Source: Edaphochlamys debaryana
Taxonomy: Eukaryota > Chlorophyta > Chlorophyceae > Chlamydomonadales
Direction of reading: 5' to 3'
Length of the DNA stretch: 64,000 bases
Assembly (NCBI GenBank): GCA_016858145.1
Contig: JAEHOE010000069.1
Coordinates: forward strand, 62,001 to 126,000
Shown: one piece after another, positions 1-64,000 of the stretch
Layout: each line of letters opens with the position of its first letter
Numbering within the stretch: position 1 is the first letter of the stretch
Notes under the pieces: generated by a model
The model's input: only the letters and a program-made list of their open reading frames with translations
What the model was told of the DNA's origin: nothing
Databases searched by the model: none
Translations under genes and position numbers: made by a program

Positions 1-3000
1 CTGCTTGGTGGAGGTCAATGGCTCCTATTTCTGCGCCCCTCACTCCTCCCCAAGACCGTTTGCTGTTGCCAGATGCGCCCTCCTTCCTCCCCTGACTTGT
101 CCTCTCGTCCTCTGCTGTCCTCTGCCCTGCCCTGCCCTGATCCGCCCAGCCGGATTACACGTGCACCCATGTCGCCACGACGTATCACCCCGTCAAGTAA
201 GGGGCGGGGGGAAGGTGGTTGGGAGGGCTCCCAGGGGGTGCAGGGGCTGCAGGCGCAGGGCCCTGAGGAGAGCGTGGGGGCGTGGGGTCAGACCGCACCC
301 TATCTTTAGCCCTGCTAGCAAGCTGGTTAGCCTGACGTGCCCACGTGTGCTACCCGCAGGTGCTACGAGGTGCGAGGCGGTGCTGGGAGCTGCAGCAGCG
401 GCGGCGGTAGCCCGAGGGCCAGAGCAGGAGGGGCTCAGAGTGCGGGGGGAGGGGTACAGCAAGGGAAGGCGAGGGAGGAGGCATGTGCCAGATGGCGCCT
501 TCCGGCCGGGGTACCCGCTCTCTCACGCAACCCGCTCTGGCATCCCACCTGACTCGCGGTGTTATGGGGCCGAGGGGCGGGTGGGCGCGGCAGGCGGTCT
601 GAGTGGGGGTCCCGGGGCACTTCCATGCTTCTTCTCATGCGTGACCAACACCGTCCTGCTTCCTACCCGAACAACTCCCGGCCATGCGCGTGCCGCGCAG
701 TTTGTGAACAAGACGGTGGAGGAGCAGGTGCGGGGAGGGCTGTGGGGTGGATGAGGGGCTCCAAAGCCCAAACATGCGGGGGTGGGATGCACACGTCCAA
801 CCGGGGCACAGCATGCGGCAGCACTGCCTGAACAGGATAATAAACGGGATGACGGCCTGCCGTACTGCTGCCGTACTCGCAGTGGAGCCAGATGCCGTAC
901 GCCAACGCTACGGGCGTGCAGTGGCGGCAGGGGCAGATGTCACGGAAGTTCGAGCCCCAGGACATACCGGGGGAGGACGGCGTGATCGGGAACGACATCT
1001 GGTGGAGGCAAGCAGGGAGGGGCGGCCGGGTCTGGGTTTAGGCTCAGCAGGAAGGGGTGGGAGTGGGGGTGGGCTCCATGCCCGGGTCTGATCCGTGATC
1101 CCAGGATGGGGCGGTACCGCTCCTCCTTGGGCTCTTGTCCATGTTGGGACGGTTCTCTTGTGTTAGGGCAGGGCGTACCGTCACGCACCTCAGCGACCGA
1201 CGCTTGAGCTCGCCTCGCGCCCCGCCCTTCCTCTGCCCTCCCAGGCCCTACCTGAGCCTCCCCCTGGACCGGTGCCAGGTGTCGTGCCTCAAGAAGGGCG
1301 CCTGTGTCATCGAAATGGACGTGAGGCGGTCGGAAGAGGGAGGGGACAACTACCGCTACCGGCGGGTTACGGGCGGCGAGGGGGGTTTTGGCGCGGAGGC
1401 ACAGACAGGGACAGCGAAGGGATGGGCGGGATGGGACGGGCTTCCGGGCTGCCGAAGGGATGGGCGGGATGGGCTTCCGAGCTTCCGGGCTTCCTAGGAA
1501 CCGGCCGGCTCTCCGTCAGCGAAGGCAGCCCGCAGGCGCCCGGGGCCTGGTGCCGCTTTGCTGTCTTCCGCGCCCCCCACACACAATGGCATGGCTTGTG
1601 GTTCTGCAATGCCTACCGTACACAGCGACGAACCAACTAACGGCGGCTCTTGGGCGTCTAACCCACAGCGAAAAGACGGCCAACTGACCAACCCGGGGCG
1701 GGAGCCGTTCTGCCTGTGCTACAAGGGTTACGAGGGCGACAAGTGCCAGTGAGTACGGCAGGAAAGGGTGGTACGGCACATGACGCATGCAAGTCGGGTG
1801 GCCCGGGCGACTGCTCAGCGACCACACCCTGCAATGCCGTTGCGCTCGCGGGCCAAGCCCTCGGCCAATGCCTTACGTGCCAAGCCCTCCGCCTTGATCA
1901 GCACTGCCTCGCGCCCACGGCCTCCCCCTCGCGATCCCATGCCCCGGCCCCTCCCACCCCCGCCCTCCCGTCCCCTCCCCACCTTCCAACATTCCCGCAC
2001 CCCCCTGCCCCCCACCGCTGCCCCCGCCTGCCTGCCGCAGGTACGACATGCGCGGCCTCTGCCCCAACGAGTGCGGCGGCCGCGGCAAGTGCTACCGCGG
2101 CTTCTGCCACTGCGAGTGGGTGCGGCCGAGGCAGCGGGAGAGGGCATGCGCACACACGCAGCCCTCCGCTGGGTCACATACGCAGGCTCCACGCCAAGGT
2201 TCCACGGCTTTGCTCAATGCCCCCTTCCTTGGCACCCTTCTGCCCCGCAGGCCCCCCTTCTGGGGCCTGGGCTGCGCCCGCGAGAGGGCCTGGGCGCTGC
2301 GGCCGGGGGCGGTGCCCATACCCAACCGGGCCAAGCTGCGGATTTACGTGTGAGGATCAAGATTGAGCCTTAATTGGAAGGGCCGTCCATCACATTGGCT
2401 TTCGGGGGGGTTGGAAGTTCGGAACCCGGGCGGCTGGCTGGTGGGGGCCCTGCAGCCCTGCAACCCTGCAACCCTGCAATCCTCACTGTTCCCCCCACGC
2501 TTGCCCCCCTCACCCGCAGGTACGATCTGCCGTCCAACATCGCCTTCCCTCTGCCCCTGGACGATAGCGTGAGTGCCTAGGAAGATAACCCTCGAGCGCA
2601 ACTGCATGTAACTGCGACCGGAGACGGGGGGTATCCCAGCAAGCGGAAGGGACAGAGCTCATGAAGATGTGGCCTGTTTGTGTGAAACAGGGTAGGGAGA
2701 GCTGCCACTCAGCCCGCCGACCCCTCTTCTTCTGGATCGCAGGTCACAGACATGAACTTTGAGCCCTATGGCACGGACCACAAGTTCCTGGTGGGGCGGG
2801 GCCGATTCGGGGTCCCGACCTCCCCCTGATTCCCCAACTGTTTGTTGCCGACCTCCCTCACTCGCTAACTGAACCTTGCTCGATTACTGGCTTCTCTCCC
2901 CTGCCCCCAGGTCCCCCTGTCCCTGACACTGCGACGCACTCCCGCAAGCACCCAAACACCCCTGTCCCCCGCCCCCGCAGGAGCTGCTCCTCAAGGACCC

Positions 3001-6000
3001 GTCCGTGCGCACCGGTGAGCAGAACGGAATCGAGGAGCGTGGCCGCGTCGGGTCCAGGGCTCTTGGCGTACTGTGTGTAACAATATAGCGTTCGGGGGCC
3101 AGGCCCTCGGGGACCAAACTGTCATCCACGAAAATCGCTTAACCCTCGCCCCTTGTGCGTCCCTCCCTTCCCCCGTAGAGAACCCGCTCGAGGCCAACCT
3201 GTTCTTCGTGCCGGCGCGCTCGTACGCCTACACCTCCAACACCAACTCGCCCCACAACCAGGTGGGGTTAGGTCGGCAAGGGCGACTGGCTTGGTTGAGG
3301 GGGGCGGCACCGCCAGGCAGCGGGGCGCTCTCGCCATACTCCCGTAAAGAGAAAGCAGCTAGCTGCTAGCTGAAAGTACCATTGCACAAGCTCGACTTCC
3401 TACCTTGAGTCGCACCTGCGGTCGCGCTTTTGCCTCGGGGCCGCCCGGCCTGCACCTGCCCCGGGCCCAGCACGCTGTCCTTTCCCTGCCTCCTTTCCCA
3501 CTTGCCTACCTCAACCCTCGCACCTCCGCAGATCAAGCACGTGATGGATTACGTAATGCGCACGTGGCCGTACTTCAACGCCAGCGGCGGCCGGGACCAC
3601 CTGGTCTGGACCACGGGTGGGCTCATGATCGGGACTTGGCAAAGGGGTCGTTCGCTGTTGGTGGGCTGCACCGCTGCCGGCTTGATCGGTGTGGGCATGC
3701 TATGGGCGGGGCGATCGTTGCAGGGCACAGGCTGGGAACGAGCGCGATCTGGAAGTATCGTCATGGCGGGACACGCTGTATCCACCCCGTCTTGCCTGAC
3801 CGTGGCCGCCCTCCCTCCCCGAATGTGTTTGCCGCTTGCAAGGCGACCGGGGGTCGTGCAGCGTGAAACGCGAGGTGCGGCGGTCGGGACCCGTCGATGC
3901 GTGCGGGCAGAGAAGGGCCGGGGAGGGCAGGCGTCAGCGTGCTGGGCCCCGGAGGGCCCCAGCGAGGGTCCCAGCGTCCCCCTCGTCATGCGGCATCCCC
4001 GCGGGCTGCTCCCCCGCCAGCCCGCCTCTCGCTTTGCTCATGTGACCCAACCCAGTCCCACGTTCAAACCGCACCCCAACCGAACCCAACCACCCCATCC
4101 AACTCCAATTTCTGCAACCGCAGCTGTCCCGCGTCATCCACATGACCCTGTTCGGCGTGCACGCCTCCGTGCGCCCCAGCGGCCCCGGCACGTTCCTGGA
4201 CCAGCGGCCCACGCTGCACCCCGACTGGGGCTGCCTCCACCCGGGCAAGGACATTGTGGCGGCACCCTCGTGAGTGAGGGGCTGGGGGGCAAGGGAGGGT
4301 AGAAAGGGGAACAGGGAGGGGCAAGGGGAAAGAGCAAAGGGTGGACGCGCGCCAGGCGCCAGGAAGGGCATGATATGATGTGCTAAATGGGTGAAATGAA
4401 AGGGAGGCAGTTCCTTCATCGTGCGCGCACGCGAGGATGTTGCGCGACTTGGTCAACGCTCAAGCCCAGACCGAGCGCGATGTTGCTATCTATGTTTATA
4501 TCACCGAAGTATCTGATTAAATAGGTACACTCTGTCGCGGGTCGGCACGCGCGGCGACACGTGTTCCATCCGAACAGTTTCTCGGGCCCATCCTTATTTC
4601 GAGGAAGCTGACTATGACTCGTTACTTCACGTCCCTGCCCGCAGAAACGACCACACGGAGTTTGCGGACCGCTCGGGCGAAATCTACGCCAAGCTCAAGT
4701 CCAACAACGGCCAGGCGCCCAACCGCACCGCTCTTTTTTTCTTCGCGGGCGAGTGTGGCCCCCCGTGGGCCTGGGCGGGGCCTACGCTGGGGGGGGGGTG
4801 AGCATGGGGCCCGGTGGGGCCTCCCATGGGCCGGGGTGGGGCCTCATGCTCTCCTCCCCTCCCTCCTTCCACCGACCTCGTCCCCCTGCCGCCTCGTCCT
4901 TCGCCCCCGCCGCCCAGCCAGCCCATCCGGAGCGTGCAACGCTCGCCCGGGCCTCTCTGGCCAAATCTCCCCTCCCTTTCGGACCACCACCCTCTCCCCT
5001 TGATCAAACGCTGCCCTTCCCTTCCCAATCCCTCCCTGTCTCCCTCCCATCCCCCAGGCGGTGTGCGCTTCAACGAGCCAGCCTACTCGGGCGGCGCTCG
5101 GCAGGAACTGGCGCTTCACCTCAAGAAGGTGTTCAACGAGTCGGAGGCAAACTACACGGACGTGACCTTCAAAGAGGGTAGGAGGAGAGGGGCCTGAAGT
5201 GCGTCGGAGGAGAGGGGTCCGCAGGGCGCGCGGGGCGAGGGGGCTGGTGCACAGGGCTGGTGGGCTGCTGGCTGGGCTGGGTCACCCCTGGGAGCTGAGA
5301 GATCCAAGCGTGTGTGCTTTACATGGCTCTGACTGGTCCGCGGCGCATTGGGTCATGATCTTGCCTCCGGCGCTCCGAGGGTTTTTGATGCTAGAGCCGG
5401 CGGCGGCTGCGGCTCTCCACACCGAGCGAGCCTGCCACAGAGCGGGGCTCCAGCTCACCCCCACCACCTCAATCAATCATGAAGTCCCAGGGCGAAGACC
5501 GCAGCCCCTTACCAATGTTCTCCTAACCGCCTTCCTCTGCCCAGGCTACATTGACGACTACAAGGGTCTCTACCTGCACTCCAAGTTCTGCCTGGCTCCA
5601 CACGGCTTCGGTGGGAAGCGCGACCGGCGGGCCTGGGGCGAGCGCTTGAGTGGGCTAGCGGGCGCTATCTAGCTATTGACAGGAGCTTACGCCGTACCGT
5701 AACCTCCTAAGTTTTCCTGCCGTGCTGCCCAGGCTTCGGCATCCGACTAACTGAGGCCATGTTGTCTGGATGCATCCCCGTCATCATCCAGGCGCGTGCG
5801 AGGGGATGTTACGGAGAAAGGGGGATGTGTACGAGCTTGTCGCTCCTTGCCGTGCAAACCCAGACGCCCTCGGATCCAAGACTAGCAGCGTGACCGTCTC
5901 GTGAGTCGTGGTGTCGTTGCCGACGCGGCCTGTGCAGGACACCGTGTACCAGCCGTACGAGGCCGACGGCATCCTGCCGTACCATAAATTCTCTGTACGC

Positions 6001-6543
6001 CTGCCCAAGTCCGACATCCCCAACATTGTGCCCATCCTGAGGTGCGCAGTGGTGTGCTGGCCGCAGCTAGCCCTCAAAAGTCTGGTGTGTGACCCCAAAC
6101 CGCCTGATTTGCCTGACTCCGCTATTGTCCCTTCTCCCCTTTGTCACCCACCCCATCCCCCAGGTCCATCCCGATCGAGAGGCAGAACAAGATGCGGATG
6201 GAGATGGTCGAGTATCACCGGTGGGGCGGGGGCTGGGACCTGGGGAGGGGGGAAGGAGGGCCTTGTTTGGCTGGTAGGGCACTGAGTGGTTTGCCTGCCC
6301 TGCACTTACTAAGAACACCCTGACAATGTTCGCCGACGCTGTGTGCCCCCCTGCCTGCCCCCCAGGGCCTTCCTGTGGGACCCGTCCCTAGGGGGCCAGG
6401 CCTACAACTACACGATCCGGGCGCTGGAGCAGCGGGTCAACGGAGTGGTGGGGCGCCTGTGGGCGCTGGACGGGCCGGGGCTGCAGAACCGGAGGAGGCG
6501 GAGAGGCGGCGCCAGGAGGGCGCTGCGGAGGGGGAGCAGCTAG
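1..6543 (+). CDS. Exostosin-type (GT47) glycosyltransferase with EGF-like module, 3' part
   Basis: This is the 3' part of a many-exon gene whose start lies left of the window. It probably encodes a Golgi or secretory-pathway glycosyltransferase. Exons I can join in phase include about 150-196, 360-406, 883-1006, 1669-1748, 2041-2115, 2251-2347 and a last exon from about 6366 to the TAG at 6541-6543. The upstream part is Cys-rich and includes an EGF-like module at about 2060-2290 (CPNECGGRGKCYRGFCHCE, then PPFWGLGCARE). The exostosin core follows. The motif GDRGSC falls near 3840, and SKFCLAPHGFG joins FGIRLTEAMLSGCIPVIIQ at 5580-5790. PYHKFSVRLPKSDIPNIVPIL lies near 5980-6040 and AFLWDP near 6370. 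The CLAP.G.....EAM..GCIPVI segment is the diagnostic GT47 C-terminal motif. Family assignment is firm. The sugar donor and acceptor cannot be told from sequence. The exon after 1006 appears to be reached through a GC-AG intron. Confidence 0.88.
1415..1497. repeat. Degenerate tandem repeat inside an exostosin-gene intron
   Basis: Two imperfect copies of a G-rich unit (GAAGGGATGGGCGGGATGGG followed by CTTCCGGGCT-like sequence) lie in the intron between the exons ending near 1320 and starting near 1669. No function is apparent. Confidence 0.6.
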
Positions 6544-7699
6544 AACGCTTGGTTCATGGGCAGGGTATGTATGAATGTGAAGGTCGGAGTAGCTCCACGG
6601 ACTCGGAAGCGGGCTTCAGTCAAGAACAGCGAGGGCTGCTGGATGCGATCTATGGAGGGGGCGGGGAGCAGGACCTTTGCTGCCCTGGCAGCCGCTTGCA
6701 AGCAAGGTCCTCTCCAGCCGCTGTTACACCCTACCCACGGACTTGCACGTACCGTATGTGACCCTGATAGCAGCGCGCGCGCTTCCTGAGCTTTCGACAG
6801 CTGTGGCTTGGGCGGGTAGTTGCGATCACGTCGATCACGTCAGCCGATGATGAGGGAAAGGTTGACGGCGGAGGAGCGAGGCTGACAGCTCGGGCGGGGC
6901 ACAGGCACGAGTGCCAGACTACGCGGCGGCGAGCGAGGGAGGTTGAGGGACCAGGCAAAGTGGTTAAGGCTCGTGGAGAAAGGTTCGGCATTTAAGCCTG
7001 GAGCTGAAGCTGCATGTGGGTCGGGGCCGGTACGTACCAGGTGCGGGTTACTGCCGACATGCGCCAAGCGACGCCCGAAGATGATTGCGAGCATATGGAT
7101 TTCATTCGAACCTGCTCGGTGGGGTTCTGTACAGCACTTCCTCGCAGGCGTGTCAGTCGGCATGTATGTGCGCCGCCCGAGCGGTCCTCCATCCAGCCGC
7201 CGCTGGCCTCGCCCCCGAAGCTTCACGTGGAGTGACCGCACGACGCAGTACCACCCAGTGTCTTAGCACGGCGCACGACGGCGCATTATGCGATGATAGC
7301 TCCGATGTCAGCGGTTGAACACCGCGGGGGCCCAGGGCCCAGGGCGGGCCCTAGCGTGTCGCCACGAACACCTGGCGAACACAACACGGTCGGCCGGGCT
7401 CCCCCGCCCCCACGCGCTTCCCTGCCTCAGTGTTCCTCCCTCTCCCTCATTGCGACCCTATCACGCGCTAGCCCGCCGGCGCAAAAGAGGGCGACTGCTG
7501 GTTCGTACCCTCCTTGCCGCCGAGGTCCTTTGCGTGTAACTGCAGTCACTCGCCGCAAAGCCCCATTATAGGCTTGAACAGCAACTCAACAAAGCGTGTA
7601 TGTGTGCAGCTGGCGCTGGCGCTCTGCACGAACTGAAATCACAGAAGCCAAACAACTGGCTTTCTAGGACACGTGCTGCCTGCAAGCGCAAGCATTGCA
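6544..7699. other. Spacer between the two + strand genes (3' UTR of the first, 5' region of the second)
   Basis: After the TAG at 6541 I find no spliceable coding exon. The stretch should hold the 3' UTR of the exostosin gene, up to a TGTAA near 7535, and the promoter and 5' UTR of the next gene. I see no clear TATA box. The open frames here have no recognisable protein features. Confidence 0.6.
7535..7539 (+). terminator. Candidate TGTAA polyadenylation signal of the exostosin gene
   Basis: TGTAA is the usual poly(A) signal of volvocine nuclear genes. This is the first copy I see downstream of the TAG at 6541. It lies about 990 bases after the stop and 160 bases before the next start codon, so the 3' UTR would be long. 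Confidence 0.45.
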
Positions 7700-10330
7700 A
7701 TGGTATCAAGGATGATGCAAGCAGCGGTCTTTGGGGCGCTCGTTACGTTGGCAGTGTTCTCGCCGCTCGCTTTCGCGGCCATGGCTGACACCTGCGGCCG
7801 ACCTGTGACGGCGGAAATGGAGAACAACGCTAAGCTTGCCGCTGTGAACATGGGCACCAAGTAAGCGGCGCCCGAACGCCATTGCACCGGGAAGTTAGAG
7901 CCGCTTTGCCACACGCCTTAGACCTGGGGCGGGAAGGCATCGCGGTGGCGTCTAAAGAGGGCAACTTACGATAAGACTGGATAGGGCGGCAGGTGCTGTG
8001 CGCGTCGCGTGAGACCCCAAAGCCCCGTCGCCCAAAACGCGTTCAACTCCCGGCCCACCCGGGTTTCGACATTCCGTGGCCCCTTAGCATACCAGGATAC
8101 GTTAGTTTTCAAGGACACTGGGCATTGCACAGGCTCCGCTAGCTGTCATCCCCGCTCCCGGACCGAGGTCGGACCCGTAGGGGTAGGGGTAGGGGCAGGG
8201 GCAGGGGTAGGGGCGTCCGTCCGCCGACTTCGCCTTCGCCATCGAAGAAGTAGCTTTGGAACGCATACCGCGGTGTTTGGGTGCATTCCTAACGGGCGGG
8301 AGCACGGCGCGCCGCGCTAATATCACACGGCTTCTTCTGACTAAGGGCACCTGCGGACTGAGTTCTGGTCACTGCCGCGGAGGTCGCCCGCCCAATCAAG
8401 CATGTCTGCCGTCGACAAGGCGCGCGCACCCGACCGCTTCCAATCACCCCCGGCCCTGAATCTGGCCACTGTATGGATAATAAGCACACATGACCATCTT
8501 AGGGTGGGGAGCAGGCAGGTGCTAGGGAGCTGGGGGGGAGGGGGCGGAACCCGCCTGCCCAAACCCATTACCTTCCCGCCTTCTTTCCCCCTTCCCCCCC
8601 CTTTCTTCCTCTCTTGCCCCCTCCTTTCTCCCTCCCTGAGCGGGCGTGCCTGTGCCCACCGCTGCCTGTCGCCCGCAGGTTGGTGAACACGGAACAGGAC
8701 TTCATAACAACAGCCCGCGGCAACGTGTGGCAGACGGACCGTGGTGTGAGGTTTGAAAACCTAGCCCACAACGCTTACGCCACGGCGGACTTCTATGTTT
8801 CCCCCACGTCCTTCAACCTCGGAGTACGTGCTTGCAGAGCCAGCTCAGCTTGGGGATCAGCTCAGCTTGGAGACCCTTACGAGGTCTGAGCGTTTTTTTG
8901 TGTGGCCCCGTCCGTCACGCAGGTGCCCGTGCAGCAGCTGACCACTACTAAGCCAACCGCTGCATATGGTGTAATCACGAAAGCCAACTTTGTTCCGGCT
9001 GTGTCCATCGACGAATTTGCCACCACGAGGTAGGTGCAGTACAACAGAAGGCTAGCTGCCGTACGTCTGATGTGCGCGGTCAGCAATAGCATGCCTGGCA
9101 CTGTATCCCCCCCCCTTCCATCCCCACTTGTAGCGTCACGAAGATCAAGGATGCAACCGGCAAAACTGTAGTCCAGAGTGCCAGTCTCAACGTACGTAGA
9201 TGTATGGTGGCTGTTCCTTAATTGCTGCGTGCAGCAGTAGTGGCCAGCGCGCCCATTACCACACGCGCTCCCATATGCTTGCAGTTTAAGACCAGAACAG
9301 CCTCAGGAGTCAACATGGTCCCCAAAGCCCTAACCGTGGAGATTGACATGAGCACACCCGGCAGCAAAGTGGTGTTTACGGAACATCTTACAGGTACGGC
9401 TAGACATTGATCATCATGCCTAGCATGCAGCAGAAAAGGCGGCAGTTGAATTAAAGCTCGCACCACATGATTTACATGGCGGCTGTTTTTATGTCGTGCA
9501 GGCTGCACCTTGGTGTGGGTGAGTGGTGATGATGCAGGCATCTACTCTTTGGGAGCAAGGGTAGCTGAGCGATTGCTGGGAAGGGCGGGCGGGGGTGGGA
9601 ACGAAGGGTGGGGGCCAACGTGGCTTGGGTGCTCTGTAACAGCGTTGATCCGCATCAATTCCGCATGCACGCACAGGACTACAACCCTGCCACCAAGAAG
9701 CTGTACATGGCGCACATGCAGCCCACAGACGCCATGTCTGACACCAATGGGGTCATGCAGCGCATGCTGAGCAATCAGGGTGACATCAAGTTTGAGGCCT
9801 TCCAGACCTCCAAAGCCAAGATGTTTGGGCAGGTGGGCGGGGTACGGCGGTACGCGGAGGGATGCAAGAACCCAATGGCTTGACTAGCTGGCTAGCAGAA
9901 TTAAAGACCCATATGCCACAACTAGCATGGGGTGATGTATGAGAGTGGCGCGGAGCGAGCGAGGGTGTGGAGCAGGAAAGGCAAGGGCATACCAGTCTTG
10001 ATTAATAAGCTGTGCCCATCCTTGCAGATGGGAATGGAGAGGAATGGCTACGGGCCAGCGGAAAACCATGCATCCGGTTTTTTCATGGTACGTACGTGGG
10101 GTCGCTGGGGCTGCCGCTGCAGTAATGGGGGGGCACACCGTTGGGGTGCTGTCCGCCAACCGGATTAATCAATACTTGCCCAGGTGGTCAAGACCAAGGA
10201 TGGGAGCATGTTCGTCACACGCCAATCTATGGAGACAGTAGTGACCAGCGTTGCCGGGTCAAACACGATCTCTTTTGTGCCCTCAATGAAGACCTCCATG
10301 CAAGTGCTGAGCAAGGGCACGCCGGTATAA
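7700..10330 (+). CDS. Secreted 319-residue protein of unrecognised family with a candidate Cys/His dyad
   Basis: Nine exons join in phase: 7700-7860, 8679-8823, 8923-9029, 9134-9191, 9285-9393, 9502-9518, 9677-9832, 10028-10087 and 10184-10330 (stop TAA). Every junction is GT-AG. I chose the ATG at 7700 because the frame upstream offers only GTG. Residues 1-28 form a signal peptide (MVSRMM..., hydrophobic to about LAFAAMA), so the product is probably secreted or luminal. The mature chain has no membrane segment. Cys195 in LTGC is followed by His212 in LYMAH, with a beta-strand pattern around both. An S/TGC Cys plus a His 12-17 residues later is the dyad of the CNF1/BLF1-type glutamine deamidase fold. 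This likeness rests on a short motif only and is a weak inference. Only one other Cys (32) is present. I cannot name the family. Confidence 0.85.
8178..8213. repeat. Six tandem (T/C)AGGGG hexamers in intron 1 of the secreted-protein gene
   Basis: Six consecutive hexamers, four TAGGGG and two CAGGGG, lie in the 818-base first intron. The + strand run has six G-tetrads' worth of G4 tracts and could fold as a G-quadruplex in DNA or pre-mRNA. It is not the algal telomere repeat (TTTTAGGG). Confidence 0.75.
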
Positions 10331-10557
10331 GGCTAGGCATACATACAACTAGAAGGGTGTGGGTGTGGGTACGGTGCTTGTATTCTTTTAACTAGCCGGG
10401 CCACTGGGGAGGATAAGGTGCGAGGCGTTTCCCTGCCTCAGCAGGCCTTGCTTGTTGGGCAGGTGAGGCCAGGAGGGGAGACAGGACTTTGCTAAGCACG
10501 GCGTGGCCTCAGTAAGGGATTGCGTGAGGGGAGGCAAGGCACGTGCGATGTGAGGGT

Positions 10558-10562
10558 TGTAA
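10558..10562 (+). terminator. Candidate TGTAA polyadenylation signal of the secreted-protein gene
   Basis: TGTAA lies about 230 bases after the TAA at 10328-10330, a normal distance for a volvocine 3' UTR. Confidence 0.6.
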
Positions 10563-10611
10563 AAGCGGTCGTGGGGCCGTGGGCTCTTCTTTTGGGGATG
10601 CGGCTGACGGG

Positions 10612-10689
10612 AGCTGCTGAGTCAGGAGCGAGCGGGTCTTGGTGCAGGGGAGCTGCTGAGTCAGGAGCGAGCGGGCCTTGGTGTAGGGG
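10612..10689. repeat. Two-copy 39-base direct tandem repeat
   Basis: The unit starts AGCTGCTGAGTCAGGAGCGA. The second copy begins at 10651 and differs from the first at only two bases (T/C and C/T). It sits just downstream of the likely poly(A) site and directly abuts a palindrome. Confidence 0.85.
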
Positions 10690-10710
10690 TAGAGGACCTC
10701 TACCCCTACA
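10682..10710. repeat. 29-base palindrome with 14-base arms
   Basis: TGTAGGGGTAGAGG is followed by one central base and its exact reverse complement. It overlaps the end of the 39-base tandem repeat and is followed by three CGCTAA(G/C) units to about 10730. It could form a hairpin in either strand or transcript. Confidence 0.85.
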
Positions 10711-10852
10711 CGCTAAGCGCTAAGCGCTAACTAGAGGGCATACGCACGCAAGGGACAGGCCGAGGCTGGCAGTGTACATGTGCTTACAAGCAAAGGTTTG
10801 CAAAAACACGCATTCTGAACACCATACTGCAAGGTGAAACCCTAGAAATTTT

Positions 10853-10913
10853 CTCGGGGGCTCCCGCCCCCAAACCCCCGGCTGGGGGGACACCCCCCAG
10901 ACCCCCCGGTCGG
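10853..10913. repeat. GC-rich cluster of short inverted repeats
   Basis: The segment contains CTGGGGGG-ACA-CCCCCCAG at 10882-10900 (8-base arms, 3-base loop). To its left is GGGGGC-TCCC-GCCCCC, and AAACCCCCGG and GACCCCCCGG units flank the hairpin. Such G/C-clustered short palindromes are typical of repeats that have spread in volvocine organelle genomes. Whether this is a copy of one of those is inference. Confidence 0.6.
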
Positions 10914-11602
10914 AATAGCTCTAGCATAGCCGTGCTCAGCGGTATTAGCCACATCCCCGCACAACAGCGACTGCATATATATACCACTCCGTGAGGGAGT
11001 AGAGCGAGCGACGTGACAAGAGACTGCCGGGGCCGGGGGTGAGGAGAGGCCGGCAGGTGGGGCCTGGGGTTTGGAGAGGTAGGGCAGGGCCAGGTGGGCC
11101 TTGGAGGTAGGTAGCGCGAAGTAGAGGGGGTTCTGCAACCATGAGCAGCCATGGGCTGGTGCTTTACGAGTGATAGCCCCAACCAGGCCGCTGTATGTGT
11201 TCCGTGTCATGCATGCTTCGATCAAGCAGCCTCAGACACGCCAGTACCACCCCCTCAGCCCCCATCACCTCAAGAAGGCGCCCTGGAAGATAGAGGCCCT
11301 CCTTCTTCCCGTGTGCGCTGTGACCTCGCCTGCTCCAAAGCAGCGTCCATAGAAGCGAGAGTACCGTAGACACAGCAGTGGGAGGGGCAAGCTGGGGCAA
11401 CAAGAGGCCTTCTCGTGACAAGGGGGGGCTGGGCATGTCCTGCGTGCCTGCATGCCGGCCGAGCGGGATACGGCCCCTTATGTTCAGGTGGGGGCGGAGA
11501 GGGGGACGGAGGGGGTTGTACGGTCGGCCAGTCATAATTAGCCACAGGTTGGAGGGGCTTCATAGTCTCGCTGCACTTGCGCCATGGGGCCTTGTCTGCT
11601 GT

Positions 11603-11607
11603 TTACA
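11603..11607 (-). terminator. Candidate polyadenylation signal (TGTAA on the - strand) of the giant gene
   Basis: TTACA on the + strand reads TGTAA on the - strand, about 620 bases beyond the giant gene's stop codon. A second copy lies at 10784-10788. I see none nearer the stop. Confidence 0.45.
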
Positions 11608-12061
11608 AATGTGCTAGCTACTCACTGTTCAGAATTCGAAAGGCTAGTCATCAGCACAGTGGGCAGGACACCAGCAGCGGCCGGATTGATCCGGCTCGTC
11701 CCAAGTACGCATCAGCAGAAAGGGCTGAAAGGGACACGGAAAGGGCCGCAAGGGCCGCGCACGCTAAAAGTAATACCCGGGCCTTCTCACACGCTATGAA
11801 TACCAAGCAACCGCAGTGCCTTCGAGGTTCATGCATCCACAGTCTCTCCATGAAGGTGATATCAGAGTACTGTAGTCATGCTGACGTGGTTGAACCGAAC
11901 TATAGAACCCCCCGTGCGTACAGCACACACCCACCGTGCACCCAGTACACCCAGTACTGATGACCAAAGTCCAGTGCTCAAGCTCTGTCTCTCGACCCGA
12001 CTGGCCGCGCGCACACAAAGGCACTGTGACGATACAGTATGTTGACGTGCTTCAAAAACGT

Positions 12062-12121
12062 AAAATGAATACACCAAAATGAATACACCAAGGGAACGAA
12101 GCTGCTGCTGCTGCTGCTGCT
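12062..12121. repeat. 14-base tandem duplication and (GCT)7 microsatellite
   Basis: AAAATGAATACACC occurs twice back to back (12062-12075 and 12076-12089). Seven GCT units follow at 12101-12121. Both lie in the presumed 3' UTR of the giant - strand gene. Confidence 0.85.
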
Positions 12122-12224
12122 GGTCATAACCCCACAGCGGGCCGCTATGCCGTTCTTCCTATCTATGGCGCAGAAGTATCAGTGCCCTCAGTGAGGTATA
12201 TGTCCTGTCCAGCTAGTCCAGCGG

Positions 12225-13289
12225 CTACTTGCTGTGCGCCGCCGAGTTGTGCGCTCCGAGCCTAGATCGACGTGCAGTGAGGACCAGCATGATAGCGCCA
12301 ATTACGAATGCATTCGATATAAAGACAACAAACATGATTGAAGGGACCGAGGGGTTGCTCGACATAAACTGGGCCGACACGCGGGTCAAGCCACTGCTGC
12401 TAGCATCCGACGAGGGGGCCGTCGGGAGAGCCACCCCTTCCGCATCCTCGCCCGCTGCTGTACTGGCGTCAGGATGGGTGTCCGCCGCCTGAACCCCGTG
12501 GCGCCCAGCGCCTAGATGGGACGCCGCCATATCACCGCCCGCCGAGAGCAGGCGGCGCAAAGGCTCCACTGCGTTGACCTCATGCTCCCTGACGTGCGCC
12601 TCCCACGCCGCCGCAAGGCCAAGCTGATGGGCCCTCACCGCGCCCTCCACGAGGGCCTCCTCAAGCTCCTCCTCGCTCGCGTCCTCCAGGGCCTGCTCCG
12701 CGAGCGAAGCGGGCACAGAGATTCCGCGAACAGTCCCGATCTGCTCGTCCAACTTGCCGTACAGGCACGAGCTCTGGTCACGCAGCATGTCCGCAAGCAG
12801 GGAGCCGGTGGTGGCAGCGCTGGCGCCGGCGTCCTCGTCACCCACGGCCGTGATCTCGAGGAGCTGCAGGAGTTTGGGGTGAGCAGGGAAATGACGTGAG
12901 CAATCAGAAGGTCATCCCCCACTCGTACAGAGCCGTGCTTGTTGCGCTTACCGTGAAGGAGCGCACGACATCCCGAACCGCGTCCGTTGCCGCCACCAAA
13001 GCCCTTGGGTAGCCGGCCGGCAGGACAGCCGAACCTAGCGTCCGCTCGGCTTCTGATCCCGCAGCGTTAGCAGCGCCCGCCACACGTGTCTCAGCGCCAG
13101 GCTGCGCAGCTGTGCCTGCGGCTGCCTTGGCAAGCTGAATCCTCCCCACGTCCTCGCTCCAGCACTCCTGGATGGCTTCGTTGACCACCGCGATCAGCCG
13201 CTGGTTGGAGGCCTCGCGCCTCGCCTCCAGTCGGTCCAGGAAGGCGACCATGTCCTCGCCCCGGCGGAAGGCCTCCTCCTCGAGCAGCT
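12225..13289 (-). other. C-terminal helical stalk, transmembrane helix and tail of the giant protein
   Basis: Two exons (12951-13289 and 12225-12861) encode the C terminus. The first begins [18 protein letters not shown] and is rich in Ala, Glu, Arg and Leu, so it probably forms a helical or coiled-coil stalk. The second adds another acidic helical stretch and a Ser/Ala/Thr-rich linker. A 21-residue hydrophobic helix follows (12276-12338, [21 protein letters not shown]). The tail is 16 residues, starts ARRSRL and ends AAHSK. Positive charges directly after the helix fit a type I orientation with the tail in the cytoplasm. Confidence 0.85.
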
Positions 13290-16200
13290 CCTGAGTGGGT
13301 GGGGCCATGAGGCGATCAAGGATATGTCAGATGTCACACAATAATGGCGGTTGCAGAGTCAGATGCGGCTGTTGTTGCCAGGCTGGCACTCCAGCTCGGC
13401 CAGGGCCACAGAGTCCTAAGCTGCAAGCCCACCCACCTGAGGTGTGACCGCGCCGCCTTCACCAAAGCCCGGCAGCCGGAAGGTCGACTCCTGGGCCCCC
13501 TCCGCGGAGAGCAGGCGCCTCCGAGTGCCGCTCGAAGGCCCCAGCGCGAGAGTGAGGGACACGGCAGCCTGTATGTGCGGTGCAAAAAGCGGTGGACAGA
13601 CCACGATGCGTTAAACAGGGCATCAAAGCAACATGCGATGAGTGCACGGCGGCCTCTTCCTTTGCGATGGGTCCCTGACACATGTTCCCTGCTCTCACAC
13701 GTGCGTTGGGGCTGGCGACAACGAAATTGATGTTGACGGGCCTGGTAATGTTGTTACCGGCCATGTCAGCGACATTGGCGATGATGATGTTGAACACGCG
13801 CCCCGACACCAGGTAGACACCCGCGTTGATGGGGTCCCAGGTCAAGGTGATGCGGCGGCCGTCACAGGACGGCACCAGGTAAACTGCGGGATGAGAGGGC
13901 AGGGGGGTATCAGCCATGGTCTTGCCGTAATGCAGCTCTGAGGGGTCGAGCCACACGCGTTGCTTGTAGGATGCATGTCGCTAAGAACCGGGGACAGGGC
14001 TTGCTAAATGGGGAGGCTCGCTCACCCGAGGGCACCGTGTAGTTGCCTGAGGCGTCGCCGTACGTGGCCAGCACACCAAACGTGTACGGCACTCGGCAGT
14101 CCAGACTCTCACTGAAATCTACAAAGATTGGGCTCCCTGAGAGAAGGAACAAGGGCGAGGGCAGCAGGATTCAGCGCGCGGGGAAACGGAAGCTGGGCAG
14201 AGGCTCCTCTTAGTACTCCGCTATTGTCAAGGGGATGAAAAGGTCGACTGTGAGGGCGGATACCGGTAACTGGCCAAGCCCATGCGACCATTGTCCGGCT
14301 CCCGGCACCACCACTCCTACGCACCCGGCAGGTAGGTCATGGTGGGTGTGAGGGAGTTGACGACGGGGAAGGGCGAGGTGGTGTCCACCAGCATGCGGAT
14401 GGGGCTGCCGGGGTAGTACGAGTCCGAGCCGCCTGAGTGGGCAGGGGAGGAACAGGCCATCCTTTTGTGAACCAGAGGGGTTGGGCCGGGTCGTCGGAAA
14501 GCAGGAGGGCAGCTGATTGCAGGAGGTGAACTCAGGACTGATGAGCTAGCTAGCTGCACCCGGGCCGCTCACCTCCCGTGTCCACGTCGCAGTACACCAC
14601 GTACCGCAGCAGGTACTCGCCATCGTCCAGGCCCTGCCACTGTGAAGCGTGAAAAGGGAGGCATAGCGCGCATGTTCAGCACGCGTAAAGCTATGAAGCA
14701 ACGCTAAGCCTCCCAGCACCTAGGGAAGCTTGGCTTACCGCGGCCCACTGAGTCGACGCATATCCTGCAGGCGTAAGGCAATCAGAAAGGGGTCAGGAGC
14801 GAGGCTATGCCATGCAACCTCGCTCCTGACAGCGAAGTGACGCCATGCTTTGGTGCCAACATGACGCACCGTATGCTGGGTCTTCGATGTCCGCGAAGTC
14901 CACAACTCCTGTGGCGTTGCGGACTTGCCGCCACACGCCGCCGTCCTTGGTGGGGGAGGTGTACTCCACCACAATCTGCATACAGCCAACAACACCGCTT
15001 GCTCGATCAGCTTCCAATGCTGCAATTGGCAGACCTCAACCCTTCCAGTAGCCAGGGGCCCCCCGACGCAACCGGACCTCAACCCTTCCAGCAGCCAGGG
15101 GACCCCCAACGCAACCTCAAGCCCGATGGGTAGAAAGCTAGGTAACTAGCTAGCAGATCTCACGTCGAGAATCCAGAGGCCTTCCGCAGGAACCCAAGCC
15201 AGGTGGTTGACACGCAAAGAGGGTCCCACAAGTCAAATCAGGTTCCCGACCCCCACTCCCACCATTGTCGTGTTCCCCGCCAGGCGCGGGTGGGTGTTCC
15301 ATTTCTGAATGGTGTAGGCCGGGTTAAAGAGCGTGAGCGAGATGTTGGCCTTGACGGCGCTGTCGCTGCGGTTGTAGATCAGCGGCTGGACCGTGGGCCA
15401 GGCCTGGAGGAGGGGGAGAAGAGTTTGATGGCGGTTTGACCAGGCTAATGCAAGCAGGACATGCAAGCCCCCACTCACCGTGGGCCACTGAGCCATCGGG
15501 CAGCGGCTGAAGCACAGGAGCGTGAGGTTGGTCCGGGAGAACTCGCCTGCGCCAAAGGGGGGCATGGCCGTATCGTCGTTATGATCGGTGTAACAGTGAC
15601 AGGCTCAACACCGAGCGCCATCCTTGCTTCATCAGCAGAGCGGCGTCTTGCACAGCTCTGATTGCTGCCGCCCTCACCCTGGTTGCAGGTGCTGCTCGCA
15701 GCAATGCTGACGGTGGCGTTAACGTAGCGCGGGCCGCAGCGGGCGGTCACAAGGGCCTTGGTCTGCTTGGCTTTGGGCCCAGCCAGAGTGAAGGGCACAG
15801 GAGACACCCAAGGAGCACCCATGATCTGCGAAGGGACGAGGGGACGTTGGTATTGTCTGATATGTAAACAAAAGCAGCACAAAGATTCAATCTCTGGACA
15901 CTTCAGACAGCTCTTCACCTGAAGGAACATGCCGTTGGAGTTGGACGCCAGGTCAGGGCCCAACTCAAACGCAACCTGCGGTGGAACGAGTGCATGATGT
16001 ATCAGAAGCGTGTGATTCCATATATATCAGGAGTGTCATGAGGGTGTGGGTCCCTGCCGTCAGCAATGCCAAGCTGCCTCCATCCCCTCCAGAGGTGAAG
16101 CTTGCCTTTTCGTCTGTGTCGCTGGCGTTCTCGAGGAGCAGCTCGTACAGGGCGTCCTCGCCCTGCTTGACGTTAGTCTGTGGTGCACAAGGTGGAGGGC

Positions 16201-19200
16201 AATGTCGTGAGCCACTCTGCAATGTGAGGCTTTATTCCAGAGCTGAGCGACAGCGGTAACAGCCTCACCTGGACGTTGTTGCCCACAACCCGCACGTTGA
16301 TGTCCTCACGCGCCAGAGTGCCCGGCTCGTGGGGGCACTTGCTGCGGCCTGTGGGCAAGGTCAGGTATCCCGTCAGGTACACCGTTTAATGTGGATCGCG
16401 CTACTACGATTCCCATTGCTCGCACGCCTTGCTCACCCGCTTGGAGGTCGAACATGGGCGTGCCAAAGGCCATGTCCGGCTTGATCTGCAAAGGGGAGAG
16501 TGGACTGGCTTTATTTACCGCCCAGGTTGCCAACGCCCCCTATTGCCAAATCCCCCCATTTCAGCACCCCGGCTACCCCGGCTTGCTGTCGCCTTCTCTC
16601 CTCGCACCTTGAGCAAGAACGAATCGCCCACGTCCTTGTCCTTCAGCGTGAACGTCACAATGCGCTCGCGCTCCGTCTCTGTGGGCAGCGCATGAGGTAA
16701 TGTTCCTCAGCCACCTTCAGGTGCTTCGCCGTCCCCACTGTTCTCAGGGCTTGACCACCTCCGTCTGCACGGGCCAGGGCCCCCGCGCCAAAGCGCTCCA
16801 CACTCACCCTGGAGTAGCTGCGAATTGAATTCCAATTCGAATCCATATTGGTTCTCCTCATAGTTCTCGAGCCTGTGGGAACGACAAGGATAATGATTGG
16901 CTTATGGAGCTGACCGTAACTAGCTGAAGTACCAAGCATTAACGCCTGTCATACGCACCAGACTCCCGTTCCGCCCTGGCCGCCGCCTTGGAACCCAAAC
17001 ATGTCCTGAGGGAGGGACCGATAGTGAAGGTTATAACCACAAGCGGTAATAAGGAAGAAGGCCCAATGCCCGCCGTGACATACGCTGGCATGGCCAAATC
17101 GCCCGCAATGGGCTGACCCCCGATCACCTCCCACTTACCTTGAAGGATATGGAGAAGGCCACCTTGGTGCTCAGCGTGCTCTGTGTCCTGAGCTGGTACG
17201 TATAGCTCCCGCCGCCTGCAGACCAAGGAAATGTATAGCCTCAGTCCGTTATCCGCATTATAAGTGGGATTGCAACCACCATAAAAACGCACCTCCCGAA
17301 AAGCTGAACGTGTTGAACTCCCGGTTGTAGGTGTTACCCAGCATGTCCAGCTGCTTGCCCGCCACCACACCGCCCACAGCGGCACGCTGGTACGGGTTGA
17401 TCACCCTGTTGCCAAACGCGGAGCTGTTGTCCATGTACTTCTGGGTCCTGAGCATCAGTTGCTGGAGCTTCTCCGGGCCCTCAAAGTAGCCCTGCCAGAA
17501 GCGGAGAGGATGCGAGTTATGACTTCAAGACATAGCCTTCTGGGCGGCCCACTCAGTGCCGTCTTTGCCCGCTAAGCGCACCTGCTTCCAGACGGCAGAG
17601 GCTTCGAGCCGGTTGTGGTCAATGCTGCGACCCTCAAACGCTTCGCCGTTGCTGTGGGGTGGGATACATTAAGCGGGAGGCGCAAACAGTTAGCAAACTC
17701 TACACGCATGTTGCATGCCTGGTAAAACCACTTTCATGTCACGCACCGGTATGGGCTGTCATCCAAAGCCCTGTGCCACACGCTCTCCACCGTTCCTTGT
17801 ACCAGGCCGTTGACCTCCTGCTTGCCAACCTGCAGGTCAGTGAGGCGTGTCGTGACGAAGCGTTACAGTGCAGCTCAACAGAGGGCGGCAGCACTGAGCC
17901 GAAATCTAACCCACCACATAGTTGGGCAGGTCCTCGTCGCGCTGGCGTGCGGTCTCAGTGAGGTCCTTGTGGACCTTGAGGATGTCCTTCCAGCCGCTCA
18001 GGCCCTGCATGCGGGCGGATACGCGTTACACTGCCTCCATACCTAATAATACTATAGAACCCGGCGGGGGCAAGTATTAGCACCCGCCAGGCGCAGCCGC
18101 CCACCTGCTGGATGTTGCTGAGCATAGTGGAGTTCCGCTGGGTGGGCGGCTTGGCTGACTCAGACTCCAGCGAGCGCTGCAGCTCGGGGATAATGACGTT
18201 GCGGATGTGCCACACACTGCGGAGTCGGAGCGAAGTGAATTGATGAGCCGGTTGTGGTACATGTACAGAGCGAGTGGTGAACCGGTGGGGGTCCATCAGT
18301 GAACGGCAGCAAGCACCAGCCACTCGCCTGTGCCATGCCGTGCCGTGCATGTTCTGGCGCAGGTTCCACGAGGGAATGCCCATCACGGTCCGAGCGGCGC
18401 AGGTGCCCACGTTGAATTCGAGCGTGTCCTGCCGGGCAGAGTGGAACCGCATGAGCCCGATGCGGAGCATCTTTCTTCATACAAGTCAGACGTTCGCTTG
18501 AGGCTCACCTGGAGGTTGAAGGTTATGGCGAAGGTAGGGGCCAGGATCTGCGAGGAGAGGGCAAGGAAACACCATCGCCAAAGGTTAAGAACTCGAGGAT
18601 GGCATGCATGCATCCTAAATAGGGCAGCGGCTGCTGGGCGTACCATGTCTCCTCCCTCGCCCGTGAGCTCAGGCGTAGACTCCTCGGGGGTGGAGAAACC
18701 CTCAGTGCGGCTGATGGTCAGCTTGTAGTACGACTCCTCGCCCTCCTCGTTGTAGTACGCCTGGTGGGACAGAGCGTTGACAAGGAGACGAGACAGTTGA
18801 AGCCCTAAACTGGTTTTCAACTGGCTGCGCAATGTACGCAATGGATGCATGCATCTGGACGCACCTGCTCGCTCATGATGCCAGCAGTTCCTCTGTCACG
18901 GACTGCAAGCGCAACGCAAGTGGGTTAATTAGCAGCAGCAAAGGGCACCCAAACCGGAGGCTCTCTACAGTATTCGCAATACTTGCATCATCCAACTCTT
19001 GGGCTGCCGTACTCACCGGCGGGCAGGCAGACCATGAAGCCCAGGCCAGCGCAGCCGGAGATGTCAATATTGTAGCCAACGCCCAAGGTGCTCTTTGAGC
19101 ACTGGGGGAAAATCTTGTTGATGCCGCTCGGGTTTAGCTCAAACGTGGCCGAGCTGGGTCTGTACTCTGCCGGGACCTTGCTGTCCTTCTTGCTCCTGCA

Positions 19201-22200
19201 AGGTACACAAGAACCCAGTCCGTAACGGGTCGATGGTGTGTTGAGAACCTCAGACCCTGATCTCACCAGTCATCGTTGCCGACGCCCATGCCATATGGAT
19301 CCTGGGAGGGGCGTGTACGAAAGCCCAAGACGTGCATTTACGTCTACAGCAAGCTCAAGTGCATATAAATCTACAGCTAGCTCAAGAGGCTAAAACAAGG
19401 CAGCGAGATCTTGCCGTAGCCGCCCCTGGCCTCACCGTGTTGAAGAGGACGGTCATGGCCTTCATGTCGACCTTGGGATACCATGGCATGTCGGCCACGT
19501 TGGTGACGTTGTTTGAGACGTCATCGTAACGCTTGACCTGCAGGGCGAAGGCATGGGAATATGAGCATGTCAGTGGACAAATGGGCGCATCATCCGCGCC
19601 AAGTGAACGTTACGAATTAATTCGTGCTTACCAGCCTGGCAAAGAGCTCCTCAGTTTGCGTTGGGTCAAGCAGATCGACTTCGGCCGCCATAGCACCAAG
19701 CGTGCCGGGGTCCACAGGCCTAATGAAGGAGGAGAACACACGATTAATGGACTCATTCTTGTTGTCAAAGCCCTGCCAGTCTCCTGGCGCAGCAAAGGCA
19801 AAGGAAGCTTACACGCCGGCATAATTGAACATGGCCTTGAGCATTTCCATGCGAGTTCCGGGCGTGCGGAAGCTCAGGCCAGCTCCTCGGCCCAGCAGTA
19901 GACCGTCGGGGCTGTCGGGGCGTGACCCCCCCAGATTGTCATTCTCCGCGTCTTCCACTCGGTCATGGTACTGTCCCAGGGGAATCAAGCGAGGCAGTAG
20001 ATGCAGGGAGCGAGTCGGCACAGGCAGTGACTCGGCATGGGGGGAGCTGGAACGTTGGCAACAGAATCACGCACAGCACAGGACGAGGTTCGCACCTTGG
20101 TCCAGCCTAGCCAGGACTTGTAGTCAATGACGTCCCGGAAAACATCCGAGGCAAGGGCCTTGGGATCAAGCTTGTCAAACTTCTTCACAATGTGTTCTCC
20201 AGCGGTCAGCGGGACGGACTGCACAGGCATAGACAGCACAGGGTTACAGAGGAGTTGGCAGGACTCAGCTGGGAACCATAAAGCGCCTGGCTCTGTGATG
20301 ATCACACCTTGGCATAGATCCAGGCCTTCCGTAGCATGCCGGGCTCCTGAACCTGGTTATCAAGGAGGAGGGAAAGTAAGGCTTTGCATGCCCTTGTTGA
20401 TCCTAGCAGGAATTCTGCTGCTGCCTACCACCACTTTGCCAGCCTCATTGATGAAGATTGCGCCGCGGCGTCCCGCCTTGCCAACTGTAGGCTTGGCCAG
20501 AGGCACAACCTTGGTGGCCTTGGTTATGCCCTTCGAAGCGATAGCCGAGTACTTCTCAAACACAGAACTGAAAGCGTGAAGCAGGGCCAGGATTGTGGAA
20601 GCAGGAGCGAAGACGTCAGCGTAGTCAGCGCTGGTTTTGCAAGCTCTGCGAGCATTTGTCCTAAAGCTTGTTGTAGTGCAGAACCTTACGTGGCAGTCTT
20701 TGCAATCTTTGACGCCTTCTCGGCCATTCCCTTGGCCTTCTTTAGGGCATTGCCAATCTGTGCGCATAGGTCAAGTGGTTCAGTGCAGGTGATGATATGG
20801 GAAGGGAGAGCATTAGGCCAGGGTTTTGGGGGAGTCCCGGGCCGTAGCGTTGCAGGCTTCCCAAGTCGTGTTCCCAACCCAGTTGCTCACGTCTGTCACC
20901 CGGGTAAACTTGCTGAAGGGGATGGCGTTGATGAGGTTCTACAGGCGGACGATAGAGGTATGCAGACGAAAGCATGGGTGTACGTGGCAAGCCATTGTAC
21001 GCTGTCTTTGACAGGGACCACGCTCACCCAAATCAACGCTTTCTGCAGCACTTCCGGGTTGCCAGTGCCTATTTGAAAGGGAAAGAAGAGGCATTCGATG
21101 CCAGGCCATCTCAATGTCTTGTTGTGCCATGGCAGCTCCCTGTGGGCTCACCTCCGCAGGTGCTCTTATCCGTGCCAATGGTGGAGAGCTTGACAGCTGT
21201 GGATACGCTGCTCTCCAGCTTCGCAAAGCTCCCGTCGCCTGAGAGTGGCCATACATGCTTAACACAACAAAGCACTGAGCAGAATGCCTGTGGAAGGCAG
21301 ACTCATGCTTGGACGCACCTGGCGGGTCTCGCAGGATGAGGAGGGGCACGGGGATGGGAATCTCGATGTACCCGCTTCCTTCACGTGACACACTGCCCTC
21401 CACAATCGCAAACAGGTAGAACTGCCGCGAGGGCCAGCCCGTGCTGCTGGCCTCGATGGACATCTGTACGGCATACGCCGTTTCGGCTCCAAAGTTGGGG
21501 CCAAACGGCACGATGTCGTACGCAAACTCGGAGGTGTTGTACCGGTCGCTCAGCTGGACCTGGGGAAAGGGAGGACCAGAACAGTGCGCCGGCATGAAGC
21601 AGGAACGCCAATACTGATGCCAGCCGTAGCAAGTCGGGGCTCACCTGTCGCAGGCAGCCTTTCTTGGAAACGCTGCAGGCGTTTGAGTCGACTTCGCCGC
21701 TGATCGAGTCCTGGATGAGCACGGCGGAGTCCACGATGTCGCAGCGCAGGCGGCCGTAGCGCTGGAACAGGCGCACGCGGGCCTTGTATGAAGCGGCTGC
21801 GTGGAAAGGCACAGGGAGCGCGGGAGTGACCAGCAGGGCAGAAAGCCAGGTGAGCGAGTGGGGTGGGGTGGGGTGCGCTACCCCGCACAGACACCGATAG
21901 CCGGGCGCACCTCTCCGCAGCAACAGGGCGTCCTTCTTCACGAGGGCGGTGTCGGGCAGTGACCAGGCAGAGTAGATGCGCTGAGCCGTAACGGCGGCTG
22001 CGGACGAGGGGCAGACAGAGTCCAGGCGGAACCCTCCGCAGCGAATGTAGTTGCCCTGGAGAGGCAGGCACGCAATGTGTAAGCGAAGGAGTGCAGGGGA
22101 GAGCGGCATGCCAAGTAAGCGCCGAAGGTGTAGCGGCCCGGCCCTCAGGCTTGCCTGATAGTCCTTGCACACATCGACCTCAATCTCGTTGGGAGCTAGG

Positions 22201-25200
22201 AACGTGTACTTGATGACCGGCGGCGCGCCGTCGCCCTCACTCCGGTCGCCCGTGAGATTAGCAAACTGCGTGATCTGCACGTGGGAGTGGTTGGAAGTGG
22301 AGCCGGGGCGGGGGCGGAGGGTGAGCCTGGTGCTAGAATGCACGCTGAAGCGAGGATACAAGGCTGCTATGCAGGACCCGACATTAATGCAGCTCCCACC
22401 TGGTTTGTGACGGTGAGGTAGGTGCGCACTGTCTCCGGGTCCATACCAGGGATGGGGTCGGTGAGGACCACAAACGATACGTCCCACGCTAGAGCAGGAA
22501 GCGTGAAGGTTCTGTGGGCCACAGGGTAGCGGTGTGGCAGGTGGGCGTCAAAGGCGAGCCAAAAGCGCGCCATGCGGGGGCTGGCCTCTGTCGCGATAAG
22601 CAAGCCAGCCTGGCCAGCCCTCGGCTTCTGAGAAGCCGAGAGCCATGTCCCGCAGGAATGCCGAGGCGCTTGGGTAACCGCACTCACTCGTAGGCGCTAA
22701 CGATGCTGATGCGGCGGTTGATCTGCAAGGCCGGCAATTTGAGGGAAAGGGTGGACGCATGACACCAGGGGTGTCTGCCCTGCCAAGAGCGCGAACCCGT
22801 CTTCAGTAGACTCACCGCCCTCTGGCTGCTCTGCAGCTCGCACTCATATGCCGTGAATTGTAGAGTCATGGTGCCCAGGCCGTACTCGCACAGGCCTCCG
22901 ACCAGGCCCACTTGAAGCGTGCGCGTCTCGGTATCACGAATGTCAACGTCATAGACCGGCGCGTCGACCTGCAAGGCAGCAGTCCCATGGATTCTGGATT
23001 CCCGCACGGTTCTCAGGAATTGATTACCCTGGTGCAGTGCCTTGCTTGGGCCCCCAAGGGACAGGGGATTAGCTCAAGGACTCACCTCAAAGACTCCGTT
23101 CTCCGCCTGGAAGGGAAAAAGGAAGTGAGCAAGGCACGTACATATTGGTGATCACGTCGCTAGATTCAAGGCCAGACGACCTTGATAGAGCTGCGTACCT
23201 TGATGTTCGGTGGCAGGTTGATGACGAAGCTGTGGTTCGCCCACTTGACTTGCAGGAACACCACGCTTCCAATGCCGGCGGCAACCAGGAAGCGTCCGTC
23301 CTGGTCAGACGTGGAGCACTGCAGGCGGGGCAGTTGAGCCAGTGGGGTGGGTATGTATGGTTGAATCAGAGGAGAAACAGTAGGCTGGTGCCATGACTCG
23401 GCTTGGGTGGTCAAACGCTCGCTCACATCCCCTTGCTGTACTTTGCCTCGGTTCTGCCAGCCACTGGACATTTTACTCACCGCAATCGTTGTGTTGTCTT
23501 TTGCGCCGAGGGCGCACACCCGGGCATCACGGATGGCGCAGCCGCGGCTTTGGTCGTATCCAAAGTTGAGCTCTGTGCCGGGCCACCTGCAATTTCACAC
23601 GTGGCATCGGAGCAGTAAGCCTCGTATGATGTGCGGGACGCCAAGCTCCCACGACCCTCTTGTGCCACACTCACTGTACGCTGCCGGTGATGGGTAGGGT
23701 GCTCTCATCGAGGATGCGCACAGCGTCTGCCACCTGCCCGCGCAAGCACGGGATCAAACGCTAAGTAAACACACAATTCTCCCATTCTCCGCGCCGTAAC
23801 CTAGTGACGGCGCACGCACCTGCATGTGCTGCAGGGCGATGGTCTGTCGGCCTCCCGCCCGGCCGTTAATTGAGAAGACGTGCGACACGATGCGGCCCGA
23901 GCGCAGCTTGGTGCGCGCGCTGGCCACAAGCCTGCAGAGCAGGGAGGTCAAGAGGTCAAGACCTCGCTCGCAGCAAAACAAGGTTGTAAATAACGCCCCC
24001 TTTTTGCTTGGCTTACTGCACGGTCTGGCTGCCGCATTTCTCAGGCGCAACGATGGGGTCGCACGAGGGCACATCTGACTGGAGCGTCAGCGCATAACGG
24101 CCCGAGTCATCTGCGGGGGGACAGAGCGTTCATCAGGGCCGGAGGCGTTGTGCGAATGGTTTGCATTTGTGAAGGTAGAGGGCCTCGGTTCTCACCAGTG
24201 ACTGTGGACACGACGTACGGGCTTCCCACAAGACGAGCGGACAGGCGAACTCCGGGTGCGGGGGTGTCAAAGCGGGTGCGGACCTGTGAGGGGGCACACA
24301 GACGCGCCAGGATTTGAGCGATACGCAGCAGCAAGGCACACAACCGGTACACGCTCTTGCAACCCAGGAAAGGGCTGTACTCACCTCGCCCTTGACCTCT
24401 CCTGACCACTGGATTGTAATGTCTCGGCACATGGGCTCGCTGACGAAACGCATGAGGTCGGCCGGGCGGGAGGCGTCCAGGAAATACATAGTGGACGCTG
24501 CTGATGCCACAACGATGCAGTAGCGGTAGGTCAGGCCAATCTGGGGGTCCAGGTATTTGCGTGGAGGAGAGGGCCATCATAAGAGGAAAGCATAACAGTC
24601 TGAACAAGACAAGCTATGCGCTACCGGCAGTCTATCTGCAGACTGCAAGGGGTCAACTCCGCCGTCTCTTGCCTGCAAGCTGTCACGGACGATGTCCTCG
24701 TCTAGCTCAGCCTTGGAGGGGCGGTACTCGGTGCCTGCACGTCCGCAACCGCAGGACGGGTTCAGTCCAGTCATGGCTGGGAGTGCCCCGAGCCCAGCGC
24801 CATCACCCACCGCACGCCAGGCCGATGCCCAGCTGGGCAACGGTGATGTTGCGCACTGGCCGCCCTGTGATGGGGTCCAGCATGCTGCGCGTAACGCTCA
24901 CGGAGCTCTCGCAGGCGCTGCCCACCGTCCAGCTACACAGGAGGGTGAACGATGGGTGGCAGGGGCAGAGTTGGGAAAGGTGTACCGGTATGTTGAAACT
25001 GCTTTGGAGCTTGTGTACTCGCGGGCCCAAAGCACGGGCTTGTACTCGCCTGAACTCGATGGTGCTGAAGCGCTGCTCGACCGTGAGGTTGACGGGCTGG
25101 CCCCCGGGGTTGTCGGGGGAGCAACCGCACGAAGTGGTGAAGGTGGTGAAAGAGTTGTCGTTCATGGCGGCGGCCTCCACGTTGGACCAATCGGGGCTGA

Positions 25201-28200
25201 CGCCGCGACGCAGAGTCGTGGTGAGGAAAGCCCTAAAGCAAAGGCAAGAACAGGAGCGTTAGGGAAGCAACATAGTGGCTGTTTCTTCTGGATGAAACAT
25301 ACGCCAGGTGCTTACCTGTACTGGAAGGGCGTGCCCGGGGTGAGGGCCTGGCCCTTGTGGACGCGGATCGGCTGGTTGGCGCCGGCACCTGGGGTGTGAA
25401 AGGCACGTCAGCAGCCTGTCGGAATGCAATTTTGTCGCTTTTGCCTTGGTCCATCCCTGCGCGGGCTCACTGTTCTCCAATGACACCCTGCTGAACCCGG
25501 GCAGCAACAGCGGGTCCGTGTCGCTGGGATCGAGGCGGTAGCGGCGGGCCTGGCCGTACAGCGTGTAGTCGACGCCCAGGTGCTTGAGCTCGCTGTTCTT
25601 GTTTCCCAGAGTGATGAGGGCCTGCTGCGCCGAGGCACGGACCACCAGGGAGGTCTGGATCTGGCACTCGCGGTACTGGAAGTTGAAGAAGTACGTGGAC
25701 AAGTCGACGCCCGCACACATGCTGCCGGGTGCCCCGTTGGCTGTGGGAAGATATGGAAGGGAGGGCAGTGGAGTAATGAGTAGCCATGAGGTGTGGAGGG
25801 TTGAGGGGTTTCGGTTTAGCTGGCGGCAGCTATGCAAGGGCGCTCACCCTCTCCCAGGTCGCACTCCTCCACGCCCCAGTACGGCACGCCGTCTCCGCAG
25901 GCGCGGCTGGTGAAGGCGGGGCGCACCACCTTGTCGTCCGCAATGGCTAGGGACGGTGGGCTGGGCTGCTGGAAACCGATGAGGGAAGCTCCGGAGTCAA
26001 AGGGGCACTTGGTGAGGACCATCAGGTCAGGGAGGCCGTCACCCGAGAGCTCGACCACGGCGGCTTGCTGGTTTGACCCTGCAGCACACACATTTGGGTA
26101 GCACGTAAGACTCATCACCAGAAAGTCAGTACACGCAAGCCATATACTCACTGCGCGCCATGCACAACATTCCGAAGCGGGAGCTGCATGGAGCTCGGCG
26201 TAGCGGGCTGCCGGCTCCTGGGCTGGGGTCGATGTATCCGCAGGATGCTGGCTCGCCACCCGGTCCTGACGCGGGGACAGACGTCCAGGATCCGGCCTGC
26301 GCTGCTCCGTCCAGGTTGCCGTTCTGCCAGTACGGAGCATCTGTAGCAAGCAGAAAACCGGTGGACGCGGTAAGCAAAACTGCCATGGTCCTTTGTTTGC
26401 GGGGGGTGTTGCAGTGGATGGCAGCTGGATATTGTTAGCGTAACTCACCGGGTGACAGGAAGTCCGCGTATCCCACCCACACGCTGGGCGCATCCAGCTC
26501 CGCAAGTGCGGCCAAACTCCGGAAGGCCTGCATGTCCTCCGCCGATTGAACGGTGGCGAGGGAGCCCGCAGGCAGGCCGGGCACAAAGCTGCAAATGATT
26601 TGGGCCTGCGAACAAGGAATGCCGATGACAGCCGTGCAGGTAATCTGGAATGGGCGCTGGCATAGGCGCATAGCTTTACATGCTGTACAGCGGTTGGTGG
26701 CCTGCAAACGAACCTGCGTCCACGTGACTCTCAGGCTCGGATCGGTGATGAGGGTGTACACGAAGGAGCCCCGGACGATCTGAGCCGCGATGTTCATGTG
26801 CAGGTCGTAGATGGATGGCAGCGGCATGGGTGCATCTACGGGCGGGCGGGTGCGTGAGCCGAGCCAGGGTCAGATTACAACCGCACAGTGGTGAAAGCAC
26901 GGATGTGAAGAACTCCACCCACCGACGTCAATTTTGGAACCATAGACCTGGATCTCCTCAATGTAGTACCACATGACCTGGCTGGAGTTTACGGGGAACG
27001 CCTGGAGGCAAGGCACAAAGGAGCAAATGTTAAGCTTGCCCTAAATTCAGAAGGAAGCTATACATGTGTGTGCACCTGAAGTGTAACCCAGGAGCCGACG
27101 ACAGGAATGCTGAAGGGAATGTCGTTCGGCGCACTGGAAAACACCAGACTGGCCGGCTGGCGCCACATGAGCGGGTTGTCTGTCAGCTTGGCGCCAGCGG
27201 ACACGTTGGCATTGCCGATGCGCAGCTCTGCTCACACACGCGCAGAAAAGGCAGGGCGGCTAAGCGTATTGAAAGGGTTCGACAAGTACACACCGAGTGC
27301 AGCACAACGTCGTTCCCACGCACAGACCTGCATTGCGGATGAGCTCCGCGCCGTAGCCTGCACGCGTCAAAGTTGCACCAACGCAAACGCAGCAGTTAGA
27401 GTGGTCAGACAGAGCTAACTTAGCTGGCGCTAATTCTTGGCTCGCACGGAAGACGCACTGATGCGGATCGTGAAGCGGACCAGGGAGATTGACGCCATGC
27501 TCCCAAGGTACACGGAGAACCACGGGTTGATGTTGGTTTGGCCGACGTTGTGATAGAAGTACGATCTGTCACTCGTCGACAAACGGCCATCCACCGCCAG
27601 GCCGGGTGAGCACTCGTATCCAGGGCAGACCGCCGCTGGAGATAGCGTTGTCGCCGCGTACGCAGGCCCGCCCAGCGCAAGGTTAGTGTACGTGCCGTAC
27701 ACCTCCACCTCGGCAAGCGTTCTGTATCACGTGCAATGGGCAGAACCATCAGGAAGCACTCAGCGGAGAAACAACAGACCACTTTCAGCCCCGAAGGACT
27801 TACAGGAACATTCCGTTGGCGCTCAGGGACGCATCCCAGAAGTGCTGAAGGGTCACCCATGAGCCCACCCTGCGCGAAAACAGACGGTTTATTTTATGGG
27901 GGGTGGACCCCTCGTGTCGGGGCGCACTGCACGCGTTACACTGTGACAAACTCGGCCAGCTCACATTGGTCGGTTGAGTGACACAAAGAAGAGCGGGGAA
28001 GGAATGGTCAGGGTTGATGGCTGCTTCCAGGCCAGAGGGTTGACGTTGGGGACGGCTGATGCGTTTGCGATGGGAGAGATGCCGATGCGGATCTCTGCAA
28101 GCAAACGGGTGAATGTGATTAGCAGGTACGTATGGTCCGTGTTGCTGTAATTGCCGTCTGTGTGCGTCATACGCACCTGCGTTCCGCAGCGTACTTGCGC

Positions 28201-31200
28201 TGTACAGCGCAATGCGGGCGACTGCAAAGGGCTCCGGCAGCTGCATCGCTAGCCAGGGGCTGGCCTCAGCTGCCGAGCTAAACGGCGTCGTAGTGTCCCC
28301 GTCAACGGCCTGGCGAGAGGAGTTACCAGTTGCGACGCTGCTCGCAAATGTGGGCCTCTGGAATGCCACATTGAAGGACGCCGGACGCGGCAGGACAGAC
28401 AGGTATGAGGGCGAAGGGGCGCCTAGGCGATGGATAGGGACGGACGGAGGGTATGCATGTCAGAGACAGATAGGCGAAAAGACGGGCGAGAAGCATGTCA
28501 GAAACAAATGGTATGGCGAGTGCAATCCCCTTACGAGCACGTCATGCACATACCTGGGATACCAAAAACCTGTCCAGGTTTGGAGGAGTGAAGGAATGAA
28601 TTGACAAGAAGAGCGCTGTCAGCATCATTCTGTCAGGCCACATAAGGTAATCGGCCCTGCTAGTGGCAACCCCGCTTGCAGCGGCAGCACAAACCTGTAA
28701 CTCCTCAATGTGCAGCACTTGCGAGAAGTTCCCAGCAGCAACGGCAAAATTCTGCAAACACAGTCAAGCGTTGAAGACAGGCACAGCAGGGAGCAAGCGC
28801 GACGCACCAATGCTCTGGAGCCTTTGCACAGGCTCACCTGAAGTGAAATCCAGGCACCCATTGCGACGGGAGACTGTAGGGGTAGAGTTGACGTGCAGCC
28901 AGGTCGGGTCAGTCATGGGGATGGCGGATCATTATTGCTTCATGAGCTTCATGTTACTCGCCATGACAATGTCAAACGGAGTGGTGCCGCTTGGGATAAT
29001 CTGACTGGCTCCTTGAGTCCACATTATGTTGTTGGTGTAAATGTTGGTAGTCGTTGACGCGTTGGTGTACCCAATCTGGGGGGAATGAACACGGTACCCG
29101 TCATTCTTTGATGTTGCCGTGGCAGCTGGGATGCCATGCTCACCCTCAGTACTGAGTTCTGCAGCCGTGTATTGCAGCAATCTGCGGCGACGCACAATTG
29201 AGCAGTCACTTCATACACTTCGCTGCTGGCGGCGGCGCCCTCTCCCCCTGCTGGTAATAACTCTTACATGGAACACCGACGTTGGATGTCACTCACCGAT
29301 GCGATTTATGATGCGGACCATGTAAATCTGGTGTGGCCCACCCAGGTAAACGGAGAGCCAAGGAGTGGGGTCTACTCCCAGAATCCCATTGGACGCATAG
29401 TAGAAATAGGCAGCAGTGTAGTCTACATTCGAAAGCCGTCCATCAACTGCCAGGCTCGGGCCACAGACGCCCGCAGGGCAGAAAGGTCCCACTGCACATC
29501 ATCGGGAGGGAATAAGTTAGCTAGCGTGACGATGGCTACAACACGCTTGGGGCCCTCAGGGTCAAGCGCGCGATGCTTACTGTTAACAGTGGAAGCGTAC
29601 GCTGGCTTGCCGAGAGCCACATTGCTGGGATTGCCGTACACCTGGATCTCATTGATACTCCTACGAACGAAGACACGTGAGGCCATTACCGATAGTCATT
29701 TGTGAGATGTTGGTGCCACGCACTGTAAGCGGTGTCATGCGAATTTCGTGTGGCCGCGACGAGCAAGCGCCCGCAACCGATCCCCGGCCTCACAGTGGTC
29801 GCTGGGTGGTCGCAAGGCTTGCGTTCCAGAAGTGCTGGAGGCTGACCCAGTGACCAAGCCTGCAAAGTGACGGGGAATGGGTCGTAAGGTTGCGTTCATA
29901 TATAGCTGCATGCCCAAAGGCCAGAGTGAGGAGGCCTGGGGCAAAGTCGCGCTCACTGCGGCACGCCGGTGAGGTCGATCGTGTAGGCCGTGGGGCTCAG
30001 CGGCAACGCGAAGCCGCTCGGCTGCCGCCACGCCAGAAAGTTCTTCGCAACATCAGCCGCGCTGCTGACAGGATTGCAGCCAACGCGGATCTCTACAACC
30101 AGAAACGTTCAATCAACGTGAGGGGATCAAGGGGACACAGCCTAGCCATGAGGAGAGCAAGAGCTCCAACCTGCGTCTTTTGTAGTGCTGCTGAGGACGA
30201 GAGAAACCCTGTAGATGAGGAAGGGCTCAGAGAGTTCCACGGCGACCCACGGTGACGCGTCCGTGCTGGCGGTGTTTGTGGTGAAGTAGGATGTGACGTT
30301 CTCGTCCAGGGCTGCTGAGGTGGGGAAGGAACCCAGCGAGCTCGATCGCAGTGTCCTGCGCCTTGCCAGGTTGGGTGGAGATGGCTGCGCAGGTAGTAAG
30401 ATCTGGTCCAGGGGTACTGTGCCTGCAAAGAGGGATGGATACAAACAAGTTCATCACTTGGTTGAGTGAGATCTACATACATGTAGATCACGGCGTACGA
30501 ACGAACCTCATACCTGGCACTGGGAATCCCAGGATTCGAATCTCGTCCACGGACAGTGGACTTCCAAAGTTCTGCAGGGTGACCCATGATCCAACTACCG
30601 GGTTTGCCTGTGGGGCATGAATGGCGCACAGTCCAATTTGTCATTGCAAGGAGGACGCGCAGACATCGCAAGCAGCTCGTGGCGAGCTAGAGTGAAGTGC
30701 ATCCATCCACTAACCAGGGTCAAAGCCTCGAACACAGTTGGTCCCCATGGGGCAGTGAATCCCGGCTGCTGCTTCCAGTAGAGGCGATTGGCCGTCAGCA
30801 CAGCTCCAGCGGTGTTGATTGGGGTGTCCCCAATGCGGATTTCTGCCCACAAACAGGAAAGGGGGGACTGTTGACGGGGCAGGCGCTCCTATGCTGCAAG
30901 TTCTTATCAACGTGCCCCATTGCACCCCTTACCGGACAGGTTGAGGTACAATGCGCAACAGTCTGTGGACATAATGCACAGAGAGCGCTTAGGCATGGCG
31001 CCACCCCACCTGATAACAACTTGCAACGAAGTTACATGCCACGGAACAGTGCTCTTACCCATGCGGTTGATGATCTGCACAGCCGTGACCGCCATGGCGG
31101 AACCAATGTTGATTGCAACATAGGGCTGGTTATCAGCTGACGTCAGCCACACATAGCGGAAGGTGGTTAGGTTGCCCAGCAGATCGTCATTCACATTGCT

Positions 31201-34200
31201 GAAGGAGCATGGCTGGTTCGCGATCCCGCCATTTGGGGCACACCACTATGAAGGGACATACAAGTAGTACAAGTGTTGTTTTGGACGGGCAGCAAGTAGT
31301 GTGAGCGAGGTGGATAGCTCACTGGGGGCAGGAGCAACACTTACAGGTACCACGGTTGAGGGGCTGTATACTGGCTTGTAGCGGGCGATGTTTGACGGGG
31401 CTGCAAGCAAGGGTGTGCGCCTCCTGATCAACATCGGTAAGCGGCACGGCCGTATGTAACCAGCTGACTTACGTGGGGCTCTCCAGCCATAGACCTGGAA
31501 CTCTGTGACCTCAAGCAATGCTCCAAAGTTTTCAAGTGACACGTAGCGTCCAAGGGCGAGCTGTGAGAGGGTAACGGTGTAGAGCTCTGTGCTGATGAGG
31601 AATCCTGAGGGTTGCTTCCAGGCCAGAGGGTTGGTGGTCGGATCGGCGGTGGGGATGGTAACGGGGTTACCTCCAACGCGGATCTCTGCGGGGCAGGGGG
31701 AGGGGGGAAAAGGCGTGGCACAATGCGTGACGGCTCTGACAGCAAGTGGTGATCATTGACCAGATTTCCTCATACGCCAACCGAGGTACCTGCATCTTTG
31801 AGGTAGTTGCCCCCACTCTGACGGCTGAATATGGAGAACGCCTGGACGAAGTACATGCCCCCGAGATCAACGGCGAGCCTGCAGGGCGGACAAGAACATG
31901 TAGGCCAGCGTTCAACGGGCACGGACGGGACATGCAATAAATACAGCCCCTAGCTGGCAACAAACCCACCAGGGAGACTGCTCAGAGGGATGGCTGCTGA
32001 AGTAGGGCCTTCCGGGAAGAGTGCTCCCGTCGTTGGCGTTCTCCGGTTGGAAAGCGCTGCCGAGCACACTGGAAGCGTAGATGGGCAGCCCGACGGCCAC
32101 GTTGACAACTTCCACCTTGGTACCCATCACTTGGAGCGCGGTAAAGCCGAGAGTGGAGCTATCCAAAGCGTAGGTGCTGGCCGGGGGGAAGCGCTGCGCG
32201 ACAAAAGCACAGCATATATACATCTCAGTAAATAGTACAGGCCCAACATAGTAACTTGCATACGCCATATATGCACATCACGCGCTTGGCTCAGGCGTTG
32301 CACGATCTACCTGGATCGTGACGTAGCGCCCGACAGATGGGAATGCTGCGCCATTGCCCCACTCGGCAGTCATCGTGGCGTTCGCATCGATGAGTGATCC
32401 GGGCTGCTGCCTGCAGGCAGTCCAATGATGGCGGGAATGAGCCTTGCTCGAAGTGCGTCTAGTCCGAAGTCCGCAGCGTCGCACTGCCTTGCTCCTACCT
32501 CCAGACGGACGGGTTGGTGGCAACAGCACTGCTTGTGTTTGCAAGGTTCATGCCCACACGAATCTCGCAATCCGCCAGTTTCTCCGGGAACACCTGCAAC
32601 GGAAAAGAGCCATCGTGTGGTGTGGATGGCAGAGCGAGGTGGAAACACAGCGCAAGCAAGCAAGCAGGGCTCACGTCCCGGTTGGTGACCACCACGCGAT
32701 CAATGGCATAGACTGCACCGAGGTCGACCGTGAGCCTGCGCGCGTTGACCATGGCATGCAAGGGCATACGTCTTAAAGTCAGGTCCTTGGAAAAGATACC
32801 ATTCACTTGGTTCTGGGGGGAGAAACCCACCATGGGTCCACGCCTTTCGCCGATAGAAAGAAAGTCCACGTAGGCGCGTCCACAGCGTTCCTGCTCGCGT
32901 GCATGAGGGCAAGTCAGTGTAAAGCAGGTGAAGGGGGGAGGGCACGCGGGGGAGTGTCTCACCCGGGGTTGTACGTGCCATTGTTGCTGTACACGCTGCT
33001 CGCAAAGGTAGGCCGCCCGATTGCCACGTCGCCTCCGGAAGAAGGGGAAGTGATGCCAGGCGTTTTGGTGTTGTCTGCGCGGGATGAGGCGCACATTGGC
33101 AAGCTCACGCCAGGTAAATCGGGTAGCCCTTCCTGATAGCGCCCGAATTGGGCGACTGCAAACAGCTGCTGCGATGAGGCTGTTGGCTTACAAGCGCAGA
33201 CATATGGTCGAAGGCGAGCACATGCAGAGCTCTGCCAGACTGCAATCGACGTTTGCGCCCCGGTGACCGGCCGTGCACCGCGGATGCGCACAAGACCGCA
33301 GTCTGGCGTAACGGGGGAAAGCCACACACGGAAAGGATGGTAAGCAAGCGAGACCTTCGAGCTTTGGCAGTCCTCCTATCGTATCCAGCCATCTCACCCG
33401 CACCCATACGGGGGAATCCAGTGTCCCAAGCTGGATGCGGAAGAATGGATGTCGTAGGCTGCCCTAGCATGCGCCAGTTCTCAGCCTCTGCAGCCACAAA
33501 AGGCACGCCTTGTACAATCTGAGCGTTGAACGGGCCCGAAGGAAAGGAGGGATGGGCGCAGCAGTGCGCGGTGACGCACCTAGACCCAGATTGGTGAAGC
33601 CGCCCCACGCCCCTATGTCGGCAAAGACGTCTCCATTTGGCTGCCGGGTAATGTCAGCTGCTGCCGACAGACTGTTGTTGAGCCGGGGCCAGAACACGCT
33701 CTCCACGTAGGACTTAAACCACGCCCACTCGGTGACCCTGTAAAGGCACGTTACGAGGGAGTTTGGTGAGACCACATTGGTGGTACAATGGCACACGCAA
33801 GCATCAATCTTACGTGAACGTGGCAAGGTCTCCGTTGTTGTATGATAAGCAGACGTCACGCGCCCTGCCCCAGCTGCGGCGGTCAGTGAAGAGCGCGTAC
33901 CGCCGGCCATTCGAGGCACCTGTGAAGGCACAACCGCAAACCCGGTGAAAGGGAATGAAGCGCCGAGGAAGCTGGGATGCCTCAGCCGGCACCGCAGCCG
34001 GCATACTGCCCCGGTGAGCAAGGAGCGCCTACCTGTCTCAAGCGCGGGTGTAAGGCCTCCGGCAACTCGGCGGCACAGCGGCATCAGCTGATCCATTTCG
34101 CAATTCGCTGGCGCGAACCCGCGCTCCTGCGTGGCTGGGTTGGTCACCATTGAATAGCACCGACGTGTGGTTGTCAGACCCGCATCGGCTGCATTCAGCG

Positions 34201-37200
34201 GCGGCAGACTGTATCCCGACATCTCGTTGACAGGCATGCCCGAGGCGGTGGTGGCAGTGGAGGTGGCTCCACAACTGCGCGCCCCCGTCCTATAGATGAA
34301 CTGCCTCCACGCGGCACCGCAGCTCTCGATGCCGCCCTGCCAGCTGCAGGTCATGGTGCAACCAGTGCTGCCACCCAGGCTGAACGCTAACTCAGCGTTG
34401 TTGCCTGCATAGCGTGGGAGCGCGTTGCAGTCATCAGTTGGCACACAATCAACTCATGCCACGAGCCCTTGGGTGACAAAACCCGTGCTACGTGCCTGCC
34501 CAACACTCGGTGCCAAACTGCATGGCATAGAGAGAGTAGCCCAACGCGCGTGCTCTTTCAGCGCAGGCGCTGGTGCTCGAGGTGAACATGAGCATCGTCT
34601 CGAGTCTCCGCTGTGCTGAGTCCACGAAGCAACCAGCAATGGATCCCAGCCGGTAAACCATGTTTGAAGTAGCACCACCTGCAGCAATCACGGGAGGCCC
34701 ACGGTTTTAGCCAACCAACACGTCATTGACAGTGACAATTGAAACCTGCCGTGCGTGGTCTCACCGCACATGACAGTTGGGTCACCGCCACATGGCACCG
34801 TGCAGTCGGAGGCGGCACCCAGGCTCAAGGCAAGGTCCTCGCTTGTCCTGCGGATGGAATGAGAGTCAACAACCCTGTCCGGTATGCTCACCGAGGAGCG
34901 CATGTGCATCCGGCAGGTAGCAGCTCACCCGCCATAACATCTGGTTCCCGCCTGGACGCCATATACGCCAAAGCCTGCAGATAGAGGAACACCGATATAA
35001 AGACCTTACCGTCCAGGCACAGGGGCTCGTCGTTAAGCAGACCTTACTGCAATCCATTTACCTGACAGCTGTGCATACGCCGCACACCTGAGCATTAAAG
35101 GAGAGTGATCATGAGGAATGAAGCAAACAGTGAAGAAGGAGCTGCCTCCATGCGCTGGCCCTACTTGTTTGGAGTCATGTCGCTACTTTGCGCCAGAAGA
35201 TTCGGGAGTACACGTGAGCTTGGATTCTCCTGTTTGCGCGCGCAAGGACGAAGTCAGAGACCGACCGAGCGAGGACTTGAACCGAGGCTGTTGCTTATTA
35301 AGCGGTGACCTGTGCAGCCCAGCCAAGTCATGCGAGCGGGATCCTACCCTTCGGCAGCCCCGAGGTATCCCTGCATACATGCCAGCATGCATTTGCACAG
35401 CGATAAGGAATGCGCAATATCACAATCGGCACATTGCTCGCACCAACAGCTAGCACGCACCCGTGGCGATGGGGCGGAGAGTCATGAGTTGGCCCCGCGC
35501 GTCCGGATCACTTGCCGGATCCCGGCATCTGCACACCAAGGAAGTGAGGCGAGTTGGACACGGCAATTCGCATCGCAGTTGACGTTTATGTTCCTGATGC
35601 GCAGCGTCACTCACGCAATCATGTTCAGGGGTTGACCGTTGGTGCTGACAACGGGGGTGCCGCCAACGGGGGTGCCAACGGCAAGGACGTCTAGACAGAG
35701 GTTACTCCAACGGGGCATGAACTGGACCCTGGATGCCAAGAACAAGTTGAACTAGTCCATTGTGGTGATGATAAGGCGATCCGAGCTGCTAAAAGGTAAG
35801 GAACAAAGACAACGTATGCTTGCCCATGCATGACCCCACCCCTACTGCCATGCCCACACACGCAGCCCATCATCTTACTGGTTGGTTATAGGGTGTCTGA
35901 CCGTTTTGAAGATCTGCCTATAATATTCAGTCGTCACTACGTTCGTGTTTATGCACGGTGTCAACTGAACATATCGCCACCTGCAGGGGTGCACAAGGAG
36001 GATCGATCCGTGGAGCATAACACCGATCCCAAACTGACCGTTGTTCCTAAGCCGGCAAGTTTCGCCGCTTACTGGCCATAGGTTTCAAATGTGGTCGGAG
36101 GGTCTCGGTAGCTGATACACAGGCCTGCTGGACCGGGACTGCCTGGAAAGGAAGTTGGAGAGGAAGCGTGTTCAGACTACTTCATGCCTTGTGTCAGCAG
36201 CAGGGCGGACGTGTATGTGCGTTGCCGCATGGCGCGCTTACCGCTCTGCTGGTTTCCCGCAAACATGATACGATGGATGCCGTATCCGGAGTCTTCGCAG
36301 GCAGAAAAGCAACACATGAGGCATGCACACTGTCAACAAGTACTGCGTACGGTGCCAACCCACCGCGGGTGGTGACCAGGGTCCACAGCTGATTGGCGTT
36401 ACTCCCGTCCACCGAGCAAGGGCGCTGTCGGATCACAGACCCATCTTGGCCGGTGCCAGCGTCTGCGGGCATGGGGCATGCAGTTCCAAACCGGGGACGG
36501 TCTGCGAGCCAGGATGGTACACGGGTATCCTTGCTTACCAAGACACATGTTTGGGGCCGAAGCGACTTGGATTTGCACCACGGACCCGACTTCCGGACCT
36601 GCGAAAAACAGCGCGGTCTTTTAAGCTCCTCTCCTTCACAAGTCGAGGTGGCGAGCTTGTCGCTGATGAAGTACTCACCCGCATAGCAACTCCACGAAGC
36701 ATCAAAGATTGATTGCGATAAAGCAACTGTTGGTGTCGAGAGGCACTTGCCAGGCTGGCAAGCATTGCTCCCTGCGTTATAATGAGGTGAGAGTGCTGGA
36801 ACAATAGCACATGCTGATGATACAGACTTGCCACCACAACCAACGCACCTGCAGAAGAGTCTCGGTAGCCTGACCAAGCGCGAACAACATTGCTGTCATT
36901 GCGCGGGTAGGCGATAAGCGCCCTTGAGAACTGAGTCCACCTGCACGACGTGAACAGAAAAACATCAAACCTAGCTGCGCTGGGCCTACTGGACCTCAGG
37001 ATCTTCAGCGGTTATCTGCATGTACAATTGCGCGCACGCGCGCACGCGCTTGCGCAAAACACAAGCCCCCTGGGTACGCATTGTGTCCCGCCCGCATGAC
37101 GGGCTTACTCGTCCTGATATACAACAAGGGTGAAAGGGACAAGTCCAGGCACGTCAGCCGACAGCTGTTTCATTTGCAGCGACGGCTTCACATCTTCAAG

Positions 37201-40200
37201 GCCTGTAGTGCTTGTCTCTTACCCCAACAAAGTCTGCCAGTATCATGCCGCGGCTGGCGCAAAAGCCCTGCGCTTGCGGCTGGGTGAGGGCGATGTCGAA
37301 AAGCGTGTAATGGGATCCGTAGACAGTGGTCTGGAACTTCAGCAGGTTAAGTTCGGTGCTCGTAACCGCTGTAAGGTCTGGGTCAGGAGGTGCCTGCAAG
37401 GCGAGGCCAAGCGTAAATGCAGGGGGCAGGGGGCAGCTTGCTAGGCTATACATGCACGCCTGGCAGCAGAGTGGGCGCACCATGCACAGGAAAGGTAGAC
37501 GGACCCAGCACGCCAGGTCGTTCCAAGCAAAGCGCCGCCTGCGCCGCAAGCCGTCACGGGGTAAGGCGCGGCTATCCACTGGCGCAATTTCAGTGTGCGC
37601 TTAGTGCGTTTCAGTTCGGCTCTCACCGAGCCCACATCTCCCGCTCGGCTGCAGTGAGCCTGTTGTCCCAGCTGAACTGCAGCATACTGAACCAGTTGCG
37701 CGTGAAGTACGGATTGCCCATAAAGAGGACGAAGAAGTCGCCAAAGAGGTACCGCACAACTGACTCGGTGTATTTAGCAGGGTCTTCGCCATAGTTGTTG
37801 TAAAAGGTACTGAAGGCCTGCAGCAGGAGTGGGGAGGACAACAAGCACAGCAACGCTGATGCAATTAACAGAAAACATCTCAGATAAACACAAAAGATCT
37901 CAACGTGCTAGCCACAAAATGGCCCCCCGATCGAGCGGGTTGGAGCAATTGTGCGCCATTACGCCGGCCAGAACTAACGGGCCCCCAGACCAATAAAATT
38001 GCCTCGAGCAAATGAGCGCCAATGCGCCGGCCATGCCACAACATGTGCGTGAACTCACCGACCACGAGACACGAGCCTCGCCACAGGCTTCATATCCTGA
38101 ACGTGAGCAGCAAACAGTACTTCAGCGTATCCCCCTCATGAGTCCTGCCCGTGCACTGGTGCCTTCCTCCCTGCTGATCTCCCCTTACCGCCGGCGTTGT
38201 TTGGCTCATCGACCCCCCACGCGGTAGCGCTGGGGCCGGGCGTGAAGCCGGAGCCGTAGCGCCAGAAACCATCAGGGTCTGCGGTGGGCGCGTGTTAGTG
38301 GGCGCGTGTTGCAATAATCAATGACACTACCGCTCAGCTAAGCTCGACTCACACTTCGAGAGGCCGAACCAGAATCGGAATCCTGTCCCTGTCCCTTTTC
38401 CTTCCGTAAATATTTGGAGAGCAGTCGACGCGGCCTCAAACTCCGCCCTCGTCGTAAACTCGGCCAGGTCTAACATGCAGGTGGTACAAAAAGGAAAGCA
38501 TGGGGAAGATCATAGGTGCACAAGGGCAACGAAGCAAAGCTTGAGGGGGCGTCCACGCCGCACCTGCGCCCATCGCCAGGCATCGTGTCCGCGCCTACAA
38601 ACGGGCGTGATTTTCGCTCAATGTGACTGCAAATACATATGGCGTTGCTTGCTTGATTGGGAGCTTCTGGGCGACCTTACCTCGTACCAACCAGCGCCAT
38701 CCGCGGCGTAAATGTACTTCCTTTTGTTGACGGTGAACGTGTAGCTTGCGTCTTGGTAGTACTTCTGTACGGTGAGAGTTCCTAAGATCTCAGAGGCCTT
38801 GACGTCTAGCCAAGGTGACACAGGCGGGCCAGACCATGGCTTCCCGGATTTGCAGGCAAACGGCAGAGGAGTACTGCAATCGGTTTTCAGGAAGACGGAA
38901 TCTCCGGACGAAGTTGCCCTCAGCTGACCGCATAGACTAGCTGTTGATTCAAGCGTTGACGAGGAGTTGCGCGGGATCGACCAGCTAGAGGAGAGAGCCG
39001 CAGGGGTCTGTATGTGTTGGGCCATAAGGTGGGTGAGTTGCGCAGCTTTGGGGGCATCAAGACCTTCAGCGATGCACGAGGGCGAGGCCAAGGCGCACCT
39101 GAGCCCACAGGGCAAACCTGCCCGGCGCTGCCTCGGCCACGCCAGTCCAAATACCGCTGTCCAGTCCAAACTGTGCCAACCAAGTTGCGAAGGCGTCTTC
39201 CTCGCGCAGGTTTGCAAACCATACCTGCAACGGATATTAGCACGTTGCAACACCTCTCGCTCCCTATCAACACCAATGTCGTATGTAGGCCATGCGTCAC
39301 CTTACCAGGTCTTTCTCCTGCATTCGCAACATGCAAGTGGGATTCCGTGAGACAAATACCTTGAAGTGCGTGCCAGGGTGGACATCCAGACCTACCTCAT
39401 AGCGGCAGATGCGCGCCGCGTCGTGCCACGATACAGCATGGGCACGGTAGAGAGTGATGGTCCACGAACCCATTTCCAGAGGTAGAGGCGATAAAAAGTC
39501 GACGCCAGGTGTGAGGTCTGAGTGCGGGATAACGATTTGGGGGTTTTCAAGGCAAGATAGATAGGGGGGAGCCATGCAAGTTGCGGTCACTAAGGCGCGT
39601 GTCCACACACAGTCATATCCCCACGGGCCCCTTACCCTCAAGGCTGTCGTCTACAATAGTGCCTGTCGGGAAAGAGGGTGGGCGCGGGGGGCGGTAACAA
39701 AGAACAGGCATACAAAGTCTGAGAGATGAGACGTTGCTTTAAAAGTGCCCTGGGAACGACATCAGCCGGCGGGGGATTGACGCACGCACCAACCCCATGG
39801 GCACGCCACCATCTACTTACTTGTCTCGCAGACAAACGCCTGCATCCTGTCGCATGACCCCGCCATGACCTGGCCGGTGACGACCTCGTAGCCCGAAGTC
39901 CAGTTGCTGCTGAGCTGCATGAGCCCGCATATCGGCGGAGCTGCAAATGGGCAGAGACAGCGGCGCGCGCTTATTGCTTGAAGCCAGCGAGCCAGCGCCA
40001 GATCCAAGGGCCATGCCTCACCATAGTCCCACTCGTCGATTTGCACCACCGGGTAGGTCATGGGGCTGCCATCCACCCAGCTGTGATGCAGAGAGGCAAG
40101 AGGGACACAAGTAAGCCCGCGAAAAGGCCTTCAGTCACCCGACCACGCCGGACGAGGCCAGATGGTCACTCACCGGTACGTGGGCGCCTGCGCCCGGTGC

Positions 40201-43200
40201 AACCCAATCCAGATCGCCTGGTTGTCCAGCTCCCCGGGGTCCAGGTTGCGTTGCAGCAGAGCTGCGAGGTCCGCAACGTCCTCCGGGTCCTCCAGGGTCG
40301 CGAGGTGGCCTCCGTGCAAGGTGCAAACGCGCTGGCGGGAGGAGCATGAGGGCACACGAACTCCAACTTAGTCCAACGCGCCATGTGCGATGGAATGAGC
40401 TTCCCCCGTACGTGCAGCAACATGAGAAGCGCACCTGAGCACCCTCCCAGTCGGTGGGGGTAGTGAAGAGCCGGTACTTGGCGTCCCGCACAATGGAGGT
40501 CAGCTTGGCGCTGTAGCCCAAGTTGCCGAGGCCTGAGGACAGTAAACGAACCCACTAGTCAGCGCTAAGGCCAGTCAAGGCGTGCAAAGAATTAGGTCTG
40601 CACTCGCCAAGCTTGAGGAAGTACGACTTGGATGACCACGTGGACCGGATGAAGGACCCCGTTGCTGCGCAAATGGCCGCAACGTTGCCCACTCTCCCCA
40701 GCTCGAAGGTGATGCCAGGAGTGCCCGAGAGCTCCTGGAGGCTTGTTGCCCTGCAGTATAATCAGGTAGGCAGACATCGACATGCATCGCATGACGCAAT
40801 AGGGGTGCCATGTCGTGCATCAAGCGACCCGGAGGCCTTGTCCAACAAAGCTACTCACGACAGCTGGCTCCCGGTTAGTGCACGCCCACAGCTGCAGGTG
40901 TTGTTTGTGTAAAGAACCTGAGGCGGCCCGGCAAAGCAGTTACCCAACCGCCAAGGAATAAACTGCATTAGGTGACGTTCAGAGAAGCGGCACTTGGCAT
41001 CCTTGCTTACCGCAAGGGCATGCGACGCAAAAGGAGACTGCAGCCGCGCTGACGCGACATCGCACGCCATGACACAAGCGTCAAGGGGGGACGACGGCGC
41101 TACCAGGACGGGGGCCACGGAAAAGACGGGTCCGAACTCTCGGGGGATGGACCAGCCAATCCGGCAGGATGGCACCGCTTGGCGGTCTATTCGGGCGGAA
41201 GAAACGACAAGATTGAAGTGAGCGAGCCGCGTTAATCACATGCGTTGCATAAGAAGGGAAAGGCACTACTACCGTTACCTCGCAGGGTCAGCGCGGCGGG
41301 GGCGGTGGGGTTGCCGCAGATCCCCGCGAAGGTGGCGGCCAGTGCAGCCGGGTCGTTTTGAGGTGGCAGGATGCCCGTAATGCCAGTGAGAACAGTCCCT
41401 GTAAGCAGCAAAAGAGACCAAGCTATAGCCGACACGTGCTGGCCTGACCTTATCTCATGCTTGCATGCTTACCGGGGGGACAGTAGAGAATCGACCCCCG
41501 CTGTGTACTTGCTGGGCGCGGGGCGTCGGCGCCTTTGTCACACACCACAGGTGCCATGTCTCCAAAGCAGAGAGGATGCCCAAAAGTACTGGATGGGGGA
41601 AAGAGATAGCACCCAGGGGGCCACAACCAAGTCAGTGGAGGAGAGACGAGGGGGCTGGGCCCCAAGAGCGGATTGGTAAATGCAACACCACCACACTCAC
41701 CTGCAGTCCTCTGCCACCCAGGCGTCGGCAATGGTCCCATCCGTGCTATTGCGCGTAAACGTCCACTTCAGGCACATCGCAGATGTGGAGGACAAGCCCG
41801 GAAGCCGCACACTACCGTAACGGTAGTCTACGGGGTAGTTGCCGTCAACCCAGGTCCATTGAGCACCTGAGAGGTGAAAAGAAGGGATGTGTTCGTTTTG
41901 CTGAGGATTGCAAATGAATGCGACGGAAGGAAGCATGTGGGGGGGCCTTGCCTGTTTGCTGGGCGCCCAACCAGACGGACACACGGTTAGAAGCCCGGGC
42001 GCTGCGTGCGGCATCTCGCAGCATGTCGACCAGCGCTGCGGCCTTCTCTGGGCTCTCGACGCTAGCCAGGACGCCGCCCTGCAACATTTATTGTGGCCAA
42101 GCAGGCTGTTAGTCTCCGACAGCAGCTCCTGCTTGACCCAACGGCTTTTATTTATCTGCATACATGCATACGTGCATACATGCATACGTGCCTGCTTGTT
42201 GCAGAAGTCGTCGGCTTGGCTCCAGGCAACCTGGAGTCCATATAATGTGGTCCGCTCGCCACGAGAGAACACGGACGCTAGGGGCTGGTCTGTATCCTCA
42301 GGCGCAGGCCGTTGGCTTATTGACCGACGGCAGAGCACGGGCCGGTGTGCAAGACAGTCCAGGGCCAACCAGCTGCAATATGTAAACGAGCTGGTTGACA
42401 TGCCGCATCAGCAGTCCCCCATGATAAAAACACGACGCATCGCACCTTGGAGACGCGAACACGTCTTGACCAGCAGTCTGAGGCTCATACCCCACGGCGC
42501 TGCACACAGCTCGCGGGGGAGCGAGCGCCTTTGAGCCCCAAAGCCCTGCAAACCGCAAGACTTAGTATCAGAAGCCTTAAGGATAAGCGAGTTCCGGCAA
42601 CAATAGAGGCTCACCCCAGGTCAGGACATCGCCCGCAGTGTATCGCCAGGCGGCATCACCTGTCAAGGGTGACATACATTAAGATTGTTTGGCACCTCAT
42701 CCTCTGCATGCACCCTTCCAAGAAACGCTTACCACCATCGTTGGATGCCCCAAACCAGAGCGAAAATGCCCCACTCCTGCCGGCCGCCCACTCTCTCGCA
42801 ATTGAGTTGACGGCCTCTTGCTGGCTGGCGTCCCGAATCTCCGCCAAGAACGCGTTTTGCGCCTGTGACGGAGGGCGGCATACACACGTCAAGCGCATAA
42901 AGCGCATAAAGCGGTCAAGAGGCGCACGGTGAGCAGTTCAGGTGCCAAGACTATTTGCAGGTATCATCTCCACCTTGCAGAACGAGGAAGCTGCACGCCA
43001 CGGCATGACGAAGTCGTATAGCAGAAACTCAAAGCGTACGGTGGAAGCAGTCGTTGAGTTAGCCGAGCCCTCTGCCGCTGAACGAGCAACAGCTGAAGCC
43101 ACCGGTTGGACCTGGCGAGCAAGACTGCACAGAAGACGAAGAGAACAACGCGTTGGCCGCAGGCGGACCCAAAGCCAATGTCCCATGTTCAGCTTACCTC

Positions 43201-46200
43201 GTCAACAGCGGCGCCGAAACCGTTGGGGTGGAGCTTGACTCCGCCGCGCCGCCCCACTGCGGATAAGCGAGGGGGTTCCAGTTAGAAAAAGGATTGATGA
43301 ACTGGGTCAATTGCTTCACGCACCGCTGAAACGCTCGTGTTCTTCACGAGTAAGACGTCCAAGGAGGTGCTTGTAACTGAGAGCTCTCGTCGACAAAGGA
43401 CAGCGGCTGTTGTAAAGGTGCATGGCGCCAGCCGCCAGCTGACAGTACCAGCCATACTGCACACAGTCACGAAACCACACAGCATGACAAAGAAAGCTTG
43501 GGCGCGGGCAATTGCGGCAGGTGTTGGTGGGGCACAGAGTGGGGGTTCCCTGCAAGTCGGCTTGCCTGGTGTTGGGCACGCCAAAGGTGAGAAGCCCGCA
43601 GTCTGCATCAGGCAAGAACAAGGCAATTTTTAATATGATCTGATGGGTTAACTTGCTGCTGGCTTCGGTGCGGACTCACCGCCTGTCACATTAGTGGTGT
43701 TGCGCAGGTAGTTACTGATTGGACTGAGCTGTGCCACCGCAAGCGGCCGGGTCGTATACTTGAGATCAGGCCAAGCTCCGCTCACTGAGAGCGGGGCAAT
43801 GCGTTTGCGCACATAAGGGACTTTGCGGCAAAGTAACGGGCGGCAGAAGCAATACGAACGGAAATGACACTCACGCCGCTTTGTCAGCCCAAACCAGGCA
43901 GTGTAGTTGGTCAGGCTTGGTGTACCAACCATCCACCGAGAAACCATGTCCTGGATCTGATCAAACCTGCGCCGACAACGGCAAGCATACCTTGCTGGTG
44001 AACCTCGCTGACCAAGGTCAACTAATTGGGCCAGAATACCAGGCTAGATAGACTTACATCTGAGGGGAGTCAAAGGAGGCCGCGTGGCCCCCTTGGGCCT
44101 GGCAGAGCCTCTCGGCCTCGGGCCACTGAACCGGTGTATCAAAGAGGGTGTAGTGGGACGCTCCGTCGAGGGTCTGGGCTACCGGCAGGACCGATTGGAG
44201 CTGGACCCCTGGTAGGAACGACAGCGTGGAACCTGCGAAAACGGCAAGACCGGTTGCGTATGACAGGGTCGAATCTTGGCGCAAGCGAAACCAAGGTCAG
44301 CTAGCTGCCTTACGCTGACACATCGGCATGGCTGTCCAGCCCCTGTGGAAGGTTGCAAACACATTAGTGGAAGATATGTACCCAGGGGAAAGAGGGCACG
44401 TATGACAGGCCCTTACCGGCAGGGGGCGTCGAACATGAAACCCGGAGCTGTGATCCTTTGTAGCAGTCGGCCTGCATGGATGCAGCGCGCGATGCATGGG
44501 CGCTTGGGTAGGTACGCAAGAAGGGGCTGGGGAAGCATGTCGCATGGTTCTCACGTGCATTAAAAACAGCAACGCAGTCCTCCCCGTCGAAAGGGAGCGG
44601 CTGCAATACAACAAAGGGAGCGGCTGCATATGTAAGCACAAACATCAATCAAAAGCATAGGGTGTGTTGGCCTTACCCCATGGAGACCCGGAGGTGAATA
44701 TGTGTAGAAGCTTTCCACACTCCTGTCATTGGGCTCCAAGCCCTGCCATGTTGCTAGGGAAGCATTAAGCGCCGCGCCTGAGCCCCATACGAACGCGCCC
44801 TCTGACGCTGTGTGGTCACGAAAAGCGTGGGCAGTGAGCAGGCCAGGCAGCGGACATCATCTATGCACCGTACGCCAGCTTCATATGAGCTACAACAAAA
44901 CCTCACCCTCGTCAGAAAGCGCGGTCCAGTAGAGTACGCGTAGGTCGGTACTCGCGAAAAGGTTCCCGGGCACGAGGTACCTGTTTAGGACGAGGAATGA
45001 AAGGGAATTAAAGGGAGAGGAAAGGGGAGGAAGGTGGGGGGAAGGAGGCCCTGCCGTAACCTGTCGGCTTGCAGGCCCCCTGGCAGAAGGGTTCCAATTG
45101 GTCTCAATCAGCGGGCACGCACAGAGAGGAAGTGGAAGACCGCAACGCCTGCAGGAGGCCGCCCACCCAACACGGCAGAAGTACCTGTAGTTGGCACTGA
45201 AGATTTTGGCGTCGTTACTGGCCAGGGCCTCGGTCGACACCGCATGCGCTGCCTCGACCATGTCTTGATCCGTGAGCTCAACCAAGCTCCCGCCTGTAAT
45301 TTGCGCAACAAGAGACCGACATCTTGCGACAAAACCCAGAGCAAGGGTTCCACTTGCATTGGGTGGCCGGCCCGGGGCAACGCTCGCACCTCTCAGTGCG
45401 CAGATTTCCTTTGCGGCTGGCGCATCCGCAAACACATCGAGAAGCTCGAGGGTGATAGCGCCGTTCCGTGCATAACCCGTTGAAAGCGGCTTCATGTACT
45501 TGTTGACCGCGTCAGCCTCCTCGGACCGAATCTGTGAAATGGGCGCCTTGGGCCCTGTGGTTTGGAGTAGGGCGAGGGCAAGTGTCATGGCAAGTGTCAT
45601 GGCCTCCTAGTGCTAGCTCGCAATAGACCAGAGCAATGGTATGATACCACCCGTCGAGAAGGAGGGCGCGTGTTATTGGAGCAACATGAAGGTCAAAGAA
45701 AGCGTGGTCTTTTGACGCTCGCAGAACACCAGGAGCATGGCTGGTGTGCAAGTAGATGTTGAACAGCATGGCTGATGCCATAATGGGATGGAGCGGATTT
45801 GATTGACATGAAGGATCAGGCAGGCCCATGTTACTCACTTCGACAGATGACTGGGAGTTTTGTGTCGCACAGAGTTGGCAGCTGCTTGTAGCTAGCTAAG
45901 GATGAATCCTGTGAGTATCTTGACTGCAAAGCTGCACAATCCTTTGATGGGACTGGCACACCGGGTGCAGCTGGACTTGGGCCATCTGTATTGGTCAAAG
46001 GTTTCTTGGTGTGAAGCGCACATGGGTTTTGGGCTTCTTAAGCCAGCAACGAAGTATTGCGCTAAATACTTACAGCTTCTTCCCGTGTAGGTCTGCGAGT
46101 TCAGGATGCTAATGTAGCCTGCAAAACACGGGGGGCGCAAGGTAAAGGTCGTCCCCTTGCGTGGAATGCGACCACGCAATCAAAGTGAGGCCCACCTCCA

Positions 46201-49200
46201 TTTCCGCGATGCAGTAGGCATAGTTTGCTGGACGCATATGAGGTCCAGTAGTCACAAAGCTACGCGGCATTAGAAGACTTTGCTATGGTTAGTGGCCAGT
46301 GCTTATGCAAGGCGCATGTAGACGGCGCGTGCAAGGTCGTCCTTAACCCTTACCGGGAAATTTGAGCAAACCGCTGCACAGTCAAGGTGAGCTTGAGGCC
46401 TGCGCACCAGACGACGGGAGGGGGTGTAACCGTACGTGGGGGCAATGGCTGGCATCAGCAGCTGATTGACAAGTCGTACCCGCTGAGAGTAGTGACATTT
46501 GCTAATATAGTGCCGCTGTAAAAATTCGGCATGCCTTTAATGTTGAAGGTCGCTGGCAAGACTTCTTGGTCATAAATTCCTGCATGCAATAGGCAAGGCA
46601 TTCAAACAATTATTTATTTCTGTCCGTTGTGTAAGGTCGCTTCTTGTGAGGCTCCAAGCTTCATTGCCAGCCGCAACCTACCAAAAACGAAGTTGAGGGA
46701 GTCTGCAATGAGCAGCTGTTCCATCTGTGTTGCAGGCGACGATGACGCATTGTATGACAAGCCCTTTGGGTTGGGTGGGGCAATCAGGGGTGTGCCGTCC
46801 AGGTAGCCCCAGGTCATGGTCAGCTCTGCGACAATGCAGGTGGGGCCCCGGTAGCTTAGCATATGACAAAACGCCTTGATGGGTTAAGCCTGAACCCGCA
46901 ACAAGGACGCACCTCGAGAGCACACGTAGGGCGCAACCACATCCGTGCAGGACACATTCTGGTATAATGGTGCGGAGCAGTTGGCCCAAGAGCCGTTGCC
47001 GCCCAGACAAGACACCCGCAGTGCGCCGCAGCCTAACCCAAGGGAGGCGTTGCGGACCGCCCCCGGGGCCCAGGCCGAGAAAGTCATCGGCCGCAAGTTC
47101 TCCCAGCCCCACAAAGAGCCGCTCCAAATCGTGCCATCAAGGCCGCTGGTGTTCTGGCCTGCGAATCAGGGTTAGGTGAGAGACAGGTAAGTTGCGACGT
47201 CTAAAACAAACAAGAGCAAGACAAGAGCTTACTGAAGTCACGCAGCCCGATGTGGACCAGGCCAGGCGCCAGGAGCTGAGAAGCTGTTGCTCGGATGCCG
47301 GACGCGTTGAGCACTTCACTCTGGGTGTAAAGGAGGCTGCTCAGGGCATCGTACTCACTACGGAGTCCGATGGACGCAAGCCTGCACGAACGGATAAAGA
47401 GATGCGACAGCCAAGCGGCTGAGCGTGGCCTTCACCAGAACGAAACCGGCAGAGACCCGGCCCCCGGTCACCCACGTTGCAGACCGAGCCTTGCAAGCAG
47501 CAGATGCATCGCTCCACGACAACGGTTGCGAGTATACAAGCATCTGCTTGGCACCATCAAGAAGAATGCTCGCTGCAGTGGGAAGCGTGTAATCAAGAAA
47601 CACGTGAGCAACCTTTCTTGGCACAACAAGCAGACGACGGAAGCCGTAGCAAAGCAAGCTTTACCCGTTGCATCTGTGGGTCTCGCACAGATGAACATGG
47701 TGCCAAGGCTGCAGTCCTCTTGAATGAAGGAGAACGTGCAGTTGGTGGAGCCGGGAGGAGAGCAAGTAGACACTAGCTGAGCGCACGCATTGGCCGTGTC
47801 ATTCGGTGCCACACCGCCGGGCCAAGGAGCCGTGAAGTTGGTTGGGCTACCATCAATCCAAGCGAAAGGGTCCGTGCCTGTTGAGCATTGGCAAGAGGGT
47901 AGGGATGGCCCCTTGAGTCCTCAACCAGCCAGTACGCATGCTTTGTAACATTAATGAGAACGTGCACGTACCGGCTCGAGCTAACCCGATCCAGAACCAG
48001 AGATCGGGCGTGTCAATGGGAACGCCCATTGACACAAAGAACTTGCTGAGGGCTGCCTGCAAGTCCCTTGTGACGGCCTGGAACTCCGTAGCACTGCATG
48101 GAAATTGGCAATGCGCAAAATGGGTGGGTGCACGCCAGGTCACTGCACACGTGCAGCCATACATTGGTGTCCCACATCTAACCATCCATAGGGTAGCACC
48201 CACCTCGCAAAGCTTGCGAGGTAGCCTCCGTTGTTCCGGCACCATAGCGCCGCCTGATCAAACGGCGCAGCGCTCTGTACGACCAAGAAGAACTCTCTGC
48301 TGCCGTACTGCGTCACAGTCAGGGCTGCTCGGAGTGCTGCGGTTGGCTCCGTTGATCGCGGCTGGAGGTTCCGGAGACCCGTCCAGGCGGAGTGGGTAGT
48401 CTCCGAATTCCGCACGCGGGCAACAGCCCATTGTCTGTGGGGAAATAGTATGGAAATGGCGGGTGCATTACGGCCAGAACGAGAGTAGTCCTCTTACTTG
48501 GTGCTATAGACGACGCGCGTGCATAGCCTTATCGCCTCGACATCAGCTCTGTTTGCGCCTCACTGGACACAAATCAACCCGTCTTCATGTAACACATAAC
48601 CAGTAGCAGCAATAACAACGCTTACGTGATAGCAACACTCAATCGCCTGCAAATCAGAGTAGTGTTGGGCGTAATCAGAGGAAACAAAGTTGCGGCATGA
48701 GGGACCCAGCAATCAGGTAGACAGCAAACAGCAGGGCCCTTATGACCCCGCCGTACCTCATCTCGGCAGCGGACTTGAAGCTGGCAAGCACTGCTCCACG
48801 GCTTTGGCAGAATGCCACACCGTCATCAAAGTTAAGCTGAATGGCGGGGAGCGGCAGTAGTATAAACACTTCGCTGCATCGCTAGGAAGCTAGCTAGCAC
48901 TTTGAGGCGCATGCCGTGATGGCCAATCTCACCGGCACGTTGTAGAAGAGGAGCTGGTCGCCCCCCAGCGCCTGCATCTGGATTGCAGGAGTAGCGGCAT
49001 CCCTGGCGCTAACGCCCGAGGGCCGGGCCGTTGGAACTGGAGGGGGTTTGCAGCATGAGCACGCGTGTTGGGTTGAGGCAATCAAGCCAGTGAGCATTCA
49101 TGTGGTGGCATCCCCAGGTTACAACAGAATATTCGCATAAGGCTGGCTCACCTGTCTCGCACACGGGCCTCTTCACCACGCCGGTGCATGCCGTATCCTT

Positions 49201-52200
49201 CCAGAGCCCGCTGCTGCCACTGTGGCGGTCGAGGAAAGCGGTGAAAGTACGGGTCGGAAAGCCACGGTTCAAAACGCCGCAGCCCTACAAGCCCGGATGC
49301 AACTACACCCGCAACGTTCGTTGTGCTTTACGCTTACTCTGAAGGCAGGACCAGCTCGATGCAGTCCTCAACCCCGTCGGTGTCGTTTGGCTCGCCAGGC
49401 GCCCACACCGGGATCGCCGCCACGGAGGTTCCATCAACCCACGTGATGTCGGTGAGGTTGTTGCCTAACAGAAGGGATAGATAGCCCGAAACCATGACGT
49501 AAGCTTCACAGTTTCGCGCTTGCCTAGGAACGCGCAGCCTTATTGCGTCACGGATCGCACCTGGTCGCTTTGCACCCAACCACACGGACACGTTCCCGCC
49601 TAGGGCAGCGCTGGACCAGGAGCGGACCATCTGTGCCAGGATGGCAACCTGCGGTCGTCAGCAGTAGAAAGAGGGTCAGCATGGCGATCGAAGGGGCAAC
49701 AAGATGCAACAGTGAACCAGGAACAAAAGCTTGCCTCATTGCTGGAGTTCAGGGTCACGAGGTTGCCGCCCTTCTGCTGGCAGAACACCGCCGCCTGGTT
49801 CCAATCCAAGAGGATGTCGTACAACGAGATCTTGCTGTCGCGCAATACCGACTGTGTGGTCATTGATACTGCCGGAAAGCTTGACGTTGCGACTGGCTCC
49901 GCGTCATCGCTTGCGGGGGTGGAGAGGTCCAGGGTGCTGCGGAGCCCTGAGATGCCTAGCGGGCATGTCCTCACAAGGGCGTACGTTCCAGCCGGCTGGA
50001 AGTTCAGGAGCTCAGGGCTGATGTAGCGCACTCCGCGCAGGGAAGATGAAGCGGCACTGGAGGTGTTGGAACCAGCCGAGATCAGGTTGTCAATCTTTGC
50101 AACACCACCGCTTTCGATAGCAATGTCGGCGAGCGAAGATGCGCCATCTTGAATGACGGCGTTGTCGCTGTGAGGATAGATGTGCGGGGGCAAGGCAAAA
50201 TCAAGGGCGGTGCATTCTTGCAGGCAGAACCTAGTGGCGATTGCAGGCAGTCCGTGCTTAGAGCAGGAACTGGCGAATGCATGCAGTCCACCCGTACTCA
50301 CCACTCGATGCGCAAACTGAGGACATCGCTTGTCGAGGCCTCCACATTGGACAGGACAGATACGACCTTGCTTCCAGAGGGGCACTCAAACTTGAAGGGG
50401 CTTCCTGGCACCCGCACCGGTCCTCGGGCCGGCAGTTGGGCTGCGGGAAGTGCCAAGGCAGCGGTCAAGCCATGAGCGTCTTTGGATGGGGAGAACGCAC
50501 TACTAGATTAGCCCAGCTTGCATTCACATGTTGCTCCCTGATTATCTCCACTGAACTGACCTGAGAGTGATCGGATGCCGTCTTGGTCTGGATAGTCCGA
50601 GCACGTGAGCTTGAGGTTGTGAAGGTACGAAACGGGGGCGCTCCCGTTCCCACTGCTGGGCAGGAGTATCATCTCGCCCCCATCCCATATAAACCGCGAG
50701 CGGAGGAGAGCGATGCCCGATACCACGGAACGGGATTTGCACTTCTCAAAGTACATGTCGCCGTCCTGCGTGCACGAGTGGCCAGGCAACAGCAGCGCTT
50801 GAAGTCCCCACGTGCGGGCCAGGCAGCAGCAGCGCTTGAAACGCCCTCGTGAACACACGAACTGTTGCGGAAAGACGGTCTGGCAACTTACCGTAACGTC
50901 CGGAGAATAGGCCAGGCGAGAGGTGTGGTCGTAGGTGTCCGCACAAAGGGCGTCCAGCGTAAGCATCACGCCGGGGGCTTCAGTCCCGTTGGACAAAAGC
51001 GGCACCACGGGGTGCGCAAGTGCCCGCCCCGTGACCGCCGCAATGCCGGCCGGGCAGCGAACTGTGGTAAACTCAACTCCTCCTTCGGGCGACAGCGGCG
51101 TGAAGGTGTCGAGGACTGTGGGAGCGCGCCAAAGGCAATTTCGGGGTGAGGATCAAGGGCTGAGAATCGACAAGCCAACTTAGTTCCCGGTAGCGTAGGT
51201 TATCGAGACAACAGGTGTATGTGCTTGAAACAGCGGATATATCCCATCCATCGTCAAGCCAGGAGTGCAAATGCCCCCCAAAGAGAGCCCACCTCGCGAA
51301 ATGCCGGCAGGACCGCTGCAGAGGATGCCCAAGGCCTTAACAAACGGCGAGGGGACGTTTGCCGTGTCGTTTGTCGCAACGTCGTACCTACATCGGCGGA
51401 CGGGGTGTGTTCGACCTCATGCCCCGTCGAGGCAAGTCAAGCGCCCCAGCATGCATGCCGCGCCCTCCGCTGTTGTTGAGCCCGCGTACCTTCCAAACAG
51501 AGCCTCCACGTACTGTCCAGGCGGGCAGTTGATGTACGCAGGCTGCATTCCCGTCACCCCGGTCGGGTCGGCGATGGTTGCTGCAGCGGAGAGGCGAGAG
51601 GCGGTCAGTGATGTTCAAGGGGGCATCGTCACTGAGCAGAGTAGCTCGAGCCCCGCCTGCGATCCCCCAACACGTCACGCCCGCCCACCGGGGCTCTCAC
51701 CGGGCACACGCGGAGGCGGGAGCACTCCCGAACGAGTGCATCGGAACACCAGGCTGGTAATGAATATCTGACCGCTCGAGTGTGTTTGCTGGGTCCAAAG
51801 GATCTGGCTGAGGGCAGCGCCCGTGGGGCAGGCATATGTCCATCGCCGGTAGCCGGGGAGCGCCACCATTGACCGAAGGTTTGGCGGGGGGCCGCCCAAG
51901 CAACTGCGACCAGAAAGGGAAGGGAAACGTAATAAGAGGACGCATTCAACTTACTGTGTTCCAGCCAAGGAGGGCATGCATAGCCTGACGCTCACCCAAA
52001 CACAAATGATGTGATGATGGTCGGGCGCGTCGTGTTCCACATGTTGACCAGGCCTGCACGCAAGCGGTTGAGGGGTTTGAGGAAAGGCCGAGCGCGCAAG
52101 TGCTTGACGACACATGTCGTTGAAACCTGTGCAACTCACCTATGATGGTGCTGATTCCCGCGTTGCCACAGGGGGTTGTGTTTGGCGGCTGCAAGTCAGT

Positions 52201-55200
52201 CCGCAGCAGACGGTTACAACCAAGGCAGCAATCATCGCACACCCAACCCGCTCCTCACGCACACCCAGCGAACACTGCCAGCCCTTCATACCGTGAGCTG
52301 GTAAAGATCCGTCGACATGGGCGCGGACGCCACAAGCATGGTGTTGTCCTGCGGCCCCCCGGAGGCCGGTGCAGCTGGAACGCACTTGGCGCTGACACCC
52401 GCGTAGGGCACGTTGAAGGGACCGTCCGAGAAGGCCCAGCTTCCGTAAGGCAAGGTCGGCCAGATATCGCTGATGATGTGGCCCGGCGGGCAGCGAGTTG
52501 CGCCCTGCACTTGGGAGTCCGCCCAGGGCGAGCCGGAAACAAAGTCGCCAATCACACGAGAGCAGCCCGTGCAGAATGGAGCATCTGCGGGGCAAGTGCG
52601 AGTGTTGCGCTCAGAAAGAATAAAATTGCAGGCGGATGAATTGGCTTTATGATTGGCCGGCAGATGGGTAACCGTCTCTGCCTCGCGCCGAACCTCCTAC
52701 CGCTGAGGAAGCTGGAAGGAGGCGGGGGCGGGGGCGCGGGGGGCGGGAGCATCGGCGGCTGGGCTGGGGGCCTCAGCGGCGCCCTGGGCGGCGAGGGGGA
52801 GAGCGGCGGCACGGGCGGCGGCGAGGGGCGCGGCGGGGGCGCGGCTGGAATCTGGGGCGCCATTGGGGGTGAGGGAGGCGAAGGGGGCTGGGGGCGAGGC
52901 ATCGGCGGCTTGGGTGGAATCGGGCGCGGCGAGGGGGGAGCCCTGGGAGGGGGCTTCGGTCGGGGGCTCGGGGGCGGCGGCGGGATGCTAGGGGGTGCGG
53001 GGCTAGGCGGTGGCCGCGGCGGCCGAGGTGCCGGCGGGCGAGGCGACTTGGGGACCGGGGGTGGCCGGGGAGGAGGGGACTTGATGGGGGGAACGGGCGG
53101 GGACGGGGGACGGGGCGGCGAGGGTCGGGGAGAGGGGGGGGATGGGCGTGGCGAAGGCGGAGAGGGAGGTGAGGGCGGAGGCCTGGATGGGGCCAAGGGT
53201 GGCATGGGTGGGTTCGGTAGGCCGGGTGGTTCGGGGGAAGGCGGAAGAGGCGGAGAGAGCGGCGGGTTGGGCGGCGGAGTAGGTGGCGCATCAGGCGCTG
53301 GCGGGGGTAAGGGGGGGCGATCCGGCGAGGCTGGGAACCGAATTGCGCCACCGTATGACGTAGAGAAGCCGGTCGAGTCCACGGCGCTCCTTGTGACGGC
53401 GGCCGTCGGTACATCGGAGCTGCAGAAGCAAAAGCCCTGGGGACTCTGCCACGTGTACCTGTATGTGCAGTTGGGTGTTCCACGTCAGCGTGAGGGCGGT
53501 GAAGAGCGGTGAGCCTACTGTACGTGACGATCGACGACGACACCTAAACGTGATGGACAGCTGCGTTTTGAGGGCAGCCTGACTCACCCGTAGTACGTGG
53601 GGGTGGTGCTGTTTGCACAGGCGCTGCAGCAGTCACCCTGGGTTGCGAACGAGCCTTCAGCAAAGAGGGGCAATGCGTGTATCGTCAGGAGCAGGGGAAG
53701 AGAAGCGCCCGATACTGGATGCGCACACGCCTAACAGCCGAGAGCGCCCGCAGATTCCCGCAAAAGGGTACAAAAGGGTTGGGTGCCCCTGCCGGTGAAC
53801 GTCCCCACCTGACAGCCGCGTCGAGGAAGTTCCATCGTACTCTGTACGACAGATCGAAAGCGCGAGATAGAGGAGAGAACGAAGCAGGTCAGCGGGGTGT
53901 TCGGCCAGGTCGTCGTTACGTACTTCATCCCCGAACGAAATGTCCCATCACACGCACCTGTGTCCGCGACCGCAGCCCACACGCACTCGTCCTGCATCAG
54001 GCGCCGACCAGCCCTGCCAAGACCTTCCAACGGGCTCTGGCTTTGGAGGTCTACCCCGCCACCGGTGCTACCGCCAAAGGCAATGAGGAAACGGCGGCCG
54101 GTGGACGCGACGGTCAGGGGCGGCGCTGGGGATGGCGGGCGTGGCGGGCTTGGCGGCTTCGGCGGTGGAGTGGGCGGGATGGGAGGGCGTGGAGGACTCG
54201 GTGGTTTCGGGGGGCTGGGTCCCGGTGACGGCGGCCGTGGGGGAGAGGGAGGTGCGGGCGAGGGAGGACGTGGGCTAGGGGGTCTTGGTAAGGGGGGTGA
54301 GGGCCGTGGAGATGGGGGACTGGGTGGTGAGGGCGGTAGAGGGGAGGGCTGGGGCGAAGGAGATGGGGGCTTGGGTGGTGAAGGAGACGGCGGTGCGGGC
54401 GGCTTTGGGGGTGCGGGAGACGGGGGGCGTGGAGCGGGCGGCTTGGGTGGTGCAGGCGAGGGAGGGCGCGGCGAGGGTGGCTTGGGTGGTGCAGGGGAAG
54501 GTGGCGGTGACGGGGGCCGGGGAGACGGGGGGCTGGGCGACGGAGGAGAAGGCGAAGGCGGCTTTGGCGAGGGGGGCTTCGGCGGGCGTGGTGACGGCGG
54601 CGGACGGGGTGGGCCGGGAGGGGGAGCGGGGGGCGGTGGTGGGGGCGGCGAAGGCGGCGGGGGTGGGGGCGGCGGCGAAGGGGGTGGCGGCGGGGGCGGA
54701 TAGGAGAGGTCCCTGATGGGACCGCACGTCAAGCGCAGCGCGTTAACGCGTACCAGCTGGACCGACCAGTTCGGCTCGCCAATCCCAGATAGGCCAACTC
54801 CACCCAGCCCCTCCGGGCACTGGTAGTCGAACAGGCCACCGGCAGTAGCGCAAGGGCGCAACAGCTCCTCCGGAAGCACGGGGCGGGCGTCGCCGTTACC
54901 GCACGTAACGGTCAGCTGCGCAAAGCGGAGGGCGAGGCGTGGCACGCTCAGAGCTAGGTCAGGGGATGTTCAAGACACGATGTGTGAAAGCATGCCCTGA
55001 TTAGGACTCCCCAAACTTGGCCTGACTAGAAATCTGAACGCCCTTCTCACCGAGCACAGGCCGTCGGTGTCGAAGGCCCCGCTGATGCCCCGCACGCCCT
55101 TCTCCGCGCAGTCCGCAGTGCCCATGGCCATGCCAGTCGACCTGTAGTTCATTGCGAACCCAGTCTGTACGGCAGCTGGGTAGAGGCCCATGCACGCGCC

Positions 55201-58200
55201 GCCGACATCGACAATCTGTAGTGTGCTGGTGTCGTACACCAGGCTGACGCTTCCCAGCTGCGGGTTGACGGAATCCTCCGAACAGGTGAGAGCAAAGGGC
55301 ATGCTGGTCGGAGAACCCGAGCCATCTTCCGGGTAGATGATTCCTGGCTCGTTGGCAACGGCGAGCGTGGATGGCCAGCCAAAGAGAGGGCTCATGGACT
55401 GGACGGGCTCAACCGTGTTGACTGGGTCGTCAACGGTGATCGTGTCGCCAGCGAGGACCGAGTCACTCCGGAAGCACACCCTGGGAGGATTCAAGTGGGG
55501 GGGGGGGGGGTTGTTGCCAATTGCCCGTTCAAGAGAGGACAAGCAGCCGCGGGAACCTGCATCCGCAGAGCTCCCTATCTCACCGGTCCTCGACGCTCGT
55601 CACGTCAAGCATGTCCTTGGGAGTAAAGGACCTGCGGGCACACGTCGAGCAGCAAGCCTGAGAGCCTCCACGGGGAGCAGGAGAGTACGAGCAGTACTGG
55701 GCCACCATGGCGAAACCCTCAGCACCGGCGCACCTGGCGAGGTCCGTGGTCCAGGGCTTAGCCATGAGGTAGCACAGGTTCATCTGGACGCCTCTGGTCG
55801 GGTCCACGTCGCCCCACTGCACGGCAAGCAGTGCAAGGGGCCAAGTCTCAGCAGGAGGTCCGTTACACGCCTTCACACCCTGTGGGGGTCTAGGTAGCCT
55901 CCAGCCGCTAGGCGGGGAAAGCTTTCCTACCCAGCTGCCCAAGTCCACATTCTCACCTGTGGTAGGTAGGTGTAGAATACGCACTTTGGCGCCAGCATGC
56001 ACGACGTGGCGCACTGGGCCTCAGTGTCCGGGTTTGTGGGCATGCGCGGGAGGAGCTCGCCGGGCACGATAAAGGCCAGGCCGTTGGGGCGGGCGAGGCA
56101 GAAGAAGCCGGGGGTCAGCGTGGCGGCGGGCGTGGCTGCGGGGAAGCGGCAAGAGCGGGTTCAGGTCCAGTAGCCCGCCTACCGAAGGAGGATTCCGACA
56201 AGCAAGGTAAAGCATCATCAGGACCACGACAAGCACGCTATCTAACTATCCGGTGTACTTACTCCTCTGGCAGACGGTTGGGGCCTTGGCCATGCAGGAC
56301 ACTGAGTACAGGCCGGGTGGCAGGAAGAGGGTGGAGGTAGAGTTGAAGCTTGGAGGCGGGGGATCGGGGGCGAAGGGCGGCGGGGCGCCCGGGGGGTTGG
56401 CGGGCGGCGGGTTGGGGGATCCGATGTAGGTGGTGTTGATGGGAGGGAAGGGAGGGCTGGGGCGGCTGGGTGCCGCAGGCTTTGGTGGCGAGGGGCTGGG
56501 CGGCCGCGGAGGCGGCGGGCTCAGGCGCTGAGCTCCCATGCCTCCCGCAGCGCTCGCGTTCCACACGCTCAGGATAAAGTCAGCCTGGAGCACGGGGAGG
56601 AAGGGGCGAGTCGCACTCGGTGAGGCACGCGGTACGTGAGCTGCACACCTCCTTTGCAGAGAACCGGCGGCCACGGCTTTGCGGCAACCGCCCTTCACAC
56701 CCGTCGACTCACCGGCAGAGTGACGTTGGCGCCCTTGGGTCCCACCAAAAGGCCGCATGCCGCGTCCCCGAACTCCCCCGGCTCCCAGGCGTCCAGGAAG
56801 CCATCCACGGAGAAGGAGCCGTCGGTCCAGTAGAGCTGGGGGCGGGGGAAGGGGGGGAGGAGGCGGCAAGGGAGGGCATCCGGGGACTCAGCGCCCAGCA
56901 CGCGGTGGGCGGGCAAGCACAGCTTGCTGCGCCAGTGATCCCAGTTGTCCTAGTGCTGGCTGATCGATGCATGCGCAGCGCTTCATCAAACGATGCCATC
57001 TGCGTACCTGGCCGTCGCCATAGGCCCTCAGCCCCAGCCACATGTAGGCCGGGAGGTCCTTGTGGTACCGAGTGGTAGACAGCAGGTCGGAGCGAGCCCA
57101 GGCGTTGGTCAGGGAGGGGAGCTCGGTCTGCGTAGGGCATCAGGCAGGGGACGGAAGGCGTGAATGAAAAGCCATTCATTAGGCTTTCGTCGTCAGGCCT
57201 GGCACGCACACGCCCCACTAGCTTCTCCTCACCGCGTACGTCCTGCACAGCTTCTGGGCCTCCGGCATGGTGAGCATTAGCCCCGGCTGCGAGTCGTCGG
57301 CCGGCGGGAACACGATGAGGCTGCCGCTGGGGAACGGCACGGAGCGGACGCGGCTCAGGTCCACACCGTCCGCGAGCGTGCGGGGACCTGCGCAGGGAGA
57401 AGGCGCGGCCAGCAGTTTGCAGGTGCATCCGTTGGCATTCTTTAAGCGGCAGAAGCGACTTAAACACGCACCCTGGTCCAGTCCGGGCCTTCCAAAACTT
57501 ACGCTCGCACACGAAGGGCAGGGCAACGCCGCAGCTCATGTCGCTCCACTGAGCCTCGGTCGACACAACCTGGCGGGAATCGGCGGCGCAAAAGCGTGAT
57601 GTTGGGAGCCACCTCTCTGGCGTGGCACCACGACAGCACGCGTGATGCGCCCCAAATAGATCCCTACGCCCCAAGCCAGCGCGCACGCACCTCCCGGAGG
57701 CCCGCACCAGCGCTTCCCGCCAGCTGCACGCTCGCCGCCACGCAGTCCTCATTGCCGAACCTGTTGAAGAATAGGCAATGCGGTCAGGACGTCTGCACAA
57801 ACGACATGGATGCTCGCGATAGGCCCAGTACCGCAGCGGCGCCCCCTGACCCTGTGCGCACCTGTTGTCCGGCTGGCCCCCAGCCCAGGAGGTGGACGTG
57901 AAGTCCTTGCCGTTGGCCCACACAAAGCGCCCCTCTTGCGCTGCAGGAGGCATGGAACGCAGTGCAGCCGGGGCCATTCAGCGCCAATGGGTGTCTGGAC
58001 CATGTCGCGCCCGAACGAGTCTGAAGAGGCAAGGGAACCCCTCGCTCCTGGATGGGTCCCACGTCCCTCATTCACAGGAACCCCTCAGCCCACCCAACCC
58101 CTTTCTCTCCTACCCGCGTCGTTGCCCCCCAGCCACACGAACACGTCGCGGCCCGTGAGCACGTCGTTCTGCCCCAGCTCGCCGCTGCTGGCCCAGCCGC

Positions 58201-61200
58201 TGAGCAGCGAGTAGAGCACGGCGCCCTCGGACAGGGAGGGCAGGGACACCAGGTCGCCGCCCACCGCCTGGCAGTGCGCGCGGGCGTCGGACCAGGACTT
58301 GCGGACCTGCGGGCGAGAGAGAACCCGCCGAGGAGCGGGGCGAGGTGGGGGCGAGGTCAGGAGGATGGAGGGGGCACATGCATAGAGTTTGCCTGGCTGG
58401 GGCTTTTCCAGGGCCACAGGTTCCGGTCTTGCAGGACACTGTCCACGTCCAGGGCCCACTACACGCACCTCCGCAACACACACCCCGCACCCTGCACACC
58501 TGCCACAGCTGGAACTCGCTGTTGCCCAGGTTGGCCACCAGCTCGGGGGTGCCGATGTCAGAGGTGCCGGCGACGGACACTGTGTGGTGATGAGGGGAAG
58601 AGGCGCGGAAGCAAGGGGAGGTGTTCGGGGGCCTCGCCCGCAAAGACCCACACCAACCGGGGGCCCGGCAATCCATGTAGGGCAGATCCGCCTCCCGTTT
58701 CACGCAGTCCCGCGTGCTGCTCACCTGTGTTGGTGCACTCGGGGGTGGCATAGGCGGAGCACTGCGCGGGGTCGCCCTTGAGCCCCTCCGCCAGCACGCC
58801 CACGAGCTCGCCGTAGCTGGGGTTGGGCGAGGAAGGTTTGCGTCAGGTGGAGTTGGAAGAGGCGGGATAAGTGAGGAAAAGCCTCGGCGGCCCTTCGGTC
58901 GCACCGCCGGGGTACCAAACCGATAAGAAATGCATGGTGGAAGGGGCATGAAGCTATGGATTAGGAGGAAGCCCTGGGCTACCTGGGCCCGCTCCTGTCG
59001 CTGTCCGAGGACAGGCAGGGATAAGGCCGATACCGAATACGTGGGGCCCAGATCTGATCACCCCTGGCCTCACCTGTCGCTATCGATATCGTAAAGACCG
59101 ACGCCGCCAACGCAGTGATCGCGCGCAAAGCACAGCTGCGAGGAAAGGGTGAAAACAGGTATCGCTGGTGGGGCTGACGCACTTAGCCCTGGGCAGCAAA
59201 GGCACGTATCATAGTCCCTCTCCCCGACAGAGCGTTGCCATCCACCCACCTTGTTGATGAGCGTGTAGGGGTCATCGTAGTGAGTCTGCGCAGGAAGGGC
59301 GGCGATACAGCGGAAGATGGACGCGGTAACACGTGGAATTCGCTCAGCATGAGGGCCCCTGGCTCGTGTCAGGGCCCCACCACTTGTGCCCCCAACGTAC
59401 CCCCCAACCGCCCAAGCGCACTCACCCACTGGTTGCCCGCGAAGGGCGCGAAGTTTGCGAATGCCTCTGTGTCCAGCCGCGCCCCGCCCGGGGGCACCAG
59501 CAGGCGCAGCTCGGACTGGTCCAGCAGCCCCTCGGCGCCCATGCAGGGGCCGGGGGTGCCGGGGCCTGGGGAGGGGCGGGGGCGGGCGTGCAGGAGGCGG
59601 GCAAGGTAGGGCCGCGGCACATTGTTGCAAGAGCCGGACACACTAGCCAAATTGTCGCAGCGGCCAGTCAAACTACCCAAACTCAGTGGCAGGTAGCGTT
59701 CGTCTGCTCCTCACCTCCCACCAGCCCGTCCCCGTCCAGCAGGTAGGACCGGCCCATGGCTGAGGCAATGAGGGACAGGTGCTGCGGAGGGGCGCCCGCC
59801 GCCAGGATCTGGGGGAGGAGGATGTGTACGGCAGGGAAGCGGTAGTCATGCGATTCACGGTTGATCCAGAATCCCACGCCCTGCCCCACCCCGGCCGCTC
59901 CCCGCCCACCCTGTCGAGCATGGTGTTGACTGAGAGCCCCGTGGCCTCGAGGCAGTCGAACAGGGGCGTCTCCACGTAGGGAGCGGCGCCCAGCACCTCG
60001 TCGCCGCCCATGTCAAAGGCCTGCGGGGGGCGGAGGGCGGAGCGATACCGAGGGAGCCGGTACGGAGGTAGGCCAGAGGCAGTTGTGTACACGCCTGGTG
60101 GATGACAGGGATGCATTGATAGCTTGATCAAGCTCATGAGACTCTGTGTCTTACGTACCTGGAAGTTTATCATGCTCACGAACGTGGCCAGGTAGTCCCA
60201 GGGCAGGTCCAGGTAGACCTCGCTGGGGGGCACCGCCAGGGACAGCAGCTTGCCGGCGGGCAGCAGCGCCTCCGAGAGGGCGAACAGGAGCTGGGCGTAG
60301 CCCAGGAGCTGGGGGTGGGGGGTGAAGGAAGGGAAGCAGAAGGGCGGGTGCGGGTGAGGTTATGTAGCGGAAGTGGTGCAGTGGAGGGGACGGGTGTGGG
60401 CTGTCAAGGACTGAACAATTGGGCGTCGCTGATGGCTCACCTGCGCCTTCTTGAGCGAGGGCCAGCTCAGCTCGATGCCGTCCAGGTCGTACAGTACGGC
60501 AAAATCCAGGGCGGCCTGAGTTTAAGGGGAGTGGATGGAGGCGGTATGTTGGCGGAGCATTGATAACCATGGGGATGACACGGCTAGGCACGACGCGAGA
60601 ACTGCCGAACTTCCGCAGGCCGGCCCGGGGCCCCCCAAAAGCAAGCTGCTTCACGCGCACCTTCGCAAACGCGTCGTTAGACTGGGCGTTTACCACGAGG
60701 CGTGGGAAGCCGTCATCGTTGCCGTCACCGCCCACGCTGGCCAACACCTTGGCGCCTGGGTTGATACGCTTGACGGAGCTGTCACAACGGAGGTAAGGGT
60801 GATGGGGTTTCAACGTCGGTGCGAAGCGAGAAGACAGGATCGCAGCTAGCGATGGGTCGAGGCTCTAGAGGCTCACCTGGCCAGTCGGGCCAGGGTCATG
60901 CGGTCCCGCTCGCGGAGCGTGATGTTGAGTCCCTCGGGGTTGGGGACCACGTGGGCAAAGATGACGTGGGAGGCACGGGCGGCGGTGGCCAGGGGGTCGG
61001 CCTGGGAGGCCTGGCTGTAGCAGGCGGGAGACCTGATGCATCGGGGGCAGGCATACGAACAGGCGGGAGAGGTTGATGGCAGAGAGCACCAGGGCAATCC
61101 ACCCCGAAGATTGGGTCGGGAGGGACAGGCGGACACCGGCACGGCATGGGGTTCAACACAGGCCGCGGCCCTGCATCCGTGCCCGCTCGCCCACCTGTCC

Positions 61201-64000
61201 CTGCGCCTGTTAGAGTGGTAGAGCACGAGGCGGCGGGGCACTCCGCAGCGCTGCTCCACGGGGGCATCCATGATGGGCTGAGGGGAGGCAACCACGCTGG
61301 CCAGGGCTGCGGGGGGGGAGGGAGGGCGGGAGGGAGGGCACAGAGGGTGAAACGGTAGCCAAGGTTTGACATCTCATGCATGGTACGGACCCGGGCACCG
61401 GCCACGGACCGGGGATCCCGGTCAGTCGGCTCACTCTGGTCTGCCTCGCCCAGGCGCTGCTGGCGGGAGATGTGGGGGCTGATGGTGGCGGGCTTGTCGT
61501 ACATGGCGGAGGAGATGGGGGGCTTGAAGGCGCTGCCGGTGGAGACCATGTAGAAGGCGCCGGCCTCGGTGAACACCAGCAGGTCATCGCGGCCTGGGGG
61601 GGGGGGGGGAGAGAGGTGAGGGGGCGCAGCCAAGGAACGAACTTGCTTGGTACGTACAGGCAGGTCGTGAGGGCTGCTGAGCGAGGGCGTCAACGGAACA
61701 CGGTCCTCCTCCAGTCTAGCCCCGCTCCTGCCCCCCTGCCCTCACCGTCCAGGTCCACGTCAGCCACCTGCACCAGAGTGGGGTACGCGGGCACCACACC
61801 CCAGGGCTTGAGCGAGCCAGTCATGTAGACCCTGGGGGGAGACGGAAGCCGAGCGGTCAGTGGGGGGGCACGACGGAGCCCCCAAACGGCCTTATCAGCA
61901 GGCGAGTGCCGACGAGGTGTTGTTTGGTAAGTGCGTACGGCAGCGCACCTTCCGTCGTACGAGCCGATGCAGGCCATCTGCGGCACGAGGCTGCCGGCAC
62001 TGCTCTCGTCCACCGGTCCGTCGGGGCCCTGGAACAAGGCGGGGGCAGGAACACGGAAGTTCAGGGCAGGACAGGGAATGAGGCAGGCAGGCTGTAAGTA
62101 GTCATTGAACTCTGACGGACAGCCCAACACCAGAAGCGGAGGGACAGCGGGAGGGCGGACTCTCCAGCTCACCACGAAGTTACCCATGACCACTGCCCAG
62201 GGGGAGGTGCAGGCGCTGCGGGGGAAGTTGGCGGGCGCGCCCATTGCCCTGCGGGGGAGGACGAGGGAAGTAGGTGCCAAACGGGCGTTCAAGACACGAC
62301 CGCCGCTAAATGTTTGCGCCAGCTCAAGCGGATTTCATACCCAGACCGAGCCAAGGCCCAAGCAGCGCTTCTCTTGGGCCCCTTCCAGGCCTCCGCGGCT
62401 CACCAGTTGAGGGGCGCGGGGGTGCTGAGGGCGACGTAGGTGAGGTAGACCTCGTGGGTGGGCGTAACCCGGTCCAGGTAGGCCTGAGGTACGGACGCAC
62501 GGGAACGGGGCGAGGGACGAGGCAAGGCGCGGTGAGGGCGTGCACGATGAGGCAGGCGCGTGAGATGCATACACCGGGAGGTGTCCGTACCCGCCTTGGC
62601 CTTGCACCCCCCACCCCCCTTGCGTCCGCTCACCAGCACCACGTCGTTGAGTCCGTCTCCGTTCATGTCGGCAGTCAGCAGGAAGCAGTCCTCGCCCAGG
62701 GAGGAGCACCTGGGTAGGGCAGGAGACCGGGAGGGGAGACAAGGGAATGACGAACGCGCCGGGCCTCGGGGTACTCGGGGCAGGCCCGCACAGTTCCCCG
62801 TCGGTCAGGCCCCGCTCCAGTCCACGCAAGACCACCCGCAAGGCCTGCCCGCCTGCCGCTCACTTGACCGAGATACTGCGCAGCTCGTGCCACGTGATGC
62901 CACCCCCGTCAGAATCTGCAGGTAAGGGGGCATACAGCGTCAAGCCCCGACCTTGCGAGCCTTTAACCCACGATGCAGTCCGGTGCGTTCCCGCACCACA
63001 CGCACCGTCCGTCAGGCTCGAGACCCGGTCAGATGGGTAGTACGACAGGCGCATGAGGGCACGATCCAGCATGACTAAGTCGGCGGCGCCGTCAGCCGTT
63101 ACGTCGATGAGCAGGTAGGCGCGGTTGGTGGAGTTGCTTGTGTCGATGGTGTCGGCCCATTTCGACACGTCAAGCCACGTCGACAGCCGCCCAAAGGTGA
63201 GCGCACCGCCCGCCACGGCCACCTGGGGCGGAGCGGGGGCGTGGGTGGGTCAACGCCCGCTGGCAAATCACGCTTGGGAACATGTCCAGAGCCTAGGAAT
63301 CGACCCACATCAAGTCCTTGCCCGCTCCAGGCCCGTGACAGCTCAGAACCCTCCCCTCGTCCAAACTCCCACAACCGCTGGAGCCCCTCACCAGCACTCG
63401 GTCGCTCCGGAACACCACCAGATCGTCACGGCCGTCGGCGGTGACGTCCTATCGAAGGGGAAACGGGCCGCAAGTATGGGCACCGAGGGTCAGCTAGAGG
63501 TCAGGGAGAGGCACGTGACAGCCGGGGCTCCGCTGCCACATCTGTTGTCTTGGCCCTCTGCACGGGTTCCCTCCCGCCCTCCTCCCCGCTCACCGCCAGC
63601 AGCATGGTGCTGGGCATGGCGTCCAGCGCTCCGAAGGTCACGGGCGTGGGGGTGCCCAGGATGCTCTTCCAGGGCCGGCCCATGAGGGCGGTGCCGCGGA
63701 GCTCGCCGTTTAGGTACGACACAATCAGCAGATCCTGAGAGGGCATGAGATCACGGGGAGGTCAGCTGGCTATGGGGACCAGACCGGGCCCCTCATGCCA
63801 TGGCCCTGTGACGCACGGCCTGACCCGCCCACACGCACCTGCGCCCGGTCCCCGGATCCGTCATCCGCGAACTCCCCGACCAGCATGACTGTGGACTCGG
63901 TGCGGGGGCTGACCGTGGACAGAGCGCTGCTGCCAACCTGTAACCACAGAGGGGGCCGAAGCGAGCACAGATTAGATTGGCGCAGCCAGAGTCCCCACGC
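12225..64000 (-). CDS. Giant multi-lectin, multi-domain type I membrane protein (5' partial)
   Basis: An almost continuous ladder of short exons runs on the - strand from the right edge to a TAG read at 12227-12225. Each exon is flanked by AG acceptors and GT donors. Introns are mostly 80-300 bases, and I see no gap large enough to be a clear intergenic region. The exons encode, in order, FG-GAP repeats, a GH18-like domain, about 16 C-type lectin-like domains with PAN/WSC-like, Pro-rich and ricin-B inserts, seven discoidin-like repeats, a large conserved ectodomain, one transmembrane helix and a short tail. My estimate is 6,500-7,500 residues here. The start codon and signal peptide lie beyond 64000. 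The likely role is cell-surface or matrix recognition of glycans (inference). The single-gene reading rests on exon continuity and on finding only one membrane anchor, at the far 3' end. An alternative is two or more genes, with a possible break near 45.6-45.8 kb. Confidence 0.6.
13437..25740 (-). other. Large conserved juxtamembrane ectodomain with [12 protein letters not shown] motif
   Basis: About 60 short exons encode roughly 2,000 residues of mixed beta-rich and helical sequence. At 21,150-21,560 the segment [15 protein letters not shown] continues across an intron as [10 protein letters not shown], giving an [12 protein letters not shown] motif. From memory this resembles a motif in giant surface proteins of other protists and some bacteria; I cannot search to confirm. 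Near the 3' end the exons read [38 protein letters not shown] and [16 protein letters not shown]. That is the pattern of tandem Ig-like beta-sandwiches (D-T/R-x-P-P and D-x-x-GN signatures) preceding the membrane. A helical part at 20,420-20,760 is Lys/Ala-rich ([18 protein letters not shown]). No enzymatic motif was recognised. Confidence 0.6.
15033..15118. repeat. 43-base tandem duplication in an intron of the giant gene
   Basis: ACCTCAACCCTTCCAG(T/C)AGC-type units start at 15033 and 15076 with a few substitutions between copies. The pair lies in the intron between the exons at about 15160-15220 and 14870-14978. Confidence 0.8.
25845..26085 (-). other. Single FG-GAP-like unit followed by a CGDG...EECD motif
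   Basis: One exon reads [17 protein letters not shown], the D-x-(S/D)-G-D-G-xx-D-L calcium-loop pattern of FG-GAP/VCBS blades. It ends [19 protein letters not shown], which matches the short Cys motif (CGDGxxxxGEECDDGN) seen in Cys-rich repeats of bacterial and protist surface proteins. It separates the last lectin-like domain from the juxtamembrane ectodomain. Confidence 0.6.
26150..26835 (-). other. C-type lectin-like domain 16 (last copy)
   Basis: The exons encode [18 protein letters not shown], then [25 protein letters not shown]... with VWVGYADF, then a segment ending [14 protein letters not shown]. This is the usual order of helix with Cys, 'hmWiG' strand, and final 'W/C...FxC' strand. 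The glycan loop reads GEPASCGY, so the canonical EPN/QPD triad is absent and classical calcium-dependent sugar binding is doubtful. Confidence 0.7.
26925..33110 (-). other. Seven tandem discoidin (F5/8 type C)-like repeats
   Basis: Each repeat is spread over about four to seven exons with the same order. It opens with NVA(I/L)G(R/K)PxxASS, then a segment with SPWxAV(D/E)LG, then V.I.NR, then E(I/L)RIGxxPxxx and a [13 protein letters not shown] strand. It closes with GSWVTLQ and IxEIQVYG. Starts lie near 33.1, 32.1, 31.4, 30.4, 29.65, 28.4 and 27.7 kb. Examples are [43 protein letters not shown] and FQRPTFASS. The family usually binds carbohydrate or membrane lipid outside the cell. The shared exon layout implies growth by duplication of an exon cassette. 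Confidence 0.75.
33200..33921 (-). other. C-type lectin-like domain 15
   Basis: The exons encode [19 protein letters not shown], then [16 protein letters not shown] with [11 protein letters not shown], then ENWRMLGQ, and finally a strand ending [12 protein letters not shown]. The order matches the array's other lectin-like domains. No EPN/QPD/WND triad is visible. It sits between the WSC pair and the discoidin-like repeats. Confidence 0.65.
34035..35090 (-). other. Two WSC domains and a C-terminal lectin-like strand
   Basis: The first WSC is split over three exons: [24 protein letters not shown] and a piece ending [15 protein letters not shown]. The second reads [40 protein letters not shown], then [19 protein letters not shown] and FIYR. 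This is the standard eight-Cys WSC pattern (GCxxD...C...A...QxGxxCxCG...C...C...CGG...Y). WSC domains bind wall polysaccharide in fungi and algae. The same exon continues into a lectin-like ending, [12 protein letters not shown]. Confidence 0.75.
35273..35325 (-). promoter_or_regulatory. Pol III B-box match with degenerate A-box, in an intron
   Basis: On the - strand, GGTTCAAGTCC (35283-35273) is a perfect B-box. TGGCTGGGCTGC (35325-35314) is an A-box with two mismatches, about 30 bases upstream of it. The T-stem does not pair and no cloverleaf forms, so this is not a working tRNA gene. It could be a tRNA-derived SINE remnant or chance. It lies in the otherwise exon-free stretch 35.10-35.58 kb. 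Confidence 0.3.
35600..36610 (-). other. Ricin-B-type (beta-trefoil) lectin domain
   Basis: The exons encode [15 protein letters not shown], then [16 protein letters not shown] followed by SNANQLW. Next come [17 protein letters not shown] and [10 protein letters not shown], then WRYVQLTPC, and [20 protein letters not shown] with [11 protein letters not shown](D/G) openings, 'GTxVxxxxC' strands and a QxW motif are the marks of a ricin-B trefoil, here covering about two subdomains. The family binds galactose or GalNAc. Aromatic and Asp contact residues are only partly kept. Confidence 0.7.
36700..37400 (-). other. C-type lectin-like domain 14
   Basis: The first exon contains [20 protein letters not shown] and ends near FVGVR, the signature opening of these lectin domains. 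The next exon reads [20 protein letters not shown]. The following ones carry [19 protein letters not shown] and CQPGKCLST, ending SWSCYAG. A PRND replaces EPND in the sugar loop. It leads into the ricin-B domain. Confidence 0.6.
37028..37057. repeat. Imperfect palindrome of alternating purine-pyrimidine
   Basis: Starting TTGCGCGCACGCG and ending GCTTGCGCAA, this 30-base run of GC/AC alternation in an intron is nearly self-complementary. It is of a type that can adopt Z-DNA or a hairpin. Confidence 0.7.
37623..38830 (-). other. C-type lectin-like domain 13 plus an aromatic-rich segment
   Basis: The exons encode [20 protein letters not shown], then [18 protein letters not shown] with FWFGLSK, then [14 protein letters not shown] and [13 protein letters not shown]. 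The EPNN loop followed by EACGEA matches the mannose-type EPN signature. An extra exon of about 65 residues ([25 protein letters not shown]) follows; I cannot assign it. Confidence 0.65.
38830..39660 (-). other. C-type lectin-like domain 12
   Basis: The first exon carries [22 protein letters not shown] (helix with the first Cys). The next carries [20 protein letters not shown] and GIWTGVAEA. The last ends [12 protein letters not shown], the typical C-terminal strand. No EPN/QPD triad is visible, so it is probably a structural or calcium-independent lectin-like domain. Confidence 0.7.
39820..40535 (-). other. C-type lectin-like domain 11
   Basis: The exons encode [16 protein letters not shown], then [18 protein letters not shown] with [14 protein letters not shown], then [11 protein letters not shown] with IDEWDYG, and last [18 protein letters not shown]. 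Length and Cys positions match a complete domain. The sugar-binding loop has EWDYG in place of EPND. Confidence 0.75.
40610..41400 (-). other. WSC/PAN-like cysteine module between lectin-like domains
   Basis: The exons read [20 protein letters not shown] with CGNPTAP, then [15 protein letters not shown], then [19 protein letters not shown] followed by CGRALTG, then a segment ending [11 protein letters not shown]. The DACVMAC...C...NCF...CSCG spacing resembles a degenerate WSC or PAN/apple module. Assignment to one family is uncertain. Confidence 0.45.
41475..42330 (-). other. C-type lectin-like domain 10
   Basis: The exons encode [20 protein letters not shown] followed by CNKQ, then [20 protein letters not shown] with [11 protein letters not shown], then [15 protein letters not shown], then DAWVAEDC and MAPVVCDKG. 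All structural strands are present. The loop residues are VDYRYG rather than EPN. Confidence 0.72.
42159..42191. repeat. Tandem ATACATGCATACGTGC-type repeat in an intron
   Basis: Two copies of a 16-base unit (GCATACATGCATACGT) lie in an intron within the lectin 10 exon group. The run is mostly alternating purine-pyrimidine and locally self-complementary. Confidence 0.75.
42450..43330 (-). other. C-type lectin-like domain 9
   Basis: The exons encode [17 protein letters not shown] (linker), then [20 protein letters not shown] and SFCKVEM, then [18 protein letters not shown] with [12 protein letters not shown], then [13 protein letters not shown]. The final exon is less certain; one frame there gives [13 protein letters not shown] and DASCFYHG. 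Confidence 0.55.
43500..44232 (-). other. C-type lectin-like domain 8
   Basis: The exons read [20 protein letters not shown] with [12 protein letters not shown], then [20 protein letters not shown] and FGLTKR, then a variable segment with [12 protein letters not shown] (potential N-glycosylation sites), then [14 protein letters not shown]. The opening is a textbook match to the array's consensus. The sugar-binding loop is not recognisable. Confidence 0.65.
44400..45600 (-). other. C-type lectin-like domain 7 with EPND motif; possible internal gene start
   Basis: The exons encode [20 protein letters not shown] followed by CALRG, then [16 protein letters not shown], then [19 protein letters not shown], then [13 protein letters not shown] and [22 protein letters not shown] plus EDCVAV is the calcium-dependent mannose-type signature. 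The first exon can be read from an ATG at 45600 whose product begins [16 protein letters not shown], which resembles a signal peptide. A splice acceptor (CACTAG) lies just upstream of the ATG, so it may equally be an internal exon. Confidence 0.68.
45836..46860 (-). other. Cysteine-bearing PAN-like segment between lectin-like domains 6 and 7
   Basis: The exons encode [40 protein letters not shown], a piece with [43 protein letters not shown], and [16 protein letters not shown]. The CxxxC...YAYC spacing resembles PAN/apple. The last piece resembles the closing strand of a lectin-like domain. After CRS the sequence can be read as a GTGAGT donor or, unspliced, as SE-stop. Confidence 0.45.
46915..47596 (-). 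other. C-type lectin-like domain 6
   Basis: The exons encode [20 protein letters not shown], then [20 protein letters not shown] and LVHIGLRDF, then [17 protein letters not shown] with FSAWAPGAV, ending [14 protein letters not shown]. The fold elements are complete. [10 protein letters not shown] replaces the W-x-G-E-P-N loop. Confidence 0.7.
47668..49050 (-). other. C-type lectin-like domains 4 (partial) and 5
   Basis: Domain 4 shows [12 protein letters not shown] and [20 protein letters not shown], then small exons (AIECCYH and [16 protein letters not shown]), but no clear sugar loop. Domain 5 reads [20 protein letters not shown] with [14 protein letters not shown], then [19 protein letters not shown], then [20 protein letters not shown] and [13 protein letters not shown]. 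The loop APND is close to EPND. Confidence 0.65.
49150..50180 (-). other. C-type lectin-like domain 3 with full EPN loop, after a Ser-rich linker
   Basis: After a Ser/Leu-rich linker ([35 protein letters not shown]) the lectin exons read [63 protein letters not shown] with [11 protein letters not shown], and [24 protein letters not shown] and EDC are both present. This is the best candidate in the array for an active mannose-type calcium-dependent lectin. Confidence 0.8.
50300..52586 (-). other. Series of Cys-containing beta-strand repeats (jacalin/VMO-like pattern)
   Basis: Repeated units share the pattern C-P-x-G-xx-(I/V)-xx-(I/L)...(V/I)-xx-L-x-(L/F)-x-C. Examples are [32 protein letters not shown] with [56 protein letters not shown] with LTLDALCAD, and [19 protein letters not shown]. 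This resembles beta-prism repeats of jacalin-like or vitelline-membrane type. I cannot assign the family with certainty. Confidence 0.5.
52649..53495 (-). other. Second Ser/Pro-rich spacer exon
   Basis: One exon begins [17 protein letters not shown] and turns into about 190 residues of PPSP, PPRP and SPPP repeats before returning to [10 protein letters not shown]. Such (SP)n/(PP)n tracts are hydroxyproline-arabinosylated rods in volvocine wall glycoproteins. The + strand counterpart is a long G-rich tract that creates a spurious Gly-rich open frame. Confidence 0.8.
53588..53850 (-). other. PAN-like cysteine module between the two Pro-rich spacers
   Basis: Two short exons read [11 protein letters not shown] and [20 protein letters not shown]. 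They join to the start of the second Pro-rich exon ([17 protein letters not shown]). The C...CC..C......Y....G.C.C spacing resembles a PAN/apple-type module and repeats that seen near 56.0 kb. Confidence 0.5.
53960..54945 (-). other. First Ser/Pro-rich spacer exon
   Basis: The exon starts with a beta-strand piece ([35 protein letters not shown]). It then runs into about 190 residues of [23 protein letters not shown] and RPPSPAPP repeats, and ends [14 protein letters not shown] and [10 protein letters not shown]. It is a rigid hydroxyproline-type rod as in pherophorins, but I do not see a classical pherophorin domain on either side. Confidence 0.8.
54970..56133 (-). other. PAN-like cysteine module followed by a beta-strand segment
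   Basis: The exons encode [19 protein letters not shown] and [19 protein letters not shown], then [20 protein letters not shown], then a 150-residue exon with [51 protein letters not shown] and [13 protein letters not shown]. The CxxxC....CVFYTY...NLCYL pattern fits PAN/apple. The following part belongs to the same beta-strand repeat type as 50.3-52.6 kb. Confidence 0.5.
56262..57388 (-). other. C-type lectin-like domain 2 with an internal Pro-rich insert
   Basis: The exons read [20 protein letters not shown] with AQKLCRTYA, then [20 protein letters not shown] and [12 protein letters not shown], then [20 protein letters not shown] with [12 protein letters not shown]. The last exon inserts about 55 residues of [19 protein letters not shown] sequence before the closing strand [25 protein letters not shown] stands where WxxGEPND is expected. 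A Pro-rich rod placed inside the lectin fold is unusual. Confidence 0.7.
57505..58579 (-). other. C-type lectin-like domain 1 with QPD (galactose-type) loop
   Basis: The exons encode [12 protein letters not shown], then [20 protein letters not shown] with [11 protein letters not shown], then [20 protein letters not shown] followed by PDNR, then [13 protein letters not shown], and [19 protein letters not shown]. All landmarks are present: paired Cys, W-x-G loop, NEDC and the final WSDMSC...FVC. In this family QPD instead of EPN normally selects galactose-type ligands. Confidence 0.85.
58722..61312 (-). other. GH18 chitinase-like domain with degenerate catalytic motif
   Basis: About eleven exons follow the GH18 order. 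They are [13 protein letters not shown] (strand 1), [20 protein letters not shown] (strand 2), [20 protein letters not shown] (the 'SxGG' strand) and [19 protein letters not shown] (strand 4). Then come LLSLAVPP, the [14 protein letters not shown] junction ('MxYD'-like strand 6), [18 protein letters not shown] (strand 7) and [14 protein letters not shown] (strand 8). The catalytic DxxDxDxE reads [10 protein letters not shown], so the acid/base Glu is replaced by Pro and the middle Asp by Ser. Chitinase activity is therefore unlikely. A chitin- or oligosaccharide-binding role, as in chi-lectins, is plausible. Confidence 0.82.
61430..63937 (-). other. N-terminal-side FG-GAP/VCBS repeats (continue beyond the window)
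   Basis: Eleven exons carry repeated calcium-loop motifs of integrin-type beta-propeller blades: [64 protein letters not shown] and [19 protein letters not shown]. Strands between them ([39 protein letters not shown]) fit VCBS/FG-GAP units. At least five units are visible and the series runs off the right edge. FG-GAP propellers are extracellular and ligand-binding. Confidence 0.8.

Follow-up and report, generated by a model that had tools for sequence, protein, structure and literature searches.

We conclude that a minus-strand locus of the alga Edaphochlamys debaryana is probably a single gene, and that it would encode a roughly 8,500-residue membrane glycoprotein of type I (~0.9 MDa before glycosylation) acting as a multivalent glycan-binding receptor at the cell surface. 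The DNA analysed, here called the window, comprises 64,000 nucleotides (positions 62001-126000 of a 641,907-base contig, in an assembly of 141.9 Mb and 502 contigs); positions are numbered from its first base, and those above 64000 extend the same numbering beyond its edge. The gene spans 12225-67410 in these extended coordinates, position 64000 being merely the edge of the window. The earlier note, made from the letters of the window, had proposed a surface protein of a volvocine alga, and the lineage is as proposed: E. debaryana is a unicellular member, and HYH03_011721, the published model of the locus, matches the N-terminal part of our product at 100% identity across the region searched. 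The exon ladder, domains, leader, helix, and a collinear one-gene paralogue are seen in the sequences, whereas a single transcript, glycosylation, the ligands, a location on the cell body or cilium, and a role in recognition or adhesion are inferred.

Gene model and exon ladder

Genes were predicted with a self-written, two-strand gene finder that was self-trained on 154 kb around the locus, starting from the codon usage of Chlamydomonas reinhardtii, which was then re-estimated. Decoding the segment from 12.0 to 67.5 kb by itself, with homology hints switched off, yielded a single gene with 179 exons (20,804 coding bases), compared with no exon in the reversed segment and 0, 4, and 0 exons in three block-shuffled versions, all of these runs using parameters already retrained on a forced single-gene model. 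The ladder of small minus-strand exons described earlier is thus real, and it does end at a single transmembrane helix, a hydrophobic helix of 19 residues in the last exon, before the stop at 12225.

The final model, obtained with homology hints at reduced strength and forced continuity as one gene, runs from 67410 to 12225 in 197 exons and encodes 8,482 residues. Its exons have a median length of 106 nt and its introns of 114.5 nt, with a longest intron of 1,389 nt; the donors are 188 GT and 8 GC and the acceptors 196 AG, dinucleotides that the gene-finding method imposes. The polypeptide (~902 kDa) contains 182 cysteines and 69 N-glycosylation sequons. Exon 64128-63999 is probably about 66 bases too long, since HYH03_011721 has the sequence of the shorter form, which ends at 64065 in earlier models. 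The least certain exons are those at 43.7-42.5 kb and 37-28 kb. The longest intron (36363-34975, minus strand) adjoins a weak ricin-type fragment, and exons may be missing there. No TGTAA signal was found within ~500 nt 3' of the stop; the next ones on the same strand are at 11607 and 10788.

The 5' end of the gene lies outside the window. An exon at 67410-67341, 3.4 kb beyond the window edge, encodes the leader MMPIRWLLLLVSLWALGCGTRAQ and joins the first scavenger receptor cysteine-rich (SRCR) domain at 67201 in phase; it agrees in position and kind with the leader of the paralogue HYH03_017217 (P0017). Three SRCR domains, likewise outside the window, were matched in three stretches (Pfam, 6.8e-35). 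The start at 73263 of an earlier model was dropped, because the leader at 67410 fits the paralogues better.

Domain architecture of the predicted protein

From its N-terminus, the product is predicted to comprise a signal peptide, three SRCR domains, an FG-GAP propeller, a GH18 domain that lacks the catalytic motif, two C-type lectin domains, and possibly a PAN domain, followed by two long proline-rich stretches flanking a cysteine-bearing segment and by a cysteine-containing region (Table 1). Next would come about 12 C-type lectin domains, some whole and some partial, interrupted by WSC-type inserts, and then a discoidin block and a last lectin domain; a conserved core of ~2,000 residues would lead to the single transmembrane helix and its short tail. 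The Pfam scan was run on ten pieces of the product, with the C-terminal end covered through the homologue P0002.

Table 1. Features of the giant gene within the window, ordered from the 5' to the 3' end of the gene after the first row (E values from Pfam unless stated otherwise; iE, values from the family-iterated C-type lectin profile).
Feature	Position	Strand	Evidence or remark
3' 51.8 kb of the gene	12225..64000	-	184 of 197 predicted exons start within the window
FG-GAP (beta-propeller) region	61535..63907	-	PF01839 2.9e-9; PF13517 2.1e-7
GH18 fold, catalytic motif absent (LDGIELSWP)	58810..61235	-	PF00704 4.2e-32; PDB chitinases 1.5e-20
C-type lectin domains 1 and 2 (QPD in the first)	56740..58517	-	Pfam and family profile
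Possible PAN domain	55465..56106	-	PAN_4 0.0061 and PAN_1 0.0062, below cut-offs; 2.9e-4 in P0017
Exon with proline-rich (PPSP-type) stretch	53958..54915	-	Published model departs from the proline frame here
Cysteine-bearing WSC/PAN-like segment between long proline-rich stretches	53410..53991	-	By eye; no Pfam match
Exon with second long proline-rich stretch	52701..53458	-	DNA reading and model comparison
Cysteine-containing region	49954..52584	-	No Pfam match; dermatopontin 0.0042 in P0017, below cut-off
C-type lectin domains 3 to 11	39830..49830	-	Family profile
WSC-like insert in the lectin block	near 41.1-40.9 kb	-	By eye
Two partial C-type lectin domains	37231..38273	-	iE 2e-6 and 8e-6
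Possible ricin-type fragment	36365..36586	-	RicinB_lectin_2, E 0.16 only
WSC domain(s)	34491..35005	-	Single frames 3.2e-5 and 0.026; spliced 1.7e-5; all below Pfam cut-off
Partial C-type lectin domain	33724..33902	-	iE 1.4e-5
Discoidin (F5/8 type C) block	26924..33036	-	PF22633 2.5e-24, three stretches
Last C-type lectin domain	26156..26734	-	iE 4.7e-20
Membrane-proximal core, ~2,000 residues	13554..26155	-	Conserved in Chlamydomonas; distant bacterial relatives
Single transmembrane helix	12279..12338	-	Short tail, then stop at 12225

The list of modules given in the earlier note was borne out for FG-GAP, the GH18 fold, and discoidin, and weakly for WSC; ricin-B was dropped as a confirmed domain, its best match among Pfam searches of single frames having an E of 0.16. 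The earlier count of about 16 C-type lectin-like domains compares with 15 at iE<1e-3 in the family-iterated profile, several of them partial (the shortest matches cover profile positions 1-28 and 1-35 of 135), and one further domain at 0.08. With the Pfam Lectin_C profile, six stretches were matched in four of the ten pieces (2e-20, 7.2e-15, 1.2e-20, and 3e-4, the last just below the cut-off). Three later domains carry the sugar motif EPN and domain 1 carries QPD, motifs that are tied to calcium-dependent binding of the mannose and galactose type, respectively. There is also a carboxypeptidase-regulatory-like Pfam match (1.6e-5, below the cut-off). The discoidin block has no aligned counterpart in the paralogue HYH03_015758 (P0025) or in HXX76_014794 (P0001) of C. 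incerta, but by eye the near paralogue HYH03_017219 starts with a discoidin-like piece; together these observations suggest that the block was gained within E. debaryana.

The GH18 match covers the whole profile (1-317 of 317), with LDGIELSWP aligned to HGLDLDYEYP of chitinase A at the catalytic site. Catalytic GH18 chitinases carry the motif DxxDxDxE, which was not found in the domain of the giant gene; the ELSW form is present in seven of the nine genes tested, and the pattern was unmatched in P0023 and P0024. Judged by these residues, the module is probably no enzyme and would most likely function as a lectin. Chitinase-like lectins such as chitinase-3-like protein 1 share the GH18 fold, and their PDB chains match with a best E of 9.5e-16; they have lost the catalytic glutamate and are free-standing proteins. 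Unlike chitinase-3-like protein 1, the GH18 domain described here is one module of a giant receptor.

The proline-rich stretches, of which the model has three (66, 231, and 229 residues), are probably hydroxylated, glycosylated rods that would hold a distal recognition head off the membrane. With a rise of ~0.3 nm per residue in a proline-rich rod, each long stretch could span ~70 nm. Hydroxylated, glycosylated proline-rich rods are reported for the mastigoneme proteins MST1 and MST3 (PMC11015965). The distal head and the proximal lectin block may bind glycans of the wall or of microbes multivalently and, in part, with calcium, while the core would present carbohydrate-binding folds at the membrane. 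The short tail leaves no room for an evident signalling domain; the protein may therefore tether, capture, adhere, or signal via partners.

Continuity of the gene and alternative readings

The claim that the ladder represents a single gene gains support from the DNA itself, from a one-gene paralogue, and from the ends of shorter models. When the DNA is read directly, the long exon 54915-53958 enters the proline-rich stretch in frame and is followed by small cysteine-bearing exons, the second proline-rich exon (53458-52701), and then exon 52584-52292; the splice phases agree, so that the reading passes through the split at 54 kb in the published annotation. HYH03_011721 stops at about 54.3 kb, where it reads the proline-rich exon out of frame (54712-54278, minus strand), and our first model read the same frame; we judge the 54 kb boundary of both models to be an artefact of this other frame and have rejected it. 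In the paralogue P0017, the proline frame is kept through a shorter stretch and on into the corresponding downstream sequence. The end of another paralogue, HYH03_013524, resembles the frame fault of HYH03_011721 by eye.

HYH03_015758, an E. debaryana paralogue of 7,810 aa on another contig that is annotated as a single gene, is the strongest evidence for a single gene. Its blastp chain is collinear over model residues 125-8471 (125-1937, 50% identity; 2346-3556, 33%; 3596-3879, 29%; 3885-4873, 33%; 5944-8471, 42%), and its order of SRCR, FG-GAP, GH18, C-type lectin, proline-rich, lectin block, core, and transmembrane helix is that of the model; it carries 16 C-type lectin domains (iE<1e-3), and a single transmembrane segment lies close to its end. 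It begins without a leader, and its continuity past the proline-rich stretch is uncertain, since the sequence that follows looks partly out of frame. These genomes were annotated using BRAKER with stranded RNA-seq (PMC8226300).

Other relatives span parts of the interval: P0017, P0019, and P0022 extend from the SRCR/GH18 region across the proline-rich stretch as far as later lectin domains; P0001 covers the part between the lectin block and the helix. HXX76_014795 and HXX76_014794 of C. incerta carry consecutive numbers and lie on equally long contigs, and their matches meet at ~43.9-43.0 kb of the window. The model introns there measure 90, 423, 86, 111, and 73 nt, which leaves little room for a gene end and a new start; the 423-nt intron could, by eye, house another open exon. 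HYH03_015758 is the sole annotated model that clearly bridges this interval. A count of 196 of 196 junctions bridged without HYH03_015758 was discarded as unusable, because it rests on a spurious repeat alignment of P0002.

The ends of the shorter models, judged by hydropathy and by eye, are complementary. All five C-terminal models (P0001-P0005) have the terminal helix and none has an evident leader; one of them, P0005 (HYH02_014272 of C. schloesseri), has an exocyst-like N-terminus in front of the family's C-terminal core and is probably a chimeric gene model. Among the nine N-terminal models (P0016-P0024), P0017, P0021, and P0024 have a leader and end without a helix; in P0023 one hydrophobic stretch lies near the start and a borderline one near the end; and the other five seem truncated at the start. 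We interpret these fragments as opposite ends of a single type I protein.

The gene finder itself did not always join the locus. The initial free decoding split it at ~54 kb, and in a later one the split beat one forced gene by ~10 nats (5482.3 vs 5472.7). Once the finder had been retrained on the model joined by force, it gave one gene whether decoding was free or forced, an agreement that is partly circular because of that retraining. With reduced hints, free decoding gave three minus-strand genes, split at the proline-rich exons, the splits being preferred by 6 and 18 nats (7443.0 vs 7436.8; 8788.1 vs 8770.1). Homology hints at full strength were discarded; under free decoding the locus fell into seven minus-strand genes. 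One gene nevertheless remains the better reading than several, though some decodings split the locus.

The alternative that agrees with these splits is that two or three separate genes encode a secreted SRCR/FG-GAP/GH18/lectin protein and a membrane-anchored lectin-core protein. Homologous loci are often annotated as separate models (014795/014794 in C. incerta; 017217/017219 and 015328/015331 in E. debaryana), and the N-terminal models P0020, P0021, P0023, and P0024 stop at the proline-rich stretch, as HYH03_011721 does near 54.3 kb. The end of HYH03_011721 lies, however, in a different frame, and the proline frame of the exon continues in phase; moreover, the split points vary from locus to locus, HYH03_015758 is annotated as one gene, and the five C-terminal models lack an evident leader, yet their products look extracellular. 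We therefore regard separate genes as unlikely.

If the gene is single, its product could still be a wall or matrix protein, with an ectodomain shed from the helix to become a structural, pherophorin-like component rather than a receptor. PPSP-type proline-rich stretches are typical of algal hydroxyproline-rich matrix proteins, and two such stretches of ~230 residues, the very large size, and a tail without an evident domain would suit such a protein; however, the helix is present at the C-terminus of all five C-terminal models and of HYH03_015758, and the domains are recognition folds, not matrix repeats, so that a matrix role appears unlikely. A ciliary tether of the mastigoneme type, in which an MST3-like protein links glycans to a polycystin-type channel, is highly improbable. 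According to PMC11015965, MST3 of C. reinhardtii is also giant and extracellular, with proline-rich rods and C-type lectin domains, and the large ectodomain with proline-rich stretches and lectin domains was found here as well. MST3 has a PKD-like transmembrane domain (PMC11015965), whereas the giant receptor has a single helix and in addition SRCR, FG-GAP, GH18, and discoidin domains; no multi-helix domain of the PKD type was found (the hydropathy scan gave one helix, and the Pfam matches include no PKD channel family).

Membrane-proximal core

The core is 43-57% identical to the five C-terminal homologues, and its Pfam matches are weak only: no Pfam family spanning it was found (the last part was scanned through P0002), nor did any PDB chain match P0002 at E 0.01. 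At low similarity the core is matched by the diatom protein P0006 and by P0007-P0015, a set of nine proteins of which eight carry Pfam domains of bacterial type. Four stretches of P0008 align collinearly with the core, two of them at weak E values (0.026 and 0.003); the strongest of the four includes a CPxExGT-type motif, and LRDPPGD is also common to both. In a genome scan with the bacterial alignment, 305 relatives were recognized among 328 pattern matches. The 78 bacterial loci that were kept (L017-L094) include 36 labelled Saprospiraceae, four Thermoanaerobaculia, and one labelled only 'bacterium', the rest being other Bacteroidota. The algal core is thus shared, at a distance, with proteins of Bacteroidota. 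Some of the large Bacteroidota relatives have T9SS-type sorting tails.

A quick tree of the core was built from 34 of the 68 full-length bacterial segments (from the 78 loci) and six algal rows, leaving out P0003 and the diatom P0006, which are without the exact cutting motif. In it the algal rows group together, as a single clade on a long branch next to all 34 bacterial rows. A recent bacterial transfer of the core is therefore not indicated and was set aside, the tree fixing neither direction nor date.

Relatives, possible role, and neighbouring genes

No description of the architecture was found in the literature searched, which lay mostly outside subscription papers; to this extent the statement in the earlier note that the architecture is undescribed holds, but databases already contain sequences of the family under the labels 'hypothetical protein' or 'Chitinase'. 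One, HYH03_015758 (labelled hypothetical protein/Chitinase), is nearly full-length; it resembles the model in the order from SRCR to helix, is 29-50% identical in the aligned stretches, and differs in its proline-rich stretches (77 and 59 residues vs 66, 231, and 229); its record also lists PF03762, which we take to be a vitelline-membrane domain. HXX76_014795 and HXX76_014794 of C. incerta and CHLRE_01g002861 of C. reinhardtii correspond to N- or C-terminal parts of the model, with aligned stretches mostly at 30-50% identity. The C. incerta architecture is annotated in pieces, and CHLRE_01g002861 covers the C-terminal part only, within the candidate lengths searched. The case points to an annotation fault in which proline-rich exons read in another frame split giant genes, and fragmented annotation blurs how SRCR and C-type lectin domains are assembled into whole algal receptors. 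The present locus and the paralogue of 7,810 aa between them show the architecture in full, leader and anchor included, and offer lectin modules that can be tested, so that the role of such receptors can be asked directly.

Like the giant receptor, the mannose receptor carries many C-type lectin domains on a membrane receptor and binds glycans multivalently (PMC6563452). The combination of at least eight C-type lectin domains with one helix is present here (15 domains, several partial). The N-terminal R-type (ricin) lectin of the mannose receptor was not found, the only match being at E 0.16 and mid-protein, nor was fibronectin type II matched in the ten pieces and P0002, some exons being uncertain. 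The giant receptor is also several times longer than the mannose receptor. By the features tested, the giant protein is not a GH18 enzyme, an MST3-type PKD protein, or a mannose receptor, and it may work like the last of these.

According to PMC8226300, C. reinhardtii has more than 30 genes with SRCR and/or C-type lectin domains (Wheeler et al., 2008), and one SRCR/C-type lectin orthogroup comprises 16 genes in E. debaryana vs at most one in five other species; the same paper relays suggested roles of these green-algal domains in immunity or chemoreception. As one joint reading, which we put forward tentatively and consider doubtful as a whole, the locus would belong to a family of near-megadalton type I pattern-recognition receptors of E. 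debaryana and Chlamydomonas that combines animal-like SRCR and C-type lectin modules, a dead chitinase serving as a lectin, and proline-rich rods with a core homologous to secreted surface proteins of Saprospiria-type bacteria. In this reading the family would have expanded in E. debaryana, where it would be the algal equivalent of microbe recognition by innate immunity. Mating ectosomes of C. reinhardtii are reported to contain six scavenger receptors and two lectin-receptor-related proteins (PMC6919629), which makes a ciliary location of the giant receptor possible; no link between the ectosome proteins and the giant-receptor family was found, and a literature search for Cre01.g002861 was empty.

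Two neighbours flank the giant gene. The lectin-like fragments seen between 69 and 73 kb are probably part of another gene on the same strand, with its own leader near 72076. At the other end, a plus-strand gene at window positions 1-10330 is convergent with the giant gene, and one frame of it has a weak exostosin GT47 match (E 0.047, below the cut-off).
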